Shown here in pieces: positions 1 to 64,000 of a DNA stretch of 64,000 nucleotides. Each line of letters begins with the position of its first letter. The stretch's first letter is position 1. The position numbers were made by a program, and so were the translations under genes. The notes under the pieces were generated by a model, which saw only the letters and a program-made list of their open reading frames with translations, did not search any database and was not told the origin of the DNA. This DNA is from Aureimonas sp. Leaf324 (GTDB lineage Bacteria > Pseudomonadota > Alphaproteobacteria > Rhizobiales > Rhizobiaceae): the NCBI RefSeq assembly GCF_001423245.1, contig NZ_LMOH01000012.1, forward strand, positions 583,679 to 647,678, in the 5' to 3' direction.

Positions 1-766
<766 letters not shown>

Positions 767-786
767 GGCCAGTCCTTAAAATGAAT

Positions 787-810
787 GCCGGCGCCCCTTG
801 GGACGCCGGC
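787..810 (-). terminator. Hairpin between the MBL-fold gene and guaB
   Basis: GCCGGCG (787-793) pairs with CGCCGGC (804-810), and the CCC/GGG inside the loop can extend the stem. Read leftward, the hairpin is followed by ATTCATTTT, so it may end transcription of the metallo-hydrolase gene. It sits in the guaB leader and could instead act on guaB expression. Confidence 0.4.
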
Positions 811-876
811 GTATTGAGGATTGGCACGGGCTCGTAGCACGAGGTCCCGTCAAAGAAAAGCCGGTGCCCCGGCGGC

Positions 877-1875
877 TCAGCCGCCCGCCAGAAGCTGGTA
901 AGTCTCCGGCACGAAGCGATAGGCGTCGCCATCCTTCTCGACATAGCCGAGGCCCGGAAACGGCAGGTGGTAGCCGAGGAACGGCACCCTCTGGTCGGCC
1001 AGCATCGCGGCGTATTGCCGGCGGGTCTGCGCCGCGGCCGTCTTGTTCTGGTCGAAGCGGACCTGCCAGTCCGGCTTCTGGAACGAGACGACGAACTGGC
1101 TGAACGTGTCCGCCATCAGGAACAGGCGCTGGCCGGCCGACGACAGCTCGAACGCCATCATGCCCGGCGTGTGCCCGAAGGCGGCGCGCGCGGTGAGGCC
1201 CGGCACGACCTGATCGCCGTCGCCGAGCAGCGTCGTCTTCTCCTTCAGCGGCACGACCATCGCCTCGACGGCCTTGGCATTGTCGGCGCGCTGGCCGTTC
1301 TTCGCCTCGTCCGAGGTCCAGAACTCCATTTCGGTGCGGCCGATCGCATAGCGCGCGTTGGCGAACACCGGGGCCCCATTCTCCATCAGGCCGCCGATGT
1401 GGTCGCCGTGAAGGTGTGTCAGCACGACGAGCGTGACGTCGCCGGGCGCCAGGCCCGCCTGTCCCATGCGCTGGGTGAGGAGGCCCATGCCGTTGGCCCG
1501 TCCGTTGGCGCCCATGCCCGTATCGACCAGCACCAGCTCGTCGCCGAGGCGGATCATCACCGGCTGGAAGAAGTTGACGAAGCGCTGCGGCGGCAGGAGG
1601 TTTTCCTGCATCAGCGCGCCGACCGCCTCCTGGCTCTGGTCCTCGCCGAAGGTCGGGAACGGCCCCTCGCCCGGCCGGATGCCGTCGAGGATCACGGTGA
1701 CCTCGGCGTCGCCGATCTTGAAGCGCCGCCAGCCGGGCGCCAGCGGATGGGTGTCGCTCGTGGTTTCCATGGTCGATCCTTGCGCAGCGGCAGGACGGCT
1801 GCCCAGCGTTCCGGCGACGCCACCGGCGGCAAGGAGCAGCGCGTTGCGGCGATTGACTTCGAAGACGTCGGGCAT
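877..1875 (-). CDS. MBL-fold metallo-hydrolase with Tat signal peptide
   Basis: A 332-residue metallo-beta-lactamase-fold hydrolase, probably exported. The start at 1875 (MPDVFEVNRRNALLLAAGG) was chosen over the longer frame from 1944 because GAGG lies about 8 nt upstream and because it places a twin-arginine motif (NRRNALLL), a hydrophobic stretch and an Ala-rich cleavage region (RPAAAQG) at the N-terminus. The zinc motif is LTHLHGDHIGG, the HxHxDH signature, with later metal-site candidates in FGHTPGM and YHLPFPG. The family covers lactonases, quorum-quenching enzymes and other hydrolases, so the substrate cannot be read from sequence. It is a monocistronic gene between guaB and a divergent MFS gene. 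Confidence 0.85.
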   Translation of the reverse strand: MPDVFEVNRRNALLLAAGGVAGTLGSRPAAAQGSTMETTSDTHPLAPGWRRFKIGDAEVTVILDGIRPGEGPFPTFGEDQSQEAVGALMQENLLPPQRFVNFFQPVMIRLGDELVLVDTGMGANGRANGMGLLTQRMGQAGLAPGDVTLVVLTHLHGDHIGGLMENGAPVFANARYAIGRTEMEFWTSDEAKNGQRADNAKAVEAMVVPLKEKTTLLGDGDQVVPGLTARAAFGHTPGMMAFELSSAGQRLFLMADTFSQFVVSFQKPDWQVRFDQNKTAAAQTRRQYAAMLADQRVPFLGYHLPFPGLGYVEKDGDAYRFVPETYQLLAGG

Positions 1876-2056
1876 CGGATGAACCTCACGTTCGATCTTG
1901 GGGTGCGGGACAAACGTGAACATGGGCGACGGGCCCGCATTCACAAGGCTCGGATAGCGCCGAGCGGCGAACCGCCGCCCCCGACGGCTGGCGCCATCTT
2001 TAAGTTCGACTTATATCCCGCGCGATCCGTCCCACCTCCGACGTCCGGGGCTTCTC

Positions 2057-3445
2057 GTGAAGCGCATCGTTCCCCTTGTCCTCGCCGTCGCGCTGTTCAT
2101 GGAGAACATCGATTCGACGGTGATCGCGACCTCGCTCGCGACGATCGCCCGCGACATCGGCACGAGCCCAATCGCGCTCAAGCTCGCGCTGACCAGCTAC
2201 TACGTGGCGCTCGCGGTGTTCATCCCGATCTCGGGACGCATGGCCGACCGGTTCGGCGCCAAGCCTGTGTTCCAGACGGCGATCGGCGTCTTCCTTGCCG
2301 GCTCGCTCGCCTGCGGCTTCGCCACCTCGCTGGAAGGCTTCGTGGTCGCGCGCTTCGTGCAAGGGATGGGCGGGGCGATGATGACGCCGGTCGGGCGCCT
2401 CCTCCTCGTGCGGGCGGTGCCGCGCTCCGATCTCGTCAGCGCGATGGCGTGGTTCACGATGCCGGCCCTCGTCGGCCCGCTGATCGGCCCGCCGCTCGGC
2501 GGCTTCATCTCGACCTATGCCGACTGGCGCTGGATCTTCTTCATCAACATCCCGGTCGGCTTCGTCGGCATGGCGCTCGCGCAGCGCTTCCTGCCGCGGG
2601 TCGAGCCGATGCGCGACGTCACCTTCGACTGGATCGGCTTCGCGCTGTCGGGCCTTGCCTGCGCCGGCGTCGTCTTCGGCCTGTCGGTGGTGTCGCTCCC
2701 CGCCCTGCCCCCGGCGGTCGGGCTGGCGACGACCGTGATCGGCGCCGTCTTTGCCGTTCTCTACATCAGGCATTCGCGCCGGACCGAGCACCCGGTGGTG
2801 CGGCTCGATCTCCTGCGGATCGCGACGCTGCGCGCCTCGGTGATCGGCGGCTCGCTGTTCCGCATCGGGGCCGGCGCGACGCCCTTCCTGTTTCCGCTGA
2901 TGCTGCAGCTCGGTTTCGGCTACTCGGCCTTCCAGTCCGGCCTCGTCAGCGCCGTGTCGATCGGCGGCGCGATGACCACCAAGGCTCTGATCAAGCCGAT
3001 CCTCAAGCGCTTCGGCTTCCGCCCGACCCTCGTTCTCTCGGCGCTGGTCGGCGGCGCGCTGATCGGCGCCATCGCCTTCTACCGGCCCGTCGTTCCGATC
3101 GCCGTCCTCATCGTGCTGATGCTGATCGGCGGCTTCTTCCGCTCGATGTTCTTCACCGGCACCAACACGATCGCCTTCGCCGACGTGCCGCAGAACCGAT
3201 CCGGGGATGCAACGTCGATGCTCGCCGCCTTCCAGCAGGTCGCGATCGCGGGGGGCGTGGCGACCGCCGGCGGCATCCTCGAGGCCGGCATCGTCCTCAA
3301 CGGCACGGGTCATGCGACGCTCGCCGACTTCTCGGTCGCGTTCCTCGCGGTCGGGCTGGTGACGATGCTCGCCGCGATCCCGTTCATGCGCCTGTCGCGC
3401 GAGGCCGGGGCGGAGCTGGCCGGCCGGCGGGTGCCAGCCGAATAG
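2057..3445 (+). CDS. MFS transporter, DHA2 (EmrB/QacA-like) drug-exporter type
   Basis: A 462-residue polytopic inner-membrane protein with the features of the DHA2 drug:H+ antiporter family. N-terminal helix 1 carries FMENIDSTVIATSLATIA, matching the DHA2 motif D1 (LDxTIVNVALP). The loop between helices 2 and 3 has GRMADRFGAKPVF (MFS motif A), and the antiporter motif C is seen as MPALVGPLIGPPLGGFI, followed by WRWIFFINIPVG, another family hallmark. The start is GTG at 2057; the upstream GGGG is a weak ribosome site. The gene converges on rlmE with only 4 bp between stop codons. The exported substrate is unknown. Confidence 0.88.
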   Translation: MKRIVPLVLAVALFMENIDSTVIATSLATIARDIGTSPIALKLALTSYYVALAVFIPISGRMADRFGAKPVFQTAIGVFLAGSLACGFATSLEGFVVARFVQGMGGAMMTPVGRLLLVRAVPRSDLVSAMAWFTMPALVGPLIGPPLGGFISTYADWRWIFFINIPVGFVGMALAQRFLPRVEPMRDVTFDWIGFALSGLACAGVVFGLSVVSLPALPPAVGLATTVIGAVFAVLYIRHSRRTEHPVVRLDLLRIATLRASVIGGSLFRIGAGATPFLFPLMLQLGFGYSAFQSGLVSAVSIGGAMTTKALIKPILKRFGFRPTLVLSALVGGALIGAIAFYRPVVPIAVLIVLMLIGGFFRSMFFTGTNTIAFADVPQNRSGDATSMLAAFQQVAIAGGVATAGGILEAGIVLNGTGHATLADFSVAFLAVGLVTMLAAIPFMRLSREAGAELAGRRVPAE

Positions 3446-3449
3446 CGTA

Positions 3450-4199
3450 TCAGCCGAGCGGCCCGGCCTCGCCGTCGCCCTCGATCGCCTCGGCGTCCCC
3501 ATCGGCCTCGGCGCGCCGACCCTTGAAGCCCTTGGCGAGGAGGTAGAGCTCCACCGATCCCTCGCGCGAAGCCGGCGGCTTGACGTGGTGAACCGTGCGG
3601 AAGTTCTTCTTCAGCATGGCGAGAAGCTCGCCTTCGGTGCCCCCCTGGAAGGTCTTCGTCAGGAAATGGCCGCCGGGCTTCAGGGTGCGAACGGCAAAAT
3701 CCGCCGCGACCTCGCACAGGTGCATCGTGCGCAGGTGGTCGGTGCGTCGATGGCCGGTGGTGGGCGCCGCCATGTCGGACAAGACGATGTCGGGGTCGCC
3801 GCCGAGCGCCTCGAGCAGACGATCTGGCGCCGTCTCGTCGAGAAAGTCGAGTTCCAGGATCGTCGCGCCCTGGATCGGATCGACCGGCAGGTAGTCGATG
3901 CCGACGACATGCGCCTCCTCCGGCGTGTTGGCGGTGCGCTCCACGGCGATCTGGCACCAGCCGCCAGGGGCGGCCCCGAGGTCCACGATCCGCATGCCCT
4001 TCTGCAGAAGCTTGTAGCGGTCGTCGATCTCGGAGAGTTTGTAGGCCGCGCGCGAGCGGTAGCCGTCGATCTTCGACCGGCGGACATAGGGGTCGTTCAG
4101 CTGGCGCTGCAGCCACTCGCGCGAGGAGGCCTTGAGGCCGCGCTTCTTCTTGACCCGGACCGCCAGGCCCCGGTCGTCACCCCGTCCCGAACTCGCCAT
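3450..4199 (-). CDS. rlmE: 23S rRNA (uridine-2'-O-)-methyltransferase RlmE (FtsJ/RrmJ)
   Basis: This SAM-dependent enzyme 2'-O-methylates the A-loop uridine of 23S rRNA (U2552 in E. coli) late in large-subunit assembly. The 249-residue protein shows the K-D-K-E catalytic tetrad of the family: K in SRAAYKL, D in LSDMAAP, K in LTKTFQGG and E in SVELYLLA. The SAM loop is [11 protein letters not shown] short basic N-terminus and an acidic C-terminal tail ([14 protein letters not shown]) flank the domain. Its ATG overlaps the ppx stop codon by 1 nt (TGATG), so translation is probably coupled; this gene pair is common in Hyphomicrobiales. Confidence 0.95.
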
Positions 4200-5704
4200 C
4201 AGACCGTCTGCCTTGCATTCGTGGGCGCCGGGCGCCGCCAGACGCCGTCCGCCACCATCATTTCCGTCAGAAGCCCCTCGCGCAGGCCGCGGTCGGCGAC
4301 GCGCAAGGTGCGGGCCGGCCAGACCCGGCGGATCGCCTCGAGGATCGCACAGCCCGCCAGAACGAGGTCGGCGCGTTCCGAGCCGATGCAGGGATTGGCG
4401 ACGCGCTCCTCGAAGCTCCAGCCGGCGATCCTGCCGACCAGCCGGTCGATATCGGCGGAGGCGAGCCAGAGCCCGTCGACCTGCCGGCGGTCGTAGCGCT
4501 CCAGTTCGAGCTGGACGCCGGCCAGCGTCGTGACCGTTCCGGACGTGCCGAGGAGATGGAACCCCTCGCCGCCCACGAGATCGTCGAGCTTCCCCGCGCC
4601 GGGAAAGCCGGCGATCATCTCCTCCACCTCGCGGATCATCCGCTCGAAGACCTCGGGCGGCACGTCGCGCCCGCCATGGCGCTCGGCCAGCGTCACGACG
4701 CCGACGGGCAGCGAGGTCCAGGCGACGATGTGGTTCGACAGGCGCCGGCTCGCGCCGCGCCGGAGGTCGAGGAGCGCGATCTCGGTCGAGCCGCCGCCGA
4801 TATCGAAGAGAACGGCGCCCTTGGCCGAGCGGTCGACCAGCGAGCCGCAGCCGGACACGGCGAGCCGCGCCTCGGTCTCGCGCGTGACGATCTCCAGCGC
4901 GAGACCGGTGTCGCGCTGGACGCGCTCGATGAACTCGGCGCCGTTGGCCGCCGACCGGCAGGCCTCGGTCGCGATCAGCCGGGCGCCGGAAATCTCGCGC
5001 GCCGACAGCTTCTGGCTGCAGATTTCGAGCGCGGCGACGGCGCGGTCCATCGCACCGGCCGCGAGGCTTCCCGTCCGCCCCAGCCCTTCGCCGAGCCGCA
5101 CGATGCGCGAGAACGCGTCGATCACGCGGAACTGGCCGGGGCGCGTCGGCGTCGCGATCAGGAGGCGGCAGTTGTTGGTGCCGAGATCGAGCGCCGCATA
5201 GGTCGGAATGCGCGCGGCATCGCCTTCCGCGCGATCGATGCGGCGCGCCGGGGCCGGCTTGGCCATGCCCGTCGACATCGCCGCCGCGTGCGTCGCCGCA
5301 ACCGCGGCCGCGGCGACGCCGCCACGCCCACGGCCGCGCCGTCGACGTCGCCCTTTCGCCGCGGGCGGCGCCTCGTCCGCGCCGCTGCGCGCCCGCAGAG
5401 CCCGCTCGGCCTCGGTGAGCTTGGCGCTGAGGCTCGGCGGAAGATCGTGCAGGGCGAGCGTCGCACGGTCCGCGGCGAGCGGGGGCGGCCCCTTCCGTCG
5501 ACGCCGGCGCTGGCGCTTGGACAGCTTCTGGCCGTCCTTCGGCGCGCCATCCCTCGCAGCGCCCGGTTCGGTGCGCTGGGATGCGGGTGCCAGTGTTTCG
5601 GCCGGCCCCTGATGGCTTTCGCCCGAAGGCCTGCCGAGAACGTTCGAAAGATGGCTGCCTAGATGCCTGACGGGTGTTCGGCCTTGATGCTGGTCATGGA
5701 TCAC
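4199..5704 (-). CDS. ppx: Ppx/GppA exopolyphosphatase/guanosine pentaphosphatase with long basic N-terminal extension
   Basis: Ppx/GppA enzymes of the ASKHA fold hydrolyse inorganic polyphosphate from its ends or convert pppGpp to ppGpp. The phosphate-1 loop is [16 protein letters not shown] at about residue 169, and phosphate-2 is [14 protein letters not shown]. The catalytic Glu region is TEACRSA with ETEARLA, and [11 protein letters not shown] follows. The first 165 residues lie outside the domain and are low-complexity and very basic ([24 protein letters not shown]), which suggests binding to RNA or polyphosphate. The GTG at 5704 was chosen as start because GGAG lies 7 nt upstream; an upstream ATG in frame (5833) has no support. 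The gene is coupled to rlmE. Confidence 0.9.
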
Positions 5705-5887
5705 ATGTTGTCTCCGGAGCCGGCCACGAAGGCGCTCCAAGGCCCGGCGAGGGCCAATGTCGTTGCCCGGAGTGTAGCCGACCGGCCACAATGCACAAGG
5801 CGCAACCGGGTTCATCCCACGAAACCCGCGCACCCACCATGCTTTCGCCTCAAAGGAAGCGAGCGTCTACTGGGCGTCGCAAGACGG

Positions 5888-5916
5888 TTGACGCCCGATC
5901 GCAAATCGCCTATCTG
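5888..5916 (+). promoter_or_regulatory. Sigma-70-type promoter of tRNA-Gln
   Basis: TTGACG (5888-5893) and TATCTG (5911-5916) are separated by exactly 17 nt and lie about 60 nt upstream of the tRNA. It is host sequence, so the tRNA stays under its native promoter after island integration. Confidence 0.65.
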
Positions 5917-5975
5917 ACCGCTCACGGAACGAGGGTCACCGAGACCACCGCTTCCGCCGCGCAAGCGGCACGTGC

Positions 5976-6049
5976 TGGGGAATAGTTTAAGGGTAGAACA
6001 GCGGACTCTGACTCCGCTAGTCTTGGTTCGAATCCAGGTTCCCCAGCCA
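5976..6049 (+). tRNA. tRNA-Gln (anticodon CUG), integration target of the island
   Basis: A 74-nt cloverleaf. The acceptor stem is TGGGGAA/TTCCCCA, discriminator G6046 and CCA are encoded, and the U1-A72 pair is typical of tRNA-Gln. The anticodon stem GCGGA/TCCGC encloses the loop CTCTGAC, giving anticodon CUG, which reads CAG. The T-loop is GGTTCGAATCC. The last 20 nt also form the left attachment repeat, so the 3' end of the functional gene is now supplied by the island and the gene has been regenerated intact. It is the only tRNA seen in the window. Confidence 0.96.
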
Positions 6050-6052
6050 GCT
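6030..6052 (+). other. attL: 23-bp attachment repeat at the 3' end of tRNA-Gln
   Basis: The 23 bp from GAATCCAGG to CAGCCAGCT recur exactly at 43610-43632. They cover the tRNA T-arm, acceptor strand, CCA and 3 nt beyond, the normal core for a tyrosine integrase. A 13-mer TGGCTGAGAATCC at 6087-6099 also occurs at 43603-43615, overlapping the right core, and may be part of the integrase-binding arrangement. Confidence 0.9.
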
Positions 6053-6194
6053 TATCTCAAGTCATTGTAATCGCTTTTCTTTTTGGTGGCTGAGAATCCT
6101 CTCGGCCTCTTCGCCACGCGATGTGCCCAAACCTGTAGCCCACAGGTGATGCCCATCGGCGTCTCCTGGGCTCGCGGCTCAAGGGATCCGGTCG

Positions 6195-8357
6195 GTGGCG
6201 ACTCGGCATGACACAAGCAATCTCGAACGGCGCGGCCACACCTTCTACTGGCGCGCTCGCGTGCCGACGCGCTTCGGCAAGGTGCCGCGGCAAGCCCGCC
6301 TCTCCTTCTCACTTCGGTTGTCCGACCATCACAAAGCGGCCTACATGGCGCGGCGGCTCAACACGCTGCTCGCCGACCTGACCGTGAGACCGACCGCCGC
6401 GATGACAACGAAGGACCAGCTCGACCAGCTCTTCCGCGCCGAGATCGAGCGCATGACGGCACATCTCGACGACATCGCCTTCGCGGTTCGGCGAAGCGGT
6501 GGCGTCGACGACGTCCGCGAGATGGAAGCCGACATCGAGGTCGGCTGGGCGTACCGCCTGATTCAGCTCTTCGGAACGACGCGCGCCCTCAGCTTCGAGG
6601 CGGACTGTCCAGGCAGGTCCATGCTTCTGCGCCACGGTATCCCCGAGCCGCATGTCGCGACGATCGCTGAGACGTTCCGCGCCGAACAGGCGGAAGGCCG
6701 CAGCCCCGTTTTCGACCGTGCGGTCCGTGAGCAGATGGCTGACGTCGGCCTCACCGACACGCTGGCCAATCGCGAACGGGCGAAGATGGAACTGTATCGC
6801 GCGAAAGCCGATGCGCTTCTCAACGTCGCCGAACGCTGGCCGATGATTGACCGCAAGCAGAATGCCCTCGTCGCGACGACGCTGCCCGAGGAGGAGCGCG
6901 CCAGCCTCGTCTTTACCGCAGACAGCGCGGACGAAGCAGGATCTGACGATACGACGGCAGAGACATACGTCCGGGATCAGCATGAACCGGAACTCAGCGT
7001 CGCGGAGGATGAGGAGAAAAGCGCCCTTCCCGTTGAGCCGACATCAGACGACGAAGTGGCAGAGGCGGTTCCGCCGACAGTGCCTCCAATTGAGACACGC
7101 ACTGCTGAACGTCCCGAACCCGAAGCTGCTCCCGCTGGCCGGGTCCTGCATCTCGAGGCGTTCGAAGCGTCGTATGAGGCACTCGCCCGCAACAATCGTG
7201 ACAACTGGACCCCTGCCACCGCCAGTGACGTGCGAATGCTCGTGCGGATGTTCCGTGACATCCTGGAGGAGAACGGCGTCTCGCATTCCGGTGAGATCGG
7301 CCAGCAGCACGTGGCGGCTCTGCGCCAGCATCTGAACCTCATTCCGACGCGCTACGGACAGAGCTCACGGCTGCGCATCATGAAGCCCGCAGCGCTTCGC
7401 GCCTTTGCGGCCCATGAGATCGCGCGTGCCGAACGGCGCGGTGAAGCACCACCCAAGGTCGGCCTTTCGGCGGCAACCATCCGCAAGCACCTGGGCAATC
7501 TCGACACGTTCCTCAATCATGTCAGGGCAAGCGGCTACGCCGTGGCGGATTGGTCGCTGAAAAGCCTTCGGCCCCGCAAGCCGAAGGCGGGCGCGATCCG
7601 GTTGGCGCAGGAAAAGCCTTCGCCCGACCAAGTGCGGCCGATCTTCGACCTTCCGATCTTCATGGGATGTCGAGACGCTACAAACCGCCATGTTCCGGGA
7701 GATGCGGTATTCCACGGCGGCGTCTACTACCTACCGATGCTGTTCGCCTATCTCGGCGCCCGTCGCAATGAGTTTGCAGGCCTGGAAACGAGCGACGTGC
7801 TCGACACGCAGCACGGTCCCGCCATTCACATCCGCGCCAACGTTCACCGCAGCATCAAGAATGCCCAGTCGGATCGCCTCCTGCCTGTGCCGCCAGAGCT
7901 GATGCGCCTCGGCTTCCTCGATTACGTCGAGACGATCCGGAAGATGGGCTATCGCCAGCTCTTTCCCGAGCTGTTCTCGCCGCTGCTGAAGACGAACGAT
8001 CCCGGCGACCGCTTCTACAAGGACTTCATTCCGATCGTGAAAGCCTCGCCGCATTTCTCCTCCGATCTGTGGAAACGCTCGATCCATGCCCTCCGGCACG
8101 GATTTTCGGACACGATGAAGCAAGCGGGCGTCGACACTGCGATCATCAGCGACATCGCGGGGCGTCTCGGCGAGTCTGAAACGGCGCTGCGCTACACGAA
8201 CGTCGCCGGACTTCCGTTGATCAAGGAGCAGCTCGAAAAGTACCCGGTCATCACCGGGCACCTCGAGGCGCGCCCGATGCGCCTCCTGCCATGGGTCGAG
8301 AACAAGGAACTGCCGCCCTGGGCGGGCAAGAAGCCGGGAGATCGGTTTCGGAAATAA
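6195..8357 (+). CDS. Site-specific tyrosine recombinase (island integrase)
   Basis: This 720-residue integrase should catalyse integration and excision at tRNA-Gln. The N-terminus (LERRGHTFYWRARVPTRF) matches the DUF6538-type domain of large alphaproteobacterial integrases. A SAM-like/core-binding region precedes the catalytic domain. Catalytic residues are Arg in YLGARRNEFAGL (about 522), H631 and R634 in HALRHGF, and the nucleophile Y667 in ALRYTN. A glutamate- and proline-rich linker lies at about residues 240-310. The start is GTG at 6195 with AAGGG 9 nt upstream. The gene is 145 bp from attL and ends inside a GGAAATAATTTCC palindrome that supplies its TAA stop. Confidence 0.92.
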   Translation: MATRHDTSNLERRGHTFYWRARVPTRFGKVPRQARLSFSLRLSDHHKAAYMARRLNTLLADLTVRPTAAMTTKDQLDQLFRAEIERMTAHLDDIAFAVRRSGGVDDVREMEADIEVGWAYRLIQLFGTTRALSFEADCPGRSMLLRHGIPEPHVATIAETFRAEQAEGRSPVFDRAVREQMADVGLTDTLANRERAKMELYRAKADALLNVAERWPMIDRKQNALVATTLPEEERASLVFTADSADEAGSDDTTAETYVRDQHEPELSVAEDEEKSALPVEPTSDDEVAEAVPPTVPPIETRTAERPEPEAAPAGRVLHLEAFEASYEALARNNRDNWTPATASDVRMLVRMFRDILEENGVSHSGEIGQQHVAALRQHLNLIPTRYGQSSRLRIMKPAALRAFAAHEIARAERRGEAPPKVGLSAATIRKHLGNLDTFLNHVRASGYAVADWSLKSLRPRKPKAGAIRLAQEKPSPDQVRPIFDLPIFMGCRDATNRHVPGDAVFHGGVYYLPMLFAYLGARRNEFAGLETSDVLDTQHGPAIHIRANVHRSIKNAQSDRLLPVPPELMRLGFLDYVETIRKMGYRQLFPELFSPLLKTNDPGDRFYKDFIPIVKASPHFSSDLWKRSIHALRHGFSDTMKQAGVDTAIISDIAGRLGESETALRYTNVAGLPLIKEQLEKYPVITGHLEARPMRLLPWVENKELPPWAGKKPGDRFRK

Positions 8358-8363
8358 TTTCCG
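8349..8363. repeat. Palindrome CGGAAATAATTTCCG, copy 1 of the island repeat
   Basis: A perfect 15-bp odd palindrome containing the integrase stop codon. It is followed by AAGCGGAC and GTCCGCTT, 12 nt apart, which can form a further hairpin. Related GGAAATNATTTCC copies lie at 11912, 17039, 24529 and 43444. Confidence 0.75.
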
Positions 8364-8770
8364 GCCAAGCGGACTGGAAGCGGCCTGTCCGCTTCCGACG
8401 CGATGTAGCAGACAGTTGCGATTCCGCTATCGACCCAAATTGGCCCTTGATCCGTTCATTGGCCGCTCCCCAAAGCAGACGTTAGGCTTGGCTCCGACGC
8501 GACGGTAACGCACTTTCATCACTGCCCTTCGGCATCCTTCGGCATACTTCGGCATCCTTCGGCATCCTTCGGCAGCTTCTGCGCACCGGACATCGGTTAA
8601 AGCAAAGCCTAGTTGCAAATCTAGACACTAGTTTTAGTTGCAAGCCCGTCGGGCGAATGTTTCGATTGCGTCCAAAGGTAAGGCTCTGCACGGGCTTGAA
8701 ACGGCGGGCACGTAGGTCGGGCTACGACCGCAGCGTAAGCGCGCATCAGGAAAAGGAGCCTAGAGCGACC
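8364..8770. other. Intergenic region between integrase and the VPA1262-like operon, with a 10-bp tandem repeat
   Basis: About 400 bp without a convincing gene. At 8528-8573 the unit TTCGGCATCC (one TTCGGCATAC variant) is repeated about four and a half times with a 10-bp period, close to one helical turn. It ends some 200 bp before the likely start of the next gene. It has no spacers, so it is not CRISPR. Confidence 0.7.
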
Positions 8771-10405
8771 GTGACCTTCGAGAAGCTCCGAGCAGAGTTG
8801 AGCTGCCTTCTAACCCCCGGCCGCATAGGTGAGTTCGACCACATCGAGCTGATCGAAGTGATCGGAACGCCACGTGGAGGGGCGACAATTAACGTCCTGT
8901 CCGTCGCCGTGCTGTCGGAAGGTCGCTCCGCGGTCGGAGATGCAGAACAGGCGGAGCGCCTCACTGAGCGGATTGGACGGATTGACGGCTTCAAGGATTG
9001 GTCGTTTGGCGTCATGCGCACGTTCCGGCCGGTCGCTGCCCTCGATCAGGCCTTGGCAACGCTCGCTGTCTCGGGAGAGTGGACCCTAAGCGGGCGCACG
9101 CTCGGGACGGGCACCTTGCGCCCGGAGCCCGCTATGTTCGCACCGCCAGACGGAACGGTGCCGGTTCCGCTCAATAGCGTTCTGAAGAACAACTTCTGGG
9201 CAGGATCGCATGTGTTCCGGCTCACGGACCAGGAAAAGACCCCCTTTGCCCCCTTCTTCGCCGACCGGCGACGGCTGCAGAGACTCTCTGATGCCGTTTC
9301 AGTTGGCGTGCCAATCACCTTTGCTGGCCTCGCAGATCTTCTAGGCGATGTACTGATTCAGCTTCCCGTCACGATCCTGGTGCCAAGCGTTACAGCGCCC
9401 CGCGGCGCGGTGCATTCCGACGTTGCGGTGGCATGGCGCAGCGGTGCCGCACGGCGTCCTTTAGCGACAGCCGCCCGCACCCGATGGGACGAGCTTCTAA
9501 CTGGGGCGGCGGTCAGCGAACGTTTCACGGACAGCGTCCGACTGCCCGTCGATAATCACCGTCAACCTCTGGAAACGGAGATCTGGGACGAAGGAGGCAT
9601 TTTGGTTGGAGCGACGGCCTCGACGTCGACCCTCAAGCAAATCGCGCTTGGGATGCACGTGAGTCAGCACGAACCGCGTATTTTTAATGTGCCCAACGTA
9701 AGAGGTCAGCCCGTTGCCGAGCGCGTGGAGCTCACGGAAACAACGACCAGCTTCGTTGGCACGTCGGCCGGTCAGGACGCAAATTTCTGGCTCGGTCGCC
9801 GACAGGACCTTGAGGAGAGGCGCCGGCTCGAGGCGACCCGCGACTTCGTTCAGTACCGCCCCCAGATTAACTCGACTGACGAACAGGATCGGGCTCTGGC
9901 CGACCTCCGCTTCCTCATCAACAGGCACGGCCACACCGGGGTAGATCTCTGGGACCCATACCTTTCTGCCGAAGACCTCCTCCGTACGCTGTTCTTCTGC
10001 TGCCACAGCAACGCACCCCTGCGTGCTTTGACGGACGGTCGCGATCCCCCTCGCGATGCCACGCAAGAATGCTCAACCCCGGAAGAACCGGCTGCACTGA
10101 ATCCCCCCTTTCCGGATCGGCAGAGAGTCGTCTTCGAGCGCGATGCCGGAAATCGGGAAGGGCTACGCCTTGAGTACAGGACCCGCCGAGGGCCGAAGGG
10201 CTGGCACTTCCACGATCGCTTCCTGATCTTCCCGAACCTGCGCGATGGCCCACGGGCTTGGTCGCTCGGAACCTCGGTCAACAGTCTTGGGAAAGCCCAT
10301 CACATCCTGCAGCGGGTGTCGAACCCCGCCATGGTAGCCGGGGCGTTCGAGGACCTTTGGGCGGCCTTGGACGAGCCGCAACACGTCGTGTGGAGGTCTT
10401 GGTGA
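8771..10405 (+). CDS. VPA1262-like protein with C-terminal PLD-like (HxD) motif; candidate defence protein
   Basis: A protein of about 544 residues. The N-terminal 350 residues resemble the VPA1262-type N-terminal domain as far as can be recognised from memory. The C-terminus has GWHFHDRFLIFP followed by WSLGTSVNSLGKAHHIL, a pattern like the second half of phospholipase D-fold nucleases (HxD..GSxN). The Lys of a classical HKD is not evident. The start is uncertain: the GTG at 8771 has AAGGAG about 12 nt upstream, while the ATG at 8657 has no ribosome site and adds a basic, unconserved-looking tail. Its TGA overlaps the GTG of the next gene, so the two form an operon. Role inferred from location only. 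Confidence 0.6.
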   Translation: MTFEKLRAELSCLLTPGRIGEFDHIELIEVIGTPRGGATINVLSVAVLSEGRSAVGDAEQAERLTERIGRIDGFKDWSFGVMRTFRPVAALDQALATLAVSGEWTLSGRTLGTGTLRPEPAMFAPPDGTVPVPLNSVLKNNFWAGSHVFRLTDQEKTPFAPFFADRRRLQRLSDAVSVGVPITFAGLADLLGDVLIQLPVTILVPSVTAPRGAVHSDVAVAWRSGAARRPLATAARTRWDELLTGAAVSERFTDSVRLPVDNHRQPLETEIWDEGGILVGATASTSTLKQIALGMHVSQHEPRIFNVPNVRGQPVAERVELTETTTSFVGTSAGQDANFWLGRRQDLEERRRLEATRDFVQYRPQINSTDEQDRALADLRFLINRHGHTGVDLWDPYLSAEDLLRTLFFCCHSNAPLRALTDGRDPPRDATQECSTPEEPAALNPPFPDRQRVVFERDAGNREGLRLEYRTRRGPKGWHFHDRFLIFPNLRDGPRAWSLGTSVNSLGKAHHILQRVSNPAMVAGAFEDLWAALDEPQHVVWRSW

Positions 10406-11838
10406 CAGGCGCGTCAACGATCCGGCGTCTCATTGATGTGTGGGACGGAGAAGTCGTCGCTCCAACCGTCATCGAAGGCGTGATCTCGGAGTTGGAGGCG
10501 GAGAACGCCGACCTGATGGTTGAACGCCTAGCGGCGGCGGCCCAAGCGGACCTCGGTGACGTTCCGCGCGCACTTACCACCTCGCCACGCTTCGCGGCTG
10601 ATGAAACGCTCCATCTGGCGAGACGTCTCGGCTGGACCGTGAAGACGCTCGCCGATTGGGACCCGCATCATGAACGGTCGGGCTTGCGGATTGAGGCGGC
10701 GTTGGCATCTGCGGCGGCCTGGAACTGGCATGGGGGTTTCTGGGAGGCGGCGCGGCCTCGCCTTCAAGGATGCCGCCTCACGATCGCGGCGCTTGAGATC
10801 GTGCTACGCAGACGAGCGCCGCAGACACAGGTTCCTGAAAACGCGCCGCTCTGGGAGCGCGAACATCTGCAGGCCATGCAGGAGGCTGAACGGACGCAGG
10901 ACTGGACGGAACTGAGAGAGCGTGCCCAAGCCTTCAAACAGCTTCCCCTTCCTGATCTGGGTGCGGGACAAGCAACATTGGCGCTCTCGTTTCTCGATTG
11001 GCCACGCTTGGTTCGCCTGGCCGACAAAAGCGAGGGCTGGTTGCATGGCCATCTTCTCATGGCGCCATTGCCACTCGCAGACGCCCTTCGCCTCGCGGCC
11101 GCCAGCCGGAATGGCTATGCCCGGTTCGCAGCGCTGGAACGCATCGCCTACCGGGAGGTGCGCCCGCTCCTGCCTCAGGAGGAAGTGGCACTCCGGAACC
11201 TGCTGATCGTTCTGGCTAAGGACGCGAACGAGTGGCCACGCTGGCTCACTGTGTGCAATCGCTACCCCATACGCCATCCCCATATGCAGGCCGCTTTCGG
11301 TCTGGCTCTGGCTCGCAGCGATGAACCCGCGCTCCAGGCCTATATCGACAGCATCTCATTGAGCACGTCGGATACCGATATCCGGGAGAACGTCACGCAC
11401 TGCCTGTCTGTATTTCGGGCGCGGGCCGGTGCCGGCCGGCGACGTGCGCTCTGGCGGGCAGCTTTCGAAAGATGGGAGGCCTGGGATTTCGCGAGGAACC
11501 AGGAGCAGAACCTCACCTCTCTTTCTCGGAGCGCATTGGACTACGGCGTGGTCGGCTGGCTCGTCGAGAGCCAGCCGCAAAAGTCGCTAGCCGATCTTGA
11601 ACAGACCTTCGTGGACGATCTGCGTACTTTGGACATGCAATGGCACGCCTCGCTGAGTTCGGCCGTCTCGGGCTTCGTCCGATTGGTCTCTCGGTATCAG
11701 GTTCTATCCCACGCGATACGTCGATCAGCAGGCGACGCCGACTGGCTGCCGGGTCCTGCTGTTGAGCTTCCGGCGGCAGCAACTGACGAGTTCCTCCAAA
11801 AAAAATATCGCTGGAGCGACCGCCAGATTTCAACCTGA
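10402..11838 (+). CDS. Predicted helical protein coupled to the VPA1262-like gene; function unknown
   Basis: A 478-residue protein with no recognised motif. It is rich in Ala, Leu, Arg and Trp, with repeating amphipathic stretches (EREHLQAMQEAERTQDW, WRAAFERWEAWDFARNQEQN) that suggest an all-helical repeat scaffold. There are no membrane segments. The GTG at 10402 is well supported: GGAGG lies 5 nt upstream and the start overlaps the upstream stop as GTGA, so the proteins are made together and probably interact. The longer frame from 10258 runs inside the previous gene. It may be the partner or sensor of a two-gene defence system next to Hachiman. Confidence 0.6.
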   Translation: MTGASTIRRLIDVWDGEVVAPTVIEGVISELEAENADLMVERLAAAAQADLGDVPRALTTSPRFAADETLHLARRLGWTVKTLADWDPHHERSGLRIEAALASAAAWNWHGGFWEAARPRLQGCRLTIAALEIVLRRRAPQTQVPENAPLWEREHLQAMQEAERTQDWTELRERAQAFKQLPLPDLGAGQATLALSFLDWPRLVRLADKSEGWLHGHLLMAPLPLADALRLAAASRNGYARFAALERIAYREVRPLLPQEEVALRNLLIVLAKDANEWPRWLTVCNRYPIRHPHMQAAFGLALARSDEPALQAYIDSISLSTSDTDIRENVTHCLSVFRARAGAGRRRALWRAAFERWEAWDFARNQEQNLTSLSRSALDYGVVGWLVESQPQKSLADLEQTFVDDLRTLDMQWHASLSSAVSGFVRLVSRYQVLSHAIRRSAGDADWLPGPAVELPAAATDEFLQKKYRWSDRQIST

Positions 11839-12303
11839 TAAGCTGCTGAACTGCCGATCCGCTTTTCGCACCGCATTCCCGAAAGCGGACGGTCTGAAAA
11901 CCACCCTGCCCAGAAATTATTTCCAGTTCCACAGTGGGCCGAAAGCAGCCTGTCCGCTTCTGCATCCCCGTTGCCGATAGCTGCCGTTTTGCTGACGACA
12001 ATCTTGACCGCTCGGGCACCCTCCTGCTGTCCCATGGAATTGGTTCAAAAAAAGAGCGATCAGATCGTTTGATACGGTTCAGGATATCGCTGGCCGCGCT
12101 ATTGAAAACGACCCTGTACGATCGGATGCGGCACAATCCAACACAATCCGGCAACTCGGGATCAGTCAACCAAGGCTGGCGACTTGATAAGCTGTCGGCA
12201 AGAATCTGTGGTTGCATACCTTCAATCTGTGAACGTGCTATGGCAGCTCGGCGGAGGGCGGACTGCGACCCAATAAACCCACGGCTGATCGATTGAGGTG
12301 CGT
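11839..12303. other. Intergenic region upstream of Hachiman
   Basis: About 465 bp without a gene. It holds a copy of the island palindrome (11912-11924) flanked by GCGGAC and GTCCGC pieces like those after the integrase, then moderately AT-rich sequence that should contain the hamA promoter. No -35/-10 pair stands out. Confidence 0.5.
11912..11924. repeat. Palindrome copy 2 (AGAAATTATTTCC)
   Basis: Matches GGAAATNATTTCC at all but the first base. It lies 74 bp after the stop of the helical-protein gene and is followed by AGCCTGTCCGCTTC, which resembles GGCCTGTCCGCTTC after copy 1. The two loci therefore look like remnants of one dispersed element. Confidence 0.65.
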
Positions 12304-13086
12304 ATGGGGCTGTACGAGCGGTGGTGCGAATCCACCAAAGAAGAGGACAAGCGCAGGCGCTACTGGACCTATGTCGAGAAGGACGTCGGCCGGGATGACA
12401 TCCGGGATGACCTCGCCGAGACCATTCGCTTTCACTACGACCGGCTCGAACGTATCGCTGAGGATGTTGCTCGGCTTGGCTATAAGGTAGCGGCCAAGAT
12501 CCTCAGCGAGGCGATGCCACAGACGCCCAAGGGGCGTTCCGGCGATCTCGGCGAGATACTCGCAACCGAGTTGGTGGAGGAAGAGATTGGCCTGCGAGTT
12601 CCCGTGCGCCGCCTCCGCTACAAGGACGGCCGCAACATGGCCATGCGCGGGGACGACTTTATTGGAGCGGGCTACGATGGAGCTAGTAAAAAGCTTAGGC
12701 TGCTGAAAGGCGAAGCCAAAAGCAACATGGTGCTTGGCAAGACCACGGTCACGAGCGCTCGAAAGGTGCTCAATCGCGACAACGGCCGCTGCACGCCAGA
12801 CTCCCTATTGTTCGTAGCCAATCGCCTGCTGGAAAGCGCCGACCCCGGCGACAACGAATTGGGCCGCAGTCTCCGCGATGAAGTCGGGGTAAAATCCCTT
12901 CGTGCGGATCGCATCGACCATATGCTCTTCACCGTGTCAGGCAACGGCCCCCACGCCTCACTGAAAGACGATCTCGACGCCACTGGCACCAACCGCGACC
13001 ATTACGTTGTGAACCTCCACGTCAAAGATCACCAGGACTTCATCGCGGCCATGTACCAGGAGGCGGAAAACCTTGGAGACGACTGA
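12304..13086 (+). CDS. hamA: Hachiman defence system nuclease HamA (DUF1837)
   Basis: HamA is the effector nuclease of the two-gene Hachiman system; HamB restrains it and releases it on sensing damaged phage DNA. The 260-residue protein has the DUF1837 layout, with a PD-(D/E)xK-like core in the middle: GDDFIGAGYDG followed by LLKGEAKSN (Glu-x-Lys at about residues 135-137). The start is ATG at 12304, with GAGG 5 nt upstream; GTG at 12298 is also in frame. The gene overlaps hamB by 14 nt, so translation is coupled. Assignment rests on domain match, size and the adjacent HamB-type helicase together. Confidence 0.85.
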   Translation: MGLYERWCESTKEEDKRRRYWTYVEKDVGRDDIRDDLAETIRFHYDRLERIAEDVARLGYKVAAKILSEAMPQTPKGRSGDLGEILATELVEEEIGLRVPVRRLRYKDGRNMAMRGDDFIGAGYDGASKKLRLLKGEAKSNMVLGKTTVTSARKVLNRDNGRCTPDSLLFVANRLLESADPGDNELGRSLRDEVGVKSLRADRIDHMLFTVSGNGPHASLKDDLDATGTNRDHYVVNLHVKDHQDFIAAMYQEAENLGDD

Positions 13087-16000
13087 CGAATTGACCGCCT
13101 TTTTGGCCACGGCGACAGTCGACGGCATCCTTGGGAGGCTACTTTATCGAGGTGCGGCGTGGTCGTTGATGCGCGAGGAGGGCGTGCTGCCGCCGAACGC
13201 GCCGCCCCTCGGTGCAACGATCGAAACCGATCTCGCAGAACACGGCTTCGCTGTTCTTCGAGGTGCCATGGCGTTGCGCGCTCAGGCCGGAACTTCGGAT
13301 CTGACGAACAAGGCTTTCGAGCGCGCCGCAAACGCCTTCGAAGCGCTGGTACGCAACGGAAACTCGGAAGCTCCTGATCGTGGCTTCCGCCGCACCATCG
13401 CTGCCGCAGCCTATCACCTGGCCGGCTTTTCGGCCGTTGCGTATTCGCTCTTCAGCGAGGCCGATGATGACCTTAACGCCTCGCCGGGAGAAAAGGCGAT
13501 CCGGCACTTGATCCTGCGCGATCTAGGCGAATTGCGCGGCTTCGTTCGGGATTGGTTGAACGACGAGGCTCATGGCGACGAACAGATTGCGGCGGCGCTG
13601 ACAGACGAGGAGCCCGACGTCGACGAAGTGCTATCGACCATTCTCAACACCACGATCTGCCGAGCACTGGCGCATTTTGACTTTGCGCTGGAGACGGGCG
13701 AGCCCGATCCGATCGAGATCGCGCGGAGCCTGCTTGGCACCGCAGTCAGACTGGCGGATAACGCCGAGAATGTGCCGCTGTGGTGGATATCCAATCTCTG
13801 TCGTCACCTGATCGACGATCTGTGGCAGCACTCACTGCACCAAAACCTGCCCGACGAACCGCCTGAGGGGACGGAAGAAAATTACCCCAATTTGCGCCGG
13901 CTGTTCATATCATCGCTCTACGCCCGAAAGACTTCTGAGGTGGAACTATGGCCATCTCAGCGCGAAGCGGCTCAACGTTCCACAAACGTCACTGACGACT
14001 TGGTCGTTGCCTTACCGACGAGCGCCGGCAAGACGCGGGTAGCGGAAATCGCCGCGCTGATGACTTTGTCGTTGGCGCGCAGGGTGTTGATCGTCACGCC
14101 ATTGCGTGCCTTATCGGCGCAGACCGAGCGGTCATTCCGAAAGACCTTCGCGCCTCTCGGCTTTAGTGTATCGTCACTTTACGGTGCCAGTGGTCTCTCT
14201 GCTGGTGATGAAGACGCCTTGCGGACACGCGAGATCATCATTGCTACGCCAGAAAAGCTCGATTTCGCGCTGAGAAGCGATCCTAATCTGATCGACAATG
14301 TCGGACTGATCGTCCTCGACGAGGGGCACATGATCGGTCCGAGTGAACGTGAAATCCGTTACGAGACGCTCGTGCAACGTCTGCTTCGGCGCGCGGATGC
14401 CGCGAACCGCCGGATCGTATGTCTGTCCGCTATCTTGCCAAGCGGTGACGAGCTGGACGATCTCACCGCCTGGATTCGTTCCGACGAACCGGGTGAGCCA
14501 GTGCGTTCTGACTGGCGTCCTACGCGACAGCGGTTCGGTGCGCTCACTTGGAGGGGAAAGGACGCACTGCTCCGACTAGACCTCGACGAGGATGGCCCGT
14601 TCCTCGATAAGTTTGTCGCGGAGAAACCGGCACTCGGAAGAGAGAAGAGACCCTATCCGCGCAAGAACTCACACCTTGCCCTGTTTGCAGCGTGGGAATT
14701 TGCGAGCCAAGGCAAACGGACATTGATCTTCTCCACGCAGGCGAACTGGGTCGAGAGCTACGGCAAACAGGTCGTGGATCTTTGCAAGCGTGGCTATCTG
14801 GGTTCTCTGCTGGAAAACGGAGCGTCGATCGCACGCGCCTTGGAGGTTGGCAATGAGTGGCTTGGGGAAGACCATCCCGCCGTCGCTTGCTTGAAGCAGG
14901 GCGTAGCCATCCACCATGGCCGGCTACCGAGCCCGTTTCTGCGTGAGCTGGAGACTCTTCTATCCGAGGGCGTACTTAAGGTTATCGTCGCCTCGCCAAC
15001 GCTTTCGCAAGGCCTTAATTTGAATGCCGCCGTGCTGCTGGTGCCCGCTTTGTACAGGGCCGCTGAAAAGATCAAAGGCGAGGAGTTCGCAAATGTTGCC
15101 GGCCGCGCTGGGCGCGCGTTCGTGGACGTCGAAGGCCTCATTGTCCACGTCATGTTCGACAACATCGACTGGCGAAAGAAGGAATGGAGAAAGCTGGTCG
15201 CGTCCGCCAAAGCCCGCACGTTGAAGAGCGGCCTTATCCAGATTGTTGCCCAGATCCTCGAACGCCTGTCGCGCGAGGGTGTCCTCGATCGCGATGATGC
15301 GTGGGAGTATCTCGCCAACTCCCGCGAAGCGTGGAGATCTCCCGAAGAAGAAGCCGCAGTTGCCCAGCGCCTAGCCGCAGCCGTGGACTACGGTGACGAG
15401 GATGACAGTGACGAAGAAGACAGCGGCGATGAGGAAGAAACCATCGATGAGGAGCCGCTTTCGCAAATTGTTGAACGCCTTGACGCGACTGTTTTCGGCT
15501 TGATTGAAGCGCTTGACGCCGATCGCGCCGATCTTCCGAACCTCCTCGACGAAGCGCTTAAAGGATCGCTGTGGGCTCGCCAGATTGCCCGTGAGGATGA
15601 CGATATCGCCCCGTTGCACAAGAAGGTGTTTGAGGCACGCGCCGACCTCATCTGGAAAACTACAACGGCGCAGGCGCGACGCGGACATTTCGCCATGGGT
15701 GTCGGCCTTGAAGCTGGCCTTGCAATTGATGCCATGGCCGATGGACTGAACGAGCTGATCGATCGAGCAGACCAAGCTGCATTAAGCGGCGAGGTCGACG
15801 AACTCGTCGATGCGCTCGGTGGCCTTGGCGAAAGGCTGCTCTTTATGCGGCCTTTCATTCCCGACAAGGCAAATGCACTTCCGGCGAACTGGAAGATCAT
15901 CCTACACAGTTGGGTATCCGGCGAGGAAGTCGTAAAAATCGGGCCGCAGAACATGCGAGCGGTTGAAGAGGCTTTTACCTATCGCCTAGTTTGGGCGCTC

Positions 16001-16576
16001 GAAGCCGTTAGAACCCGACGCATGTCCCTTGGCTGGTCACCGGAGACAGTGGCTGGCGGTGCCGCCTCTACGGTCGAAACGGGCGTTCCTCAATTTATGA
16101 TGGCAATGCTGATTCGCGCAGGCCTCCCCTCGAGGCGCGCAGCCAGGGCGGCGATCAACGGAGCCAAGCCTATCTTTGTTACGCCCGCCGAAATGCGGGT
16201 TTGGCTCGAATCCGATGAGATCACGGCGTACACGGATGCTGGCGACTGGCCGACGCCCGATACGGCCGCGCTGTGGGCGCGCTTTCGGACCGAAGCACTC
16301 AGCGGCAGCATTCAGAAGTGGTCGATCGAGCACTACCAGCGCCTACTCGACATTGAGGTTGCCCCGCCTGCCGGCCTTTATCGGATTGTCACCGACGAGG
16401 GTGATGGTCGGACTTGGCTGGAAACGCCCGACTATCAACGGGTCGCTCCGTTCAAGAAGCCGGCTGTTGATCCCAAGCCTAGCATATTTTCGGGCCGGCT
16501 GCCGGGCAATACTAGGCTCGTTGACTCCTTGCGGGTCGGTCGCGGAAAACTGCGTTGGCCCCGTGCCGATGCGTGA
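13073..16576 (+). CDS. hamB: Hachiman defence system DEAD/DEAH-box helicase HamB
   Basis: A 1167-residue SF2 helicase, the sensor of Hachiman. The Walker A motif is LPTSAGKTRVAEIA (about residue 315), motif II is VLDEGHMIG (about 413), motif III is LSAILPSG, and the C-terminal RecA domain has ASPTLSQGLNLN and NVAGRAGRAF (about 675), as in Ski2-like helicases. An acidic run (DEDDSDEEDSGDEEE) lies near residue 785. The first 300 residues have no motif I recognise. The start is TTG at 13073, supported by AGGAGG nine nt upstream and by its position inside the end of hamA; the next in-frame ATGs are much further downstream. Confidence 0.87.
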   Translation: METTDELTAFLATATVDGILGRLLYRGAAWSLMREEGVLPPNAPPLGATIETDLAEHGFAVLRGAMALRAQAGTSDLTNKAFERAANAFEALVRNGNSEAPDRGFRRTIAAAAYHLAGFSAVAYSLFSEADDDLNASPGEKAIRHLILRDLGELRGFVRDWLNDEAHGDEQIAAALTDEEPDVDEVLSTILNTTICRALAHFDFALETGEPDPIEIARSLLGTAVRLADNAENVPLWWISNLCRHLIDDLWQHSLHQNLPDEPPEGTEENYPNLRRLFISSLYARKTSEVELWPSQREAAQRSTNVTDDLVVALPTSAGKTRVAEIAALMTLSLARRVLIVTPLRALSAQTERSFRKTFAPLGFSVSSLYGASGLSAGDEDALRTREIIIATPEKLDFALRSDPNLIDNVGLIVLDEGHMIGPSEREIRYETLVQRLLRRADAANRRIVCLSAILPSGDELDDLTAWIRSDEPGEPVRSDWRPTRQRFGALTWRGKDALLRLDLDEDGPFLDKFVAEKPALGREKRPYPRKNSHLALFAAWEFASQGKRTLIFSTQANWVESYGKQVVDLCKRGYLGSLLENGASIARALEVGNEWLGEDHPAVACLKQGVAIHHGRLPSPFLRELETLLSEGVLKVIVASPTLSQGLNLNAAVLLVPALYRAAEKIKGEEFANVAGRAGRAFVDVEGLIVHVMFDNIDWRKKEWRKLVASAKARTLKSGLIQIVAQILERLSREGVLDRDDAWEYLANSREAWRSPEEEAAVAQRLAAAVDYGDEDDSDEEDSGDEEETIDEEPLSQIVERLDATVFGLIEALDADRADLPNLLDEALKGSLWARQIAREDDDIAPLHKKVFEARADLIWKTTTAQARRGHFAMGVGLEAGLAIDAMADGLNELIDRADQAALSGEVDELVDALGGLGERLLFMRPFIPDKANALPANWKIILHSWVSGEEVVKIGPQNMRAVEEAFTYRLVWALEAVRTRRMSLGWSPETVAGGAASTVETGVPQFMMAMLIRAGLPSRRAARAAINGAKPIFVTPAEMRVWLESDEITAYTDAGDWPTPDTAALWARFRTEALSGSIQKWSIEHYQRLLDIEVAPPAGLYRIVTDEGDGRTWLETPDYQRVAPFKKPAVDPKPSIFSGRLPGNTRLVDSLRVGRGKLRWPRADA

Positions 16577-17275
16577 TGCGGATATAGCATCGTCCTATTT
16601 GCTCACGGGATGGAAGTTCATCAAGAAGGTCAAAGATCCCAGATCACAATCGATCCCGGTTCGAGCATCCCCGGTATACTAGAGGGATAAACAGGAGCGT
16701 GGCCATGCTGTGCGAGTGCCTGAGGCTCCGCCACACGCCCGAGTCAAAAGGATCGCTGGCGATTACCCGGCCGGTATCCAGAGCAAGGTCGGCTTTTGGA
16801 CATCGGCCAATGAAGCTCTGACGTCTGGAAGGGGCGCGAAGCCGACGTTTGATCACCTTGCTTGAAGTTGCCCTATACCCATACCTACAAAGCGCCGACC
16901 CGCCCATTTCGGAAAGTCCCAATCAGCGACGAACATCCCTAACGCGACAGGTCCTTGCCGGCGATCCTGTACCGCAAACCGGTATGACAGGCGGAAAGTC
17001 GTACTGAGCCCGGCCTCGCGAGCGGCAGAAGGCTTCCTGGAAATGATTTCCGACGTTCTGCCAGTGCCGTGCTGAGGGCGATCTCGAGTTCTGGATGGTC
17101 GTTGCAACGGCAAACGGCGTTTGAGGAAGTCATGGGGGCCTCTACCCCTTTCGACGCCTGAACGCCGGAGGTTGCCATTCGTTTTGGAAGGCGTCGGCCT
17201 GCCCTTGGATGACCCGAGCGAGGGAGACGACCAGCCAGGCTGCAAGGCCGTTCCGGTCGGCAGACGAACATCTTA
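16577..17275. other. Gene-free stretch between hamB and the IS5 element
   Basis: About 700 bp. Short open frames exist on the minus strand, but none has a ribosome site, domain or normal codon use. It holds the third GGAAATNATTTCC palindrome (17039-17051) and nothing else I recognise. It may be decayed sequence left by earlier insertions. Confidence 0.5.
17039..17051. repeat. Palindrome copy 3 (GGAAATGATTTCC)
   Basis: An exact copy of the 13-bp odd palindrome, located in gene-free DNA downstream of hamB. Confidence 0.75.
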
Positions 17276-18186
17276 GAGTCCGTCCGGAAAGTCATTCTGC
17301 TGAGGCGATCCGTCGGATAAGGACGTTTGCTGCGGCGGCGTGAAGGAAAGCGGTCGACGAGGCGATCGTTGCCTCTGCGTCCTTCCAGAGCCGCCGATTA
17401 CGTCCGAGCCAAGCGAAGGTTCTCTCGACAACCCAGCGCCTTGGCTGGACGGCGAAGCCGATTTGGCCAGGCCTTGGTCGCACAATCTCGACCGGCACCG
17501 GGCTGGTCTGGCGAACCCTTTCACCTTGATAGCCTCGATCAGCGAAGATGCGCTCGACGAAGGGAAAGCGGTTACGTGATGCGCGGGCAAGTGGACCGGC
17601 GCCGTCACGATCTTGGACCGAGGCTGCGCCGACGACGAGCGCAAGCAATTGGCCGTCGGTATCGACCAAGGCATGGCGTTTTGCGACCGACGATGCGCTT
17701 GGCGCCATCGTAGCCGCGCGGCCCGCCACTCTCTCGCAGGTCCGGGCGGTCTGACTGTCCATGACCGCCGCGCTGGGTGAGGCATGGCGGCCGCATCGCT
17801 CCCTATCGGCCAGAACCAGCCGATGGCCGAGGCCCTCGAACAGGCGCTCGTCACGGAACCGGCGGAACCAGTCCCAGACCGTGCTGCGCGGCGGGAAATG
17901 GTCCGGCAACATGCGCCACGGGCAGCCGGAACGCAGGATGAACAGAACCGCGTTGACGATCTCGCGCATCGGCCAAGCCCGAGGTCTGCCGGTCACGGCC
18001 GTCTTCGGCAGAACGGGTTCGATCGGCGCCCACTCGGCGTCGGTCAGGTCGCTCGAATAGCGAAGATGGTCTCTGTTATGCTGCGCGCGGGTGGCTGGCG
18101 TCCACATGCCTGGTTCCGAGGAAGGCTTCGAACACCTCCACGGAATCAGCCCGATGCCAGCCACTCAACCGTTTCCGGACGGGCTC
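17276..18186 (-). mobile_element. IS5-family (IS427-like) insertion sequence, 911 bp
   Basis: Terminal inverted repeats are GAGTCCGTCCGGAAAG at the left (17276-17291) and, read from the right end inward, GAGCCCGTCCGGAAAC (18171-18186). The trinucleotide TTA lies immediately outside both ends (17273-17275 and 18187-18189), which fits the TNA target duplication of the IS427 group. The single transposase frame is on the minus strand. The right TTA is also the TAA stop codon of the neighbouring gene, so the insertion landed exactly on a stop codon. Confidence 0.9.
17292..18107 (-). pseudogene. IS5-family transposase with two compensating frameshifts
   Basis: A DDE transposase of about 271 residues beginning MWTPATRAQHNRDHL (ATG at 18107; the longer frame to 18164 is probably unused). 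The DDE residues are visible: D in AVMDSQTART, D in FADRGYQGE and E in WVVERTFAWL. The usual ESGGPRGYD..K motif is missing from the open frame, but GGPRGYDGAKRIVGRK appears in another minus-strand frame over about 17683-17735. The sequence looks like two extra bases in the CT repeat near 17729-17735 and one extra base in the T run at 17679-17682, a net of 3, so the frame reopens. The altered segment follows the first catalytic Asp, so activity is doubtful. Confidence 0.75.
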
Positions 18187-18594
18187 TTAGAGACCGCCGT
18201 CCGCTGCGTCTGTCGCCCGAAGGTGCGGCTTCGACTGGAAGGTCCAGCCGTCCTCGTAGCGGTCGATGAGATCGCTGACGCGGCGATCGGCGCCGCTAGC
18301 ATCAAAGCCGAGCTCGACTAGCCGCCGGACGATCTCGCGATGGATGTGGCCGAGCCCGGTCTCGTTGCCGTTCTCGATCATCAGCGTGATGAACCAGTGC
18401 AGGGCGACCCGGGCGGCGTCGTCACGCGACGGGATCTTCCGGCGCTTTTGTTCGGCGCGATAGACGCGCTGGTACTCAGCTTGGCGCTGAAGCCGGGCCA
18501 ACCGCTCCGGCTTGGGAGTCGCGTCGACGGGCTTCGCACGTCTTGGTGCTTTCGGTCGGGTTGGCGTCAGCGTGGTGGAACTCATGTCGGTCAT
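18187..18594 (-). CDS. Hypothetical basic protein, 135 aa
   Basis: A small soluble protein with a basic, Pro-rich N-terminus (TPTRPKAPRRAKP) and a helical middle (RLQRQAEYQRVYRAEQKRRK, REIVRRLVELGF). I recognise no family. The basic helical segment could bind nucleic acid, but this is only composition. Its TAA stop coincides with the TTA target duplication of the IS5 element, so the insertion left the coding sequence complete. It lies 81 bp downstream of the 485-residue gene on the same strand and may be co-transcribed with it. A second start at 18585 is possible. Confidence 0.6.
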   Translation of the reverse strand: MTDMSSTTLTPTRPKAPRRAKPVDATPKPERLARLQRQAEYQRVYRAEQKRRKIPSRDDAARVALHWFITLMIENGNETGLGHIHREIVRRLVELGFDASGADRRVSDLIDRYEDGWTFQSKPHLRATDAADGGL

Positions 18595-18675
18595 GGGTAG
18601 CCCATCGGGAAGAGGAAGGCGAAGGGTTTGCGGTTCCGCCGTGCGCTGACGGCGGAACCGGATGGCGAAGGACGA

Positions 18676-20133
18676 TCAGCGCGCCGTGCCGTGGGTACCA
18701 GGTGCGGCGTTCGGGCGCCCGGTCGGCATCGACGGGTCGGCCGAGAGGAGGCCCGGGATGATCGTGCGGCGGTTCGGCTGGAACTGCCGGAACTTCGGCG
18801 CCGCCGCGGCCTCGCTCGACGGTCCGGGCTTCGCCGCCGCCGAGTCGGTCACCGTCAAGCTCGCCTCGGCGCCGTCAACCGGGCGTTCGGCGACTTCGGA
18901 CGCTGCCTCTACTGCCGTCGTCTCGTCCGGCTGCCTGCCTTCCGACTTTTCGAGGACGACTTGGGCGCCGTCGTCCGCCGAGCCGTTGTCGGCGACCGCG
19001 TGGAGTTCGCCGTCGGTTTCGTCCGCGACCTCCGCCGCCTCGCCGTCGTTGCCCGATGCGCTGCACTCGACGCCGTCGAGCGCGAAGGCGAGGACCTCGG
19101 CGATCTCGCCGCCGATCCAGTCCTTCACGTCTGTGGCGTCCGGCCAGGCCTCGGCTGAGGCCAGTCGGTTGAGCAGGCGCAACACCGCCGCCCAGCCCGT
19201 GTCTTCCAACGGCAGGTGCCGCACCGCCTGTCCGCCGCCGAGCGAGGCGGGGTCGATGTCGCAGAGCATCTCCGTCAGCTCGCGGTGCGTCTGCCGGGCG
19301 ACGGGCACGAGCTCCTTGGCGAGCTTGCCTTTCTCCAGCCGCTTGCGTCCGGCCGCTTTCAGCGATGAGCCGAGCACCTGCCGGATTGCCTTCAACCCGT
19401 CCGTGACGCTCTTCCCCTGCCGCGCGAGCTTGGCGGCCCCAAAGGCGCGCAAGCCCTTGGCCCCGCCCTTCCTTTCGGATCCGGCTTCGCCCACGACCGC
19501 GGTGTCGCTCTTCACGAGGACCTTCACCTCGGCGACCTTCATCGGCTGGCCCGCGGCGAAGGAGGCTAGGACGTGGTCGACGTGCCCGGCGCTCGCCGGG
19601 ATCAGGTGGATGAGGACGGTCGGCGTCACCTGGTGCTGGATGAACTCCGCGCGCCGCTCGCCGAAGAGCGTGTGGACCTTCGCCCAGTTGTCCGCGAACT
19701 TCCAGCTCGTCCGGCAGCGCTGGACGACGGCCGCCTTCCAGTGGTCGAGGTCGGGGATCGCCTCTTGCATGACCGCGAAGGCCGCCCCCAGGTCGAAGAC
19801 GTTCTTGGTGGTCTTGCGCCCGATCGCCTCGACGATGGCTGCGCTCTCTTCCACGATTGCGCGCACCTCCGGCGCGAGGGCGTCGATGTCGAAGGCGACC
19901 TTCTTCGGCTTCGCTTTCGCCTTCTCCTTGGGCTCCTTCGGCGCCTTGGCTGCTGCCTTGCCGCGGGTGACCTTCTTTACCCTCTTCGGGCGGCGCGTCT
20001 TCTTCTCTCGTGCGCGCGTGTGGCCCGCGTCGCCCGCGTCGCCTACGGCGCTCGCCTGGGCGGCTGCGGCCGCGGCCGCGTTCGTCTCGTTGTCTTCGCC
20101 GAACGTGTTCGGCATGTCGTTCTCGGTGGTCAT
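18676..20133 (-). CDS. DUF3102-like DNA-binding/plasmid-maintenance-type protein, 485 aa
   Basis: The N-terminus (to about residue 75) is Ala/Lys-rich and very basic (KKTRRPKRVKKVTRGKAAAK). The middle has an HTH-like segment (NVFDLGAAFAVMQEAIPDLD, then RTSWKFADNWAKVHTLFGER) that resembles DUF3102 proteins, in which a cell decides on replication- or partition-like DNA binding. The C-terminal 130 residues are acidic and disordered. The start is ATG at 20133 with AAGGAG 5 nt upstream. An overlapping plus-strand frame (18662-20146) was rejected. It sits next to an AT-rich region and GCAACG boxes, so it may bind there; that link is inference. Confidence 0.6.
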   Translation of the reverse strand: MTTENDMPNTFGEDNETNAAAAAAAQASAVGDAGDAGHTRAREKKTRRPKRVKKVTRGKAAAKAPKEPKEKAKAKPKKVAFDIDALAPEVRAIVEESAAIVEAIGRKTTKNVFDLGAAFAVMQEAIPDLDHWKAAVVQRCRTSWKFADNWAKVHTLFGERRAEFIQHQVTPTVLIHLIPASAGHVDHVLASFAAGQPMKVAEVKVLVKSDTAVVGEAGSERKGGAKGLRAFGAAKLARQGKSVTDGLKAIRQVLGSSLKAAGRKRLEKGKLAKELVPVARQTHRELTEMLCDIDPASLGGGQAVRHLPLEDTGWAAVLRLLNRLASAEAWPDATDVKDWIGGEIAEVLAFALDGVECSASGNDGEAAEVADETDGELHAVADNGSADDGAQVVLEKSEGRQPDETTAVEAASEVAERPVDGAEASLTVTDSAAAKPGPSSEAAAAPKFRQFQPNRRTIIPGLLSADPSMPTGRPNAAPGTHGTAR

Positions 20134-21074
20134 GGCCACTCCTTAAAGTCGTCGCATTCGGAATGAAGGCAACTAAGCCAGTTTACCACAGTATCAATAG
20201 CTCGCCTAATCGATATAAAACGCTCTATACTTTGATTCTTTACAGATTATTTTGGGTTGTTTATTAATTTCAGGATTGCTAGGCGATCTATTTACGACTC
20301 TTTGCGTTATTAGTAGACTTATGCTAACGAACTCAAGATGCTGATTTTATTTTCCGCCTCCGCAAAGTGCTCTGGAGGCCGCCGCATAGATTTCGGACAC
20401 GGTTGACACCTGCCCCTCGATCGGCAGGTCGACGCCGAACGCCTTCGCGGAAGTCATCAATTGCCGCCATTTCACGGTCAGAAGTTGTCGGAATGTAAAA
20501 TTCCGGGCGGCTCTTTTCGCACTCCGGAATTTATTTCCGACGGTGTTCCGGACATGCTTGGTAAGCTTGATGACGTCAACGAACGGGGATCGACGCCAAC
20601 GGCGTTTGCGCGCGAATCACTTGTTCAGATCATTAAAACGGGGGCCACACCCTTTGCAACGTGAAGCCACGGCTCTGCAACGTTGGCACAGAGCTTCGCA
20701 ACGATAAGGCGCAACTCATGTCGCGTCACCTCGCATCGTTTCAAAGCGCAGGCACTCGATACAACGAGAACAGGCCCAGCGACCTTTCAGCGCCGATGGC
20801 GACGGCGGGAATGAATCGAAAGTCCAGCGCTTGGCAACGCGGGCTTCGAACTGCGCAACGATTGCCAAGGGGTCCGGAACGGCAATCCGCAACATGAACT
20901 GAGTTGGATAACGTCGCCAGGGAGGGGCGATACGTTGCGGGCACGTCCTGATGAAGGGAGAACACTCGCGACCTTCGATCAACGTCGCGCTGGTGAAGAT
21001 GGCTGCGGGAGGCTGGACGGTTCGCGCCCAGCCTCCCCTTACCCTCCGCTTGCCGCTCCGTTCGGCGCGGCTCG
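20134..21074. other. Non-coding region with AT-rich stretch; possible control or origin-like region
   Basis: About 940 bp. Positions 20157-20360 are strikingly AT-rich for this genome and lie just upstream of the DUF3102-like gene, so they should carry its promoter; several TATAAT-like words occur but no single pair can be chosen. Positions 20496-20545 contain clustered GGAAT/ATTCC words. Positions 20656-20860 hold GCAACG boxes at 21-bp spacing. Small open frames at 20461-20664 (+) and 20716-21078 (-) have no family or ribosome site. AT-rich DNA plus regularly spaced boxes beside a DNA-binding gene recalls plasmid or element origins, but no replication initiator was identified. Confidence 0.45.
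20656..20860 (+). repeat. GCAACG boxes at 21-bp spacing (iteron-like)
   Basis: GCAACG starts at 20656, 20677 and 20698, exactly 21 bp apart, and again at 20834 and 20855, also 21 bp apart. An inverted copy (CGTTGC) lies at 20933-20938. Two helical turns between boxes would put bound proteins on one face of the DNA. The bases between boxes are poorly conserved, which argues for spaced binding sites and not a simple tandem duplication. Confidence 0.55.
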
Positions 21075-21401
21075 TCAATCTTCAGTGGCGGGTCGTCCGA
21101 GGCGGTAGAAGCGGCTCAGCGTCCGGGCATAGCCGTGATGCGGCGCGAAGAGATGAAGCTGCGACGTGGCCGTCCGGGCGCCCGACCGCAGTTTGGGATG
21201 GCCCTCGACCACCCCCGTCAGGCAGGGCTGCATCCGCATGCCGAGCGCCCAGTTCTCTAGGAGCGGCGCGTCGGCAAGGTCGCGCATCGTCGGATGCGGT
21301 CCTCGGTCGATACGGGCGATGTCACGCTGGAGTTCGGTCAGGAGGTGCAGCTCCTCCTCCATATGGAGGGCGGTGCCGTTTGGCATAATGATAATGCTCA
21401 T
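21075..21401 (-). CDS. DUF6634-like small protein, 108 aa
   Basis: A small soluble protein ending with HHGYARTLSRFYRLGRP. This GxARTLSRxYRLG ending, with GHPKL and TSQLHLF before it, recalls the DUF6634 family of alphaproteobacterial mobile elements; function unknown. Its ATG overlaps the stop of the AAA+/M41 gene by 4 nt (ATGA), making it the last gene of that operon. No catalytic motif is visible; it may be an accessory or adaptor for the protease upstream. Family assignment is from memory. Confidence 0.6.
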   Translation of the reverse strand: MSIIIMPNGTALHMEEELHLLTELQRDIARIDRGPHPTMRDLADAPLLENWALGMRMQPCLTGVVEGHPKLRSGARTATSQLHLFAPHHGYARTLSRFYRLGRPATED

Positions 21402-23890
21402 GCGAGATCGATGTCCGTTGATGGCGTCGCCGCGACGGTGGCGCCAGGATCGGTGGAAGAGTCGATGATCGATGGGTTGAACGCCGTTTCCGGACCGTTG
21501 GCGTCGGACGCGGTGGGGCAGTCCGTCGCGCCCGCAGCTTCGGTGTTGGCGCGGACGGCTTTGCCCACCCCTTCCGCATTGAAGACGGCAACAATCTCGG
21601 CGGCGTTCAGGCTCCCTGCTTCGGCTAACGCGTCGGCAAGGCGCAGCAGGCTGGCTCGGTCTCCCTCGATTGTACGCTTGGCCAAGGCAAAGGCCGCTTC
21701 GAGCCGGGCATGGACCGCGGCCTTCAACGCATCCTCGCGCAGGAGCAGAAGCTCGGCATTCTCGACCGAGCGGTAGAGTAGCGGCAGGTTCAAGCCAAAG
21801 CCGAACTCGAGTTCCATGGAGGAGGCCAGGCGCGTTGATTTCGCAAGATCGCTCGTCGGCGGTCCGCCAGAGCCGATCGAAGCGTCGCCGAAGACGACCG
21901 TCTCCGCAGCTCGTCCAGCCAGATGCATCGCGATCATCGCCATCACCCAGTCCGGCGACTGCACGACGTCGAGATCAATCTCTGCTTCGGCGAAGCCGCC
22001 GCTCACCGCCTCGATGGTCAAACCAATCTCGGTGCCGAGCTTCAGCGCCCTGCGAACCAGTGCGTGGCCAGCCTCGTGGACGGCCATGCGATAGCGCAGG
22101 TTCCGCGACCGCATCGGACGTCCTGCGGCAAGGCTTTCTTCCAAATCCGCATGGACCAGGCTGCGCCCTTCCCGCCGCGCCCGGCCGCGCGCTTCCCGAA
22201 CCAAGCGCTCGATATCCGCACCGCTGCGCCCGACGGCCTGCCGCGCCAGAGCATCAAGAATCTTCGTTCGATCGGGCATGGAATCGCCTGTTGGACTGCG
22301 TGCTGCGCCCGGTGCGGAGGCGACGACAGCCTCCGCGTCCTCGCCGAGATGGTGCGACAGGATTCCTGCCAACGCCTCGCGGTCTGGCAGCGGGATGGTA
22401 ATCTGTGTTTCCCATCGACCGGAGCGCTTCAGCGCCTCGTCCATCGCTTCCGGTCTGTTGGTCGCACCGACAATGATGACACCTTCCGATCTGGCCGCGC
22501 CGTCCATCAGCTCCAGCAACTTGTTGACGAGCGCGTTCCAGTAGTCGGCGAACTCACGGTCCTGCGGCTGGCGTTTGCCGATACCGTCGCACTCATCGAT
22601 GAAGAGGATCGAGGGGGCGTTACGGCGAGCCGTCTCGAATGCCTCACTCATCTGTTTGATGACGGCGCCAAGATAGCTCGCTTGCAGCCACGTCGAGACC
22701 GACGTGACGTAAAGCGGCAGTTCCAGGCTGTCGCAAAGCGCGCGGGCGAACGTGGTCTTGCCTGTGCCGGGCGGCCCCGACAGAAGCAGCCGTGAGCTAA
22801 GCTGATCCCAGGGCAAGGCCCCTGCCCGCCACAGCGTCAGATCGGCCTTGAGGTCCAGCGCCCAGCCTCGCGCCGCACCGTAGCCCGCAAGCGTCTCGAC
22901 ATCGAGATGACAATAGCCGTTCGGTGCTTCCGGCAGGACGAGGTGGCATCCGGCCGACGAGGCAGCGGACGATCGCTCCGAGCCGCGACCATCCTTTTCT
23001 TTGCGTGTCTTGGCCTGCCGATCCCTGTCGCCGGCGGACAGGCTGCCTGAGCGGCCGTCGCGGGAATCTTGCGACTTGGACCAGCCGTCGCCCGGACGTC
23101 CGAGGCCTCCGCCTCCACCTTCGTCCTCGCCGCTCGGATCCTTGTCCTCCTTTCCCGACGCCGCGAGGTGGACCAACGCCATCACCATTCGGTCGATCGA
23201 CATGCCAGGCCGGATTGCGACCGAAAGGTCGGCAAGGGACAGGTGCATCGGATCGAACGGATGTGCCGAGAAGGCAGCCTCAACCGTTGCAAGACCGTGC
23301 CTGCCAACCCGGGCCGCCGTCCCGGCGATGATCTCTTGGTCGAGGCACCCGGCTTGCAACACACGGTCGGACACCATCGACAGCAAGGGCGGCAGCGCCG
23401 CCGTCTCTGCAAGCACCAGGAGTGGATGCCCGCAGCGGGCCACGTTGGCGATCCGAGCGCGCAGGACTCGCTCATCTTCGCCTTCGGGATCGTCGCCGTC
23501 CGCTTCCCGCAGCATCGTCACGATGCGCCAGCCGATGTCCGCCTCGTTGGAGAAACGCACGTGGCCATCCGGCCGCATGTAGCTGACGTCAACCGTCTGG
23601 GCGCGTCCGGGCAGGATCGCTGCGCCCTCGAGAAGGCGCAGCGCGGACGACGCAAAGCCCTGCGCCTCGGCTTGAAGGATCACGACCGGGTCAGGACGAC
23701 CCAGCAGCGCGCCGAGACCACCGACGTCCAGGCCGCCCTGCTTCAGTGCCCGCTCGACGAGAAGAAGTGTCGCGACGCTTTCGGCGACGGCAGGCTCGTC
23801 GCTGACGGCGAAGGCCGGGATCGACGACGGCGCCGACCCCTTCTGCGACGCTTCCTTGCGCGACCCGCGCGCGTGCTTCACCCCCGTCAT
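21398..23890 (-). CDS. Soluble FtsH-like AAA+ ATPase with M41 metalloprotease domain
   Basis: An 830-residue protein. After a helical N-terminal region and a Gly/Ser/Asp-rich linker (GEDEGGGGGLGRP), an AAA+ module has Walker A LLSGPPGTGKTTFA, Walker B SILFIDECDGIG and sensor-type VGATNRPE with the arginine region KRSGRWE. The C-terminal peptidase has the zinc motif AVHEAGHALVRR (H605, E606, H609), and the third ligand is the Asp of PTSDLAKSTRLASS (about 681), matching the NDxxxAT segment of FtsH. Unlike housekeeping FtsH there are no membrane segments. The start at 23890 overlaps the upstream stop by 1 nt. It is an ATP-driven zinc protease whose substrate is unknown. Confidence 0.8.
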   Translation of the reverse strand: MTGVKHARGSRKEASQKGSAPSSIPAFAVSDEPAVAESVATLLLVERALKQGGLDVGGLGALLGRPDPVVILQAEAQGFASSALRLLEGAAILPGRAQTVDVSYMRPDGHVRFSNEADIGWRIVTMLREADGDDPEGEDERVLRARIANVARCGHPLLVLAETAALPPLLSMVSDRVLQAGCLDQEIIAGTAARVGRHGLATVEAAFSAHPFDPMHLSLADLSVAIRPGMSIDRMVMALVHLAASGKEDKDPSGEDEGGGGGLGRPGDGWSKSQDSRDGRSGSLSAGDRDRQAKTRKEKDGRGSERSSAASSAGCHLVLPEAPNGYCHLDVETLAGYGAARGWALDLKADLTLWRAGALPWDQLSSRLLLSGPPGTGKTTFARALCDSLELPLYVTSVSTWLQASYLGAVIKQMSEAFETARRNAPSILFIDECDGIGKRQPQDREFADYWNALVNKLLELMDGAARSEGVIIVGATNRPEAMDEALKRSGRWETQITIPLPDREALAGILSHHLGEDAEAVVASAPGAARSPTGDSMPDRTKILDALARQAVGRSGADIERLVREARGRARREGRSLVHADLEESLAAGRPMRSRNLRYRMAVHEAGHALVRRALKLGTEIGLTIEAVSGGFAEAEIDLDVVQSPDWVMAMIAMHLAGRAAETVVFGDASIGSGGPPTSDLAKSTRLASSMELEFGFGLNLPLLYRSVENAELLLLREDALKAAVHARLEAAFALAKRTIEGDRASLLRLADALAEAGSLNAAEIVAVFNAEGVGKAVRANTEAAGATDCPTASDANGPETAFNPSIIDSSTDPGATVAATPSTDIDLA

Positions 23891-24351
23891 CAGGCAGTTC
23901 CCTGGCCGGAGGAACGCTGGATGGCCGTCTCGATGAGACCTTTCCTCGCCAGCCAGTCGATGACGAGGCGGCAGGTCGGGTCCCCGGCGTCGGCGTGGCG
24001 CTCGAGCGTCTCGACGAGGATCGCGGGGTAGCGGTGCAGGGTGCGGCCGTCGTTGGCGACGCGCGCCCGCTCGAGATAGCCCTCGTGCTGGCGCGCCGTC
24101 CACAAGCAGAGCCCGACCAGCACGGCCGTGTCCTCAGTCCCGGTTGGCGTGAAGGCGTGCTCCCCGTGCACGGCGTCCGAGCCGGGCAGAGCCACGTCCG
24201 TCTGAGTGAACGGGATGAGCGACGAGCACGGAATGGCGCCAAACGCGGTGCTGGAGCGAAGGGTGATGACGTTCGTCCCACGATCCGGACGCGGCGTGCC
24301 GGAGGACGAGACGTTCTGTGCGGTGGGCATGGATGGGTTCGGCATGGACAT
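23890..24351 (-). CDS. Hypothetical protein, about 153 aa
   Basis: The well-behaved part of the frame runs from FTQTDVALPGSDAVHGEHAF to the end, with a helical C-terminus (HRYPAILVETLERHADAGD, VIDWLARKGLIETAI) that looks winged-helix-like but matches no family I know. The N-terminal 35 residues are low-complexity. The start is uncertain: the ATG at 24351 has a poor GGGAAA 5 nt upstream, and the frame stays open further up but overlaps the previous gene. The stop overlaps the ATG of the AAA+ protease gene (TGATG), so it belongs to that operon and may be an adaptor. Confidence 0.5.
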   Translation of the reverse strand: MSMPNPSMPTAQNVSSSGTPRPDRGTNVITLRSSTAFGAIPCSSLIPFTQTDVALPGSDAVHGEHAFTPTGTEDTAVLVGLCLWTARQHEGYLERARVANDGRTLHRYPAILVETLERHADAGDPTCRLVIDWLARKGLIETAIQRSSGQGTA

Positions 24352-24460
24352 GGCTTTCCCGTGCGCCGCGCCAGCGCATCCGGCGGCTGCGGCGAAGTTG
24401 AAGGAAGAATGGATGGAGGCTGCGGACCCGGATCGATCCGGATGCGGCGTGTCGGCTGGA

Positions 24461-25426
24461 TCAGTGGTGGAGGCGTGCCCGGGCGAAGCCGAAGCGGATG
24501 TCGCGCGGCAGCGGCGGCCTGTCGGCGCGGAAATGATTTCCGCTTCGGCTGCTGGCGGAGATGTTGGCGGATGCAAAGCCTGCGAAGGCTGAGCCGTCGC
24601 CGACCTCGTCGTCATATGGCGTCGTGGTTGGATCGACGATGCAATTCGGCGGCAGGATCGTGTCAGTGCCGACCAGCCGCCGCGTCTCAGCCTCGAGCAG
24701 CGCGCGAATCCGCGTCCCAAAGCGGCCCCGCAGTTCCGTCATCGCGTCCGCCGCGCTGTCGATTTCCAGGAGGTCGTCAATCTCGCTGAGCGACCAGATG
24801 CCGTTCGCGTGGTCGCTCTTTCCGCTCGCACCGTCAACGATCGCGATCCCGACGCTGTCGACGGTCAGACGCTTGTGTTCCTTATAGAGCCAGTCTGGCA
24901 GGATCAGCGAGGTCGCCAGCATCTTGGTCTTCAGCTCGGTCAGGCGATGCGTGTCGAGATAGGAGGCGACCGAGCGCTTCACGTCGAGAACGATGGCGCT
25001 TGCGTAGCGCTGGTTCACGAGAACGAGGTCCGGCGTGTAGCTGAGTCGCGTCCTCGCATCGGCGTCGAAGCTGAGCCCCTTCAACGTGCCGGAGCGGTTG
25101 TGGGCAACCGCCTCCAATGCCGCCGGGGTGACGGGCAGCTTGAGCGCCTGCGACAGGACGACGAGGTCGGGGTTCCGCTGCCCGATGGCGGCGATCGCCT
25201 GTTCAAGCAACCTCCCCTCGTGGAACGATACCGCGCGGATCCGCGAGGCGAGGCCGAGGAAGTCGCCGAGGATCGCGTCCGGTGCCGAGCTGCTGGCTGC
25301 CACGGCGCCGACCGCTTTCTCGATCAGCGCGTCGAGGTCGGTCTTGAGGTCAGCGTAACGGACGCGGCAGGAATAGCGGGCGCGCTCGGCAACAGCCGAG
25401 GCGTCCCCCTTCGATGAACGAAGCAT
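24461..25426 (-). CDS. Hypothetical protein with possible PD-(D/E)xK-like core
   Basis: A 321-residue soluble protein. Residues near 125-150 read SYTPDLVLVNQRY followed by AIVLDVKRSVASYLD, an Asp then Asp-x-Lys pattern on consecutive strands that fits a PD-(D/E)xK nuclease core; this is the only clue to function. The start is ATG at 25426 with AAGGA 6 nt upstream. The last 30 residues (ASSRSGNHFRADRPP and on) are encoded by a copy of the island palindrome and following repeat-like DNA, so the tail may be acquired. It is the first gene of the operon with the 153-aa protein, the AAA+ protease and the DUF6634-like gene. Confidence 0.55.
   Translation of the reverse strand: MLRSSKGDASAVAERARYSCRVRYADLKTDLDALIEKAVGAVAASSSAPDAILGDFLGLASRIRAVSFHEGRLLEQAIAAIGQRNPDLVVLSQALKLPVTPAALEAVAHNRSGTLKGLSFDADARTRLSYTPDLVLVNQRYASAIVLDVKRSVASYLDTHRLTELKTKMLATSLILPDWLYKEHKRLTVDSVGIAIVDGASGKSDHANGIWSLSEIDDLLEIDSAADAMTELRGRFGTRIRALLEAETRRLVGTDTILPPNCIVDPTTTPYDDEVGDGSAFAGFASANISASSRSGNHFRADRPPLPRDIRFGFARARLHH
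24527..24543. repeat. Palindrome copy 4 (GCGGAAATGATTTCCGC), inside a gene end
   Basis: A perfect 17-bp odd palindrome, the longest of the island copies. It is translated as part of the C-terminal tail of the putative nuclease-like protein. Confidence 0.75.
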
Positions 25427-25969
25427 GGAATGTCCTTGAGGATCGGCGAGACAATCGGCACGGACCGCGATGGCAGACGCCGTCGGCCTTAGGACGCGAA
25501 CAACGGCGTCCGGCAAACGGCGAGCAGCGGGTAACAGCGGGAGAAAGCGAATGCCCTGCGTAACCCGTCGGCGGTTGGTGATCGTCTCGGATGGAAACGG
25601 AAGCGAATAGCGCTCAGCGCGTCAGGCGCAGGTCGCTGCCAAACAATGCGGCCGCGCGCGATTCCGCCGCTCGGCGGACGCCGTTTCCCAATCTTTCCTC
25701 GAAAGGACGAAGCAGTTATGGCTCGTCATAGCCCAAGACCTCTTATCCAGGTTGCGGGTCAGGCCCTCGTTCGGTGTTGGCGCACCAGCGGGGGCCGTCT
25801 CATATCGGCTTGAGGCATTCCCAAGCCCACGAGAATAACTGAGCCCTTCAACCACTGATCGCAAGACGCCGGTCAAGGTTCGGCGCCAGGATGGTTAATG
25901 CTGAGCTCTCCGACAGCACTACCGGAAAGGCGGAAGCGGCCGCGACAATAGGTTTGCCTACGCTTACCC
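25427..25969. other. Intergenic region upstream of the protease operon
   Basis: About 540 bp. It should carry the promoter of the leftward operon starting at 25426. The minus-strand open frame 25622-25876 has no ribosome site or family and is probably not a gene. Nothing else is recognised. Confidence 0.5.
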
Positions 25970-26902
25970 TCAGTCCTCGGTGAAGAAGTCCTCGTCGAGA
26001 CGCTGGATATCGATCCGGGTTTGAAGTCGGGTGCCGACGCCGTGCTCGATCATGAGGCCCGTCAAGCGTTCTCCGTCGATCAGCACGACGCGCTGGAGTA
26101 GGTTACGGACGTACTCCGTGGCGCCCTTCGTAAAGCTGGACGTCGTGACGAAGACGCCCTTCGAGGCGCCAAGACCGACGAGCGAGCCGACGAAGCTTTG
26201 CAGCTCAGGGCGCTGGATGGAGTTTCCCTCCGCGTAGCGTTTGGCCTGAACGTATATCCGATCGAGACCGAGGCGGTCCTCGCTAATGACGCCGTCGACG
26301 CCGCCGTCTCCAGAACGCCCGAGCTGCTCGGCGGCGTTCTTGTGCCCACCGCCATAGCCCATCGCCACCAGCAGATCGACGATCAGGCGCTCGAAGAATG
26401 CTGGCGAGTTTTCACGGATGCGATCCAGTAGCTCCGCCCTAAGCGCCGCATGCAAGGCGCGGTGAGCTGCCTCGATCTGCTCTTCAGGCGTGGCCTGCGG
26501 AGTTGCGACCGCCGGGCCAGGCGCCACGGTGGCGATGGCCCCTTCGGCCTCCTGCCCCCCTTCCTTCTGGTACCATGCCCGAAAGGCCGGATAGGACTCC
26601 AGAAAGCGCGTATCGAGCCTTTCGGGCGGACGGGCTAAGAGCGCTCGCCCGGCATCGGTCGCGACGAAGCGCCCACGAGCCGGGAAGACAACGAGACCTG
26701 CTTTCGACAGGTAGAACTTCGACCAGTGAATACGGTTATGCAGCACGCGTTGGCGGCCGCTCGGCAGGAGCTCGTCGCGCTCCTGGTCGGACAGTCCGAA
26801 CTCGTCGGCGATCTTTTCAGAAACATCCGGCACCCGCGTCTCGCCGCCTGCCGCATGGCGCAAAACGGGGAGCATCAGGGATTGGTAGTCGGGAATCGCC
26901 AT
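25970..26902 (-). CDS. mrr: Mrr-family restriction endonuclease (type IV-like)
   Basis: A 310-residue protein of Mrr type. Mrr proteins cleave modified or foreign DNA. The N-terminal region (MAIPDYQSLMLPVLRHAAGG, then LSDQERDELLPSG and HWSKFYLSKAGLV) matches the Mrr N-terminal winged-helix domain, and the C-terminal catalytic domain has FERLIVDLLVAMGYGG, then RSGDGGVDGVISED and YVQAKRYAEGN, giving the D..QxK active site, followed by GASKGVFVTTSSFT. The start at 26902 lies 7 nt past the stop of the HNH gene upstream, so it is the last gene of the restriction operon. All active-site residues are present, so it should be functional. Confidence 0.9.
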   Translation of the reverse strand: MAIPDYQSLMLPVLRHAAGGETRVPDVSEKIADEFGLSDQERDELLPSGRQRVLHNRIHWSKFYLSKAGLVVFPARGRFVATDAGRALLARPPERLDTRFLESYPAFRAWYQKEGGQEAEGAIATVAPGPAVATPQATPEEQIEAAHRALHAALRAELLDRIRENSPAFFERLIVDLLVAMGYGGGHKNAAEQLGRSGDGGVDGVISEDRLGLDRIYVQAKRYAEGNSIQRPELQSFVGSLVGLGASKGVFVTTSSFTKGATEYVRNLLQRVVLIDGERLTGLMIEHGVGTRLQTRIDIQRLDEDFFTED

Positions 26903-26909
26903 CTGTCAG

Positions 26910-28136
26910 TCACTCTCGCCCGGCGGTCTGAACCATGTCCATGAGGCGACGGAACTCCGCGTCCGGCATGTCGCTCTTCCAGCGGTTCACGAAGCGACAG
27001 ACTACTTGCACATTGTCCGCCTCATAGTGTCCGTCGCTATCGATCCGATCGAGGGAGACCAGCATCTGGTCGTCGTCATGTGCGCCATGATACTGGAGCG
27101 GCAGGCGGGAAAGAGCGCAGCGGCCACCCTGCTTTTTGATGAGGTCGGCGAGTAGGGTTCGAAGAGCCTGATCCGAGACTCTCAGTTCCTTGTTCCTCAC
27201 GACGCGTACGACGGTCTGTACATTCGACTGAGCGGCAGTGCGCCGCGTCATCGCCATCATCACGGCGATAGCGTGCTCCAGAGCCGTCTGCGGATCGAGC
27301 GCGGTTGCAAGGCTTTCATGCTCTGGCAAGTGGTTGGCCGAGGGCGACGGCTCGTTGGCTAAGGCCGCGCGTTTTCGAAGTGCATTGCTCAGTTCGGCGT
27401 CTGACAGATGCTCGGCCAAATGCAGGCCATGGATGACCTCGGGATGCAGATAACTGCGGAACAATGCGGTTTGCGCAGACACGGCGTCATCGTCACGTTC
27501 CGGCGCGTCTTGAGGATCGCGCCACGCAGCGAGGACCGAAAACCAGATCGGCGTTTTGTTCGAGCGAGTGAGCGGAGTTAGGTCATTCGCTTCGGCCAGT
27601 CGCCTGCCCAGCCTGCCATAGGCGGCATTGACCGAGCGAAATTCGGAGTAGCCTGCGGCAGGAGCAAGCTCGCCCATGCTCATTTCGCCGCCGAGCGCAT
27701 GCGCCCTCAAAAGTGCGGGCTCAGTCTCCGTCGCGCCATCGTTTAGAGATGTGGCATACTCCTCGGCGGACGCAGTGCGGCGCAGCGTGAGCCCTGGCAC
27801 AGCGATGGGAGCTGCCTTCTCGAGCGACAGGCGAAAGTGAAGGTGCGCCACCTCAGTAAAGAGGACGACGTCTCCGATAGCGGCGCCCGTTTTATCAAAA
27901 ACTGATCTTGCGAATGTTCGGTTCTGAAAGAACGTTCCTGCCCTGCCGTTTTTGGTGGGTATATAGGTTTCGATGACCGCGCCATCATGCTCAATCCGAA
28001 CAAAACGCGTGGGAGGTTCGTGTCGGGTGGTCCCTCCAATGACTTCGACGGGAAGCCGATCTCGAAATGGAGTAATGTAAATGTGGTCATTCGTGAAATT
28101 TGCCGAGGTCAGCGGCTTGCTTCGATAAACATTCAT
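26910..28136 (-). CDS. HNH-like endonuclease in the type I restriction operon
   Basis: A 408-residue protein whose C-terminus shows an HNH-type core: GGRCALSRLPLQY, then SLDRIDSDGHYEADNVQVVC and NRWKSDM. The SLDRIDxxxxYxxxN pattern is the metal-binding part; only one Cys of the usual zinc pair remains. The N-terminal 260 residues have no recognised domain; a segment near residue 150-180 (MGELAPAAGYSEFRSVNAAY) looks like a helix-turn-helix. Its ATG overlaps the hsdS stop by 4 nt (ATGA), so it is translationally coupled to the specificity subunit. This suggests a nuclease that works with, or backs up, the type I enzyme; the role is inferred. Confidence 0.75.
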   Translation of the reverse strand: MNVYRSKPLTSANFTNDHIYITPFRDRLPVEVIGGTTRHEPPTRFVRIEHDGAVIETYIPTKNGRAGTFFQNRTFARSVFDKTGAAIGDVVLFTEVAHLHFRLSLEKAAPIAVPGLTLRRTASAEEYATSLNDGATETEPALLRAHALGGEMSMGELAPAAGYSEFRSVNAAYGRLGRRLAEANDLTPLTRSNKTPIWFSVLAAWRDPQDAPERDDDAVSAQTALFRSYLHPEVIHGLHLAEHLSDAELSNALRKRAALANEPSPSANHLPEHESLATALDPQTALEHAIAVMMAMTRRTAAQSNVQTVVRVVRNKELRVSDQALRTLLADLIKKQGGRCALSRLPLQYHGAHDDDQMLVSLDRIDSDGHYEADNVQVVCRFVNRWKSDMPDAEFRRLMDMVQTAGRE

Positions 28137-29509
28137 GGCCTCGCCGTCCGCCCGCGTTTCGGTTTCAGCTCCGCCGCCCGCTCGGCGCGGATACGCTCGA
28201 GAAGGACGCTGGCCGGCTCATCGTTCTCGTCCTGCGGCACAAGTTCGCCGCGAAAGGCTTTTGCATGGATCGCCTCGTCCAGCTTGCCGACGAGCGCCAG
28301 CGCGCGCTTGGCCTCGGCGGCGAGACGGTCAATGTGGGCGAAGGCGGTTTTGATGCGGCTGACGATTTCAGTTCTTATCGCCGCATTCGCGTACGGCACA
28401 GAAAGCGACAGCAAACTTTTCTGTCCTATGTTCCGCATGGAAAGCTGATTACCGGACGAGATATTCATCAGCGCTTCGCGGCCCATGGGTGACCGAAGAT
28501 ACCAGAGAAGCCATGTGCCCACCGGTTCGTTAAAATCGAGCCGTAAGATCTTGTCACTTAGGTATAGATTCTCCGGCACTTCGGCGACTATCACAACGGC
28601 GCCAACGAGTTCGAGCGTGTTCGCTCTCGAGAACAAGAAGTCACCCGATTTAATTCGAGTATCTTCGTCCGGCTCAAAATCCTGCGGAAGAGTTTTAGAC
28701 TGCTCAGCGCGGAATGCGCCCCACGTCACAGCACTTACCTTTACAACACCCTTTTCGTGGGGGTGCGGTGGCCTTTCATCGCACTGAAGATTTTTTCCCG
28801 CTTTGATACGAACGACGAGGTCACCCAAGTTTTTCTGCCCCAACTTCCCGCTGAACGCCTTATCGAGCACTGCCTGCTTGTAGCGGGAGACGAGGGTTTC
28901 GATGCGGGCTAGTTCGGTGCGGGCTCGGGCGGATTTCGCGGACAGCGCATTCAGCTTGGCAACGATGCGCTTTTGCTCGGCGAGTGGCGGAAGATCGATG
29001 TGAAACGCTTTTACTTGAGGAAAATAGATAGTCGTATGAGTTGATCCTTCGCCAAACCTCCGAATTTCATCTCCCTCCGCTAGAAGGGCGTTCATCAAGT
29101 AATCCGGACAGAGCCCTGCCGAGCATGTCCAATTCACGAAGTCTTGGCTTGTCGCCATCCGCCGCCCCATCTTGACAACGTAGCCAACAGAAGCCGTTCG
29201 CGACAAGCAGATGGTGTCTTTCGGCAGCAGGACAGCCGCCGAGTTTTCAAGGCCGAGGTTGGTTATATATTGGTTCGTTACTTTTATAACACCACCGTGG
29301 TGCGCTCCCGCATCACGGATACCGATCCACGGAACGTCGCCGTCCCAATACTCAGGATGCTGTCGGCTCGGCGTGTGGCCCGTACCGAGTTCTGCGATAT
29401 CGGATAGTAGTACCCGTACCCATCCGGGGGGAAGCGAATGACCTGGATCATTGACTGATATCGCAAACCGTCCTCTTATGACCTTATCGGTCGCTGCACG
29501 CCCTGCCAT
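28133..29509 (-). CDS. hsdS: Type I restriction-modification specificity subunit HsdS
   Basis: A 458-residue DNA-recognition subunit that directs both methylation and cleavage. It has the two-TRD layout: TRD1 starts LPPGWVRVLLSDIAELGTG and ends PLAEQKRIVAKLNALSAK with a helical spacer (RARTELARIETLVSRYKQAVL), then TRD2 (about residue 245 on) ends with a second helical spacer (DRLAAEAKRALALVGKLDEAI) and a family-typical tail (AFRGELVPQDENDEPASVLL). The start is ATG at 29509, overlapping the hsdM stop by 1 nt. The region encoding the TRDs is more AT-rich than its neighbours, common for recombining specificity domains. The recognition sequence cannot be deduced. Confidence 0.93.
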   Translation of the reverse strand: MAGRAATDKVIRGRFAISVNDPGHSLPPGWVRVLLSDIAELGTGHTPSRQHPEYWDGDVPWIGIRDAGAHHGGVIKVTNQYITNLGLENSAAVLLPKDTICLSRTASVGYVVKMGRRMATSQDFVNWTCSAGLCPDYLMNALLAEGDEIRRFGEGSTHTTIYFPQVKAFHIDLPPLAEQKRIVAKLNALSAKSARARTELARIETLVSRYKQAVLDKAFSGKLGQKNLGDLVVRIKAGKNLQCDERPPHPHEKGVVKVSAVTWGAFRAEQSKTLPQDFEPDEDTRIKSGDFLFSRANTLELVGAVVIVAEVPENLYLSDKILRLDFNEPVGTWLLWYLRSPMGREALMNISSGNQLSMRNIGQKSLLSLSVPYANAAIRTEIVSRIKTAFAHIDRLAAEAKRALALVGKLDEAIHAKAFRGELVPQDENDEPASVLLERIRAERAAELKPKRGRTARP

Positions 29510-31053
29510 CAGACTGCCGCCTTCGTGGCGATCGCCATTTCGCCGCAAAGCTCCTCGCTCAGCGCCTCGATCTCCAGCATCGCCGCCTGCAAATGGCCGA
29601 GGATCGCGGCCGCAATATCCTCCGGCTCGATCAGCCCCTCTTCCGCTTCTTCTGCTGCCTCGCGCAACCATGAGAGGTCAAGATTGTCGCCACGCGCTGC
29701 CACATCCTCGCGCGAGAACCTTCGCCAACGGCCTTCCTCACCTTCGTCAGGGCCACGCGTCGCGCCGTTCGGGTCTTGTCCGTAGGCCGCCACGAACCCT
29801 TGGAAATGCGCCGCCGTCAATTGGGTCGTCTTGCCAAATTTCGGCATCTGGGCGCGCAGGTCGTAGATCCAGGTGGCTTTCGTGTTGCCGGTCTCGGTCT
29901 TTCCGCGCCGGAGGAAGAGAACGTTGGTCTTCACCCCTTGCGCGTAGAAGATGCCTGTCGGCAGGCGCAGGATCGTGTGGAGGTCGCACCAGTCCATTAT
30001 CATCCTGCGCAGAGCCTTGCCTCGCCCGTCCTCGAAGAGGACGTTGTCGGGCACGACGATCGCGGCCCGCCCGCCAGGCTTCAGCACGCGGATGCAGTGC
30101 TCGACGAAGGGAAGCTGGTAGGAGGAGACGGTGGCCGTGACGGAGAGATCGTCGCGCGTCGGCGCGCCGCCAGCCGGGCCGAAGGGCGGATTGGTGAGGA
30201 TGAGGTCGGCGCGGCCGAGCGTCTTGCCCTTGTCCGACAGGGTGTCGCCGAGATCGACATGGTCGCTGTCGATATCATGGAGATAGAGGTTCATTAGGAG
30301 AAGGCGCAGCGTGCCTGGCACGTTCTCCATTCCATTGAAGGCACGGTGCTTCTGAAAGTTCTGTTCCTTTTCGCTCAACGCCAAATAGTCGTCGGTGTGG
30401 GCTTTGATGTAGCGGTCGGCGGCGATGAGAAAGCCCCCCGTACCGGCGGCCGGGTCTTGGATAACCTCGCTGGGCTGGGGCTGCATCAGGCGCACGAGCA
30501 CGTCGATGAGGACGCGGGGCGTGAAGTACTGGCCGGCGCCGCGCTTGGTCTCCTCGGCGTTCTTCTGGAGAAGCCCCTCGTAGAGATCGCCGAACTGGTC
30601 GCGCTCCTCGGAGAACCAGTCGAGTTCGTCGATGGCGGTGACGAGCGTCGTCAGGTTCTGCGGTTCGCGGATGAAGGTCGAGGCGTTGTCGAAGATCTCC
30701 TGCACCATCTTCGGCAGGAGCCGCGCGTCCGCATAGCGCTTGCGCTCCTCCATCGAGGCACCCTCCCCAGGCGGCGCGACCAGTGCATCGCCCTTGCCGA
30801 GGCGGGTGCTAACCGAGCCGAGCGTGACGAGCGTCCGGCGGTAGAGTTCGAGCTTGGACAGCCCGTTCGCCTGGACGAGATCGGCCCAGCGCATGCCGAC
30901 CGGCAGGCTTCCCTCCTCCCGGTTCCGCTCCGCCATCATCTTGAGGAACAGGAGGTAGGTCAGCTCCGTCACATATTGCTGGTAGGTGACGCCGTCCTTG
31001 CGAAGGACGGTGCAGAGGCGCCAGAGTTTCTGGACGATGGCGTTGGCATTCAT
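29509..31053 (-). CDS. hsdM: Type I restriction-modification N6-adenine methyltransferase HsdM
   Basis: A 514-residue gamma-class m6A methyltransferase. The N-terminal helical domain (IVQKLWRLCTVLRKDGVTYQ) is followed by RGAGQYFTPRVLIDVLV, the SAM-binding motif I DPAAGTGGFLIAA and the catalytic motif IV ILTNPPFGP. Length and motif order match the family. It protects host DNA and is required for cleavage together with HsdR and HsdS. It starts 66 bp after the hsdR stop and its own stop overlaps hsdS, so hsdR-hsdM-hsdS-HNH-mrr read as one leftward operon. Confidence 0.95.
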   Translation of the reverse strand: MNANAIVQKLWRLCTVLRKDGVTYQQYVTELTYLLFLKMMAERNREEGSLPVGMRWADLVQANGLSKLELYRRTLVTLGSVSTRLGKGDALVAPPGEGASMEERKRYADARLLPKMVQEIFDNASTFIREPQNLTTLVTAIDELDWFSEERDQFGDLYEGLLQKNAEETKRGAGQYFTPRVLIDVLVRLMQPQPSEVIQDPAAGTGGFLIAADRYIKAHTDDYLALSEKEQNFQKHRAFNGMENVPGTLRLLLMNLYLHDIDSDHVDLGDTLSDKGKTLGRADLILTNPPFGPAGGAPTRDDLSVTATVSSYQLPFVEHCIRVLKPGGRAAIVVPDNVLFEDGRGKALRRMIMDWCDLHTILRLPTGIFYAQGVKTNVLFLRRGKTETGNTKATWIYDLRAQMPKFGKTTQLTAAHFQGFVAAYGQDPNGATRGPDEGEEGRWRRFSREDVAARGDNLDLSWLREAAEEAEEGLIEPEDIAAAILGHLQAAMLEIEALSEELCGEMAIATKAAV

Positions 31054-31119
31054 AGGAGATGCGCCTGCTTTGGAACCGCGTTCGTTGCCGCTTGTAAGGC
31101 CCGATGGGCGAGGGTCAAC

Positions 31120-34100
31120 TCACGCCGCCGTCTGCCAGATCGCCTCGTTGAAGGCGTGCAGGACATCCTCGAGGGTGCCGTCGAAATCCTGCGAGATGCG
31201 CCGGAAACCGCCCTTGTCGGCAAACGAGCCCTGGTCGAAGAGGCTGGGATCGGCGACGGGCTTGTCCTTCAGCGCCCGGCCGATGCGGCGCAGCCAGTCC
31301 TTCTGCTTGGGCGTCCAGGCGCGGGAGCGCTCGATCTGCTCGATCGCCCGTTCCACGCGCACAGCATAGGGAACCAGTGGATCGCCGAGCGCGGCTTGGC
31401 GCACGAAGCCGATGATATGGGCGGCGATGTCGGCGTTGCGGGCTCGGCCATAGGCCGCGCGCAGCATGGCCTCGGAATAGTTCTTCTCGTCCAGAAGCGC
31501 GGCGAGCGCCGTCAGCTCCTTGCGGGTGAGCTCGCGCGGCCGCTGGGTGACGGCGATGAGCGCCGGAATCTCGTTCATGTTCTCGCGCACGAAGCGCTCG
31601 AAGCCGGTGATGTAGTCCTCCGGGGTCGTGTTGCGGCCGAAAATCTCCTCGATGCGCAGAAGTTCGTCCTCATGCGTCGAGATGACGACGCCATCGTTGG
31701 CACGTGCCACCCCGACGGGACGGCGCTCCAGAAGCTCGACGGCGCGCGGGTGGGCTGCCAGCCAGTCGGCGAGCTCGGCGCCGGGGCGGGTGGCAAGTCG
31801 CCCGATCGCCGCCTCGGCGGGCTCGCCGGCATGTCGCTCGAAACTCGCGCGGGTTTCCTCATCCATGCGGCTGGCGAGCGAACGCATCCGCACGATGACC
31901 TGGCCCGCGACCCAGTTCACATCCTCCTCGTCCTCTGCCTTGCCGAGATCGACGGCGAGCTGGCCGAGCGAGATGTCGGGCTTCACCACGACGGGCCGCA
32001 TGTCCGTCATCTCTTGCAATTCGGCATAGAGATCGACGGCATCGAAGATGCGAAAATTCTCCTTGCCGATCTCGGGGCAGAGCCGCGTCGCACGCCCGAT
32101 CATCTGATCGTAGAGGATGCGGCTCTTCACCCGTCGCACGAAGACGAGATTGCAGATCGCCGGCACGTCGACGCCGGTGGTGAGAAGATCGACCGTGACG
32201 ACGTATTTTGGATAGGGGTCGTTTTTGAACCGGCGGATCATCTCGTCCGGCTTGTCGACCGTGCCGGTGATCTTGGCGACCATGGCGTGCGGCACGGCGT
32301 CCGCCCCGTGCTCGTCGCGCAGCGCCTCCAACAGAAGGCGCACGAGATCGTCGGCATGGGTATCGCGCGCCGCAAAGATCAGCGTCTTGCCGGGCCTGTC
32401 CGGCGGGATCTCGGCGGCGATCGCCTGCGCCACCACGCGGTTGAAGGCTTCCGAATAGACCCGGCGGTTGAAGTCGGCGAGATCGTAGTTCAGCGAAACG
32501 TCGTCCGGCAGCTCAAACAGGTCGATCTGCCCGGTGCGGCGATCGACGATCTCGACCTCCTCGCCCCCTTCGTAATGGATGCCAGCCTCCGACAGCGCGG
32601 TGGTGATGCGTCGTGGCGGCAGATGATCGTTGAGATAGCCTTCGACCACGGCCTGCCGATAACCGTAGTGGAAGACGGGGTGGCCGAAGATCTCGCGCGT
32701 GTGGAGGGCCGGCGTCGCCGTCAGCGCGATCTTCACCGCGTCGAAATAGTCGAGCACCTGGCGATAGGCCGACTGATAGTCGTCGATGCTACGGAAGCCG
32801 ATGTCGCTCTCGCGCAGCTCCGCGTCGAGCGTGTAGCCGCGATGGGCCTCGTCCACGATGATGCAGTCGAAGGTTCCGGGCGTCGGTCGCTTCGCGACAT
32901 CCGGCTCATTCAGGATGCGGGCGATCAGCGACTGCACGGTCGTGACCTGGACCTGGTCCTCCCCGTCCGGTACCTTCTTGTCGAAGCCGGCGACCTTGTA
33001 GATCTGGGCGAAGTTCAGCATGCCCTCGATCTCGGTTGTCTCCAGCGCGTCCGAAGCCTGCTTGCCGAGCGCCTTGCGGTCGACCAGGAAGAGGATGCGG
33101 CGGAAGCGCTTGTGCTTCAGCAGGCGATACATCAACGCGATCGAGGCACGGGTCTTCCCCGTGCCGGTCGCCATCGAGATCAGGATCTCGCGCTGCCCGG
33201 CCTCCAAGGCCGTCTCGACCGCCGCGATCGCATCCTCCTGATAGGGGCGGATCCGGCCTGATCCAAACGACTCCTCCGCCAGGCCTTGTGCCGCCGCGTC
33301 CACGTCCGTCTTGAGCTTCGCCAGGAGATCGCCAGGAGAAAACCATTCCGGCTGCGCCAGTGCGTGATTGATGGGCCGGCGGATATCGCGATACCAGATG
33401 CCGGACTTCACCAGCCACTGGCGCACGAAGGGCCGGCCATTGGTGGCGAAGACGAAGGGTACGCGGAAAGGCGCGTCGAGGCCGTGCTGCCAGGGCGCGT
33501 CCGGCGCGAATTCCTCCGACGTAAGCTTGATGGTAGCCGCGTAGCGCTCGGCCTGCGCAAGGACCGAGGGCACGTCGGCGGCCTCGCGCTTGGCCTCCAC
33601 GACACCGACGCAGACGGTGCCGCAGAAGAGCGCATAGTCGACAGGGCCCGTCTCCGTCGGCCACTCGGCGATGGCTCTGTGGCGCCCCTCCTCCGGGCGC
33701 GCGCCCACGGCATGACGCAGTGAGATGCTGTCGGCGTCCCAGCCCATGCCGCGCAACTGAGCATCGACCAGAAGGCGCGTCTGCTGCTCGTCGAGCTCCA
33801 GTCGCGCCGCCGCATCGCGGCCGGCCTGCCGGACATCCAGAAGTTGCTGATCGGGCTTGGCAGTCGCTGCGGCCTGGAGTTGCGCGAGCGTCCTTGCAAG
33901 CTCCGCCTGGTTCGCCTCCAGGTCGATCGCCGTCTTCTCCCAGACCGCGCTCTCCTCGCTTGCCTGCCGAGCGAGCTCCTCCGCTGCCGCCCGCGCCTTG
34001 GCCAGCTCCTCTGCCGAAGCTTTCGTGGCCGCAAGGCGCGCCTCAGCTTCCCGAACCTGAGCGCGGAGGGCTTCCAATTCTCCTTGCGTCCCGGCGTCCA

Positions 34101-34530
34101 CCTCGCCTGGAGGCCGGGGCGGCACGAAAGGACCGGGCTGGAAGCGTGGGTCGCGCCCATAGGTGCGGCGATACCAAACGCCGAGGGATCGGCAGAACTT
34201 CAGCGCGGCCAGCGCCTCGGACGGCGTGCCGCCAAGATCGTGCGCCGCCTCGTTGCCCCTCTTCCGGATCGCGTGGAAGACGTCGGCGACCTCACGCGGC
34301 AGGAGCTGCGCTCCCGACAGACGCCGCAACATCTCATGCGTCGTTTCGCGGCTGTCCCGGTCGTAGACCCCGGACAGGGCCGCGATCTCCTTCACCATGC
34401 GTTCCCCGAACTGCCGGCACTTCATCAAGGACGTGTTGGCATCCATGGCGAAGAAGCGTTCAGCCAGAACGCCAAGCCGATGCAGTTCAACGCTAAGGGG
34501 CTGGAGATGGTCGAAGTTCTGCGATGCCAC
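31120..34530 (-). CDS. hsdR: Type I restriction-modification endonuclease/translocase HsdR
   Basis: A protein of about 1136 residues, the motor and nuclease subunit. An N-terminal DUF4145-like region (FGERMVKEIAALSG, LRRLSGAQLLPREV, RKRGNEAAHDLGG) is followed by a long coiled coil, and the nuclease core VDYALFCGTVCVGVVEAKRE gives the D..ExK active site. The helicase has Walker A MATGTGKTRASIAL, motif II VDEAHRGYT, motif III TATPALH and motif VI IGRATRLC. The start was set at GTG 34530 because the extension to 34575 lacks support and the ribosome site (GGAAGA) is weak in either case. It leads the restriction operon and is divergent from zorA. Confidence 0.93.
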   Translation of the reverse strand: MASQNFDHLQPLSVELHRLGVLAERFFAMDANTSLMKCRQFGERMVKEIAALSGVYDRDSRETTHEMLRRLSGAQLLPREVADVFHAIRKRGNEAAHDLGGTPSEALAALKFCRSLGVWYRRTYGRDPRFQPGPFVPPRPPGEVDAGTQGELEALRAQVREAEARLAATKASAEELAKARAAAEELARQASEESAVWEKTAIDLEANQAELARTLAQLQAAATAKPDQQLLDVRQAGRDAAARLELDEQQTRLLVDAQLRGMGWDADSISLRHAVGARPEEGRHRAIAEWPTETGPVDYALFCGTVCVGVVEAKREAADVPSVLAQAERYAATIKLTSEEFAPDAPWQHGLDAPFRVPFVFATNGRPFVRQWLVKSGIWYRDIRRPINHALAQPEWFSPGDLLAKLKTDVDAAAQGLAEESFGSGRIRPYQEDAIAAVETALEAGQREILISMATGTGKTRASIALMYRLLKHKRFRRILFLVDRKALGKQASDALETTEIEGMLNFAQIYKVAGFDKKVPDGEDQVQVTTVQSLIARILNEPDVAKRPTPGTFDCIIVDEAHRGYTLDAELRESDIGFRSIDDYQSAYRQVLDYFDAVKIALTATPALHTREIFGHPVFHYGYRQAVVEGYLNDHLPPRRITTALSEAGIHYEGGEEVEIVDRRTGQIDLFELPDDVSLNYDLADFNRRVYSEAFNRVVAQAIAAEIPPDRPGKTLIFAARDTHADDLVRLLLEALRDEHGADAVPHAMVAKITGTVDKPDEMIRRFKNDPYPKYVVTVDLLTTGVDVPAICNLVFVRRVKSRILYDQMIGRATRLCPEIGKENFRIFDAVDLYAELQEMTDMRPVVVKPDISLGQLAVDLGKAEDEEDVNWVAGQVIVRMRSLASRMDEETRASFERHAGEPAEAAIGRLATRPGAELADWLAAHPRAVELLERRPVGVARANDGVVISTHEDELLRIEEIFGRNTTPEDYITGFERFVRENMNEIPALIAVTQRPRELTRKELTALAALLDEKNYSEAMLRAAYGRARNADIAAHIIGFVRQAALGDPLVPYAVRVERAIEQIERSRAWTPKQKDWLRRIGRALKDKPVADPSLFDQGSFADKGGFRRISQDFDGTLEDVLHAFNEAIWQTAA

Positions 34531-34843
34531 TCTTCCAGTCCCAAAAAATCCCTGGGCATACCCTAACTGGGGCAACTCAGACTGGCAAAGAATTACAAGC
34601 GGGCGTCAGCGAGCTGCATATGCGGCGTTTGAGCCTGCTCGCCGCGGATTCCATCAGATGCGGAAACTCAGCCGCCTGCGACTTTAGGGGGCAGCGCTCA
34701 ACCTCGCTATCGAGTCCGCCTAACCGCACCTAAAGCGGAAAACCTCCAAAATTTGGTGAGATCGAGCCCATACGCTTGAACTCGGCTTGAGTGGCTCGCT
34801 GTAGCCTTCTACTGATGAGGGTACAGAAATTCTCCTTTGAGTT
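34531..34843. other. Divergent control region between hsdR and zorA
   Basis: About 310 bp that should hold promoters for both operons. On the plus strand TTGAAC (34776-34781) could be a -35 box, with no clear -10. An 11-bp odd palindrome CCAAAATTTGG lies at 34746-34756 and could be an operator. No gene was seen. Confidence 0.45.
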
Positions 34844-36886
34844 ATGATTTTGGAATTGATCCTCGCTGTCGGCAATTCGGTCCGCGAGCATGTGCTCGGT
34901 GTCGCGGCCCTTCTAAAAAATCCCGCTTCTCCCGGCCTAGTCACTTTGGCTCTGATCTCGGTTTTGGTCGCAGCCATCCTCCAATTTGGGCTAACGGTCA
35001 AAAGGCGACGATCCGCACTTAACCGAGCCCAGGAAATTATTTCTTCGGCCACAGACGCGAAAACGTTCAGCAGCTCCATCTCGCGGTTCGATGCTCAGAT
35101 TCGGGCGCTAGCGGGATCCTCAGAGCAACGCCACGTCAGAGCCGCATGGAGTAAGTATAGAGAGACCCTTGTTCTCCACGAAGAGGAACACGAAACCATT
35201 TTACGCAATGCCGTCCGTCCCGCGACGTTCTTCAACCTCGAAGACTTGGGGTTTGGAGCGGGCTTCTGGCGCATTGTACCTGGACTCTTTGTATCTGTTG
35301 GCCTCTTCCTTACTTTTCTTGGCCTCATATCCGCACTCACTTCGCTTGACTTAACAACACCCGATCAGGTGCAGACGTCGTTACGCGAACTTCTAACGAT
35401 TGCCTCGGCGAAGTTCATCATGTCGCTCACAGGCTTGCTCTGTTCGATCGTTTTCACGATTGCGCTGCGCATTGGATTGGGCCGGGTTGACCAAGCCATC
35501 CACCAGCTTTGTGGAAAAATTGAACAATGCCTCACTTACATAAGCTTGGAGGCTCTGGCTGCTGAACAGCTCGCTGCAACACGTGAGCAGCGTGAACATT
35601 TCCGTCACATAGGCTTGGAACTTGTGGCGGAGCTGGGACGCCCTCTGCGCGAGGACTTGCCTTTAGCGATCTCGACTTCGATCGCCTCTGCCATGTCACC
35701 TATCCTGCAACAGGTTGGGCAAGCGGGTGCAGACGGCATGGGTTCAATGGTTAAGGACCTATCTTCCCGTTTTTCCGACGATGTCGGGCGCGCACTTTCG
35801 GATGCAAGCGCCAAGTTGGCTGAAGCTGGCGAACGGATCGGCCATCTGTCCGAACGCATGGACCAGAGTTCCGGGCGAATGGGAAGCGAGATGGACTCAG
35901 CCGTCACTCGACTTTCACAGGCGATCGAAGACTTGCGCAATTCTATGGGATCGACTGCGGAAACAGCGAGCGGCGCTCTGACCAAAGGGGCAGACCATCT
36001 CCTTTCGGTCATGAATCAAACGCTGGAGGGCATACGAGATAACACGGGAGAAGGCGCTCGGGCGATCAGCGCGGCTGCATTTGAGATGCGGGGCGCCGCT
36101 GAAATCTTCAGAACAGAGATCGAACAAGCGTCCCGCAGCGGTTCGGAAGCGGTCAATGCCAGGCTTCAGAATGCTGGCGACGACGCCAGTAACGCGATCG
36201 GCACGGCCGGCCGAGGTATGATTGAAGTTTTCGGACAAACGAGCGGAGAACTGGCTAGAGTAGCCTCCGATCTTTCGGAAAAAGCGGCTCGAGATCTTTT
36301 CGAGCCTCTTGATCGCATCTCGGAGAAGTTCAGCGTCATCTTGGACGGACTAGCAGACGGCACAACCAACCTCCGTCGCCTTTCGGACGGCATGCGAGCC
36401 GGTGCCGAGGCCAGCGAAACCGCGGCCGGCAATTTTCGCTCCGCTTCGAACGACTTCGTTCAGGCGGCAACACCGATGCGGGCGATCCACGAGCGAATCG
36501 AAGCCGCCATCCGGCAACTGTCCACCAGCACACAGACCGTCGCCGAAACGCTATCGCGGTCCGCTGAAACAACGGCGCGGAGTGCCGCTGATACGCTTGC
36601 CTCAGCAAGTCAGGTTCTCGGCGGAGAAGCTCGCGCGATCGAGTCCGCACTAAGCGGGGTTGCCACCGTCCTCGAACGGATGAAAGGCCAAGGCGACCGT
36701 CTTGACGAGATGGACGAGAAGCTCGGGCGCGCGTTCGAGATCTACAATGAACGCGTCGCTGCTGCCGTTGAAGGCATGTTCGACCATGTGCGACGAATGC
36801 AGGCCGAGCTGTCGCCGGCTCTCGACACACTACAATCCGTCGTCGAGCAAGCTGAACAGTTTGCGCCGGAAAGCCGGAGGCGCTGA
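34844..36886 (+). CDS. zorA: Zorya defence system inner-membrane motor protein ZorA
   Basis: ZorA is the MotA-like stator component of Zorya; a ZorA5-ZorB2 complex uses the ion gradient and is thought to signal phage infection at the envelope. The 680-residue protein has three predicted membrane helices (about 31-52, 143-165, 189-211), with the MotA/TolQ/ExbB-like block GLFLTFLGLISAL and FIMSLTGLLCSIVF. A very long cytoplasmic helical tail follows (about 230-680), with repeated Ala/Ser/Asp/Glu heptads, as in Zorya I. The ATG at 34844 has only a weak GAG ribosome site. The zorB start overlaps its stop. Composition is more AT-rich than the host genes. Confidence 0.92.
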   Translation: MILELILAVGNSVREHVLGVAALLKNPASPGLVTLALISVLVAAILQFGLTVKRRRSALNRAQEIISSATDAKTFSSSISRFDAQIRALAGSSEQRHVRAAWSKYRETLVLHEEEHETILRNAVRPATFFNLEDLGFGAGFWRIVPGLFVSVGLFLTFLGLISALTSLDLTTPDQVQTSLRELLTIASAKFIMSLTGLLCSIVFTIALRIGLGRVDQAIHQLCGKIEQCLTYISLEALAAEQLAATREQREHFRHIGLELVAELGRPLREDLPLAISTSIASAMSPILQQVGQAGADGMGSMVKDLSSRFSDDVGRALSDASAKLAEAGERIGHLSERMDQSSGRMGSEMDSAVTRLSQAIEDLRNSMGSTAETASGALTKGADHLLSVMNQTLEGIRDNTGEGARAISAAAFEMRGAAEIFRTEIEQASRSGSEAVNARLQNAGDDASNAIGTAGRGMIEVFGQTSGELARVASDLSEKAARDLFEPLDRISEKFSVILDGLADGTTNLRRLSDGMRAGAEASETAAGNFRSASNDFVQAATPMRAIHERIEAAIRQLSTSTQTVAETLSRSAETTARSAADTLASASQVLGGEARAIESALSGVATVLERMKGQGDRLDEMDEKLGRAFEIYNERVAAAVEGMFDHVRRMQAELSPALDTLQSVVEQAEQFAPESRRR

Positions 36887-37884
36887 TGAGAGGCGGCACT
36901 TACAAGCGCCACCATGAAGAAGAGGAAGAGTCAGTCTTCGTGGCGATGACTGACATGACCGTAAGCTTCCTCTTCGTCGTCATGATCCTCCTAGCATTCT
37001 TCGCTTCTCAGATTCAGGATGAAGACACTGTGCCGCGTGCGCAGTACCAGACACTAGAAAACGAAAGGAGCCGGCTGCAAAGTGAGCTGAACGCAGCCCT
37101 CCGCCTCCAGCAGCAGGCGGAAGATCGCCTTCGCGAACTTGAGCGGGATCTACAGCGGCAAGCGGAGGCACTCAACATCGCCATTGCAGCTAAGAATGCA
37201 GCAGACGAGCGGGTTGCGACGTTAGAGGCCGAACTAGCAAGGTTGGATCAGAAGGATCCGCTCGAGATTTATCTAGCGGAGGTGGCGGATCAACGCCGAA
37301 ATATTCTGGAAAGCCTACAGAAGCAGTTAAAGATCGATTTCCCAGACCTGCAAGTCGTGGTTAGCGAGGAACTGGATGCTCTCAGATTTAAGGGAGACGG
37401 CCTCTTCGAACGCGGAAAAAGCAGCCTTCGACCAGACAAGCGGCTAATCATCGAAAACATCGCCGCTCGCCTCGATGAAACGCTGACTTGCTTCACTCTT
37501 GGCAGCACAGCTCGTTGGAGCGAAACCTGCAACGAGATTGGTGCGGTCATCGAAGCTGTTCAGATCGAAGGGCACACCGATGCCGACGGTCCCGACAACG
37601 CGAATATTGCGCTCTCGACTGCCCGCGCCAACGAGACCTTTTTCGCCATGACGGCGCGTGTGCCGTCGCTGGTCGATCACTTCAACACACGCAACCAACC
37701 TGTCTTGTCTGTCGCGGGCTATGGGAAAATGCGCCCTATCGCGCCCAATGATACCTTGGAAGGTAAAGCGACCAATCGCCGAATTGATCTTCGGATAATT
37801 ATGTACACTCCGCGGTCAGCCGATGAAATCAGCGCGATTGCCGATAAGCTCCGCAGTGGAATCACGCATGGAGCTCCGCTTTGA
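36886..37884 (+). CDS. zorB: Zorya defence system MotB/OmpA-like protein ZorB
   Basis: A 332-residue partner of ZorA. After a short charged N-terminus (RHHEEEEES) comes one membrane helix with the conserved ion-carrying aspartate D23 in VAMTDMTVSFLFVVMILL, as in MotB and other stator proteins. A coiled coil (about 55-120) leads to a C-terminal OmpA/MotB peptidoglycan-binding domain: IEGHTDADGPDNANIALSTA, then VAGYGKMRPIAPND and NRRIDLRI. The ATG overlaps the zorA stop by 1 nt, with GGAGG 5 nt upstream. An insertion with Cys residues (TCFTLGSTARWSETCNE) sits in the OmpA domain. It anchors the ZorAB complex to peptidoglycan. Confidence 0.93.
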   Translation: MRGGTYKRHHEEEEESVFVAMTDMTVSFLFVVMILLAFFASQIQDEDTVPRAQYQTLENERSRLQSELNAALRLQQQAEDRLRELERDLQRQAEALNIAIAAKNAADERVATLEAELARLDQKDPLEIYLAEVADQRRNILESLQKQLKIDFPDLQVVVSEELDALRFKGDGLFERGKSSLRPDKRLIIENIAARLDETLTCFTLGSTARWSETCNEIGAVIEAVQIEGHTDADGPDNANIALSTARANETFFAMTARVPSLVDHFNTRNQPVLSVAGYGKMRPIAPNDTLEGKATNRRIDLRIIMYTPRSADEISAIADKLRSGITHGAPL

Positions 37885-39194
37885 TGCTCAAGGAGCTTCT
37901 GTCGCGCCCCACATCGTTCGAGGCACCTGCGCTTCCTGCTTTGAACAGGCTTATCGCGACGAAAGAACGTGTTTTGAGCCGCTGGCCGGACGTTACTCCC
38001 GAACCCGCCGAGAAGGATCGAGAACGGCTCGTAGCAGAAATGCGTAATCGAGTGGTCCGTGATCAATGGGATGGCGCTCACCTCTCGTTCGTCACAGCAG
38101 CCGCCAGAGCAACCTTCGACGCGGAACGCCAAGGGCGTTCAGATCTTGCCGAGCTTCGCGCTTTCTACGTTGACGAGATACGAGCTTCCACGAGCCGGAC
38201 GTTTCTCAGCGCTATGTCATCAGTTTACGTCGGCAGTTTCGTGCCGGGTGCGCAGCATACGATAACGCTTGCAGGGGCGCTCCAGGACGTGTTGGTCCGC
38301 ATCGGCTCCCCATGGCGTCAGCTCTTCGAACATGTCCCGGCCATTCTATCGCCAAGTGGCGCATCGAAGGCAATTGCTGAGTTGATGACGACAATGACTG
38401 ATCCTTTCAATGAACTAAAAAGGATCGGAATGCGCAGCCCCCACGCAACCGGGCTCATGGATCACGCGCATGTCGCTTACGTCGAAACCCTGGAGCGCGA
38501 GCTTTCGCAACGCGCGGGACTCGATCGGTTGTTTCAGTGGTTGAGACCTGACGGGCAGAGCGCGCGCGTGTCAGGCGGCGCGGAAGCCATCAACGCAGTG
38601 CTCGGTCACTGGCTTACCAAGAACCCAGCTGCCGCTGACGTCACCCACATCACGCAGTCGCTCATCGGGTTCTATGGCGATCCTAGGATCCAGCGGGGCG
38701 GCGCGTGGGCCGGCGTGTCCCCCGATCGTCTTGCCGTCATTCTGCGCTGGCTGACGGGCGAGAACATCAGGTTCTTTCTGGATGTGGTGTCTGCCGTAGA
38801 AGACAGTCATATGTGGGAGCCCCGGAGGCGCTTCTGGCTGAAGCTGTATGAACAGGGGCGAATCAGTGCTGCTTGGGTCGCATTCAGCAAACCTGCCGCT
38901 CAGTACGCTCGGCAGCACTCTTCAATGCACGGCAGCACAGGGATGCTAAATTTTGGCCATCAAATTGCTCGTGGCGGGCGCATGAATACTTCTCTTCTCA
39001 TTCTTAAAATCGGTCAAAAGATAGTCGTCGAGGGGTCGCATAATTATAAAGTTCATATTTTCGACGAACACAGCGTGACAAGCCCGCAACTGTATCAGCG
39101 TGGATACGACTGCGAAAAGATCCGACTTCTCCCAAAGGCCAACGCGAAATCCCATAATGGAGATTGGCAAGGTTGGGTTCTTGAAAGAGTCTAA
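37884..39194 (+). CDS. zorC: Zorya type I protein ZorC (EH-signature domain)
   Basis: A 436-residue cytoplasmic protein found only in type I Zorya, of the EH-signature family, thought to bind DNA and act with ZorD after ZorAB signalling. The C-terminal half contains the segment WGAGVSPDRLAVI-like WAGVSPDRLAVILRWLTGEN, then MWEPRRRFWLKLYEQGRIS and RQHSSMHGSTGMLNFGHQ, which define the domain. Start choice: ATG 37884, overlapping the zorB stop by 1 nt (TGATG), preferred over the TTG one codon earlier; GGAG lies 10 nt upstream. No nuclease motif is visible. Confidence 0.87.
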   Translation: MLKELLSRPTSFEAPALPALNRLIATKERVLSRWPDVTPEPAEKDRERLVAEMRNRVVRDQWDGAHLSFVTAAARATFDAERQGRSDLAELRAFYVDEIRASTSRTFLSAMSSVYVGSFVPGAQHTITLAGALQDVLVRIGSPWRQLFEHVPAILSPSGASKAIAELMTTMTDPFNELKRIGMRSPHATGLMDHAHVAYVETLERELSQRAGLDRLFQWLRPDGQSARVSGGAEAINAVLGHWLTKNPAAADVTHITQSLIGFYGDPRIQRGGAWAGVSPDRLAVILRWLTGENIRFFLDVVSAVEDSHMWEPRRRFWLKLYEQGRISAAWVAFSKPAAQYARQHSSMHGSTGMLNFGHQIARGGRMNTSLLILKIGQKIVVEGSHNYKVHIFDEHSVTSPQLYQRGYDCEKIRLLPKANAKSHNGDWQGWVLERV

Positions 39195-39205
39195 GGGCGC
39201 AAAGC

Positions 39206-42200
39206 GTGCTATTCGATATATCCTATGATGTCTCGTTCATTAAAGTGGCCTTGCGGGACGAAAAACCCGGATTGCTTGCTCGCCTCTTTCAAAGACGGCA
39301 GTCGGCTGATCTTGCAAATCTCCCGTTGAATGATCGAACTCTTCTGCTGGCCCTTGCCGATCTGAGAGCTCTGGCTGATGAGCATGGCGGCGAACTCGAT
39401 ATCGGGTCGAGTCACATCCAAATGTCTCATTCGCTGGCCGCCAGACTTCCTGGCAAGACGGCAGCAACGCTCGGCCTTCCCGACATCGTCGATCTCACGC
39501 TCCGCACCGACGTGGAAGGGGTTTTGGGCACGCCATCATTTAGACTGCGCCATGAGTGGACCAAGAATGGGCAACGCCAGCTCCCCCAACGAACCGGAGC
39601 TATATTGGAAACGTCCGACGGTCTGCGACGACTTCCGCTCTGGCTCATGGAAGCCATCGAGGTAGCAGAGGACTTTCGCCCCGGGTCTGACGATAAGGCA
39701 CATTGGGCAGCGCTTGCGCGGTTTCGACAAGCCTTGGATCCTGGCGTAACCGTTTCGAACGATAGCGGTGCTGCAAAAGCATCGATGACAGATTTCCTTG
39801 CTGGCCTGCAAGTCCGGGTGGCTGATCGCTTTTCGGTTGCAGCATCAGCGGACGGAAACGACTTCGAAGTTGTGCCGTTTCACAGCAGGGTTTTGGAAAG
39901 AGAGACGTCATTCGCTGAAGATGGAAGCGTTTCGGAGGATCATGGCGAACTCAATGGGGAGGAGCTGGCTCTGTTTCAGAACCGTGTGCGGGATCGTGGC
40001 GCCTTATCCGCCTACCGGCTTGGCAGCGGCAATTATATCGTCGTCGATCCAGCAGCCACGACAGCTCTCGAAGTCATGACGCAGATGCAGCGCGCCCCTG
40101 TGACTGAGCGCGCAGCCTTCATTCGAAATCCCCGCGCTCGAATTACTGAAGCGGTCGAAGGTCACCTTCGAAGAAGCGGCGCCTTCGATGGGTTGAGCGA
40201 AGAGGCTATTGAAGAGACCGTAGAACGAGCGGCCGGCCCGATGTTCGTCGAAACGCGGGAGTTCTCTCAACGCGTCATCGGTAAGAGGGTTTTTGAGAAG
40301 ACCGATCTCGGTCCTGAGATCAGCGATCCGACAACATGGATGCCGGAAGAGTTCGCTCGTCGTCTCAACGATGCTCTTTCTTCCATGAGCGAGCTTGAGC
40401 TGAAGGATTTGCGTGATCGCGTTGAGCAATCTATCCAATCCGCTAGCCCTGACGTCGAAATCGAGGACTTCAGCATTCCAGCTCGACCGGAGGCCTTAAG
40501 CACGATCGATCGTCACTTGGCAGATCGGGCTAGAGGCCTTGAAGAGGAAGCAGCGAACTTCGAACACGAACAGGTACAATCCGGATCCATTGTCCTCGAT
40601 ACGGTGGTGAATTTCAAAGACCTGCTTTGGGAAAGCCTACTGAAGCCTCGTACGTCGAGGATCGATGACAATGTACCTCCCTCGATTCGAACGCCCTTGA
40701 AGCTGCATCAGATCGAAAGCTTAAATTGGCAGATAGCCGCTTGGAAGGCGGGCTTACCCGGCGTGTTGAACGCGGACGAACAAGGCCTCGGTAAAACGCT
40801 CCAGACGATTGCGTTTCTCGTCTGGCTTAAAACCCATCTTGCAGACTCACAAGGTATGAAGAATGGACCCGTTCTCGTCGTCGCCCCAACATCCCTCCTT
40901 GAGAATTGGGAGCAAGAAGTTGCGCGCCATGTGCAGGAACCAGGTTTAGGTCATCTTATCCGGCTTTACGGTACGGCTACCGGCACGCGCAAAATCTCGG
41001 GGGCCCGTGGACGAGACATAGAGACGGGCGAAGCTAAGCTCGACCTTGATTTTCTGCATGAAGCGATCGCAGAGGATCGAGCTCATCGTTTCTGGATCCT
41101 TACCACTTACACGACGCTGACAAACTATCAGCACTCTCTTGCAGCCGTGCCGTTCTCGACCGTCGTTTTCGACGAGATTCAAGCTGTGAAGAATCCTGAC
41201 AGCCTGCGTGCACACGCGGCTCGGTCGATCAACGCGGACTTTCGTATCGGGCTGACCGGCACCCCAATCGAAAACAGCGCTGTCGATCTGTGGGCCATCA
41301 TGGATCAACTCGCACCTGGATCACTTGAAAGTCTCAAGGCGTTTCGCCAGCGATACGCGGTCCCCGACGAAACCAACATGGAGGACTTGCATCGCCGGGT
41401 CTTCAAAAAGGACGGTGCACGGCCTCCTCTCGCTCTAAGGCGATTGAAGGAGGAGGTCGCCAAAGATCTTCCTGAGAAAAGCCGCCGTTTACATCCGCGC
41501 TTAATGCCGACGAAGCAAGCCATCGTCTACGAAGATGCGCGATTAAAACTTGCCAATGGCGGCCCTGGTGCCGCTTTGAAAATGTTGCATCACATCCGGA
41601 CGGTCTCCGTCCATCCGTCCCTCGACGAACCTTCGAGCGACGAAGGTTTCATAGCAGCGTCAGGACGCGTTCAGGCAGCATTCGATGTCCTGCGAAAGAT
41701 CGCCGCGCAAGGTGAGCGGGCATTGGTCTTCATCGAACATCGGCAGATGCAGTACCGATTCATCGAGTTGGCTCGAGCCGATCTGAAACTTTCCCACATC
41801 GACCTGATCAATGGCGACACTCCCATTCCGAAGCGCCAAGCCATCGTTAACCGCTTCCAAAGACACATAGAAGATGACCGGGGATTCGATCTTCTCGTTC
41901 TTGGCCCTAAAGCAGCCGGAACGGGCCTCACCTTAACGGCGGCTACCCATGTGATCCACCTTTCGCGCTGGTGGAATCCTGCTGTTGAAGAGCAATGCAA
42001 CGATCGAGTGCACCGCCTAGGCCAAACGCGACCCGTGACCATTCACATGCCGATGGCCATTCACCCTGGCTATCTCGAAAACTCCTTCGATTGTCTTTTA
42101 CATAGCCTGATGCAGCGCAAGCGAAAGCTGGCCGCTTCGGCGCTTTGGCCAATGGGAGACACGCAGGGCGACACCGCGGAACTTCAGAAGATGCTCTCGG

Positions 42201-42316
42201 CAGAAAAGAGCGATGCTGATGCAGATCCCCTCATGCGATCGGTTGAAGCGATGTTCCGCCGAGACGGTCAGTCCCCTCCTGTCTTCTCCGGCGATGGATC
42301 GGTGCCGCTTCGTTGA
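39206..42316 (+). CDS. zorD: Zorya type I helicase-nuclease ZorD (SNF2 family)
   Basis: A 1036-residue Snf2-type protein. ZorD degrades phage DNA once the membrane complex signals. After an N-terminal region of about 480 residues without recognised motif, the helicase core has the Q-like LHQIESLNWQ, Walker A NADEQGLGKTLQTIAF (about 522-537), VVAPTSLLENWEQE, motif II FDEIQAVKN (about 655), motif III LTGTPIENSAVDLW and the C-terminal GPKAAGTGLTLTAATHVIH with RVHRLGQTRPV (about 935). The DEIQ box in place of DEAH is normal for this group. The start is GTG at 39206, 11 bp after zorC, with AAGGG 8 nt upstream. The complete zorABCD set indicates a functional type I system. Confidence 0.92.
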   Translation: MLFDISYDVSFIKVALRDEKPGLLARLFQRRQSADLANLPLNDRTLLLALADLRALADEHGGELDIGSSHIQMSHSLAARLPGKTAATLGLPDIVDLTLRTDVEGVLGTPSFRLRHEWTKNGQRQLPQRTGAILETSDGLRRLPLWLMEAIEVAEDFRPGSDDKAHWAALARFRQALDPGVTVSNDSGAAKASMTDFLAGLQVRVADRFSVAASADGNDFEVVPFHSRVLERETSFAEDGSVSEDHGELNGEELALFQNRVRDRGALSAYRLGSGNYIVVDPAATTALEVMTQMQRAPVTERAAFIRNPRARITEAVEGHLRRSGAFDGLSEEAIEETVERAAGPMFVETREFSQRVIGKRVFEKTDLGPEISDPTTWMPEEFARRLNDALSSMSELELKDLRDRVEQSIQSASPDVEIEDFSIPARPEALSTIDRHLADRARGLEEEAANFEHEQVQSGSIVLDTVVNFKDLLWESLLKPRTSRIDDNVPPSIRTPLKLHQIESLNWQIAAWKAGLPGVLNADEQGLGKTLQTIAFLVWLKTHLADSQGMKNGPVLVVAPTSLLENWEQEVARHVQEPGLGHLIRLYGTATGTRKISGARGRDIETGEAKLDLDFLHEAIAEDRAHRFWILTTYTTLTNYQHSLAAVPFSTVVFDEIQAVKNPDSLRAHAARSINADFRIGLTGTPIENSAVDLWAIMDQLAPGSLESLKAFRQRYAVPDETNMEDLHRRVFKKDGARPPLALRRLKEEVAKDLPEKSRRLHPRLMPTKQAIVYEDARLKLANGGPGAALKMLHHIRTVSVHPSLDEPSSDEGFIAASGRVQAAFDVLRKIAAQGERALVFIEHRQMQYRFIELARADLKLSHIDLINGDTPIPKRQAIVNRFQRHIEDDRGFDLLVLGPKAAGTGLTLTAATHVIHLSRWWNPAVEEQCNDRVHRLGQTRPVTIHMPMAIHPGYLENSFDCLLHSLMQRKRKLAASALWPMGDTQGDTAELQKMLSAEKSDADADPLMRSVEAMFRRDGQSPPVFSGDGSVPLR

Positions 42317-42449
42317 TGCCTCTCGCGATCGCTTGCGCGCGTGGCCGCTCTAAGCTCGGCAAATGCTTAAGCTGCCTAGAGCGTTTTCCGGCCGGGTAGA
42401 GTCTTGGCGTCATTTGTGGTTCCATCTGCCCTCTGGAAGGGAGGCGTGG

Positions 42450-42836
42450 ATGGCGCGAGCGTTATCGATTGATCTTCGGCATCGAGTTCTGCGGGCGATG
42501 CGCGAGGACGCCTCAACGCATGCGGCGGCCGAGCGGTTTGGGATCGCGATCGCAACAGCGGTGCGCTGGCGCTCGCAGGATCGGGCGGGCCGCAGCGCTC
42601 CCCTGCCGATGGGTGGGGATCGTCGCTCAGGTCGCATCGAAGCGGAGGCTGGGTTCCTGCAAAGTCTGATCGATGGCAAGGACGACATCACGCTGCACGA
42701 GATGCAGCGCCGTCTGGCCGAGGAGCGCGGGCTCAAGGTCGGGATCGGCACGCTCTGGCGCTTCTTTGACCGCCACGGGACGACGTGGAAAAAAAGACCG
42801 CGCACGCCAGCGAGCAGGAGTGCCCGGACCTTTTGA
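42450..42836 (+). CDS. IS630 transposase, upstream frame (orfA)
   Basis: Encodes the N-terminal DNA-binding part. [20 protein letters not shown] and [17 protein letters not shown] form the paired helix-turn-helix typical of IS630, and the frame ends soon after [16 protein letters not shown]. The ATG at 42450 has GGAGG upstream; the frame stays open to 42363 but that start would lie outside the element. The full transposase is made by a -1 shift at the A run 42789-42795 into orfB. Confidence 0.88.
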
Positions 42837-43396
42837 AGCGGCGGCAGGCCTGGTTCGATGATCAGCTCGATCTCGATCCCGCCAAGCTCGTCTTCATTGA
42901 TAAGACCAGCCTGTCGACGAAGATGGCACGGCGCTACGGCCGGGCGCCGCGAGGCGAGCGATGCCGGTCCGGCGTGCCGCACGGCCACTGGAAGACGACG
43001 ACCTTTACGGCCGCCCTGCGCCTGACGGGCATGACGGCGCCTATGGTGCTCGACGGCCCGATGAACGGCATCGCGTTCCGAGCCTACGTCAGCCAAGTCC
43101 TGGTGCCGACCCACTCGCCCGGCGACATCGTTGTGATGGACAACCTTCAAGCTCACAAGGCCGAAGGCGTGCGGGCGGCCATCGAAGCGGCCGGAGCATC
43201 CTTGCGCTTCCTGCCGCCCTACAGCCCCGACTTCAACCCGATCGAGATGGCCTTCTCCAAGCTCAAGGCCCTCATGCGGGCTAAGGCCAAGCGAACCATT
43301 GAGGCGCTCTGGAAAGCCGTCGGCACACTCATCCCGCTCTTCCTGCCCGCTGAATGCGCCAACTACTTCAAAGCCGCTGGATATGACGCAGACTGA
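42785..43396 (+). CDS. IS630 transposase, downstream frame (orfB, DDE catalytic domain)
   Basis: Carries the catalytic triad: D in [14 protein letters not shown] in [11 protein letters not shown] and E in [12 protein letters not shown]. The usual [13 protein letters not shown] lies between them. It has no obvious start of its own and is expected as the C-terminal half of an OrfAB fusion made by -1 frameshifting (reading [12 protein letters not shown] across the join). All motifs are intact, so the element may be active. Confidence 0.88.
42789..42795 (+). promoter_or_regulatory. A7 slippery site for -1 frameshift in IS630 transposase
   Basis: Seven A residues followed by G sit where orfA (codons AAA AAA AGA) and orfB (AAG next) overlap. 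A -1 slip joins the two frames directly. Confidence 0.75.
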
Positions 43397-43443
43397 TCGG
43401 AAAACGCTCTAGATGACGATCAGCGATCGCACGTTTCCCCGAC

Positions 43444-43456
43444 GGAAATCATTTCC
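43444..43456. repeat. Palindrome copy 5 (GGAAATCATTTCC) near the right island end
   Basis: An exact copy located 35 bp after the IS630 element and about 155 bp before attR. Confidence 0.75.
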
Positions 43457-43609
43457 AAATGAACTTTTATGAGCGGGCGTATCGGACCGAGTACGGCAAC
43501 GGCTGGCCATTGACGTCGGCCCAAAACCTGGGCACAAAACTGATGCCCATTGTGGCGGCGAAAGCCGAAACCAAAAGTGTTTACAGCGACTTGGCTTTTA
43601 TCTGGCTGA

Positions 43610-43632
43610 GAATCCAGGTTCCCCAGCCAGCT
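43610..43632 (+). other. attR: 23-bp attachment repeat
   Basis: Identical to attL. It contains only the tRNA 3' end, without anticodon arm or 5' half, so it is not a second tRNA gene. The 13-mer TGGCTGAGAATCC (43603-43615) overlaps its left edge. Confidence 0.9.
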
Positions 43633-43793
43633 CTCTTCTCTTCTAAAATATCGCATCGACCGCGGACAGGCGGATCCGTCTGCGTTCGCGCGCGAGCGCG
43701 CCCGGCTGGGGGCCGACGCATCCCGGTGGTGGCGTCCGTTCGATGTCCGGTGCGGCAGGACGGGTGCGCCCTGCCGCCCGAGGTGACCGACCC

Positions 43794-44726
43794 TCAGACG
43801 CGAAGGTCCGCTGCGCCAGTGTCGATGTGGGGTGCCCAGAAGGCGACCGATTCGGCGATCTGCTCGATCACCTGCCGGTCGTTCGGCTCGCGCTCCTTGA
43901 ACGAGAGTTCGAGGCAGATCTCGTTGTCCGCCGCTCCCCCTTGCGCGAGGGCGGCAAGCAGCGGTTCGGGCTGGATGCGCCCGCGCGCATTGAACTCCGC
44001 CGTGAACGGGCGGTGGCCGCCCTTGTCCATCAGGCTCTGCTTGATGTGGATGATCGGCGAGACCTTCGGCACCGCGCGCGCCCAGGCATAGGGGTCGAAG
44101 TCGTCGGGGTTGTCGCTCGTCACGTCGCCGTGGTCGATGTCGGCCATCATCCACATCGGCACCGCCATGCGGGCAGCCGTCAGCCGGTCCTGCAGCGTCA
44201 TGCACTCGGCGATCGTCTCCCCGAACTCGCGTCCGATACTCATCGGCTCCCAGAAGACGTAAGCGAGGCCCGCCGCCTTCGCGTGTTCGGCGACCTCGGC
44301 CCAGCAGTCCACGGCGATCGCGATCAGCTCCTCGCGGCGCGCCGCATCGTCGAAGTCGCGATAGGTGAAGATCGCGAACTGCGTGCCGACCGAGGTCCCG
44401 CCGAGATCGCCCGTGATGTCGGCGAAGGTCTTGAACCAGTCGACATAGTAGCGCCGCACGTCGCGGTCGGGATGGCCGAAATGGTTGAGCCGGCCGTAGG
44501 GACCCGTCATGCCGCTCGTCACCCGCACGCCAGTGCGCTCGAGGGCCCGATCCATCTGGCGCGTCAGGCGACGGACCACCGGCGCCGGCCACGACGGATT
44601 GATGAACTCGTGCGTCAGCTGGAGGTCGCGGATCTTCAGGTTCCGGGCGACCGTGTCGACCAGGTCGTCGGGATCGGCGAAGCGGTTCACCAGCGGGTTG
44701 GTGTTCAGCGAGAGCTTCAGGGGCAT
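43794..44726 (-). CDS. eryC: Tetrulose-4-phosphate racemase/isomerase of erythritol catabolism (EryC)
   Basis: A 310-residue TIM-barrel protein of the sugar phosphate isomerase/epimerase superfamily, closely recalling Brucella EryC, which interconverts L- and D-3-tetrulose-4-phosphate. Characteristic blocks are MPLKLSLNTNPLVNRFADPD, IRDLQLTHEFINPSWPAPV, GMTGPYGRLNHFGHPD, FWEPMSIGREFGETIAEC, WMMADIDHGDVTSDNPDDFD and IHIKQSLMDKGGHRPFTAEF; the acidic and His residues of the metal site (E in WEPMSI, D-H in DIDHGD) are present. The start is ATG at 44726 with AAGGA 7 nt upstream; a longer frame overlaps eryB. It is the last gene of the leftward operon, 11 bp after eryB. Confidence 0.92.
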   Translation of the reverse strand: MPLKLSLNTNPLVNRFADPDDLVDTVARNLKIRDLQLTHEFINPSWPAPVVRRLTRQMDRALERTGVRVTSGMTGPYGRLNHFGHPDRDVRRYYVDWFKTFADITGDLGGTSVGTQFAIFTYRDFDDAARREELIAIAVDCWAEVAEHAKAAGLAYVFWEPMSIGREFGETIAECMTLQDRLTAARMAVPMWMMADIDHGDVTSDNPDDFDPYAWARAVPKVSPIIHIKQSLMDKGGHRPFTAEFNARGRIQPEPLLAALAQGGAADNEICLELSFKEREPNDRQVIEQIAESVAFWAPHIDTGAADLRV

Positions 44727-44737
44727 GAAACGTTCCT

Positions 44738-46252
44738 TCAGGCGGCGCGGCGCAGCGCGGCGCTCTCGAACCATTCGGTGAATTCGGCGCGCTCGGCCGG
44801 CGTCATGTGCAGACCCTCCTTGGTGCGGCGCCAGAGGATGTCCTGCGGCCGCTCGGCCCATTCATGGGCGACGAGGTAGCGCACCTCGGCCTCGAAGAGG
44901 CGGCGCCCGAAGCGGCGACCGAGCCCCTCGACCGAGGTTGCCGAACCGATGATCGCCTGCATCCGCGTGCCGTAGAGACGGCCGAAGCGGTGGATCATCT
45001 CGCGGCCCATCCAGGGATAGCGCGCGCGCATCGTCTCGCAGAACTGGATGAAGTCGGCGTCCGGAATGTCGCCGCCCGGCAGCGTGGCGTCGCCGGTCCA
45101 GGCCCTGCCCATCGCGGGGAAGAACTTTCCGATCTTTTCGATCGCGTGCTCGGCCAGCTCGCGGAAGGTGGTGATCTTGCCACCGTAGATGTTGAGCATC
45201 GGGGCGCCACCGTCCTCGTCGAGGTCGAACGAGTAGTCGCGCGTGACGGCCGACGGGTTGCCCTTGCCGTCGTCGAAGAGCGGGCGCACGCCGGAGAAGG
45301 TCTCGAGGACGTCCTCGCGCCGCAGCTTCTCCTTGAAGTAGCGGTTCACCGCGGCCAGGAGATAGGCGATCTCGCTCTCGTCGGCCTTCACGTCCTCGGC
45401 GCGCCCCTCGTAGGCGATGTCGGTGGTGCCGATCAGCGCCTTGTCGCCCTCGTAGGGGTTGATGAAGATCACGCGCTTGTCGGTATTCTGCACGAGATAG
45501 GCATGCTCGCCGCGCCAGAACTTCGGCACGATGATGTGGCTGCCCTTCACAAGGCGCACGTTGCGCCGCGAGTTGCGGCCCGCGACGCGACCGACCATGT
45601 CGTTGACCCACGGACCGGCGGCGTTGACGATGCAGCGGGCCTGCAGGCGGCGCGTCTCGCCGGTCGTCTCGTCGCGGACTTCGACCGCCCAGACGTCGCC
45701 CTCGCGCCGGGCGCTGGTGCAGGCGGTGCGCGTCAGCACCTCGGCGCCCCGCTCAGCGGCGTCCACGGCGTTGAGGGTCACGAGCCGGGCGTCGTCCACC
45801 CAGCAGTCGGAATACTCGAAACCCTTGGGGTACTTGTCGAGGATCGGCGCCCCTTCCGGGTCGCGCAGCATGTCGAGCGTGCGCGTGCCCGGCAGCTTCT
45901 TGCGGCCGCCGAGGTGATCGTAGAGGAAGAGGCCGAGGCGCACGAGCCAAGCCGGCCGGTCCTCCGGCGAATGGGGCAGGACGAAGCGCATCGGCCAGAT
46001 GATGTGGCTGGCGGAGCGAAGCAGCACCTCGCGCTCGATCAGCGCTTCGCGGACCAGACGGAACTCGTAGTATTCGAGATAGCGAAGGCCGCCATGGACG
46101 AGCTTGCCGGAGCGCGAGGACGTGCCCTCGGCCAGATCGTCCTTCTCGCACAGGACGACGGAGAGGCCCCGCCCGGCCGCATCGCGCGCGATGCCGACCC
46201 CGTTGATGCCGCCACCGACCACCAGCACGTCGACCGTCTTCGTCTCGCTCAT
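44738..46252 (-). CDS. eryB: Erythritol-4-phosphate dehydrogenase, FAD-dependent (EryB)
   Basis: A 504-residue protein of the GlpD-type FAD-dependent glycerol-3-phosphate dehydrogenase family; in erythritol loci it oxidises L-erythritol-4-phosphate to the tetrulose phosphate, passing electrons to quinone at the membrane. The N-terminal FAD fold is VDVLVVGGGINGVGIARDAA, followed by GTSSRSGKLVHGGLRYLE, RCIVNAAGPWVNDM, KGSHIIVPKF, ALIGTTDIAYEG and GGKITTFRELAE, all family blocks. Context between eryA and eryC makes erythritol-phosphate a better guess than glycerol-3-phosphate. The start is ATG at 46252, 4 bp after the eryA stop. Confidence 0.92.
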   Translation of the reverse strand: MSETKTVDVLVVGGGINGVGIARDAAGRGLSVVLCEKDDLAEGTSSRSGKLVHGGLRYLEYYEFRLVREALIEREVLLRSASHIIWPMRFVLPHSPEDRPAWLVRLGLFLYDHLGGRKKLPGTRTLDMLRDPEGAPILDKYPKGFEYSDCWVDDARLVTLNAVDAAERGAEVLTRTACTSARREGDVWAVEVRDETTGETRRLQARCIVNAAGPWVNDMVGRVAGRNSRRNVRLVKGSHIIVPKFWRGEHAYLVQNTDKRVIFINPYEGDKALIGTTDIAYEGRAEDVKADESEIAYLLAAVNRYFKEKLRREDVLETFSGVRPLFDDGKGNPSAVTRDYSFDLDEDGGAPMLNIYGGKITTFRELAEHAIEKIGKFFPAMGRAWTGDATLPGGDIPDADFIQFCETMRARYPWMGREMIHRFGRLYGTRMQAIIGSATSVEGLGRRFGRRLFEAEVRYLVAHEWAERPQDILWRRTKEGLHMTPAERAEFTEWFESAALRRAA

Positions 46253-46256
46253 CGCG

Positions 46257-47882
46257 TCAGTTCCCTGTCTCTTGGCCGGCGGCGATCGCCAGTTCGGCGG
46301 GCTCGGCACCCGCGTCGAGGCGAACGTCGCGCGAGCGCAGCGCCGCCATGTGGTTCCAGACGGGCGCGAGGCCCTGCCGCGCCGTGCGGTAGCCCTCGAA
46401 GACGCCGGCGTAGCGCTCGGCGAGCCGGGCGTCGGGCGCTTCGGCCGGCCCGAGGAGTGGGGTCACCCAGGTCTCGATGCAGGCGTCCATCGTCGGAAAG
46501 GCCTTAATCGCGACGGCGGCCATCATCGCCGCGCCCGCCGCCCCGGCCTCGTCGCGCGAGGAGGTGCGCACGCTGGCACCCGTCGTCGCGGCCAGCACCG
46601 AGCGCAGTGCGCGTGAGCGCGCGGCCCCGCCGGTGAGGCGAAGCTCGCGCGGCATGTCGCCCATCGCGGCGTAGCAGTCGCGCGCGGCCATCGCGATGCC
46701 CTCCACCACGGCCCGCACGAGGTCGGGATAGCGGTGGCCGCTCGACAGGCCGACGAAGCCGGCCCGTGCGTCCGGGTCGATGAAGGGGCCGCGCTCGCCG
46801 GCCGAGATATAGGGGTGGTAGAGGATCGCGCCCGGCTCGGAGCGGGCGAGCCAGCCCTCGATCCGGCCGACGAGGTCGGCCTTGGAGGGTCGATCGCCGA
46901 ACTCGGCGACGAGATCGGCGGCGGTTCCGAGCACCCAGTCGATGTTGAGGGTCGCGGCCATGTTGGTCTGGACCTGCGTGACCACGCCGGGGATCGGCAG
47001 CGCGATGACGTAGCCCGTCCCTTCCGCGTTCAGGAACACGTCGTCCGAGCGGACCGCGCGCATATGGACGCCGGTGGAGCCAACCGTCGAGCAGGCGACG
47101 CCGGGCTCGCGGGCGTAGACGCCGGCCCCGAGCGCTGTCATCACCATGTCGACATAGCCGAGCGAGACCGGCGTGCCTTCGAGAAGACCCGTCGCCTCGG
47201 CTGCCTCGCGCGTCAGCGGATGCGTCGTGATGGTGCCGTCGAGGATCGGCGGGAGAAGATGGCGGCGGCCGGAGAGGCCGAGCGCCTCGATCACCGTGTC
47301 GTCGTAGGCGCGATTGCGGAAGTCGCCGAACGTGAAGCTCGCCTCGGACGGATCGGTCGCGCGCACGCCGGTGAGGCAGAGGTGCAGCCAGTCCTTGCAG
47401 TGGAGCGCGACCTCGGCCTGCCCGATCAGGTTGAGGTGGAGGGATGCCATGTGCGCCAGTTGCGCGCCCTGCTGGCAGGTGTTGAGGCCGGTGCCCGTGC
47501 GCTCGAACCGCGTGCGCTCGAGCGGTCCCTCCCAGAGACGCCGCACGGTCGGGGCCGACCGGGCGTCGAGCCAGAGCCAGGCGTCGCCGACGGGCCGGTT
47601 GCCGGCGCCGACGAGCCACGTCCCGTCGCCTTGGCCCGTGACCGAGACGGCCGCGGTGCGGCGCGCAAGGCCGTCGACGACCTGCCCGAGCTCGCGCAGC
47701 GCCTTCGCGCAGTCCGCCCAGGTCCGCTCCATCGACTGGACGGCGGACCCGTCCGGCTCCTCGCGATAGGTGTTGACCACCGCCGCTGTGCCGAGCTGCC
47801 GGCCGGCGAGATCGAAGGCCACGGCCTTGATCACCGACGTGCCGGCATCGATCCCGATCAGGACGTCCGCGCCCTCAGCCAT
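46257..47882 (-). CDS. eryA: Erythritol kinase (EryA), FGGY family
   Basis: A 541-residue FGGY carbohydrate kinase that phosphorylates erythritol with ATP. The N-terminal phosphate loop is VLIGIDAGTSVIKAVAFDL, followed by SVTGQGDGTWLVG, and the substrate region has YVDMVMTALGAG (catalytic Asp) with STVGSTGVHMRA. The C-terminal ATP domain includes LTGGAARSRALRSVLAATTG and DEAGAAGAAMMAAVA. Family length and blocks fit EryA of Brucella and Rhizobium, and eryBCD lie around it. The start is ATG at 47882 with GAGGAG 8 nt upstream. It lies 42 bp after eryD, so D-A-B-C form one operon. Confidence 0.93.
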   Translation of the reverse strand: MAEGADVLIGIDAGTSVIKAVAFDLAGRQLGTAAVVNTYREEPDGSAVQSMERTWADCAKALRELGQVVDGLARRTAAVSVTGQGDGTWLVGAGNRPVGDAWLWLDARSAPTVRRLWEGPLERTRFERTGTGLNTCQQGAQLAHMASLHLNLIGQAEVALHCKDWLHLCLTGVRATDPSEASFTFGDFRNRAYDDTVIEALGLSGRRHLLPPILDGTITTHPLTREAAEATGLLEGTPVSLGYVDMVMTALGAGVYAREPGVACSTVGSTGVHMRAVRSDDVFLNAEGTGYVIALPIPGVVTQVQTNMAATLNIDWVLGTAADLVAEFGDRPSKADLVGRIEGWLARSEPGAILYHPYISAGERGPFIDPDARAGFVGLSSGHRYPDLVRAVVEGIAMAARDCYAAMGDMPRELRLTGGAARSRALRSVLAATTGASVRTSSRDEAGAAGAAMMAAVAIKAFPTMDACIETWVTPLLGPAEAPDARLAERYAGVFEGYRTARQGLAPVWNHMAALRSRDVRLDAGAEPAELAIAAGQETGN

Positions 47883-47924
47883 CGAGACCGCTCCTCCCGT
47901 TCGCTCCCGCCATCGCTTGCCTCC

Positions 47925-48902
47925 TCATCCGGCGATCCTTTCCCCCTGGTCGCGCATCAGTGTCCGCGCGGTGCGCTCGTCGGTGATCAGCCCCGTCAGG
48001 ACGCCGCTGCGCAGGACCGCGCGGATCGCCGCGACCTTGCCCGGCCCGCCCGCGATCGCGACCGCCCGGCGGCCGCGAATGTCGTCGAGCGCCGGCGAGA
48101 CGGTGCGCCCGCTGAGCGGCGTCTCGACCGGCGCCCCGTCCTCATCGAGGAAGTGGCCGAGCATCTCGCCGACGCCGCCGCCGCGCCGAACCTCGTCGAT
48201 CTCGTCGGGGAGGATCATCCCGGAGCCCACGAGCTGCGCGTCGAGCTGCGCCGTGCCGATGCCCATCAGCATCAGGTCGGCGCGGCAGGCGAGCCGGAAG
48301 ATCTCGTCGACGCCGCGCTGCGACAGGAGGACGTCGAGGTCGGCGGGGGAATTGGCGACGAAGGGGATCGGCATGACATAGGCGAGCGCGCCGGTGCGCT
48401 CGGCCAGCCGATGGATGACGTCGTGCGGGTTGGCCGCGAAGTTGCGCGTAAGGCCACCCATCAGGGAGACAAAGCGCATGGCGCCCGACCCCGTCGGCGT
48501 CATCGCCGTCACGGCGGCGGCGAGCGTGCGGCCGAATCCGATGCCGAGCACGCCGCCCTCGGCCGCTTCGATCTCGCGCTCCAGAAAGCTCGCCCCGGCA
48601 CCGCCGAGCGCGCGCAGCGGCATGCCGTCCTCCTCGTGGAGATCCGGCACCACCTCGCAGTGGGCGAGGCCGAAGGCGTCGCGAATCGCATCCTCCAGCG
48701 CCACGCACTCGGCGACGCCGCCGACGACGGATACCTTCACCGCGCCGTTCTGATACGCCCAGGCGATCAGCCGATGCGCCTTGGTGGACGACACGCCGAG
48801 CTTCTGCGCCACCTCGCCCTGCGTCATTCCGGCTGCGTAATGAAGCCAGGCCGCACGGATCGCAAGGCTTTCGTCGGAGTCGCGCTTGGTCGACGTGCGC
48901 AC
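47925..48902 (-). CDS. eryD: Erythritol operon repressor EryD (SorC family)
   Basis: A 325-residue SorC-family regulator that represses ery genes and is relieved by a pathway metabolite. The N-terminal helix-turn-helix is GMTQGEVAQKLGVSSTKAHR. The sugar-binding domain has IGFGRTLAAAV, FVSLMGGLTRNFAANPHDVI, YVMPIPFVANSPAD, LMLMGIGTAQLDAQLVGSG and ITDERTARTLM, matching Brucella EryD throughout. The start is GTG at 48902, with GGAGG 4-5 nt upstream. Unlike Brucella, where eryD is last, it is the first gene here, directly behind the palindromic operator, which would give simple autoregulation. Confidence 0.93.
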   Translation of the reverse strand: MRTSTKRDSDESLAIRAAWLHYAAGMTQGEVAQKLGVSSTKAHRLIAWAYQNGAVKVSVVGGVAECVALEDAIRDAFGLAHCEVVPDLHEEDGMPLRALGGAGASFLEREIEAAEGGVLGIGFGRTLAAAVTAMTPTGSGAMRFVSLMGGLTRNFAANPHDVIHRLAERTGALAYVMPIPFVANSPADLDVLLSQRGVDEIFRLACRADLMLMGIGTAQLDAQLVGSGMILPDEIDEVRRGGGVGEMLGHFLDEDGAPVETPLSGRTVSPALDDIRGRRAVAIAGGPGKVAAIRAVLRSGVLTGLITDERTARTLMRDQGERIAG

Positions 48903-48928
48903 CGGCCCTCCCAGGCTCCCATCTGCAC

Positions 48929-48942
48929 TGCAAAATTTTGCA
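48929..48942. promoter_or_regulatory. Candidate EryD operator, perfect palindrome TGCAAAATTTTGCA
   Basis: A 14-bp perfect palindrome immediately downstream of the predicted eryD -10 box, where a bound repressor would block initiation. A further TTGCAT half-site-like word at 48957 overlaps the rightward promoter. Assignment to EryD is inference from position. Confidence 0.65.
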
Positions 48943-48951
48943 ATGTGAGAA

Positions 48952-48980
48952 AACTATTGCATTCGTCCGCCGAGTGTCAA
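48952..48980 (-). promoter_or_regulatory. eryDABC promoter
   Basis: On the minus strand, a consensus TTGACA (48980-48975) is followed after 17 nt by ATAGTT (48957-48952). Transcription would start near 48945, next to the palindrome. Confidence 0.65.
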
Positions 48981-48985
48981 TAATT
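48957..48985 (+). promoter_or_regulatory. Rightward promoter of the DUF2291-eryEFG operon
   Basis: TTGCAT (48957-48962), 17 nt spacing, ATAATT (48980-48985). It overlaps the leftward promoter face to face, so both operons could be controlled from one site. The leader to the first gene is about 200 nt. Confidence 0.5.
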
Positions 48986-49190
48986 TCCCCCATGCCAAGG
49001 GCCACCGAAGGGTCGGCCCGGCTTCCGGAGGTGGAGACCCGGAGGCGACACGGCGACGGGAGGGTTCACGCATGCGACTGGGGACAAGGTGCCCGCATCG
49101 GCTGCCGATCAACGATCGGCCCTTGCCCATGCGCGTCCCCGTTTCGCATGTGTCGCACCCCACCGCGCCGCTCGAGACAAGGAGCGTTCG

Positions 49191-49844
49191 ATGACCCTGC
49201 AGGCTGAACGGGCGCCGCGTCGCCCGACCCGATCGCGCGGCGTCGTGATCGGCACGGTGGTGGCGCTCGCGGTGGTCGCGGCGATGGCCTACGACACGCG
49301 CATCGTCACCATCGGCGGGGAGCACGACGTCCAGGCCGAGGTGTTCTCGCCCGCGACCTTCGGCGCCAAGGCCTTTCCCGAGATCCGCTCGAGCGTCGAG
49401 ACGCGCGCCGTCGATGCCGCGCAGCTTGCCACCGAGCTTGGCGCCGACAAGGCGGCGGCGACGACGAAATACGGCATCTCCGGCGGCACCGGTCCGGTCT
49501 TCCCGGTGAAGTTCACCGGCACCGTTGGCGAGGGCAAGTCCGGCCTCTACAAGATCGCGGTCGCCGGCGTGCCGCCGGAGACCACCGTGCGCGTCCAGAC
49601 CGGACCGGCGATCAACGGCACCGACCTTCGCGACGCGACGGGCACGATCGGCTTCGGCCAGTTCAAGAACCAGATCGAGTACCAGAACGCCGGCGCGGCC
49701 ATCAACGACCAGATGAAGAAGGACGTGCTGGCGGGGATCGACAATGCGGCCCTCACCGGCAAGACGGTGACCGTCACCGGCGTCTTCCGCCTCGTCAACC
49801 CGAAGAACTGGCTGGTGACGCCGGTCGCCGTGAGCGTCCAATGA
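49191..49844 (+). CDS. DUF2291 family protein of the erythritol transporter operon
   Basis: A 217-residue protein with one N-terminal membrane anchor (GVVIGTVVALAVVAAMAYDT) and the rest predicted to be periplasmic. The DUF2291 family is regularly found beside sugar ABC transporters; its role is not established, and a part in transporter assembly or substrate handling is possible. Conserved-looking segments are FSPATFGAKAFPEI, PVKFTGTVGEGKSGLYKIAV and NPKNWLVTPVAV. The start is ATG at 49191 with AAGGAG 6 nt upstream. Its stop overlaps the ATG of eryE by 4 nt (ATGA), so they are coupled. Confidence 0.8.
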   Translation: MTLQAERAPRRPTRSRGVVIGTVVALAVVAAMAYDTRIVTIGGEHDVQAEVFSPATFGAKAFPEIRSSVETRAVDAAQLATELGADKAAATTKYGISGGTGPVFPVKFTGTVGEGKSGLYKIAVAGVPPETTVRVQTGPAINGTDLRDATGTIGFGQFKNQIEYQNAGAAINDQMKKDVLAGIDNAALTGKTVTVTGVFRLVNPKNWLVTPVAVSVQ

Positions 49845-51376
49845 GCCTCGCCGGGTCCCTCGACGACGTGGTGCTCTCGGCGCGCAACGTCGCCAAGTCC
49901 TACGGCAACGTCCACGCGCTGAAGGGCGTCAATTTCGACGTTCACAAGGGCAAGGTGACGACGCTGTTCGGCGAGAACGGCGCCGGCAAGTCGACGCTGA
50001 TGAAGATCCTGTCGGGCGTCGTGAAGCCGACGTCGGGCGAGATCGTGCTGGAAGGCGAGCCCGTCACCTTCTCGTCGTCGACCGACGCGCGCGATCGCGG
50101 CGGCATCTCGATCATCCATCAGGAACTGTCGCTCGCGCCCAACCTTTCGGTGCGCGACAACATCTTCATGGGTCGCGAGATCGTGGGCCCGGCTGGGGGC
50201 GTCGACTTCGCCGAGGAGGAGCGCATCACGCGCCTCCTGATGGAGGAACTCGAGGAGGACATCGATCCCCTCACCCCGGTCGAGGACCTGCGCCTCGGGC
50301 AGCAGCAGATCGTCGAGATCGCGCGCGCCCTGTCGGTGAAATCGCGCATCCTCATCATGGACGAGCCGACCTCGGCGCTCAGCGCGACCGAGGTCGAGGT
50401 CCTGTTCAAGGTGATCGGCGACCTGAAGAGCCGCGGCGTCTCGATCGTCTACATCTCGCACCATCTCGAAGAGGCGCTGGAGATCACCGACCACGCGGTG
50501 GTGCTGCGCGACGGCACGATGACGGCCTATGCGCCGCGCTCCGACATCGATCTCGAATGGATCGTCCGCAACATGGTGGGCGACAACTACGATCTCGGCT
50601 CGCCCCCGTCCGGCTATGCGTTCGGCAAGGTCGCGCTCAGCATCGAAAACCTCAGCGTCCCCGACGCCGCCCGGCCCGATCGCTCGGTGGTCGACAATGT
50701 CTCGCTGGCCGTGCGGGCCGGCGAGATCGTCTGCATCTACGGCCTGATGGGCGCGGGGCGCACCGAGATGATGGAGACCGTCGCCGGCCGCCTGCGGCCG
50801 AGCGGCGGGCGCGTCCTTTTGGAAGGCGACGACCTGTCCGGCCTGTCGATCGCGCAGCGCATCGCACGCGGCCTCGTGCTCGTGCCGGAAGACCGCCAGC
50901 GCGACGGGCTCGTCCAGACCATGAGCGTCGGCGAGAACCTGTCGCTCGCCTCGATCGGCTCCTTCACGCGCGGCCTCTTCACCTCGAAGCGGCGTGAGCG
51001 CGAGATCGTTTCGGAGGCGATCCGGGGCGTCCACATCAAGACCGACGGCGGCGGCGCCCCGATCGGCTCGCTGTCCGGCGGCAACCAGCAGAAGGTCGTG
51101 ATCGGCAAGATGCTGGCGACCGATCCGACCGTCGTTCTCCTCGACGAGCCGAGCCGCGGCATCGACATCGGCGCCAAGTCCGAGGTCTTCAAGCTTCTCG
51201 CCGAAGGCGCGCGCAAGGGCCTCGCCGTCGTCTACTCGACGTCCGAGGTCGGCGAATGCCTCGCCGTCGCCCACCGCATCATCGTCATGCACCGCGGTCG
51301 GATCTCGGCCGAGTTCGGCGCCGATGCCACCAAGGAAGAGATCATGGCCGCCTCCGGCGAAGCCGTGACGCACTGA
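49841..51376 (+). CDS. eryE: Erythritol ABC transporter ATP-binding protein (EryE)
   Basis: A 511-residue sugar-type ABC ATPase with two fused nucleotide-binding domains, as in RbsA/MglA. Domain 1 has Walker A FGENGAGKSTLMKILSG, signature LRLGQQQIVEIARALS and Walker B ILIMDEPTSAL. Domain 2 has the degenerate Walker A YGLMGAGRTEMMETVAG, signature GSLSGGNQQKVVIGKM and Walker B VVLLDEPSRGID. It powers uptake across the inner membrane. The erythritol assignment comes from the divergent eryDABC operon, with which eryEFG form the known rhizobial locus; the substrate is thus inferred. Confidence 0.88.
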   Translation: MSLAGSLDDVVLSARNVAKSYGNVHALKGVNFDVHKGKVTTLFGENGAGKSTLMKILSGVVKPTSGEIVLEGEPVTFSSSTDARDRGGISIIHQELSLAPNLSVRDNIFMGREIVGPAGGVDFAEEERITRLLMEELEEDIDPLTPVEDLRLGQQQIVEIARALSVKSRILIMDEPTSALSATEVEVLFKVIGDLKSRGVSIVYISHHLEEALEITDHAVVLRDGTMTAYAPRSDIDLEWIVRNMVGDNYDLGSPPSGYAFGKVALSIENLSVPDAARPDRSVVDNVSLAVRAGEIVCIYGLMGAGRTEMMETVAGRLRPSGGRVLLEGDDLSGLSIAQRIARGLVLVPEDRQRDGLVQTMSVGENLSLASIGSFTRGLFTSKRREREIVSEAIRGVHIKTDGGGAPIGSLSGGNQQKVVIGKMLATDPTVVLLDEPSRGIDIGAKSEVFKLLAEGARKGLAVVYSTSEVGECLAVAHRIIVMHRGRISAEFGADATKEEIMAASGEAVTH

Positions 51377-51390
51377 ACCGGAGCCCCGTC

Positions 51391-52461
51391 ATGAGCACCA
51401 CCTCCACACTCAAGGCGTCCGGCAGCGGGTTCGATCTCGGCCGCGTGCTTCTGGAAGGGCGCGCCTTCTTCGCGCTGATCGCCATCATCGCGATCTTCTC
51501 GTCGCTCTCGCCCTACTACTTCTCGACCGCCAACTTCCTGACGATGGCCTCGCATGTCGCCATCTTCGGCCTTCTGGCGATCGGCATGCTCCTCGTCATC
51601 CTCACTGGCGGCATCGATCTGTCGGTCGGCTCGACGCTGGGCCTGTGCGGCGTCATCGCGGGTGCGCTGATGCAGGGCGTGACGCTCGAGCCGCTCGGGG
51701 TCATCCTCTACCCGCCGGTCTGGGTGGTCGTGATCCTCACCTGCGTCGTCGGCGCGCTGGTCGGGCTGACGAATGGCATCCTGATCGCCTTCTTCAAGGT
51801 GCCGGCCTTCGTGGCGACGCTCGGCCTTCTCTATGTGGCGCGCGGCATCGCGCTCCTGATGACCAACGGCCTCACCTACAACAATCTCGGCGGCCGCCCG
51901 GAACTCGGCAACACCGGCTTCGACTGGCTCGGCTTCAACCGCGTCCTGAACGTGCCGATCGGCGTCCTGATCCTCGCCGCCGTCGCGATCCTCGCCAGCG
52001 TCCTCCTCAACCGCACGGCCTTCGGCCGCTGGGTCTATTCGACCGGCGGCAACCAGCGCGCGGCCGAGCTTTCCGGCGTGCCGGTGAAGCGGGTGACGAT
52101 CCTCGTCTATGTCCTGTCGGGCATCTGCGCCGCGATCGCCGGCCTCGTCCTGTCCTCGCAGCTGACCTCCGCCGGCCCGACCGCCGGCACGACCTACGAG
52201 CTGACGGCGATCGCGGCCGTCGTGATCGGCGGCGCGGCGCTGACCGGCGGGCGCGGCAACATCCGCGGCACCATGCTCGGCGCCTTCGTGATCGGCTTCC
52301 TCGCCGACGGCCTCGTGATCATCGGCGTGTCCGCCTACTGGCAGACCGTCTTCACGGGCGCGGTCATCGTGCTCGCCGTCCTCCTCAACTCGATCCAGTA
52401 CGGCCGCCGCGGCCCCAAGCCCGGCAAGAAGGCCGCCACCTCTTCGCCATCGAAGGCATGA
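51391..52461 (+). CDS. eryF: Erythritol ABC transporter permease (EryF)
   Basis: A 356-residue RbsC-family permease with about eight to ten hydrophobic helices. The family block is LLVILTGGIDLSVGSTLGL, followed by VGLTNGILIAFFKVPAFVAT, RWVYSTGGNQRAAELSGVPV (the EAA-like loop contacting the ATPase) and AVVIGGAALTGGRGNIRGTM. The start is ATG at 51391 with GGAG 7 nt upstream, 14 bp after eryE; an upstream in-frame extension lies inside eryE. It forms the membrane channel of the importer. Confidence 0.88.
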   Translation: MSTTSTLKASGSGFDLGRVLLEGRAFFALIAIIAIFSSLSPYYFSTANFLTMASHVAIFGLLAIGMLLVILTGGIDLSVGSTLGLCGVIAGALMQGVTLEPLGVILYPPVWVVVILTCVVGALVGLTNGILIAFFKVPAFVATLGLLYVARGIALLMTNGLTYNNLGGRPELGNTGFDWLGFNRVLNVPIGVLILAAVAILASVLLNRTAFGRWVYSTGGNQRAAELSGVPVKRVTILVYVLSGICAAIAGLVLSSQLTSAGPTAGTTYELTAIAAVVIGGAALTGGRGNIRGTMLGAFVIGFLADGLVIIGVSAYWQTVFTGAVIVLAVLLNSIQYGRRGPKPGKKAATSSPSKA

Positions 52462-52520
52462 TGCCTCCACGACGGCAAGCCTCGCCGGGAACCGGCATCT
52501 ACAAGGGAGTGAGACCAACC

Positions 52521-53468
52521 ATGCGCATGACCCGGACGCTTCTGGCGGCAACCGCCGCCGCCGTGATGACGATCTTCTCCGCGCCCGCCTTCGCCGACGG
52601 CGCGATCTCGATCATCGTCAACGATCCGTCGAACCCCTACTGGTTCACCGAAGGCGAGGTCGCCAAGGCCGAGGCCGAGAAGCTCGGCTACACGGCCACC
52701 GTCGCCGCCCACAAGGGCGACACCAACGCCGAGTCGCGCCTGATCGACACGGCCATCACCAGCCAGGTCAAGGCGATCATCCTCGATCCCGCCAATGCCG
52801 ACGGCTCGGTCGGCGCGGTGAAGAAGGCGGTCGATGCCGGCATCCCGGTGATCCTCGTCAACGCCGAGATCAACCAGGAGGGTCTCGCCAAGGCGCAGCT
52901 CGTCTCGAACAACGCGCAGGGCGCGGCGCTCGGCGCCCAAGCCTGGGTCGAGGCGGTCGGCGACAAGGGCAAGTATGTCGAGCTCTTCGGCGCCCCGTCG
53001 GACAACAACGCCCAGACCCGCTCGAACGGCTTCGAGACGGTGCTGACGCAGTATCCCGACCTCGTGAAGGCCGGCCAGGAAGTCGCCAACTGGGACCGCA
53101 CCCAGGGCTACAACAAGATGCAGTCGCTCCTGCAGGCGAACCCGGACATCATCGGCGTGATCTCCGGCAACGACGAGATGGCGCTCGGCGCCGTCGCGGC
53201 GCTCAAAGAGGCCGGCAAGCTCGCGAACATCAAGGTCGGCGGCTTCGACGGCTCGCCGGACGCGGTGGCTGCCGTCAAGGCGGGCGAGCTCCAGTACACC
53301 GTGCTGCAGCCGGTGGCCGTGTTCTCGGCCGAAGCCGTGAAGCAGGCCGACGCCTTCATCAAGAACGGCAAGACCGGCGTCGACCAGGAGAAGCAGCTCT
53401 TCGACTGCATCCTGATCACCAAGGACAACGCCGACAAGATGACGGCGCCGTTCACGATGACGCCGTAA
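52521..53468 (+). CDS. eryG: Erythritol ABC transporter periplasmic binding protein (EryG)
   Basis: A 315-residue RbsB-like (Peripla_BP_4) binding protein. The Sec signal peptide is RMTRTLLAATAAAVMTIFSA with likely cleavage after PAFA. The mature part has ISIIVNDPSNPYWFTEGEVA, AIILDPANADGSVGAVKKAV, VISGNDEMALGAVAALKEAG and IKVGGFDGSPDAVAAV, the ligand-binding blocks of the family. The ATG at 52521 has GGGAG upstream. A very strong terminator lies 52 bp after the stop. As binding protein it determines specificity; erythritol is inferred from the locus. Confidence 0.88.
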   Translation: MRMTRTLLAATAAAVMTIFSAPAFADGAISIIVNDPSNPYWFTEGEVAKAEAEKLGYTATVAAHKGDTNAESRLIDTAITSQVKAIILDPANADGSVGAVKKAVDAGIPVILVNAEINQEGLAKAQLVSNNAQGAALGAQAWVEAVGDKGKYVELFGAPSDNNAQTRSNGFETVLTQYPDLVKAGQEVANWDRTQGYNKMQSLLQANPDIIGVISGNDEMALGAVAALKEAGKLANIKVGGFDGSPDAVAAVKAGELQYTVLQPVAVFSAEAVKQADAFIKNGKTGVDQEKQLFDCILITKDNADKMTAPFTMTP

Positions 53469-53520
53469 CAGGCGGATCGCCCCGAGGGGTGCCGCTCGCC
53501 CGGCACCCTCCCCTTCGATC

Positions 53521-53554
53521 GAGGCAGCCGCCATGCGGCTGCCTCTTTTGTTTT
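53521..53554 (+). terminator. Rho-independent terminator of the eryEFG operon
   Basis: Perfect 11-bp stem GAGGCAGCCGC / GCGGCTGCCTC with a 3-nt loop (CAT), followed by TTTTGTTTT. An additional GGGTGCCG/CGGCACCC hairpin lies just upstream (53487-53508). Confidence 0.93.
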
Positions 53555-53634
53555 GCGCGCCTCCCGATCGACGGTCGACGCCGGATGCCAGCCGAGTACA
53601 GTCGACCCCGCGAATCTCTGGGAGGAGACGAAAC

Positions 53635-55302
53635 ATGCGCCATGGCGGCCAACTTCTCGTGGAATGCCTTCTGGCGCTCGGAGCCACCAAGAGCTTCGGC
53701 GTGCCGGGCGAGAGCTACCTCGCCGTGCTCGACGCGCTGCACGACACCAAGGGCCGGCTCGACTTCGTCCTGTGTCGCAACGAGGGCGGTGCGGCTTTCA
53801 TGGCCTCGGCCTTCGGCAAGCTGACGGGAACGCCCGGCATCGCCTTCGTCACTCGCGGTCCCGGCGCGACCAACGCTTCGATCGGCGTGCACACGGCCCG
53901 CCAGGACTCCTCGCCGATGCTCCTCTTCGTCGGCCAGGTCGGCACCGACATGCGCGGACGCGAAGCGTTCCAGGAGGTCGACTACCGCGCCGTGTTCGGC
54001 ACGCTCGCCAAGTGGGCGGTCGAGATCGACGACGTGGCGCGCCTGCCGGAGATCGTCGGCCGGGCGTGGTCGACCGCCGTGTCCGGGCGCCCCGGGCCGG
54101 TCGTCATCGCCCTTCCGGAAGACATGCTGACGACGCGGACCGACGCGGCGCCGCTGAAGGGCCCGCCCCGCCTCTTCGAACCCGCGCCGTCGCCGGAGGC
54201 CGTGGATGCCGCCCGCGCGCTTCTGGCCGGGGCCGAGCGTCCGCTGATCCTCCTCGGCGGCACGAACTGGAGCGACGCCGGGCGCGCCGCCTTCCAGGCC
54301 TTTGCCGAAGGATCGGATATCCCGGCCGTCGCGGCCTTCCGCTACCAGGACCGCTTCGACAACCATTCGCCGGTCTATGCCGGCGAGGCCGGCGTCGGCA
54401 TGCCGCCGCATGTGCGCAGGCTGATGGCCTCGGCCGACGTGATCCTCGCCGTCAACGTGCGCTTCGGCGAGATGACGACCGACGGCTACACGCTGCTCGA
54501 TGTGCCCGAGCCGCGCCAGGCGCTGATCCATGTCCATCCGTCGGATGCCGAGATCGGCAAGATCTACGTGCCGGCGCTCGGCATCCATGCCGGCCCCAAC
54601 GCCTTCGCAGCCGCCATGGCACCGGTCGCCGGCAACTGGAGCGGCTGGCGGGCGGAGGCGCGGGCCGGCTACGAGAAGAGCTTCGAGGCGCCGGCCCAGC
54701 CGGGGCCGGTCGACATGGTGGCGGTGACGGCGTGGCTACGCCAGCACCTGCCGGAAGACGCGATCCTCACCAACGGGGCGGGCAACTTCACGGTCTGGCC
54801 CAACAAGTTCGTCCGCTACGGGCCGAAGGCGCGGCTCCTGGCGCCCCAGTCCGGCGCGATGGGCTATGGCCTGCCGGCCGCGATCGCCGCCAAGGTCGCC
54901 CACCCCCGGCGCACCGTGGTCTGCTTTGCAGGCGACGGCGACTTCCAGATGACAGCCTCCGAACTCGGTACGGCCATGCAGGCGGGGGCGCAGCCGATCG
55001 TGCTGATCCTCAACAACGGCCTCTACGGCACGATCCGCGCCCATCAGGAGCGACAGTATCCCGAGCGGGTCTCGGGCACCACGCTGGAAAACCCCGACTT
55101 CCCCGCGCTTGCGCGCGCCTACGGCTTCCACGGCGAACGGGTGGAGGCGACGGCCGACTTCGCGGCGGCGTTCGGGCGCGCGCTGGCATCGCCCACCGGC
55201 GCCGTGCTGGACCTTGCGATCTCGCCGGAGGCCCTGACGCCGCGACAGACCCTCACCGAAATGCGCGCCGCCGCGCTGGCGGCACGCGGCGGGGACGCCT
55301 GA
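53635..55302 (+). CDS. Thiamine-diphosphate-dependent enzyme (acetolactate synthase/decarboxylase superfamily)
   Basis: A 555-residue three-domain ThDP enzyme. The N-terminal domain has the catalytic Glu in [19 protein letters not shown] and the block [18 protein letters not shown] with [12 protein letters not shown]; the C-terminal domain has the ThDP/Mg site [19 protein letters not shown] with [14 protein letters not shown] (GDG..26..NN). It resembles the thiamine-pyrophosphate-binding proteins annotated as acetolactate-synthase-like, but no regulatory subunit is nearby, so a catabolic carboligase or decarboxylase is as likely. The start is ATG at 53635, with GGAGGAG about 8 nt upstream. 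Substrate unknown. Confidence 0.85.
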
Positions 55303-55309
55303 CGACGCC

Positions 55310-56125
55310 TCACGCGACGAGGCAGCGCAGGGTCTCGCGGTTGCGCCTGACCGCGCTCGCGGGATCGCGCGCCGCCTCCTCGGACTCCTCTTCCAGCACC
55401 AGCCAGCCGTTGAAGCGGGGCGCCTTCGCCACCTCCGCGATCACGGCCGGCACGTCGCAGATGCCGTGCCCGAGCATCGCCCAGGCACCCGTGGCATCCA
55501 CGTCCTTCAGATGGAGGTAACGGATGCGCGCGGCGTGGGTTCGCAACGTGTCGAGAATGTCCATGCCGCCGCGCAGGATGTGGCCGGTGTCGGGCACCCA
55601 GCCGACGGACGCCGGGTCGAGGCGCTGAAACAGCGTATCGTAGTCGGCCCGGTCGAAGAGCAGCGTGTCGTGGTGCGAACTCGGATGGACCGCCACCTCG
55701 ACGCCCGCAACGCGGCCGATCTCGGCGGCCCGGTTGTAGACGTCGGCGGCGATGCGGAACTTCTCGTCCCGCGGCCCCGCCGACATGACGGTCGCCGATC
55801 CCATCGACAGGACGGCGCGGGGAAAGCGCGCGGCGAAATCGGCCCAGCGTCGCGCGGTCTCGAGGTCGTTCTCGACCTCGTCGATCTCGGTGAAACCGCT
55901 CGACGAACTGAAGGTGAAGGCGACGAGTTCGAGGCCGCGCGCCTCCAGCGCCCGCGCGAAGGCCTCGGGCTGGCTGCCATAGGTGCCGATCATCGTGTCG
56001 GTGATCTCGATCCCGCCGTAGCCGCCCGCTGCGATCGCATCGAGGAGGTCGTCGGGTCCGCCGGTGAAACCCTCGCCGAGCATTTCCCACGTGTAGGTCT
56101 GACACCCGATCTCGAGCTTCGTCAT
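55310..56125 (-). CDS. Sugar phosphate isomerase/epimerase-like TIM-barrel protein
   Basis: A 271-residue member of the AP-endonuclease-2-like TIM-barrel superfamily (IolE, hydroxypyruvate isomerase and relatives). Motifs are [83 protein letters not shown] and [15 protein letters not shown]; the His, Asp and Glu residues fit the metal site. The exact reaction cannot be told, but an inositol- or keto-sugar-linked isomerase or dehydratase is likely. It converges on the ThDP enzyme gene with 7 bp between stops. GGGGGA lies about 6 nt before the ATG at 56125. Confidence 0.8.
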
Positions 56126-56326
56126 ATCGTGTCCCCCATTTGCCGCCCGTTCCTCCCGAGCGGCTGTGGGTCGCAGTTCTGCCGGGCAACGGCCGAGGGT
56201 TCAAGCCGCGGCCGGCCATCGCGCCGCCGTCCACCGTTTCGCTGGCCATGCCGACGAAGCGGCTTTGAACCCGGCAGCACGGCCCTATCCTTCCAGTCTC
56301 GCCACCGAAGCAAGAGGATGCGGCCC

Positions 56327-56725
56327 ATGGACATCATTAGAAACGGATCGTCGCCCTCGGGCCGGGGACCGGCGGAGTGGTTCAGCGGGACGGTGCGCGT
56401 CGATCCCCTGTTCTCCCCCAACGAGGCGCGCCGCGCGGCCGCCGCCACCGTCACCTTCGAGCCCGGCGCCCGCACGGCTTGGCACACCCACCCGCTCGGC
56501 CAGACGCTGATCGTCACCGCGGGCCTCGGCCTCGTCCAGCGCGAGGGCGGGCCGATCGAGGAGATCCAGCCGGGCGACGTCGTCTGGTTCGAGCCGGGCG
56601 AGAAGCATTGGCATGGCGCCTCGCCGACCAATGCCATGACCCACATCGCCATTCAGGAACAGAAGGACGGCAAGGTCGTCGACTGGATGGAGCACGTCAC
56701 CGACGCGCAGTACCAGCCGGGCTGA
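56327..56725 (+). CDS. Cupin-domain protein (carboxymuconolactone/quercetinase-like small cupin)
   Basis: A 132-residue single-domain cupin. The metal motifs are complete: [20 protein letters not shown] (cupin 1, with His-x-His and later Gln) and [18 protein letters not shown] (cupin 2 His). Proteins with this plan ([28 protein letters not shown]) are common in bacteria beside dehydrogenases and act as small oxidoreductases, isomerases or unknown. The start is ATG at 56327 with AGAGG 9 nt upstream; ATG 56318 is also in frame. It is divergent from the isomerase gene. Confidence 0.8.
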
Positions 56726-56732
56726 CGCGCGC

Positions 56733-57422
56733 TCAAGGCCAGCGCGCGAGGGCTTCGTGCCCCTGCGGCGTCAACGCGTAGACGCCGTGACCGGTGCGCT
56801 CGAACCAGCCGTAGACGTTCCGTCGCAGCATCGCCGCGGCGGTCGGCACCGCGGTGGCGAGATCGCGCGGGCGCTGCGGTCCCGTCGCCAACGCGCGGGC
56901 CAGCACGAGCGCCTGCTGCCGATAAGCCGTCATGACGGGCGCGCGCGAGCCCCCGCCGGCGACCGGGTCGCCCTGCCGCCGGTTGTGCTCGCTGACGAGG
57001 CGCGAGCGCCGCTTCGGGTCGCGACGCGGCATCGGCGCGTCCGGGCTGAGGAGAACGTGCACCACGTCGTCGCTGCCGACGCCGAGCAGCCCGAAGCCGA
57101 GCCGGCGGCAGAGGTTTCGAAACCGCGCGTCCGCCTCCCGCCCCTTGCCGCGCAGCGACAGGCGCGCCGCAAGCCAGACCTCGTCGCAGGCCGCGGCCCG
57201 GTCGACGGCCTGCAGCACGAGTTCGAGATTGAACGTCTGCTTCAGCTCGCAGACCACGACGATCGGCGGTTCGCCCTCCCGCAGCCCCAGGAGATCGCAC
57301 CCGCCGACCTCCCCCTTCACCGAGAAACCGCGCGTTTCGAGGAACGCCTTCACCGGCGCATAGAGCGCGGTCTCGGGGCGAGCGCCGGTCGCGCTGGTCG
57401 ATGGTTCGGGAGCCATGGTCAT
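56733..57422 (-). CDS. DUF2161 family protein with PD-(D/E)xK-like motif
   Basis: A 229-residue protein. The core reads YAPVKAFLETRGFSVKGEVG, GGCDLLGLREGE and VVVCELKQTFNLELVLQAVD, the Asp..Glu-x-Lys arrangement of a PD-(D/E)xK fold, followed by a C-terminal winged-helix-like region (RPRDLATAVPTAAAMLRRNV, WFERTGHGVYAL). DUF2161 proteins are found widely in alphaproteobacteria; their function is not established and the name phosphodiesterase is used in databases. The start at 57422 is preferred because an upstream extension to 57500 overlaps the SDR leader and is Arg/Lys-rich; no clear ribosome site. It converges on the cupin gene. Confidence 0.75.
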   Translation of the reverse strand: MTMAPEPSTSATGARPETALYAPVKAFLETRGFSVKGEVGGCDLLGLREGEPPIVVVCELKQTFNLELVLQAVDRAAACDEVWLAARLSLRGKGREADARFRNLCRRLGFGLLGVGSDDVVHVLLSPDAPMPRRDPKRRSRLVSEHNRRQGDPVAGGGSRAPVMTAYRQQALVLARALATGPQRPRDLATAVPTAAAMLRRNVYGWFERTGHGVYALTPQGHEALARWP

Positions 57423-57541
57423 CGCGTCAGGAACACCGGCAGCCTTTCGCCGGTCTTTCGCGCCAGCGTATGCAAGACGTTTGCGAGCCCGTTCGCCCAT
57501 GTCAAAAGGACGGACCAGATGAAGCGAAGGGCGGGGATCGA

Positions 57542-58327
57542 ATGGCGTCGGAACGAAACAAAGGTGTCGGTCGGTTCGATCTCACGGGCCGCGTCGTACT
57601 GGTGACGGGCGCGAGCCGCGGGATCGGCGCCGCGCTGGCGACGGCTCTCGCCGAGGCGGGCGCCTCGCTGGTCGTCGGCGCACGCAAGGTCGAGGATCTC
57701 GAGGCAACGGCGGATGCCATATTGCAAGCCGGATCGCCCGTCCTCGCCGTTCCGCTCGACGTCACGCACGTCGCGTCCATCGAGGCGGCGGTCGATGCGG
57801 CCACGCAGCGTTTCCGCCGGCTCGACGGGCTCGTCAACAACGCGGGCGTCGAAGACGTCCGCCCGAGCTTCGACGTGGACGAGGCGCTGTGGGACCGCAT
57901 CCTCGACACCAACCTGAAAGGTGCGTTCTTCGCGGCGCAGGCGGCGGGACGCGCGATGCAGGCGAACGGCTCGGGCAGCATCGTCAACATTGCCTCCTTG
58001 ACCTCCATGGTCGGCGTGCCGACCGCGGTTCCCTACGGCTCGTCGAAATCCGGGCTTCTCGGCATGACGCGGGCGCTCGCCGCGGAATGGGCGCCAGTCG
58101 GCATCCGCGTCAATGCGATCGCGCCCGGCTACTTCCGCACAGCCATGACCGACGTCTTCTACGAGAACGACGACTGGAGCGAGCGCATGCTCGGGCGGAT
58201 CCCGATGAACCGGTTCGGCGATCTCGACGATCTCGCCGGCGCCGCGCTGTTCCTGGCGAGCGACGCGTCGCACTACATGACCGGGCAGTGCATCGCGATC
58301 GACGGCGGCTTCCTCGCCTCCATCTGA
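57542..58327 (+). CDS. Short-chain dehydrogenase/reductase (SDR)
   Basis: A 261-residue classical SDR. The cofactor loop is VVLVTGASRGIGAALA (about residues 18-33), the NNAG motif is LVNNAGVED, and the catalytic Ser-Tyr-Lys is IASLTSM with PYGSSKSGL. The end has NAIAPGYFRT and GQCIAIDGGF, typical for NAD(P)-linked oxidation of a secondary alcohol. The start is ATG at 57542 with a GGGG-rich ribosome site. It precedes a transport operon by 135 bp with the histidinol-dehydrogenase-like gene downstream, suggesting a shared substrate pathway; substrate unknown. Confidence 0.87.
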   Translation: MASERNKGVGRFDLTGRVVLVTGASRGIGAALATALAEAGASLVVGARKVEDLEATADAILQAGSPVLAVPLDVTHVASIEAAVDAATQRFRRLDGLVNNAGVEDVRPSFDVDEALWDRILDTNLKGAFFAAQAAGRAMQANGSGSIVNIASLTSMVGVPTAVPYGSSKSGLLGMTRALAAEWAPVGIRVNAIAPGYFRTAMTDVFYENDDWSERMLGRIPMNRFGDLDDLAGAALFLASDASHYMTGQCIAIDGGFLASI

Positions 58328-58462
58328 AACCGCTGGGGGAACAGGCGCCTGCCACAAGTTTGGGCTTGCGCCGAGCTTGCGGCTGGATCAAGCACACGTC
58401 ATGCGTTGTGACGAATCCGCCCAGACTTCCGAAGCTGCCCCCGTACGCGCGGGACGGCGCGC

Positions 58463-59596
58463 ATGAGCGTTGCCCGCCCGGCTTCCGCCGTCGCCACGCC
58501 CGCCGTGTCGGTGCGCGACGTCTCCATGCTCTTCTCCGGACAAGCGGCGGTGGCGGATGCCTCGTTCGACCTTGCCGGTGGCCGGTTCCTGACGATCCTC
58601 GGCCCCTCGGGCTCGGGGAAGACGACGCTCCTGCGCATGATCGCCGGCTTCCAGAAGCCGACGCGCGGCGAGATCGCGATCAACGGCCGTCCGGTGTCCG
58701 ACGAGCCCGCGCACAAGCGCAAGATCGGCATGGTGTTCCAGAAGCTCGCGCTGTTTCCGCACATGACGGCCGCCGAGAACGTCGCTTTCCCGCTCAAAAT
58801 GCGGCGCTTCGATGCGCGCGAGATCCCGGCCCGCGTCGAGCGCTATCTCGATCTCGTGCATCTCGGCGCCTACGGGGACCGACGCATCCATGAGCTGTCG
58901 GGCGGCCAGCAGCAGCGCGTGGCGATCGCCCGCGCGCTGGTCTTCGAACCGGAGCTTCTTCTTCTCGACGAGCCGCTCGCCGCGCTCGACCGCAAGCTGC
59001 GCGAGGAAATGCAGCTGGAGTTCCGCCGCATCCAGCGCGAACTCGGCATCACCACGATCAACGTGACGCACGACCAGCGCGAGGCGCTCGTGGTGTCGGA
59101 CGAGATCATCGTGATGGACGCGGGCCGCATCCAGCAGATGGCCGAGCCGATCGCCGCCTATCGCGCGCCCGCCAACGCCTTCGTCGCAAGCTTCATCGGC
59201 GTCACCAACCGGCTGGAGGGCAAGGTCGCGGGCTCGCAGGGCGAGGTGGTGACGCTCGAGACGCCGCTCGGCGCCATCAGCGGCCGCTGGTCCGCGCCCG
59301 CCGGCCGTGCGCCGCGCACGGGCGAGCCCGCGGTCGGCATGCTGCGCGCCGAGCAGATCCGCGTCGAGGGCGCCGGTTCGACCGGCACGGCGCTCGACAC
59401 CCATCTCACCGCCGAGATCGCCGACGTGATCTTCGAGGGCGAGCGCGTCGTCTACGAGGCGCGCCTCGCCGGCGTACTGGGCGTGACCTTGCGCGCCTTC
59501 GACCACGATCCGGTTGGCCACGCCGTCCAGCCCGTCGGCGCCCACGTCCGGCTCGGCTGGAATACGCGCGACCTCATCGTCTTTCCGCAGACCTGA
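58463..59596 (+). CDS. ABC transporter ATP-binding protein, spermidine/putrescine-iron type (PotA-like)
   Basis: A 377-residue ATPase of the PotA/FbpC group. Walker A is ILGPSGSGKTTLLRMIAGF, Q-loop MVFQKLALFPHM, signature LSGGQQQRVAIARALVFEP, Walker B LLLLDEPLAALD and H-loop NVTHDQREAL, followed by a C-terminal TOBE domain (GMLRAEQIRVEG, VIFEGERVVYEARL). It is the first gene of a run with a binding protein and two permeases, all co-directional and 1 to 80 bp apart. The start is ATG at 58463. The substrate type is polyamine-like by family, but see the neighbouring dehydrogenases. Confidence 0.9.
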   Translation: MSVARPASAVATPAVSVRDVSMLFSGQAAVADASFDLAGGRFLTILGPSGSGKTTLLRMIAGFQKPTRGEIAINGRPVSDEPAHKRKIGMVFQKLALFPHMTAAENVAFPLKMRRFDAREIPARVERYLDLVHLGAYGDRRIHELSGGQQQRVAIARALVFEPELLLLDEPLAALDRKLREEMQLEFRRIQRELGITTINVTHDQREALVVSDEIIVMDAGRIQQMAEPIAAYRAPANAFVASFIGVTNRLEGKVAGSQGEVVTLETPLGAISGRWSAPAGRAPRTGEPAVGMLRAEQIRVEGAGSTGTALDTHLTAEIADVIFEGERVVYEARLAGVLGVTLRAFDHDPVGHAVQPVGAHVRLGWNTRDLIVFPQT

Positions 59597-59628
59597 ACGC
59601 CGCCCCCTTCGCGAAAGGAGCCTTCGCC

Positions 59629-60741
59629 ATGACCGACAAGCCCTTCCTCCATGACCTCAACCGCCGCCGCTTCCTGCAGGGCGCCGCCGCCGTGGGCTCG
59701 ATCGGCGCGGCCTCGGCGCTCGGCCTTCGCACGGCCGTCGCGCAGGAGCCGGAGAAGCCGGCCGAGATCATCGTGCGCGCCTGGGGCGGATCCTGGGTCG
59801 AGGCGCTGAAGGCGGGCGTCTCCGACCCGTTCACCAAGGCGACGGGCATCGCGGTCCGGCACGACCTCACCGAGGACAACGAGATCCAGCCGAAGGTCTG
59901 GGCGGCGGTGGCGCAGAAGCGCGTGCCGCCGATCCACATCAACTGGGACACGACCACCAACGCGACCAAGTCGGCGCTGCGCGGCGTGACCGAAGACCTC
60001 TCGGACCTGCCGAACCTCAAGGGCGTCACCGAGCTCGCCAAGCCCGTCGGCCTCGACGGCTATCCGATCGTCGACACCTACGGCTACGTCTACGTCCTCG
60101 CCTATCGCCCGGCCGCCTTCCCGGACGGGCCGCCGACCTCGTGGAAGGCCATGCTCGACCCGAAGTTCAAGGGCCGCATCGCCCTCTACAACGACGGCAT
60201 CGGCTTCCACTTCCCGGCGCAGGTCGCCGGCGGCGGCAAGCTCGAGGACATTCCGGCCAACATGCAGCCGGCCTGGGACTTCATCGCCAAGGTGAAGGAG
60301 CAGCAGCCGCTGCTCGGCGAGGACCCGGACTTCACGACCTGGTTCCAGAACGGCGAGATCGACCTCGCCTGCACCATCTCGACCAACGCGCGCGAGGCCA
60401 AGAAGAACGGCATCGACGTCGCCTGGGTGGTGCCCGAGGAAGGCGCCAAGTTCGACACGGACGGGCTGTGGATCCCGAAGGGCCTGCCCGAGAACGAGCT
60501 CTACTGGGCCAAGAAGTACATCGACATGGCCATCGGCAAGGACAGCCAGCAGGTCTGGCTCGACGGTCTCGGCCTGCCGGGCGTCGTGCCGGGCCTGACG
60601 CCGCCGGCCGATCTCGCGGGCGACCCGTCCTATCCGACGAAGCCGGAAGACTTCCAGAACCTCATCCGCATCTCGTCCAGGGTGCAGGTGGAGAACGAGG
60701 CCGAATGGTTCGGCAAGTTCAAGGCCATCATGCAGGGCTGA
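59629..60741 (+). CDS. ABC transporter substrate-binding protein with Tat signal (PotD/spermidine-putrescine family)
   Basis: A 370-residue extracellular binding protein. It starts with a twin-arginine signal (LNRRRFLQGAAAVGSIGAAS, cleavage near AVAQE), so it is exported folded. The mature part resembles PotD/iron-family binding proteins: EIIVRAWGGSWVEALKAGVS, FTKATGIAVRHDL, GYVYVLAYRPAAFPD and ALYNDGIGFHFPAQV. The start is ATG at 59629 with AAAGGAG 8 nt upstream. A 16-bp hairpin follows the stop. Ligand unknown. Confidence 0.88.
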   Translation: MTDKPFLHDLNRRRFLQGAAAVGSIGAASALGLRTAVAQEPEKPAEIIVRAWGGSWVEALKAGVSDPFTKATGIAVRHDLTEDNEIQPKVWAAVAQKRVPPIHINWDTTTNATKSALRGVTEDLSDLPNLKGVTELAKPVGLDGYPIVDTYGYVYVLAYRPAAFPDGPPTSWKAMLDPKFKGRIALYNDGIGFHFPAQVAGGGKLEDIPANMQPAWDFIAKVKEQQPLLGEDPDFTTWFQNGEIDLACTISTNAREAKKNGIDVAWVVPEEGAKFDTDGLWIPKGLPENELYWAKKYIDMAIGKDSQQVWLDGLGLPGVVPGLTPPADLAGDPSYPTKPEDFQNLIRISSRVQVENEAEWFGKFKAIMQG

Positions 60742-60749
60742 CGCCATCG

Positions 60750-60784
60750 GGCCTCGGGGGCGGATCCCATCCGCCCCCGAGGCC
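60750..60784 (+). terminator. Intercistronic hairpin after the binding-protein gene
   Basis: GGCCTCGGGGGCGGAT pairs perfectly over 16 bp with ATCCGCCCCCGAGGCC across a 3-nt loop. There is no T run, so it is more likely to stabilise the binding-protein mRNA end or reduce read-through into the permeases than to terminate fully. Confidence 0.75.
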
Positions 60785-60821
60785 ACCCTTCCGCAACTTC
60801 GCAGCGCCAGATCCCGACCCC

Positions 60822-61772
60822 ATGCCGCTTCGCCCCGCCCGCTCCGCCTATCCCCTCCGTTGGCGCGTCTTCGACGCGGCCGAGGCGGCGGCGCGCGCCG
60901 TCTGGCCCGCACGGGCGGGCAAGGCGCTGCCCTGGTTGATGCTGGCGCCCGCGATCGTTCTCGTCGGGCTCCTCGCGATCAGCCTCTTCGACATTCTCGA
61001 CGCCAGCCTTCGCACGCTCGACACGGCGACCTTCCTGCCGTCCGAGGAACGCACGCTCGCCAATTACGCCCGCGCCTTTTCCGAGCCGGTCTTCCTCAGC
61101 GTCGCGCTGCGCAGTCTCGGCGGCGCATTGATCGTGACGCTCGCGACCCTCGTTCTCGCCTTTCCCTATGCCTATGCGATGGTGCGCACGCGCTCGGCCG
61201 CGAGGCGCAAGGCGCTGCTGATCGCGCTGTTCCTGCCCTTCTTCATCGGGCAGGTGGTGCGCGCCTACGGCTGGCTGATCCTCCTCGGCAACCAGGGGCT
61301 CGCCAACGAGATCTTCGCGCTGTTCGGGCTCGGCCCCTATCGCCTCCTCTTCAACTACTGGGCGGTGCTCTTCGGCCTCGTCCAGTACATGCTGCCCTTC
61401 GCAGTCCTGATGCTGGCGCCCGCCCTCTCGGCGATCCCCGAAGAGGTCGAGGCCGCCGCCGGCTCGCTCGGGGCCAACTGGGGGCGGACCCTTCTCCACG
61501 TCGTGTTTCCGATGGCGACCCCCGGCTTCGTCGGCGCGGGGCTCGTGGTGCTGACCCTGACGCTGACCGACTTCGCGATCCCCGCGATCCTTGGCGGCGG
61601 GGGGCAGGACTTCATCGCCAATGCGATCTACGACCAGTTCTTCCGCACCTCCGACCAGGGCATGGGCGCCGCGCTGACGCTGCTTCTGGTCGTCGTCGGC
61701 TCGACGCTCGTCGGCGCCGTCTTCGCGCTCTTCGGGGCGGGCACGCTGGCGCTGCGGGGGCGCGCGCCATGA
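60822..61772 (+). CDS. ABC transporter permease (PotB-like)
   Basis: A 316-residue inner-membrane permease with a leading hydrophobic segment (LMLAPAIVLVGLLAISLFDI) and five further helices. The family EAA-loop is seen as EEVEAAAGSLGANWGRTLLH, and LGGGGQDFIANAIYDQFF is typical of PotB-like proteins. The ATG at 60822 follows the binding-protein gene by 80 bp containing the hairpin. Its stop overlaps the start of the next permease by 4 nt (ATGA). Confidence 0.9.
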   Translation: MPLRPARSAYPLRWRVFDAAEAAARAVWPARAGKALPWLMLAPAIVLVGLLAISLFDILDASLRTLDTATFLPSEERTLANYARAFSEPVFLSVALRSLGGALIVTLATLVLAFPYAYAMVRTRSAARRKALLIALFLPFFIGQVVRAYGWLILLGNQGLANEIFALFGLGPYRLLFNYWAVLFGLVQYMLPFAVLMLAPALSAIPEEVEAAAGSLGANWGRTLLHVVFPMATPGFVGAGLVVLTLTLTDFAIPAILGGGGQDFIANAIYDQFFRTSDQGMGAALTLLLVVVGSTLVGAVFALFGAGTLALRGRAP

Positions 61773-62569
61773 CCGAGGCCCGCTCCAAGCGCTGGGTGAT
61801 CGGCGCCCTCGTCGCCCTGTCGCTCGCGATCCTTTCGGCCCCGACGCTTGTGGTGCTGGGCGCCTCGTTCACCGCCGGCAACATCATCGCCTTCCCGCCC
61901 GACGGGCTGTCGCTGAAATGGTACGCCAAGGTCGCGGGCGCGGCGGACTTGCGCCAGGCGTTCTGGCGATCGCTTCAGGTGGCGTTGATCTGCACCGCGA
62001 TCTCAATTCCCGTCGGCACGTTGGTGGGCCTCGCGCTCGCCAATTACCGCGTACGCTTCGCCAATCTTCTCCAGGTCTATCTTCTCCTGCCCTTCACGAT
62101 CCCGCTGATCGGCTCGGGCATCGGACTGATGCTCCTGTTCGGCGAGGCGGGCGTCCTCGGCTCGCTCTGGCCGGTCGGCGTCGCGGCCTGCGTCATCAAT
62201 CTGCCCTTCATGATCTGGGCGGTGAGCGCGAGCGCCGGCGCGCTCGATCCCGATCTGGAGCTCGCCGCCTCGATGTGCGGCGCGCCGCCGCTCCAGACGT
62301 TCCTCCTCGTCACCGTTCCGGCGGTCGCGCCCGGCATCATCACCGGCTCGCTGCTCATGTTCATCCTGGCCCTCAACGAGTTCCTGGTGAGCCTTCTTCT
62401 CGTCGACGCGCGCACGGTGACGCTGCCCGTCCAAATCTACAATTCGATCCGCTCCATCATCACGCCCGATCTCGCCGCCATCTCGGTGGTCTTCATCGCC
62501 TGCGCGGCGCTCGCGATCCTCGCGCTCGACCGCCTCGTCGGCCTCGACATCTTCCTGAAATCGAAGTGA
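61769..62569 (+). CDS. ABC transporter permease (PotC-like)
   Basis: A 266-residue permease with six predicted helices: the N-terminal helix (WVIGALVALSLAILSAPTLV), then LQVALICTAISIPVGTLVGL, PFTIPLIGSGIGLMLLFGEA and others. The EAA-loop is DLELAASMCGAPPLQTFLLV, and the block GSLLMFILALNEFLVSLLLV matches PotC. The start is ATG at 61769, overlapping the upstream stop. With PotB-like, ATPase and binding protein this completes the importer. Confidence 0.9.
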   Translation: MTEARSKRWVIGALVALSLAILSAPTLVVLGASFTAGNIIAFPPDGLSLKWYAKVAGAADLRQAFWRSLQVALICTAISIPVGTLVGLALANYRVRFANLLQVYLLLPFTIPLIGSGIGLMLLFGEAGVLGSLWPVGVAACVINLPFMIWAVSASAGALDPDLELAASMCGAPPLQTFLLVTVPAVAPGIITGSLLMFILALNEFLVSLLLVDARTVTLPVQIYNSIRSIITPDLAAISVVFIACAALAILALDRLVGLDIFLKSK

Positions 62570-62577
62570 CGCCTCCC

Positions 62578-63912
62578 ATGTCCTCGACCCCCTGCTCCTT
62601 CCACGACCTCGCCACCCTCGACGACGCCGCGCGCGCCCGGCTCCTGCGGCGCTCCGAGACCGACCTCTCGTCCTTCGTCGAGACGGTCCGCCCGATCATC
62701 GAGGCGGTGAAATCGGAAGGCGACGCCGCGCTCTTGCGCTTTGCCCGCGATCTCGACGGCGCGACCGTCGCGCCCGGCGCGCTGCAGGCGAGCGAGGCCG
62801 AGTTCGACGCGGCCTTCAAGGCCGTGGAGCCGGAGGTGATCGACGCCATCCGCTTCGGCATCGACAACATCCGCCGCTTCCACGAGGAGCAGAAGCCTGA
62901 ACCCATGTGGTTCAAGGAAATGCGTCCGGGCGCGTTTGCCGGCGACCGCTGGACGCCGATCCAGTCCGCCGCGCTCTACGTGCCGCGCGGCAAGGGCGCG
63001 TTTCCCTCTGTCACGATGATGACCAGCGTGCCGGCCGTGGTGGCGGGCGTCTCGGACCTCTGCATCCTCACCCCGCCGACGGCGGACGGCTCGGTGGATG
63101 CCGCGACCCTCGTCGCCGCGCGGCTGGCGGGCGTCGAGACGGTCTACAAGGTCGGCGGCGCGCAGGCCGTCGCGGCGGCCGCCTTCGGCACCGAGACGAT
63201 CCAACCCAAGATCAAGATCGTCGGCCCCGGATCGCCCTTCGTGGTGGCGGCGAAAAGCCTTCTGTCGGGCGTCCTCGACACCGGCCTCCCGGCCGGCCCG
63301 TCCGAGGCGATGATCTTCGCGGACGAGACGGTGGACGGCGCGCTCGCGGCCCTCGATCTTCTGATCGAGGCCGAGCACGGGCCGGATTCGTCGGCCTATC
63401 TCGTCACCCACGACCGCCGCGTCGCCGAAGAGGCGATGGCCGCCCTGCCCGGCCATTGGGCGCGCATGACCGAGCAGCGAGCGACCTTCTCGCGCACCGT
63501 CCTGACCGGCCCTTACGGCGGGATCGTGCTGACGCCCTCGCTGGAAGACAGCTACCGCTTCGTCAACGACTATGCGCCCGAGCATCTCGAGCTTCTGTCG
63601 ACGGAGCCGTTCCGCCATCTCGGTCGGATCACGGAAGCCGCGGAGATCCTGATGGGGCTGCATACGCCGGTGACGCTCGGCAACTTCGTTCTCGGCCCCA
63701 ACGCGGTGCTGCCGACCAGCCGCTGGGCGCGCACCTACGGGCCGCTGTCGGTGACCGACTTCCTGAAGCGCTCGTCGATCGGCTACGTCACCTCCACCGG
63801 CTATCCCGAACTCGCGCTGCACGCCCGCCGCCTCGCGCGCTACGAGGGCTTCTCCTCGCACGAGAACGCCGTGTCGGAGATGCGCGACGCCATCCTGTCG
63901 AAGCCGCGATGA
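62578..63912 (+). CDS. Histidinol dehydrogenase-family protein, non-histidine paralogue
   Basis: A 444-residue HisD-fold NAD-dependent dehydrogenase. The general blocks are AALYVPRGKGAFPSVTMMTSVPAVVAGV, YKVGGAQAVAAAAFG and GPSEAMIFAD. Compared with true HisD, the Q-x-E-H region reads LLIEAEHGPDS (Glu in place of the zinc-site Gln), the EH pair is kept in NDYAPEHLEL, the Asp of the GDYASGT segment is changed (TLGNFVLGPNAV), and the late His is kept in YEGFSSHENAV. These changes, and its place in a transporter operon, suggest it oxidises a different vicinal diol or alcohol, as HpsN does. It starts 8 nt after the permease gene. Confidence 0.85.
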   Translation: MSSTPCSFHDLATLDDAARARLLRRSETDLSSFVETVRPIIEAVKSEGDAALLRFARDLDGATVAPGALQASEAEFDAAFKAVEPEVIDAIRFGIDNIRRFHEEQKPEPMWFKEMRPGAFAGDRWTPIQSAALYVPRGKGAFPSVTMMTSVPAVVAGVSDLCILTPPTADGSVDAATLVAARLAGVETVYKVGGAQAVAAAAFGTETIQPKIKIVGPGSPFVVAAKSLLSGVLDTGLPAGPSEAMIFADETVDGALAALDLLIEAEHGPDSSAYLVTHDRRVAEEAMAALPGHWARMTEQRATFSRTVLTGPYGGIVLTPSLEDSYRFVNDYAPEHLELLSTEPFRHLGRITEAAEILMGLHTPVTLGNFVLGPNAVLPTSRWARTYGPLSVTDFLKRSSIGYVTSTGYPELALHARRLARYEGFSSHENAVSEMRDAILSKPR

Positions 63913-64000
63913 CCGCGCGCTTCGTCAATGTCGAGGACGCCCGCCGCATCGCCCGGCGGCGTCTTCCGAAGATCTTCTTCGACTATATCGACGGCGGCTC
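63909..64000 (+). CDS. FMN-dependent alpha-hydroxy-acid dehydrogenase (LldD family), start only
   Basis: Only the first 31 residues are in the window, with VEDARRIARRRLPKIFFDYI followed by DGGS. The block RRLPKxxFDYIDGG is the N-terminal hallmark of L-lactate dehydrogenase, glycolate oxidase and mandelate dehydrogenase. The start ATG overlaps the stop of the HisD-like gene by 4 nt (ATGA), so it is the next gene of the same catabolic unit. Its substrate and remaining motifs are beyond the edge. Confidence 0.75.
   Translation, partial: MTARFVNVEDARRIARRRLPKIFFDYIDGG

Follow-up and report, generated by a model that had tools for sequence, protein, structure and literature searches.

The stretch of DNA analysed here (the window, 64,000 nucleotides from Aureimonas sp. 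Leaf324) contains a 37.6-kb element (6030-43632) that is inserted in a tRNA-Gln gene and carries its own integrase (Table 1). An integrase gene, direct repeats and an unoccupied site in a relative were all found for this tRNA gene, as in integrative elements, with the integrase scoring under the cut-off of the Phage_integrase family. A sequence-only reading had placed a defence island at 8771-42316; the island is real, but the element is larger. Its borders and the gene calls are established and, taken overall, the island is an ordinary one. The known systems said to be densely packed are present, although the packing is not uniform because the interval 17292-20139 holds a transposase and two genes for which Pfam, NCBIfam and PHROGs gave no convincing family match. 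A 120-aa frame at 11934-12296, which matched no Pfam or PADLOC family, was discarded as probably spurious.

Table 1 Features of the element, in window coordinates
Feature	Position	Strand	Evidence
tRNA-Gln (CTG), integration target	5976-6049	+	ARAGORN, Rfam
attL, 23-bp direct repeat, tRNA 3' end	6030-6052	+	empty site in relative G266
Tyrosine integrase	6195-8357	+	DUF6538 above cut-off; PHROG integrase 6.2e-12; HALRH motif
Flanking repeat of cassette A (imperfect, direct, 87 columns), left copy	8351-8434	.	direct comparison
Operon A (8771-11838) gene 1, VPA1262_N	8771-10405	+	NF040700, structure model
Operon A gene 2, predicted all-helical solenoid-like partner	10402-11838	+	structure model
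Flanking repeat of cassette A (imperfect, direct, 87 columns), right copy	11913-12000	.	direct comparison
HamA (Hachiman nuclease)	12298-13086	+	PDLC00159 2e-111; Pfam HamA
HamB (Hachiman helicase)	13073-16576	+	PDLC00174, 1644 bits, E 0
IS4/5-type transposase	17292-18164	-	profile search
Operon B (21075-25516), DUF6634	21075-21401	-	40.7 bits, cut-off 27
Operon B, FtsH-like fusion of an AAA+ ATPase with an M41 zinc protease	21398-23890	-	HEAGH motif
Operon B, small protein (147 aa), conserved	23890-24333	-	conserved in relatives
Operon B gene 1, putative PD-(D/E)xK-type protein	24461-25516	-	motif alignment
Mrr (type IV restriction)	25970-26902	-	E 1.6e-104; Pfam Mrr_N + Mrr_cat
HNH endonuclease	26910-28136	-	PHROG endonuclease 1.2e-14; start overlaps hsdS stop
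HsdS	28133-29671 (listed frame)	-	profiles
HsdM	29509-31053	-	profiles; NPPF motif
HsdR, EcoEI-type C-terminus	31120-34575	-	profiles; DEAH and GTGKT motifs
ZorA	34844-36886	+	PADLOC profile E 0
ZorB	36886-37884	+	PADLOC profile E 1.4e-120
ZorC	37881-39194	+	PADLOC profile E 5.9e-192
ZorD	39206-42316	+	PADLOC profile E 0
attR, 23-bp direct repeat	43610-43632	+	empty site in relative

The Hachiman, type I Zorya and type I and type IV restriction gene sets are complete and in the known order, all the named ham, hsd, zor, mrr and HNH genes are full-length open frames, and the profile scores for ham, hsd, mrr and zor are far above chance. HamA (DUF1837) adjoins the HamB helicase in an overlapping frame and carries its GExK nuclease motif as GEAK at residue 138. 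ZorA, B, C and D follow one another in the arrangement of type I Zorya, HsdR, HsdM and HsdS together make up a type I restriction-modification system, and Mrr possesses both domains of a type IV restriction enzyme. Unlike the usual type I operon, the hsd operon here includes HNH and Mrr genes. The HNH gene was assigned from PHROGs only, with no supported family in Pfam, NCBIfam or PADLOC; on a Paracoccus plasmid, one of three contexts examined, the protein encoded immediately after HsdS also has an HNH-like end. The true start of HsdS probably lies near 29515, as judged by eye. PADLOC annotated ham, hsd and zor as defence, and the profiles thereby bore out the earlier grouping of Hachiman, type I restriction with HNH and Mrr, and type I Zorya in one element. 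The two additional operons that had been noticed are also present, with the difference that operon A lies before Hachiman and not between the known systems.

The first protein of operon A contains a VPA1262_N domain (NF040700, 287 bits, curated cut-off 80), while it reached only 11 of the 325 bits required for the full VPA1262 family (NF040699). The model of that full family spans 1026 positions and the single full-length member examined comes from a frame of 1103 aa, compared with 544 aa for gene 1; the motifs LDPYF and HDRYILI were recognised by eye in this member also. The structure model of gene 1 comprises a predicted beta-sandwich and a phospholipase D (PLD)-like domain at residues ~350-544, and for this predicted C-terminal part the PLD-superfamily fold is established at the level of the model. 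H481-D-R483 is invariant (46/46 sequences) and P488 is found in 45 of the 46, but the canonical active-PLD motif HxK(x)4D was absent from gene 1 across the same 46 sequences. PLD nucleases such as NucT, Nuc and the PLD domain of SauUSI carry HxK, whereas gene 1 has HxR with no following D; relative to these enzymes operon A also adds the beta-sandwich part and a coupled helical partner. This partner, gene 2, starts 4 bp inside gene 1. Profile searches against solved structures returned nothing convincing for either gene, gene 2 had no match at E < 0.001 in PDB or BFVD, and PADLOC 2.0.0, searched with the longer frames 8657-10405 and 10258-11838, gave no family up to 0.01 for either. The long VPA1262 form appeared by eye to have a PLD-like middle and aligns weakly with gene 1. 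A fusion of the two genes in this form was rejected as proof of contact, since its C-terminal half could not be aligned to the gene 2 profile.

Conservation of the operon A pair and transfer of the cassette alone are established. Gene 2 stands behind gene 1 in 46 of the 47 related loci with downstream sequence, and Aurantimonas sp. Leaf443 carries a lone 3.5-kb copy of the cassette that is 99.5% identical. Occurrences of the operon span Proteobacteria and records with Acidobacteria-, Bacteroidota- and Melainabacteria-type titles, on plasmids in seven records and on chromosomal contigs as well. tblastn with gene 2 alone returned only two plasmid records, the remaining pairs requiring a profile search. 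An imperfect repeat with gaps and a 13-base exact core flanks the cassette, its copies ending 336 bp before the start of operon A and 298 bp before that of the Hachiman operon. The core occurs twice in the genome. The repeat was detected by direct comparison; a repeat search seeded with 14 bases and requiring at least 40 bases found none in the island. It was rejected as a promoter, with no sigma-70-like site inside, and as a structured RNA, the left copy giving a z of -2.2 and the right copy only -0.7. Rfam returned no family besides the tRNA, the flanking repeat included.

Alignment of operon B gene 1 shows a D...(D/E)xK motif, with D163 and D178-x-K180 invariant in 9/9 sequences; a PDB search with its profile, up to E 1, matched no chain. 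The AAA+ protein resembles FtsH in combining AAA and Peptidase_M41 domains with HEAGH. It differs from FtsH in that none of its 19-residue segments exceeds a Kyte-Doolittle value of 1.63 (7/7), compared with 2.48 for ZorA. The name FtsH was rejected at 179 of 600 bits for TIGR01241, as was IetA (of IetAS) at 90.8 versus 510 bits for NF042959; the PADLOC IetA matches of this protein fall in its AAA region. Gene order is preserved in 13 of 17 loci, and the operon recurs on rhizobial plasmids.

Neighbours of operon A matched 123 PADLOC families and those of operon B 114, compared with 7 for control genes, these being counts of families and not of genes. The 83 neighbours of operon B matched, among others, type III restriction, IIG restriction and Mrr-type models. 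The suggestion that both operons are candidates for new defence functions is thus supported by recurrent same-order modules and, measured against the controls, by PADLOC-rich neighbours; with ham, hsd and zor upheld by profiles, Pfam, NCBIfam, PHROGs and PADLOC tied neither operon to a role other than defence. In open-licence papers, as far as their retrieved text extends, VPA1262 appeared in Vibrio work only and none on defence; of the combinations with phospholipase D, HEAT repeat and anti-phage led only to CoCoNuT work, and two-gene phage defense system only to fungal work. DUF6634 had no mention in such papers, and Zorya with Hachiman in a defense island of Rhizobi had none either. Peptidase M41 was absent among the matches listed for defense island and phage, and at least one of the matches listed for FtsH-like with defence terms contains FtsH-like in the text retrieved.

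Among the new candidates in the island, operon A ranks first. Based on the features above, we favour, as somewhat probable, its being a self-contained two-gene anti-invader cassette on a tRNA-Gln defence element, with gene 1 as effector and gene 2 as restraint. The C-terminal PLD-like domain of gene 1 would use its invariant H-D-R centre to act on nucleic acid, and the N-terminal beta-sandwich part may serve in sensing or docking. The helical solenoid of gene 2 would scaffold or restrain gene 1, releasing it on sensing phage or plasmid DNA. We infer the defence role, enzyme activity, substrate and assignment of sensor and restrainer. If operon A protects, it would be a new system whose PLD-type effector has a centre departing from the textbook motif.

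For operon B, of which our explanation is less certain, the AAA+/M41 protease may activate or remove the PD-(D/E)xK nuclease. In Hachiman, AVAST, Lamassu and DRT, nuclease-protease pairs have been described in which the nuclease has an MBL fold and the protease is trypsin-like (PMC12799240, available portion). Operon B would likewise join a nuclease-type protein with a protease, but here the former would be of PD-(D/E)xK type and the latter an AAA+/M41 zinc protease; FtsH, AAA and M41 are absent from the main text of that paper. If true, operon B would add a new case of protease-gated nuclease immunity in which neither the protease nor the nuclease is related to the earlier ones, and would extend such immunity to AAA+ zinc proteases. 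That the island holds two undescribed systems, an H-D-R PLD protein checked by a solenoid and an AAA+/M41-governed nuclease with no obvious membrane anchor, is a tentative proposal that leans towards doubtful; anti-phage action of both operons is what we infer.

The strongest competing account, falling a little short of an even chance, is that operon B is a protease-controlled nuclease for plasmid or element maintenance, in competition or inheritance, and not for phage defence. It adjoins repABC on the NT-25 and TCK plasmids. Among 397 genomes of the order, 9 carry the first gene of operon B; five of these, counting the genome studied here, belong to the same family as the window. Searched against the phage collection, this gene matched nothing up to E 0.001. 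The defence-type neighbours described above, and one relative on a viral contig, speak against it. Operon A might similarly be a toxin-antitoxin or stabilisation module in which gene 1 harms, gene 2 neutralises and loss is punished. The near-obligate pairing and coupled start, the plasmid records, an antitoxin gene beside the operon in Gluconobacter and a mobile mystery A/B pair in Bradyrhizobium, which we take to be toxin-antitoxin-like, are in its favour. Toxin-antitoxin proteins are usually smaller than both operon A proteins, and the cassette sits on chromosomal contigs too, which makes this account unlikely in our view. Phage defence and toxin-antitoxin roles may overlap.

It is distinctly improbable that the operons are passengers of a mobile element without defence function: the island does carry a transposase and genes without clear family, but operon A shows a purifying codon-change pattern, co-inheritance and a pair kept across a wide taxonomic range, and operon B keeps its gene order. 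Finally, operon A as an accessory of this Hachiman system was rejected as very improbable for, although hamA follows it directly on the same strand after ~460 bp and the repeat copies end at similar distances before both operons, no HamA or HamB relative flanks the 57 other gene 1 loci (up to 10 kb per side, less on short contigs; blastp 1e-8, coverage 40%) and the Leaf443 cassette stands without ham. The self-contained operon A cassette is a compact, transferable gene pair, and is testable as it stands because its natural transfer as 3.5 kb draws its borders.

The element itself is an ordinary defence element; the value of the island lies in operon A, and operon B is a second, weaker lead. 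Its extent was delimited by a 23-bp repeat from the 3' end of tRNA-Gln with a second copy at the right end, by a tyrosine integrase as the first gene behind the tRNA, and by a direct junction in the closest relative found, where the left flank including the tRNA runs straight into the right flank with the repeat common to both. The GC content is 0.54-0.68 within the island versus mostly 0.67-0.72 in the flanks, and the genome is 99.93% complete (4.4 Mb, 30 contigs). A further relative resembled the closest one, but with approximately 330 bp without match behind the repeat; two others (G252 and G264) carried different sequence at the tRNA-Gln site, and in G265 the tRNA was present without the right flank of the window. 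The tRNA-Gln of G257 carries a different insert of 18.4 kb, bounded on each side by a copy of that 23-bp repeat; this insert looks like a small prophage. By eye, it has a 1075-aa frame and, at the right end, an integrase-like frame of 412 aa. The right end of our island carries two overlapping frames that by eye resemble an IS630-type transposase.

Coordinates of the features discussed (window positions unless another record is named)
Feature	Position	Strand	Record
Island in tRNA-Gln	6030-43632		window
Second copy of 23-bp repeat	43610		window
87-column repeat, first copy	8351-8434		window
Stretch shared with Leaf443	8430-11906		window
Operon A	8771-11838		window
87-column repeat, second copy	11913-12000		window
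Genes of 135 and 487 aa	18187-20139	-	window
Operon B	21075-25516	-	window
IS630-type transposase-like frames	42363-43396		window
G257 insert	496-18920		L084
HsdS and 489-aa protein	4161-7369		L138

The sequence-only reading had placed Hachiman, type I restriction with HNH and Mrr partners, and type I Zorya in this element, and was right to do so: Hachiman, type I R-M, Mrr and type I Zorya were found complete, with profile scores far beyond chance. Overlaps of 1-4 bases occur at the zorAB, zorBC, hsdS-HNH and A1-A2 (operon A) junctions. Motifs were kept in HamA (GEAK), HamB (DEGH), HsdM (NPPF), HsdR (GTGKT and DEAH) and ZorD (GLGKT); the Walker loop of HamB, TSAGKT, escaped the pattern search and was seen by eye, and that search found neither [FL]xGxG in HsdM nor DEAH or DECH in ZorD. 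One Hachiman study, available in two versions (PMC12278908, PMC10925250), describes HamA as the nuclease and HamB as a helicase that senses DNA damage. The coupling of HNH to HsdS recurred in one of three plasmid contexts examined, a Paracoccus seriniphilus plasmid (L138) on which HsdS is followed, with overlap, by a protein of 489 aa that resembles the HNH domain of the window at its end.

The same reading was also right that the two unassigned operons are promising, and for operon A there is strong evidence of a ready-made cassette forming one functional unit. Its best named match, Aurantimonas sp. Leaf443, showed 99.5% identity over 3477 bp; the rest of the 21.6-kb Leaf443 locus had no blastn match in the window, and for two stretches beside the Leaf443 cassette, the matches in the window's own genome were all short or weak. 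The cassette is flanked just outside by an 87-column imperfect direct repeat in two copies, whose alignment score of 29 compares with a maximum of 19 among 4950 random pairs from the island. Its 17-bp core was exact at only these two sites of the genome, which remained the only two with one mismatch allowed; as a backward-read control pattern also gave two sites at up to one mismatch, it is the placing of the core and not the count that is striking. The copies also stand approximately 300-340 bp ahead of the operon A and hamA starts, and may be recombination borders or else the shared upstream regions of two operons.

Gene 1 encodes a VPA1262_N protein of 544 aa. The 478-aa product of gene 2 was without any match in Pfam or NCBIfam, and its best PHROGs match reached only E 0.094. 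At least 48 loci were found in 84,980 species genomes and at least three more in IMG/VR, both lower bounds because each scan ran on two peptide patterns. The NCBI profile for gene 1 matched four of 249 genomes of the order, two above the cut-off, and the phage collection held one related record (32% identity). Gene 2 stands behind gene 1 in 46 of 51 loci, including one cut at the contig edge (L038) and one with gene 2 in two pieces (L056). In four of the remaining five, gene 1 stops less than 100 bp from a contig edge; the fifth, L065, has about 1.6 kb downstream without match. Gene 1 is itself split in two at L040. Six plasmid loci also carry both genes, with an IS630 copy between them in one, and the distances of the two proteins correlate (r 0.92, 41 loci).

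Compared with PADLOC at E 1e-10, the 97 neighbours of operon A matched 123 families and the 83 neighbours of operon B matched 114, against 7 families (the commonest a mad3 model, with 6 genes) for 95 control genes taken from 15 arbitrarily chosen stretches in related genomes; these are counts of families and not genes, a single methylase or RT matching many, and part of the excess may reflect mobile DNA alone because the controls were chromosomal positions and not matched mobile elements. Among the matches listed, those beside operon A included RT/DRT, a homing endonuclease, Cas1, Thoeris, Avs2, CBASS cyclase and effector, and PD-T4-6; those beside operon B included type III, IIG and IV restriction, SoFic and methylases. 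When ten large neighbours of operon A were scanned one by one, two matched PADLOC, one a candidate family at 3e-12 and the other helicase-type families at 2e-24 or weaker.

Operon B encodes, in order, a PD-(D/E)xK protein, a 147-aa protein, an AAA-M41 protein and DUF6634. Its first gene was compared across 17 loci (8 of 11 plasmid records, one viral contig and eight genomes besides its own), and in 13 the second gene and the AAA-M41 part follow in the same order, one record (L018) ending inside the AAA gene. Of these 13 loci, 11 have AAA and M41 on separate genes and L134 has them in a single chain, like the window; in L018 their arrangement was not seen. Four distant loci (L130, L135, L136 and L137) were without that gene order, with a DUF6634 gene nearby in three. 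Key residues of both enzymes were conserved across the aligned sequences. DUF6634 genes were observed between or near the operon B genes in L133, L134, L130, L135 and L136, and by eye a phosphoesterase-like frame separates the first gene from the DUF6634 gene in L130 and L136. In the window, two minus-strand genes gave no convincing family match; they are flanked by operon B on one side and an IS4/5-type transposase on the other. On four rhizobial plasmids (L014, L015, L016 and L021), WGR domain genes are annotated a few kb from operon B.
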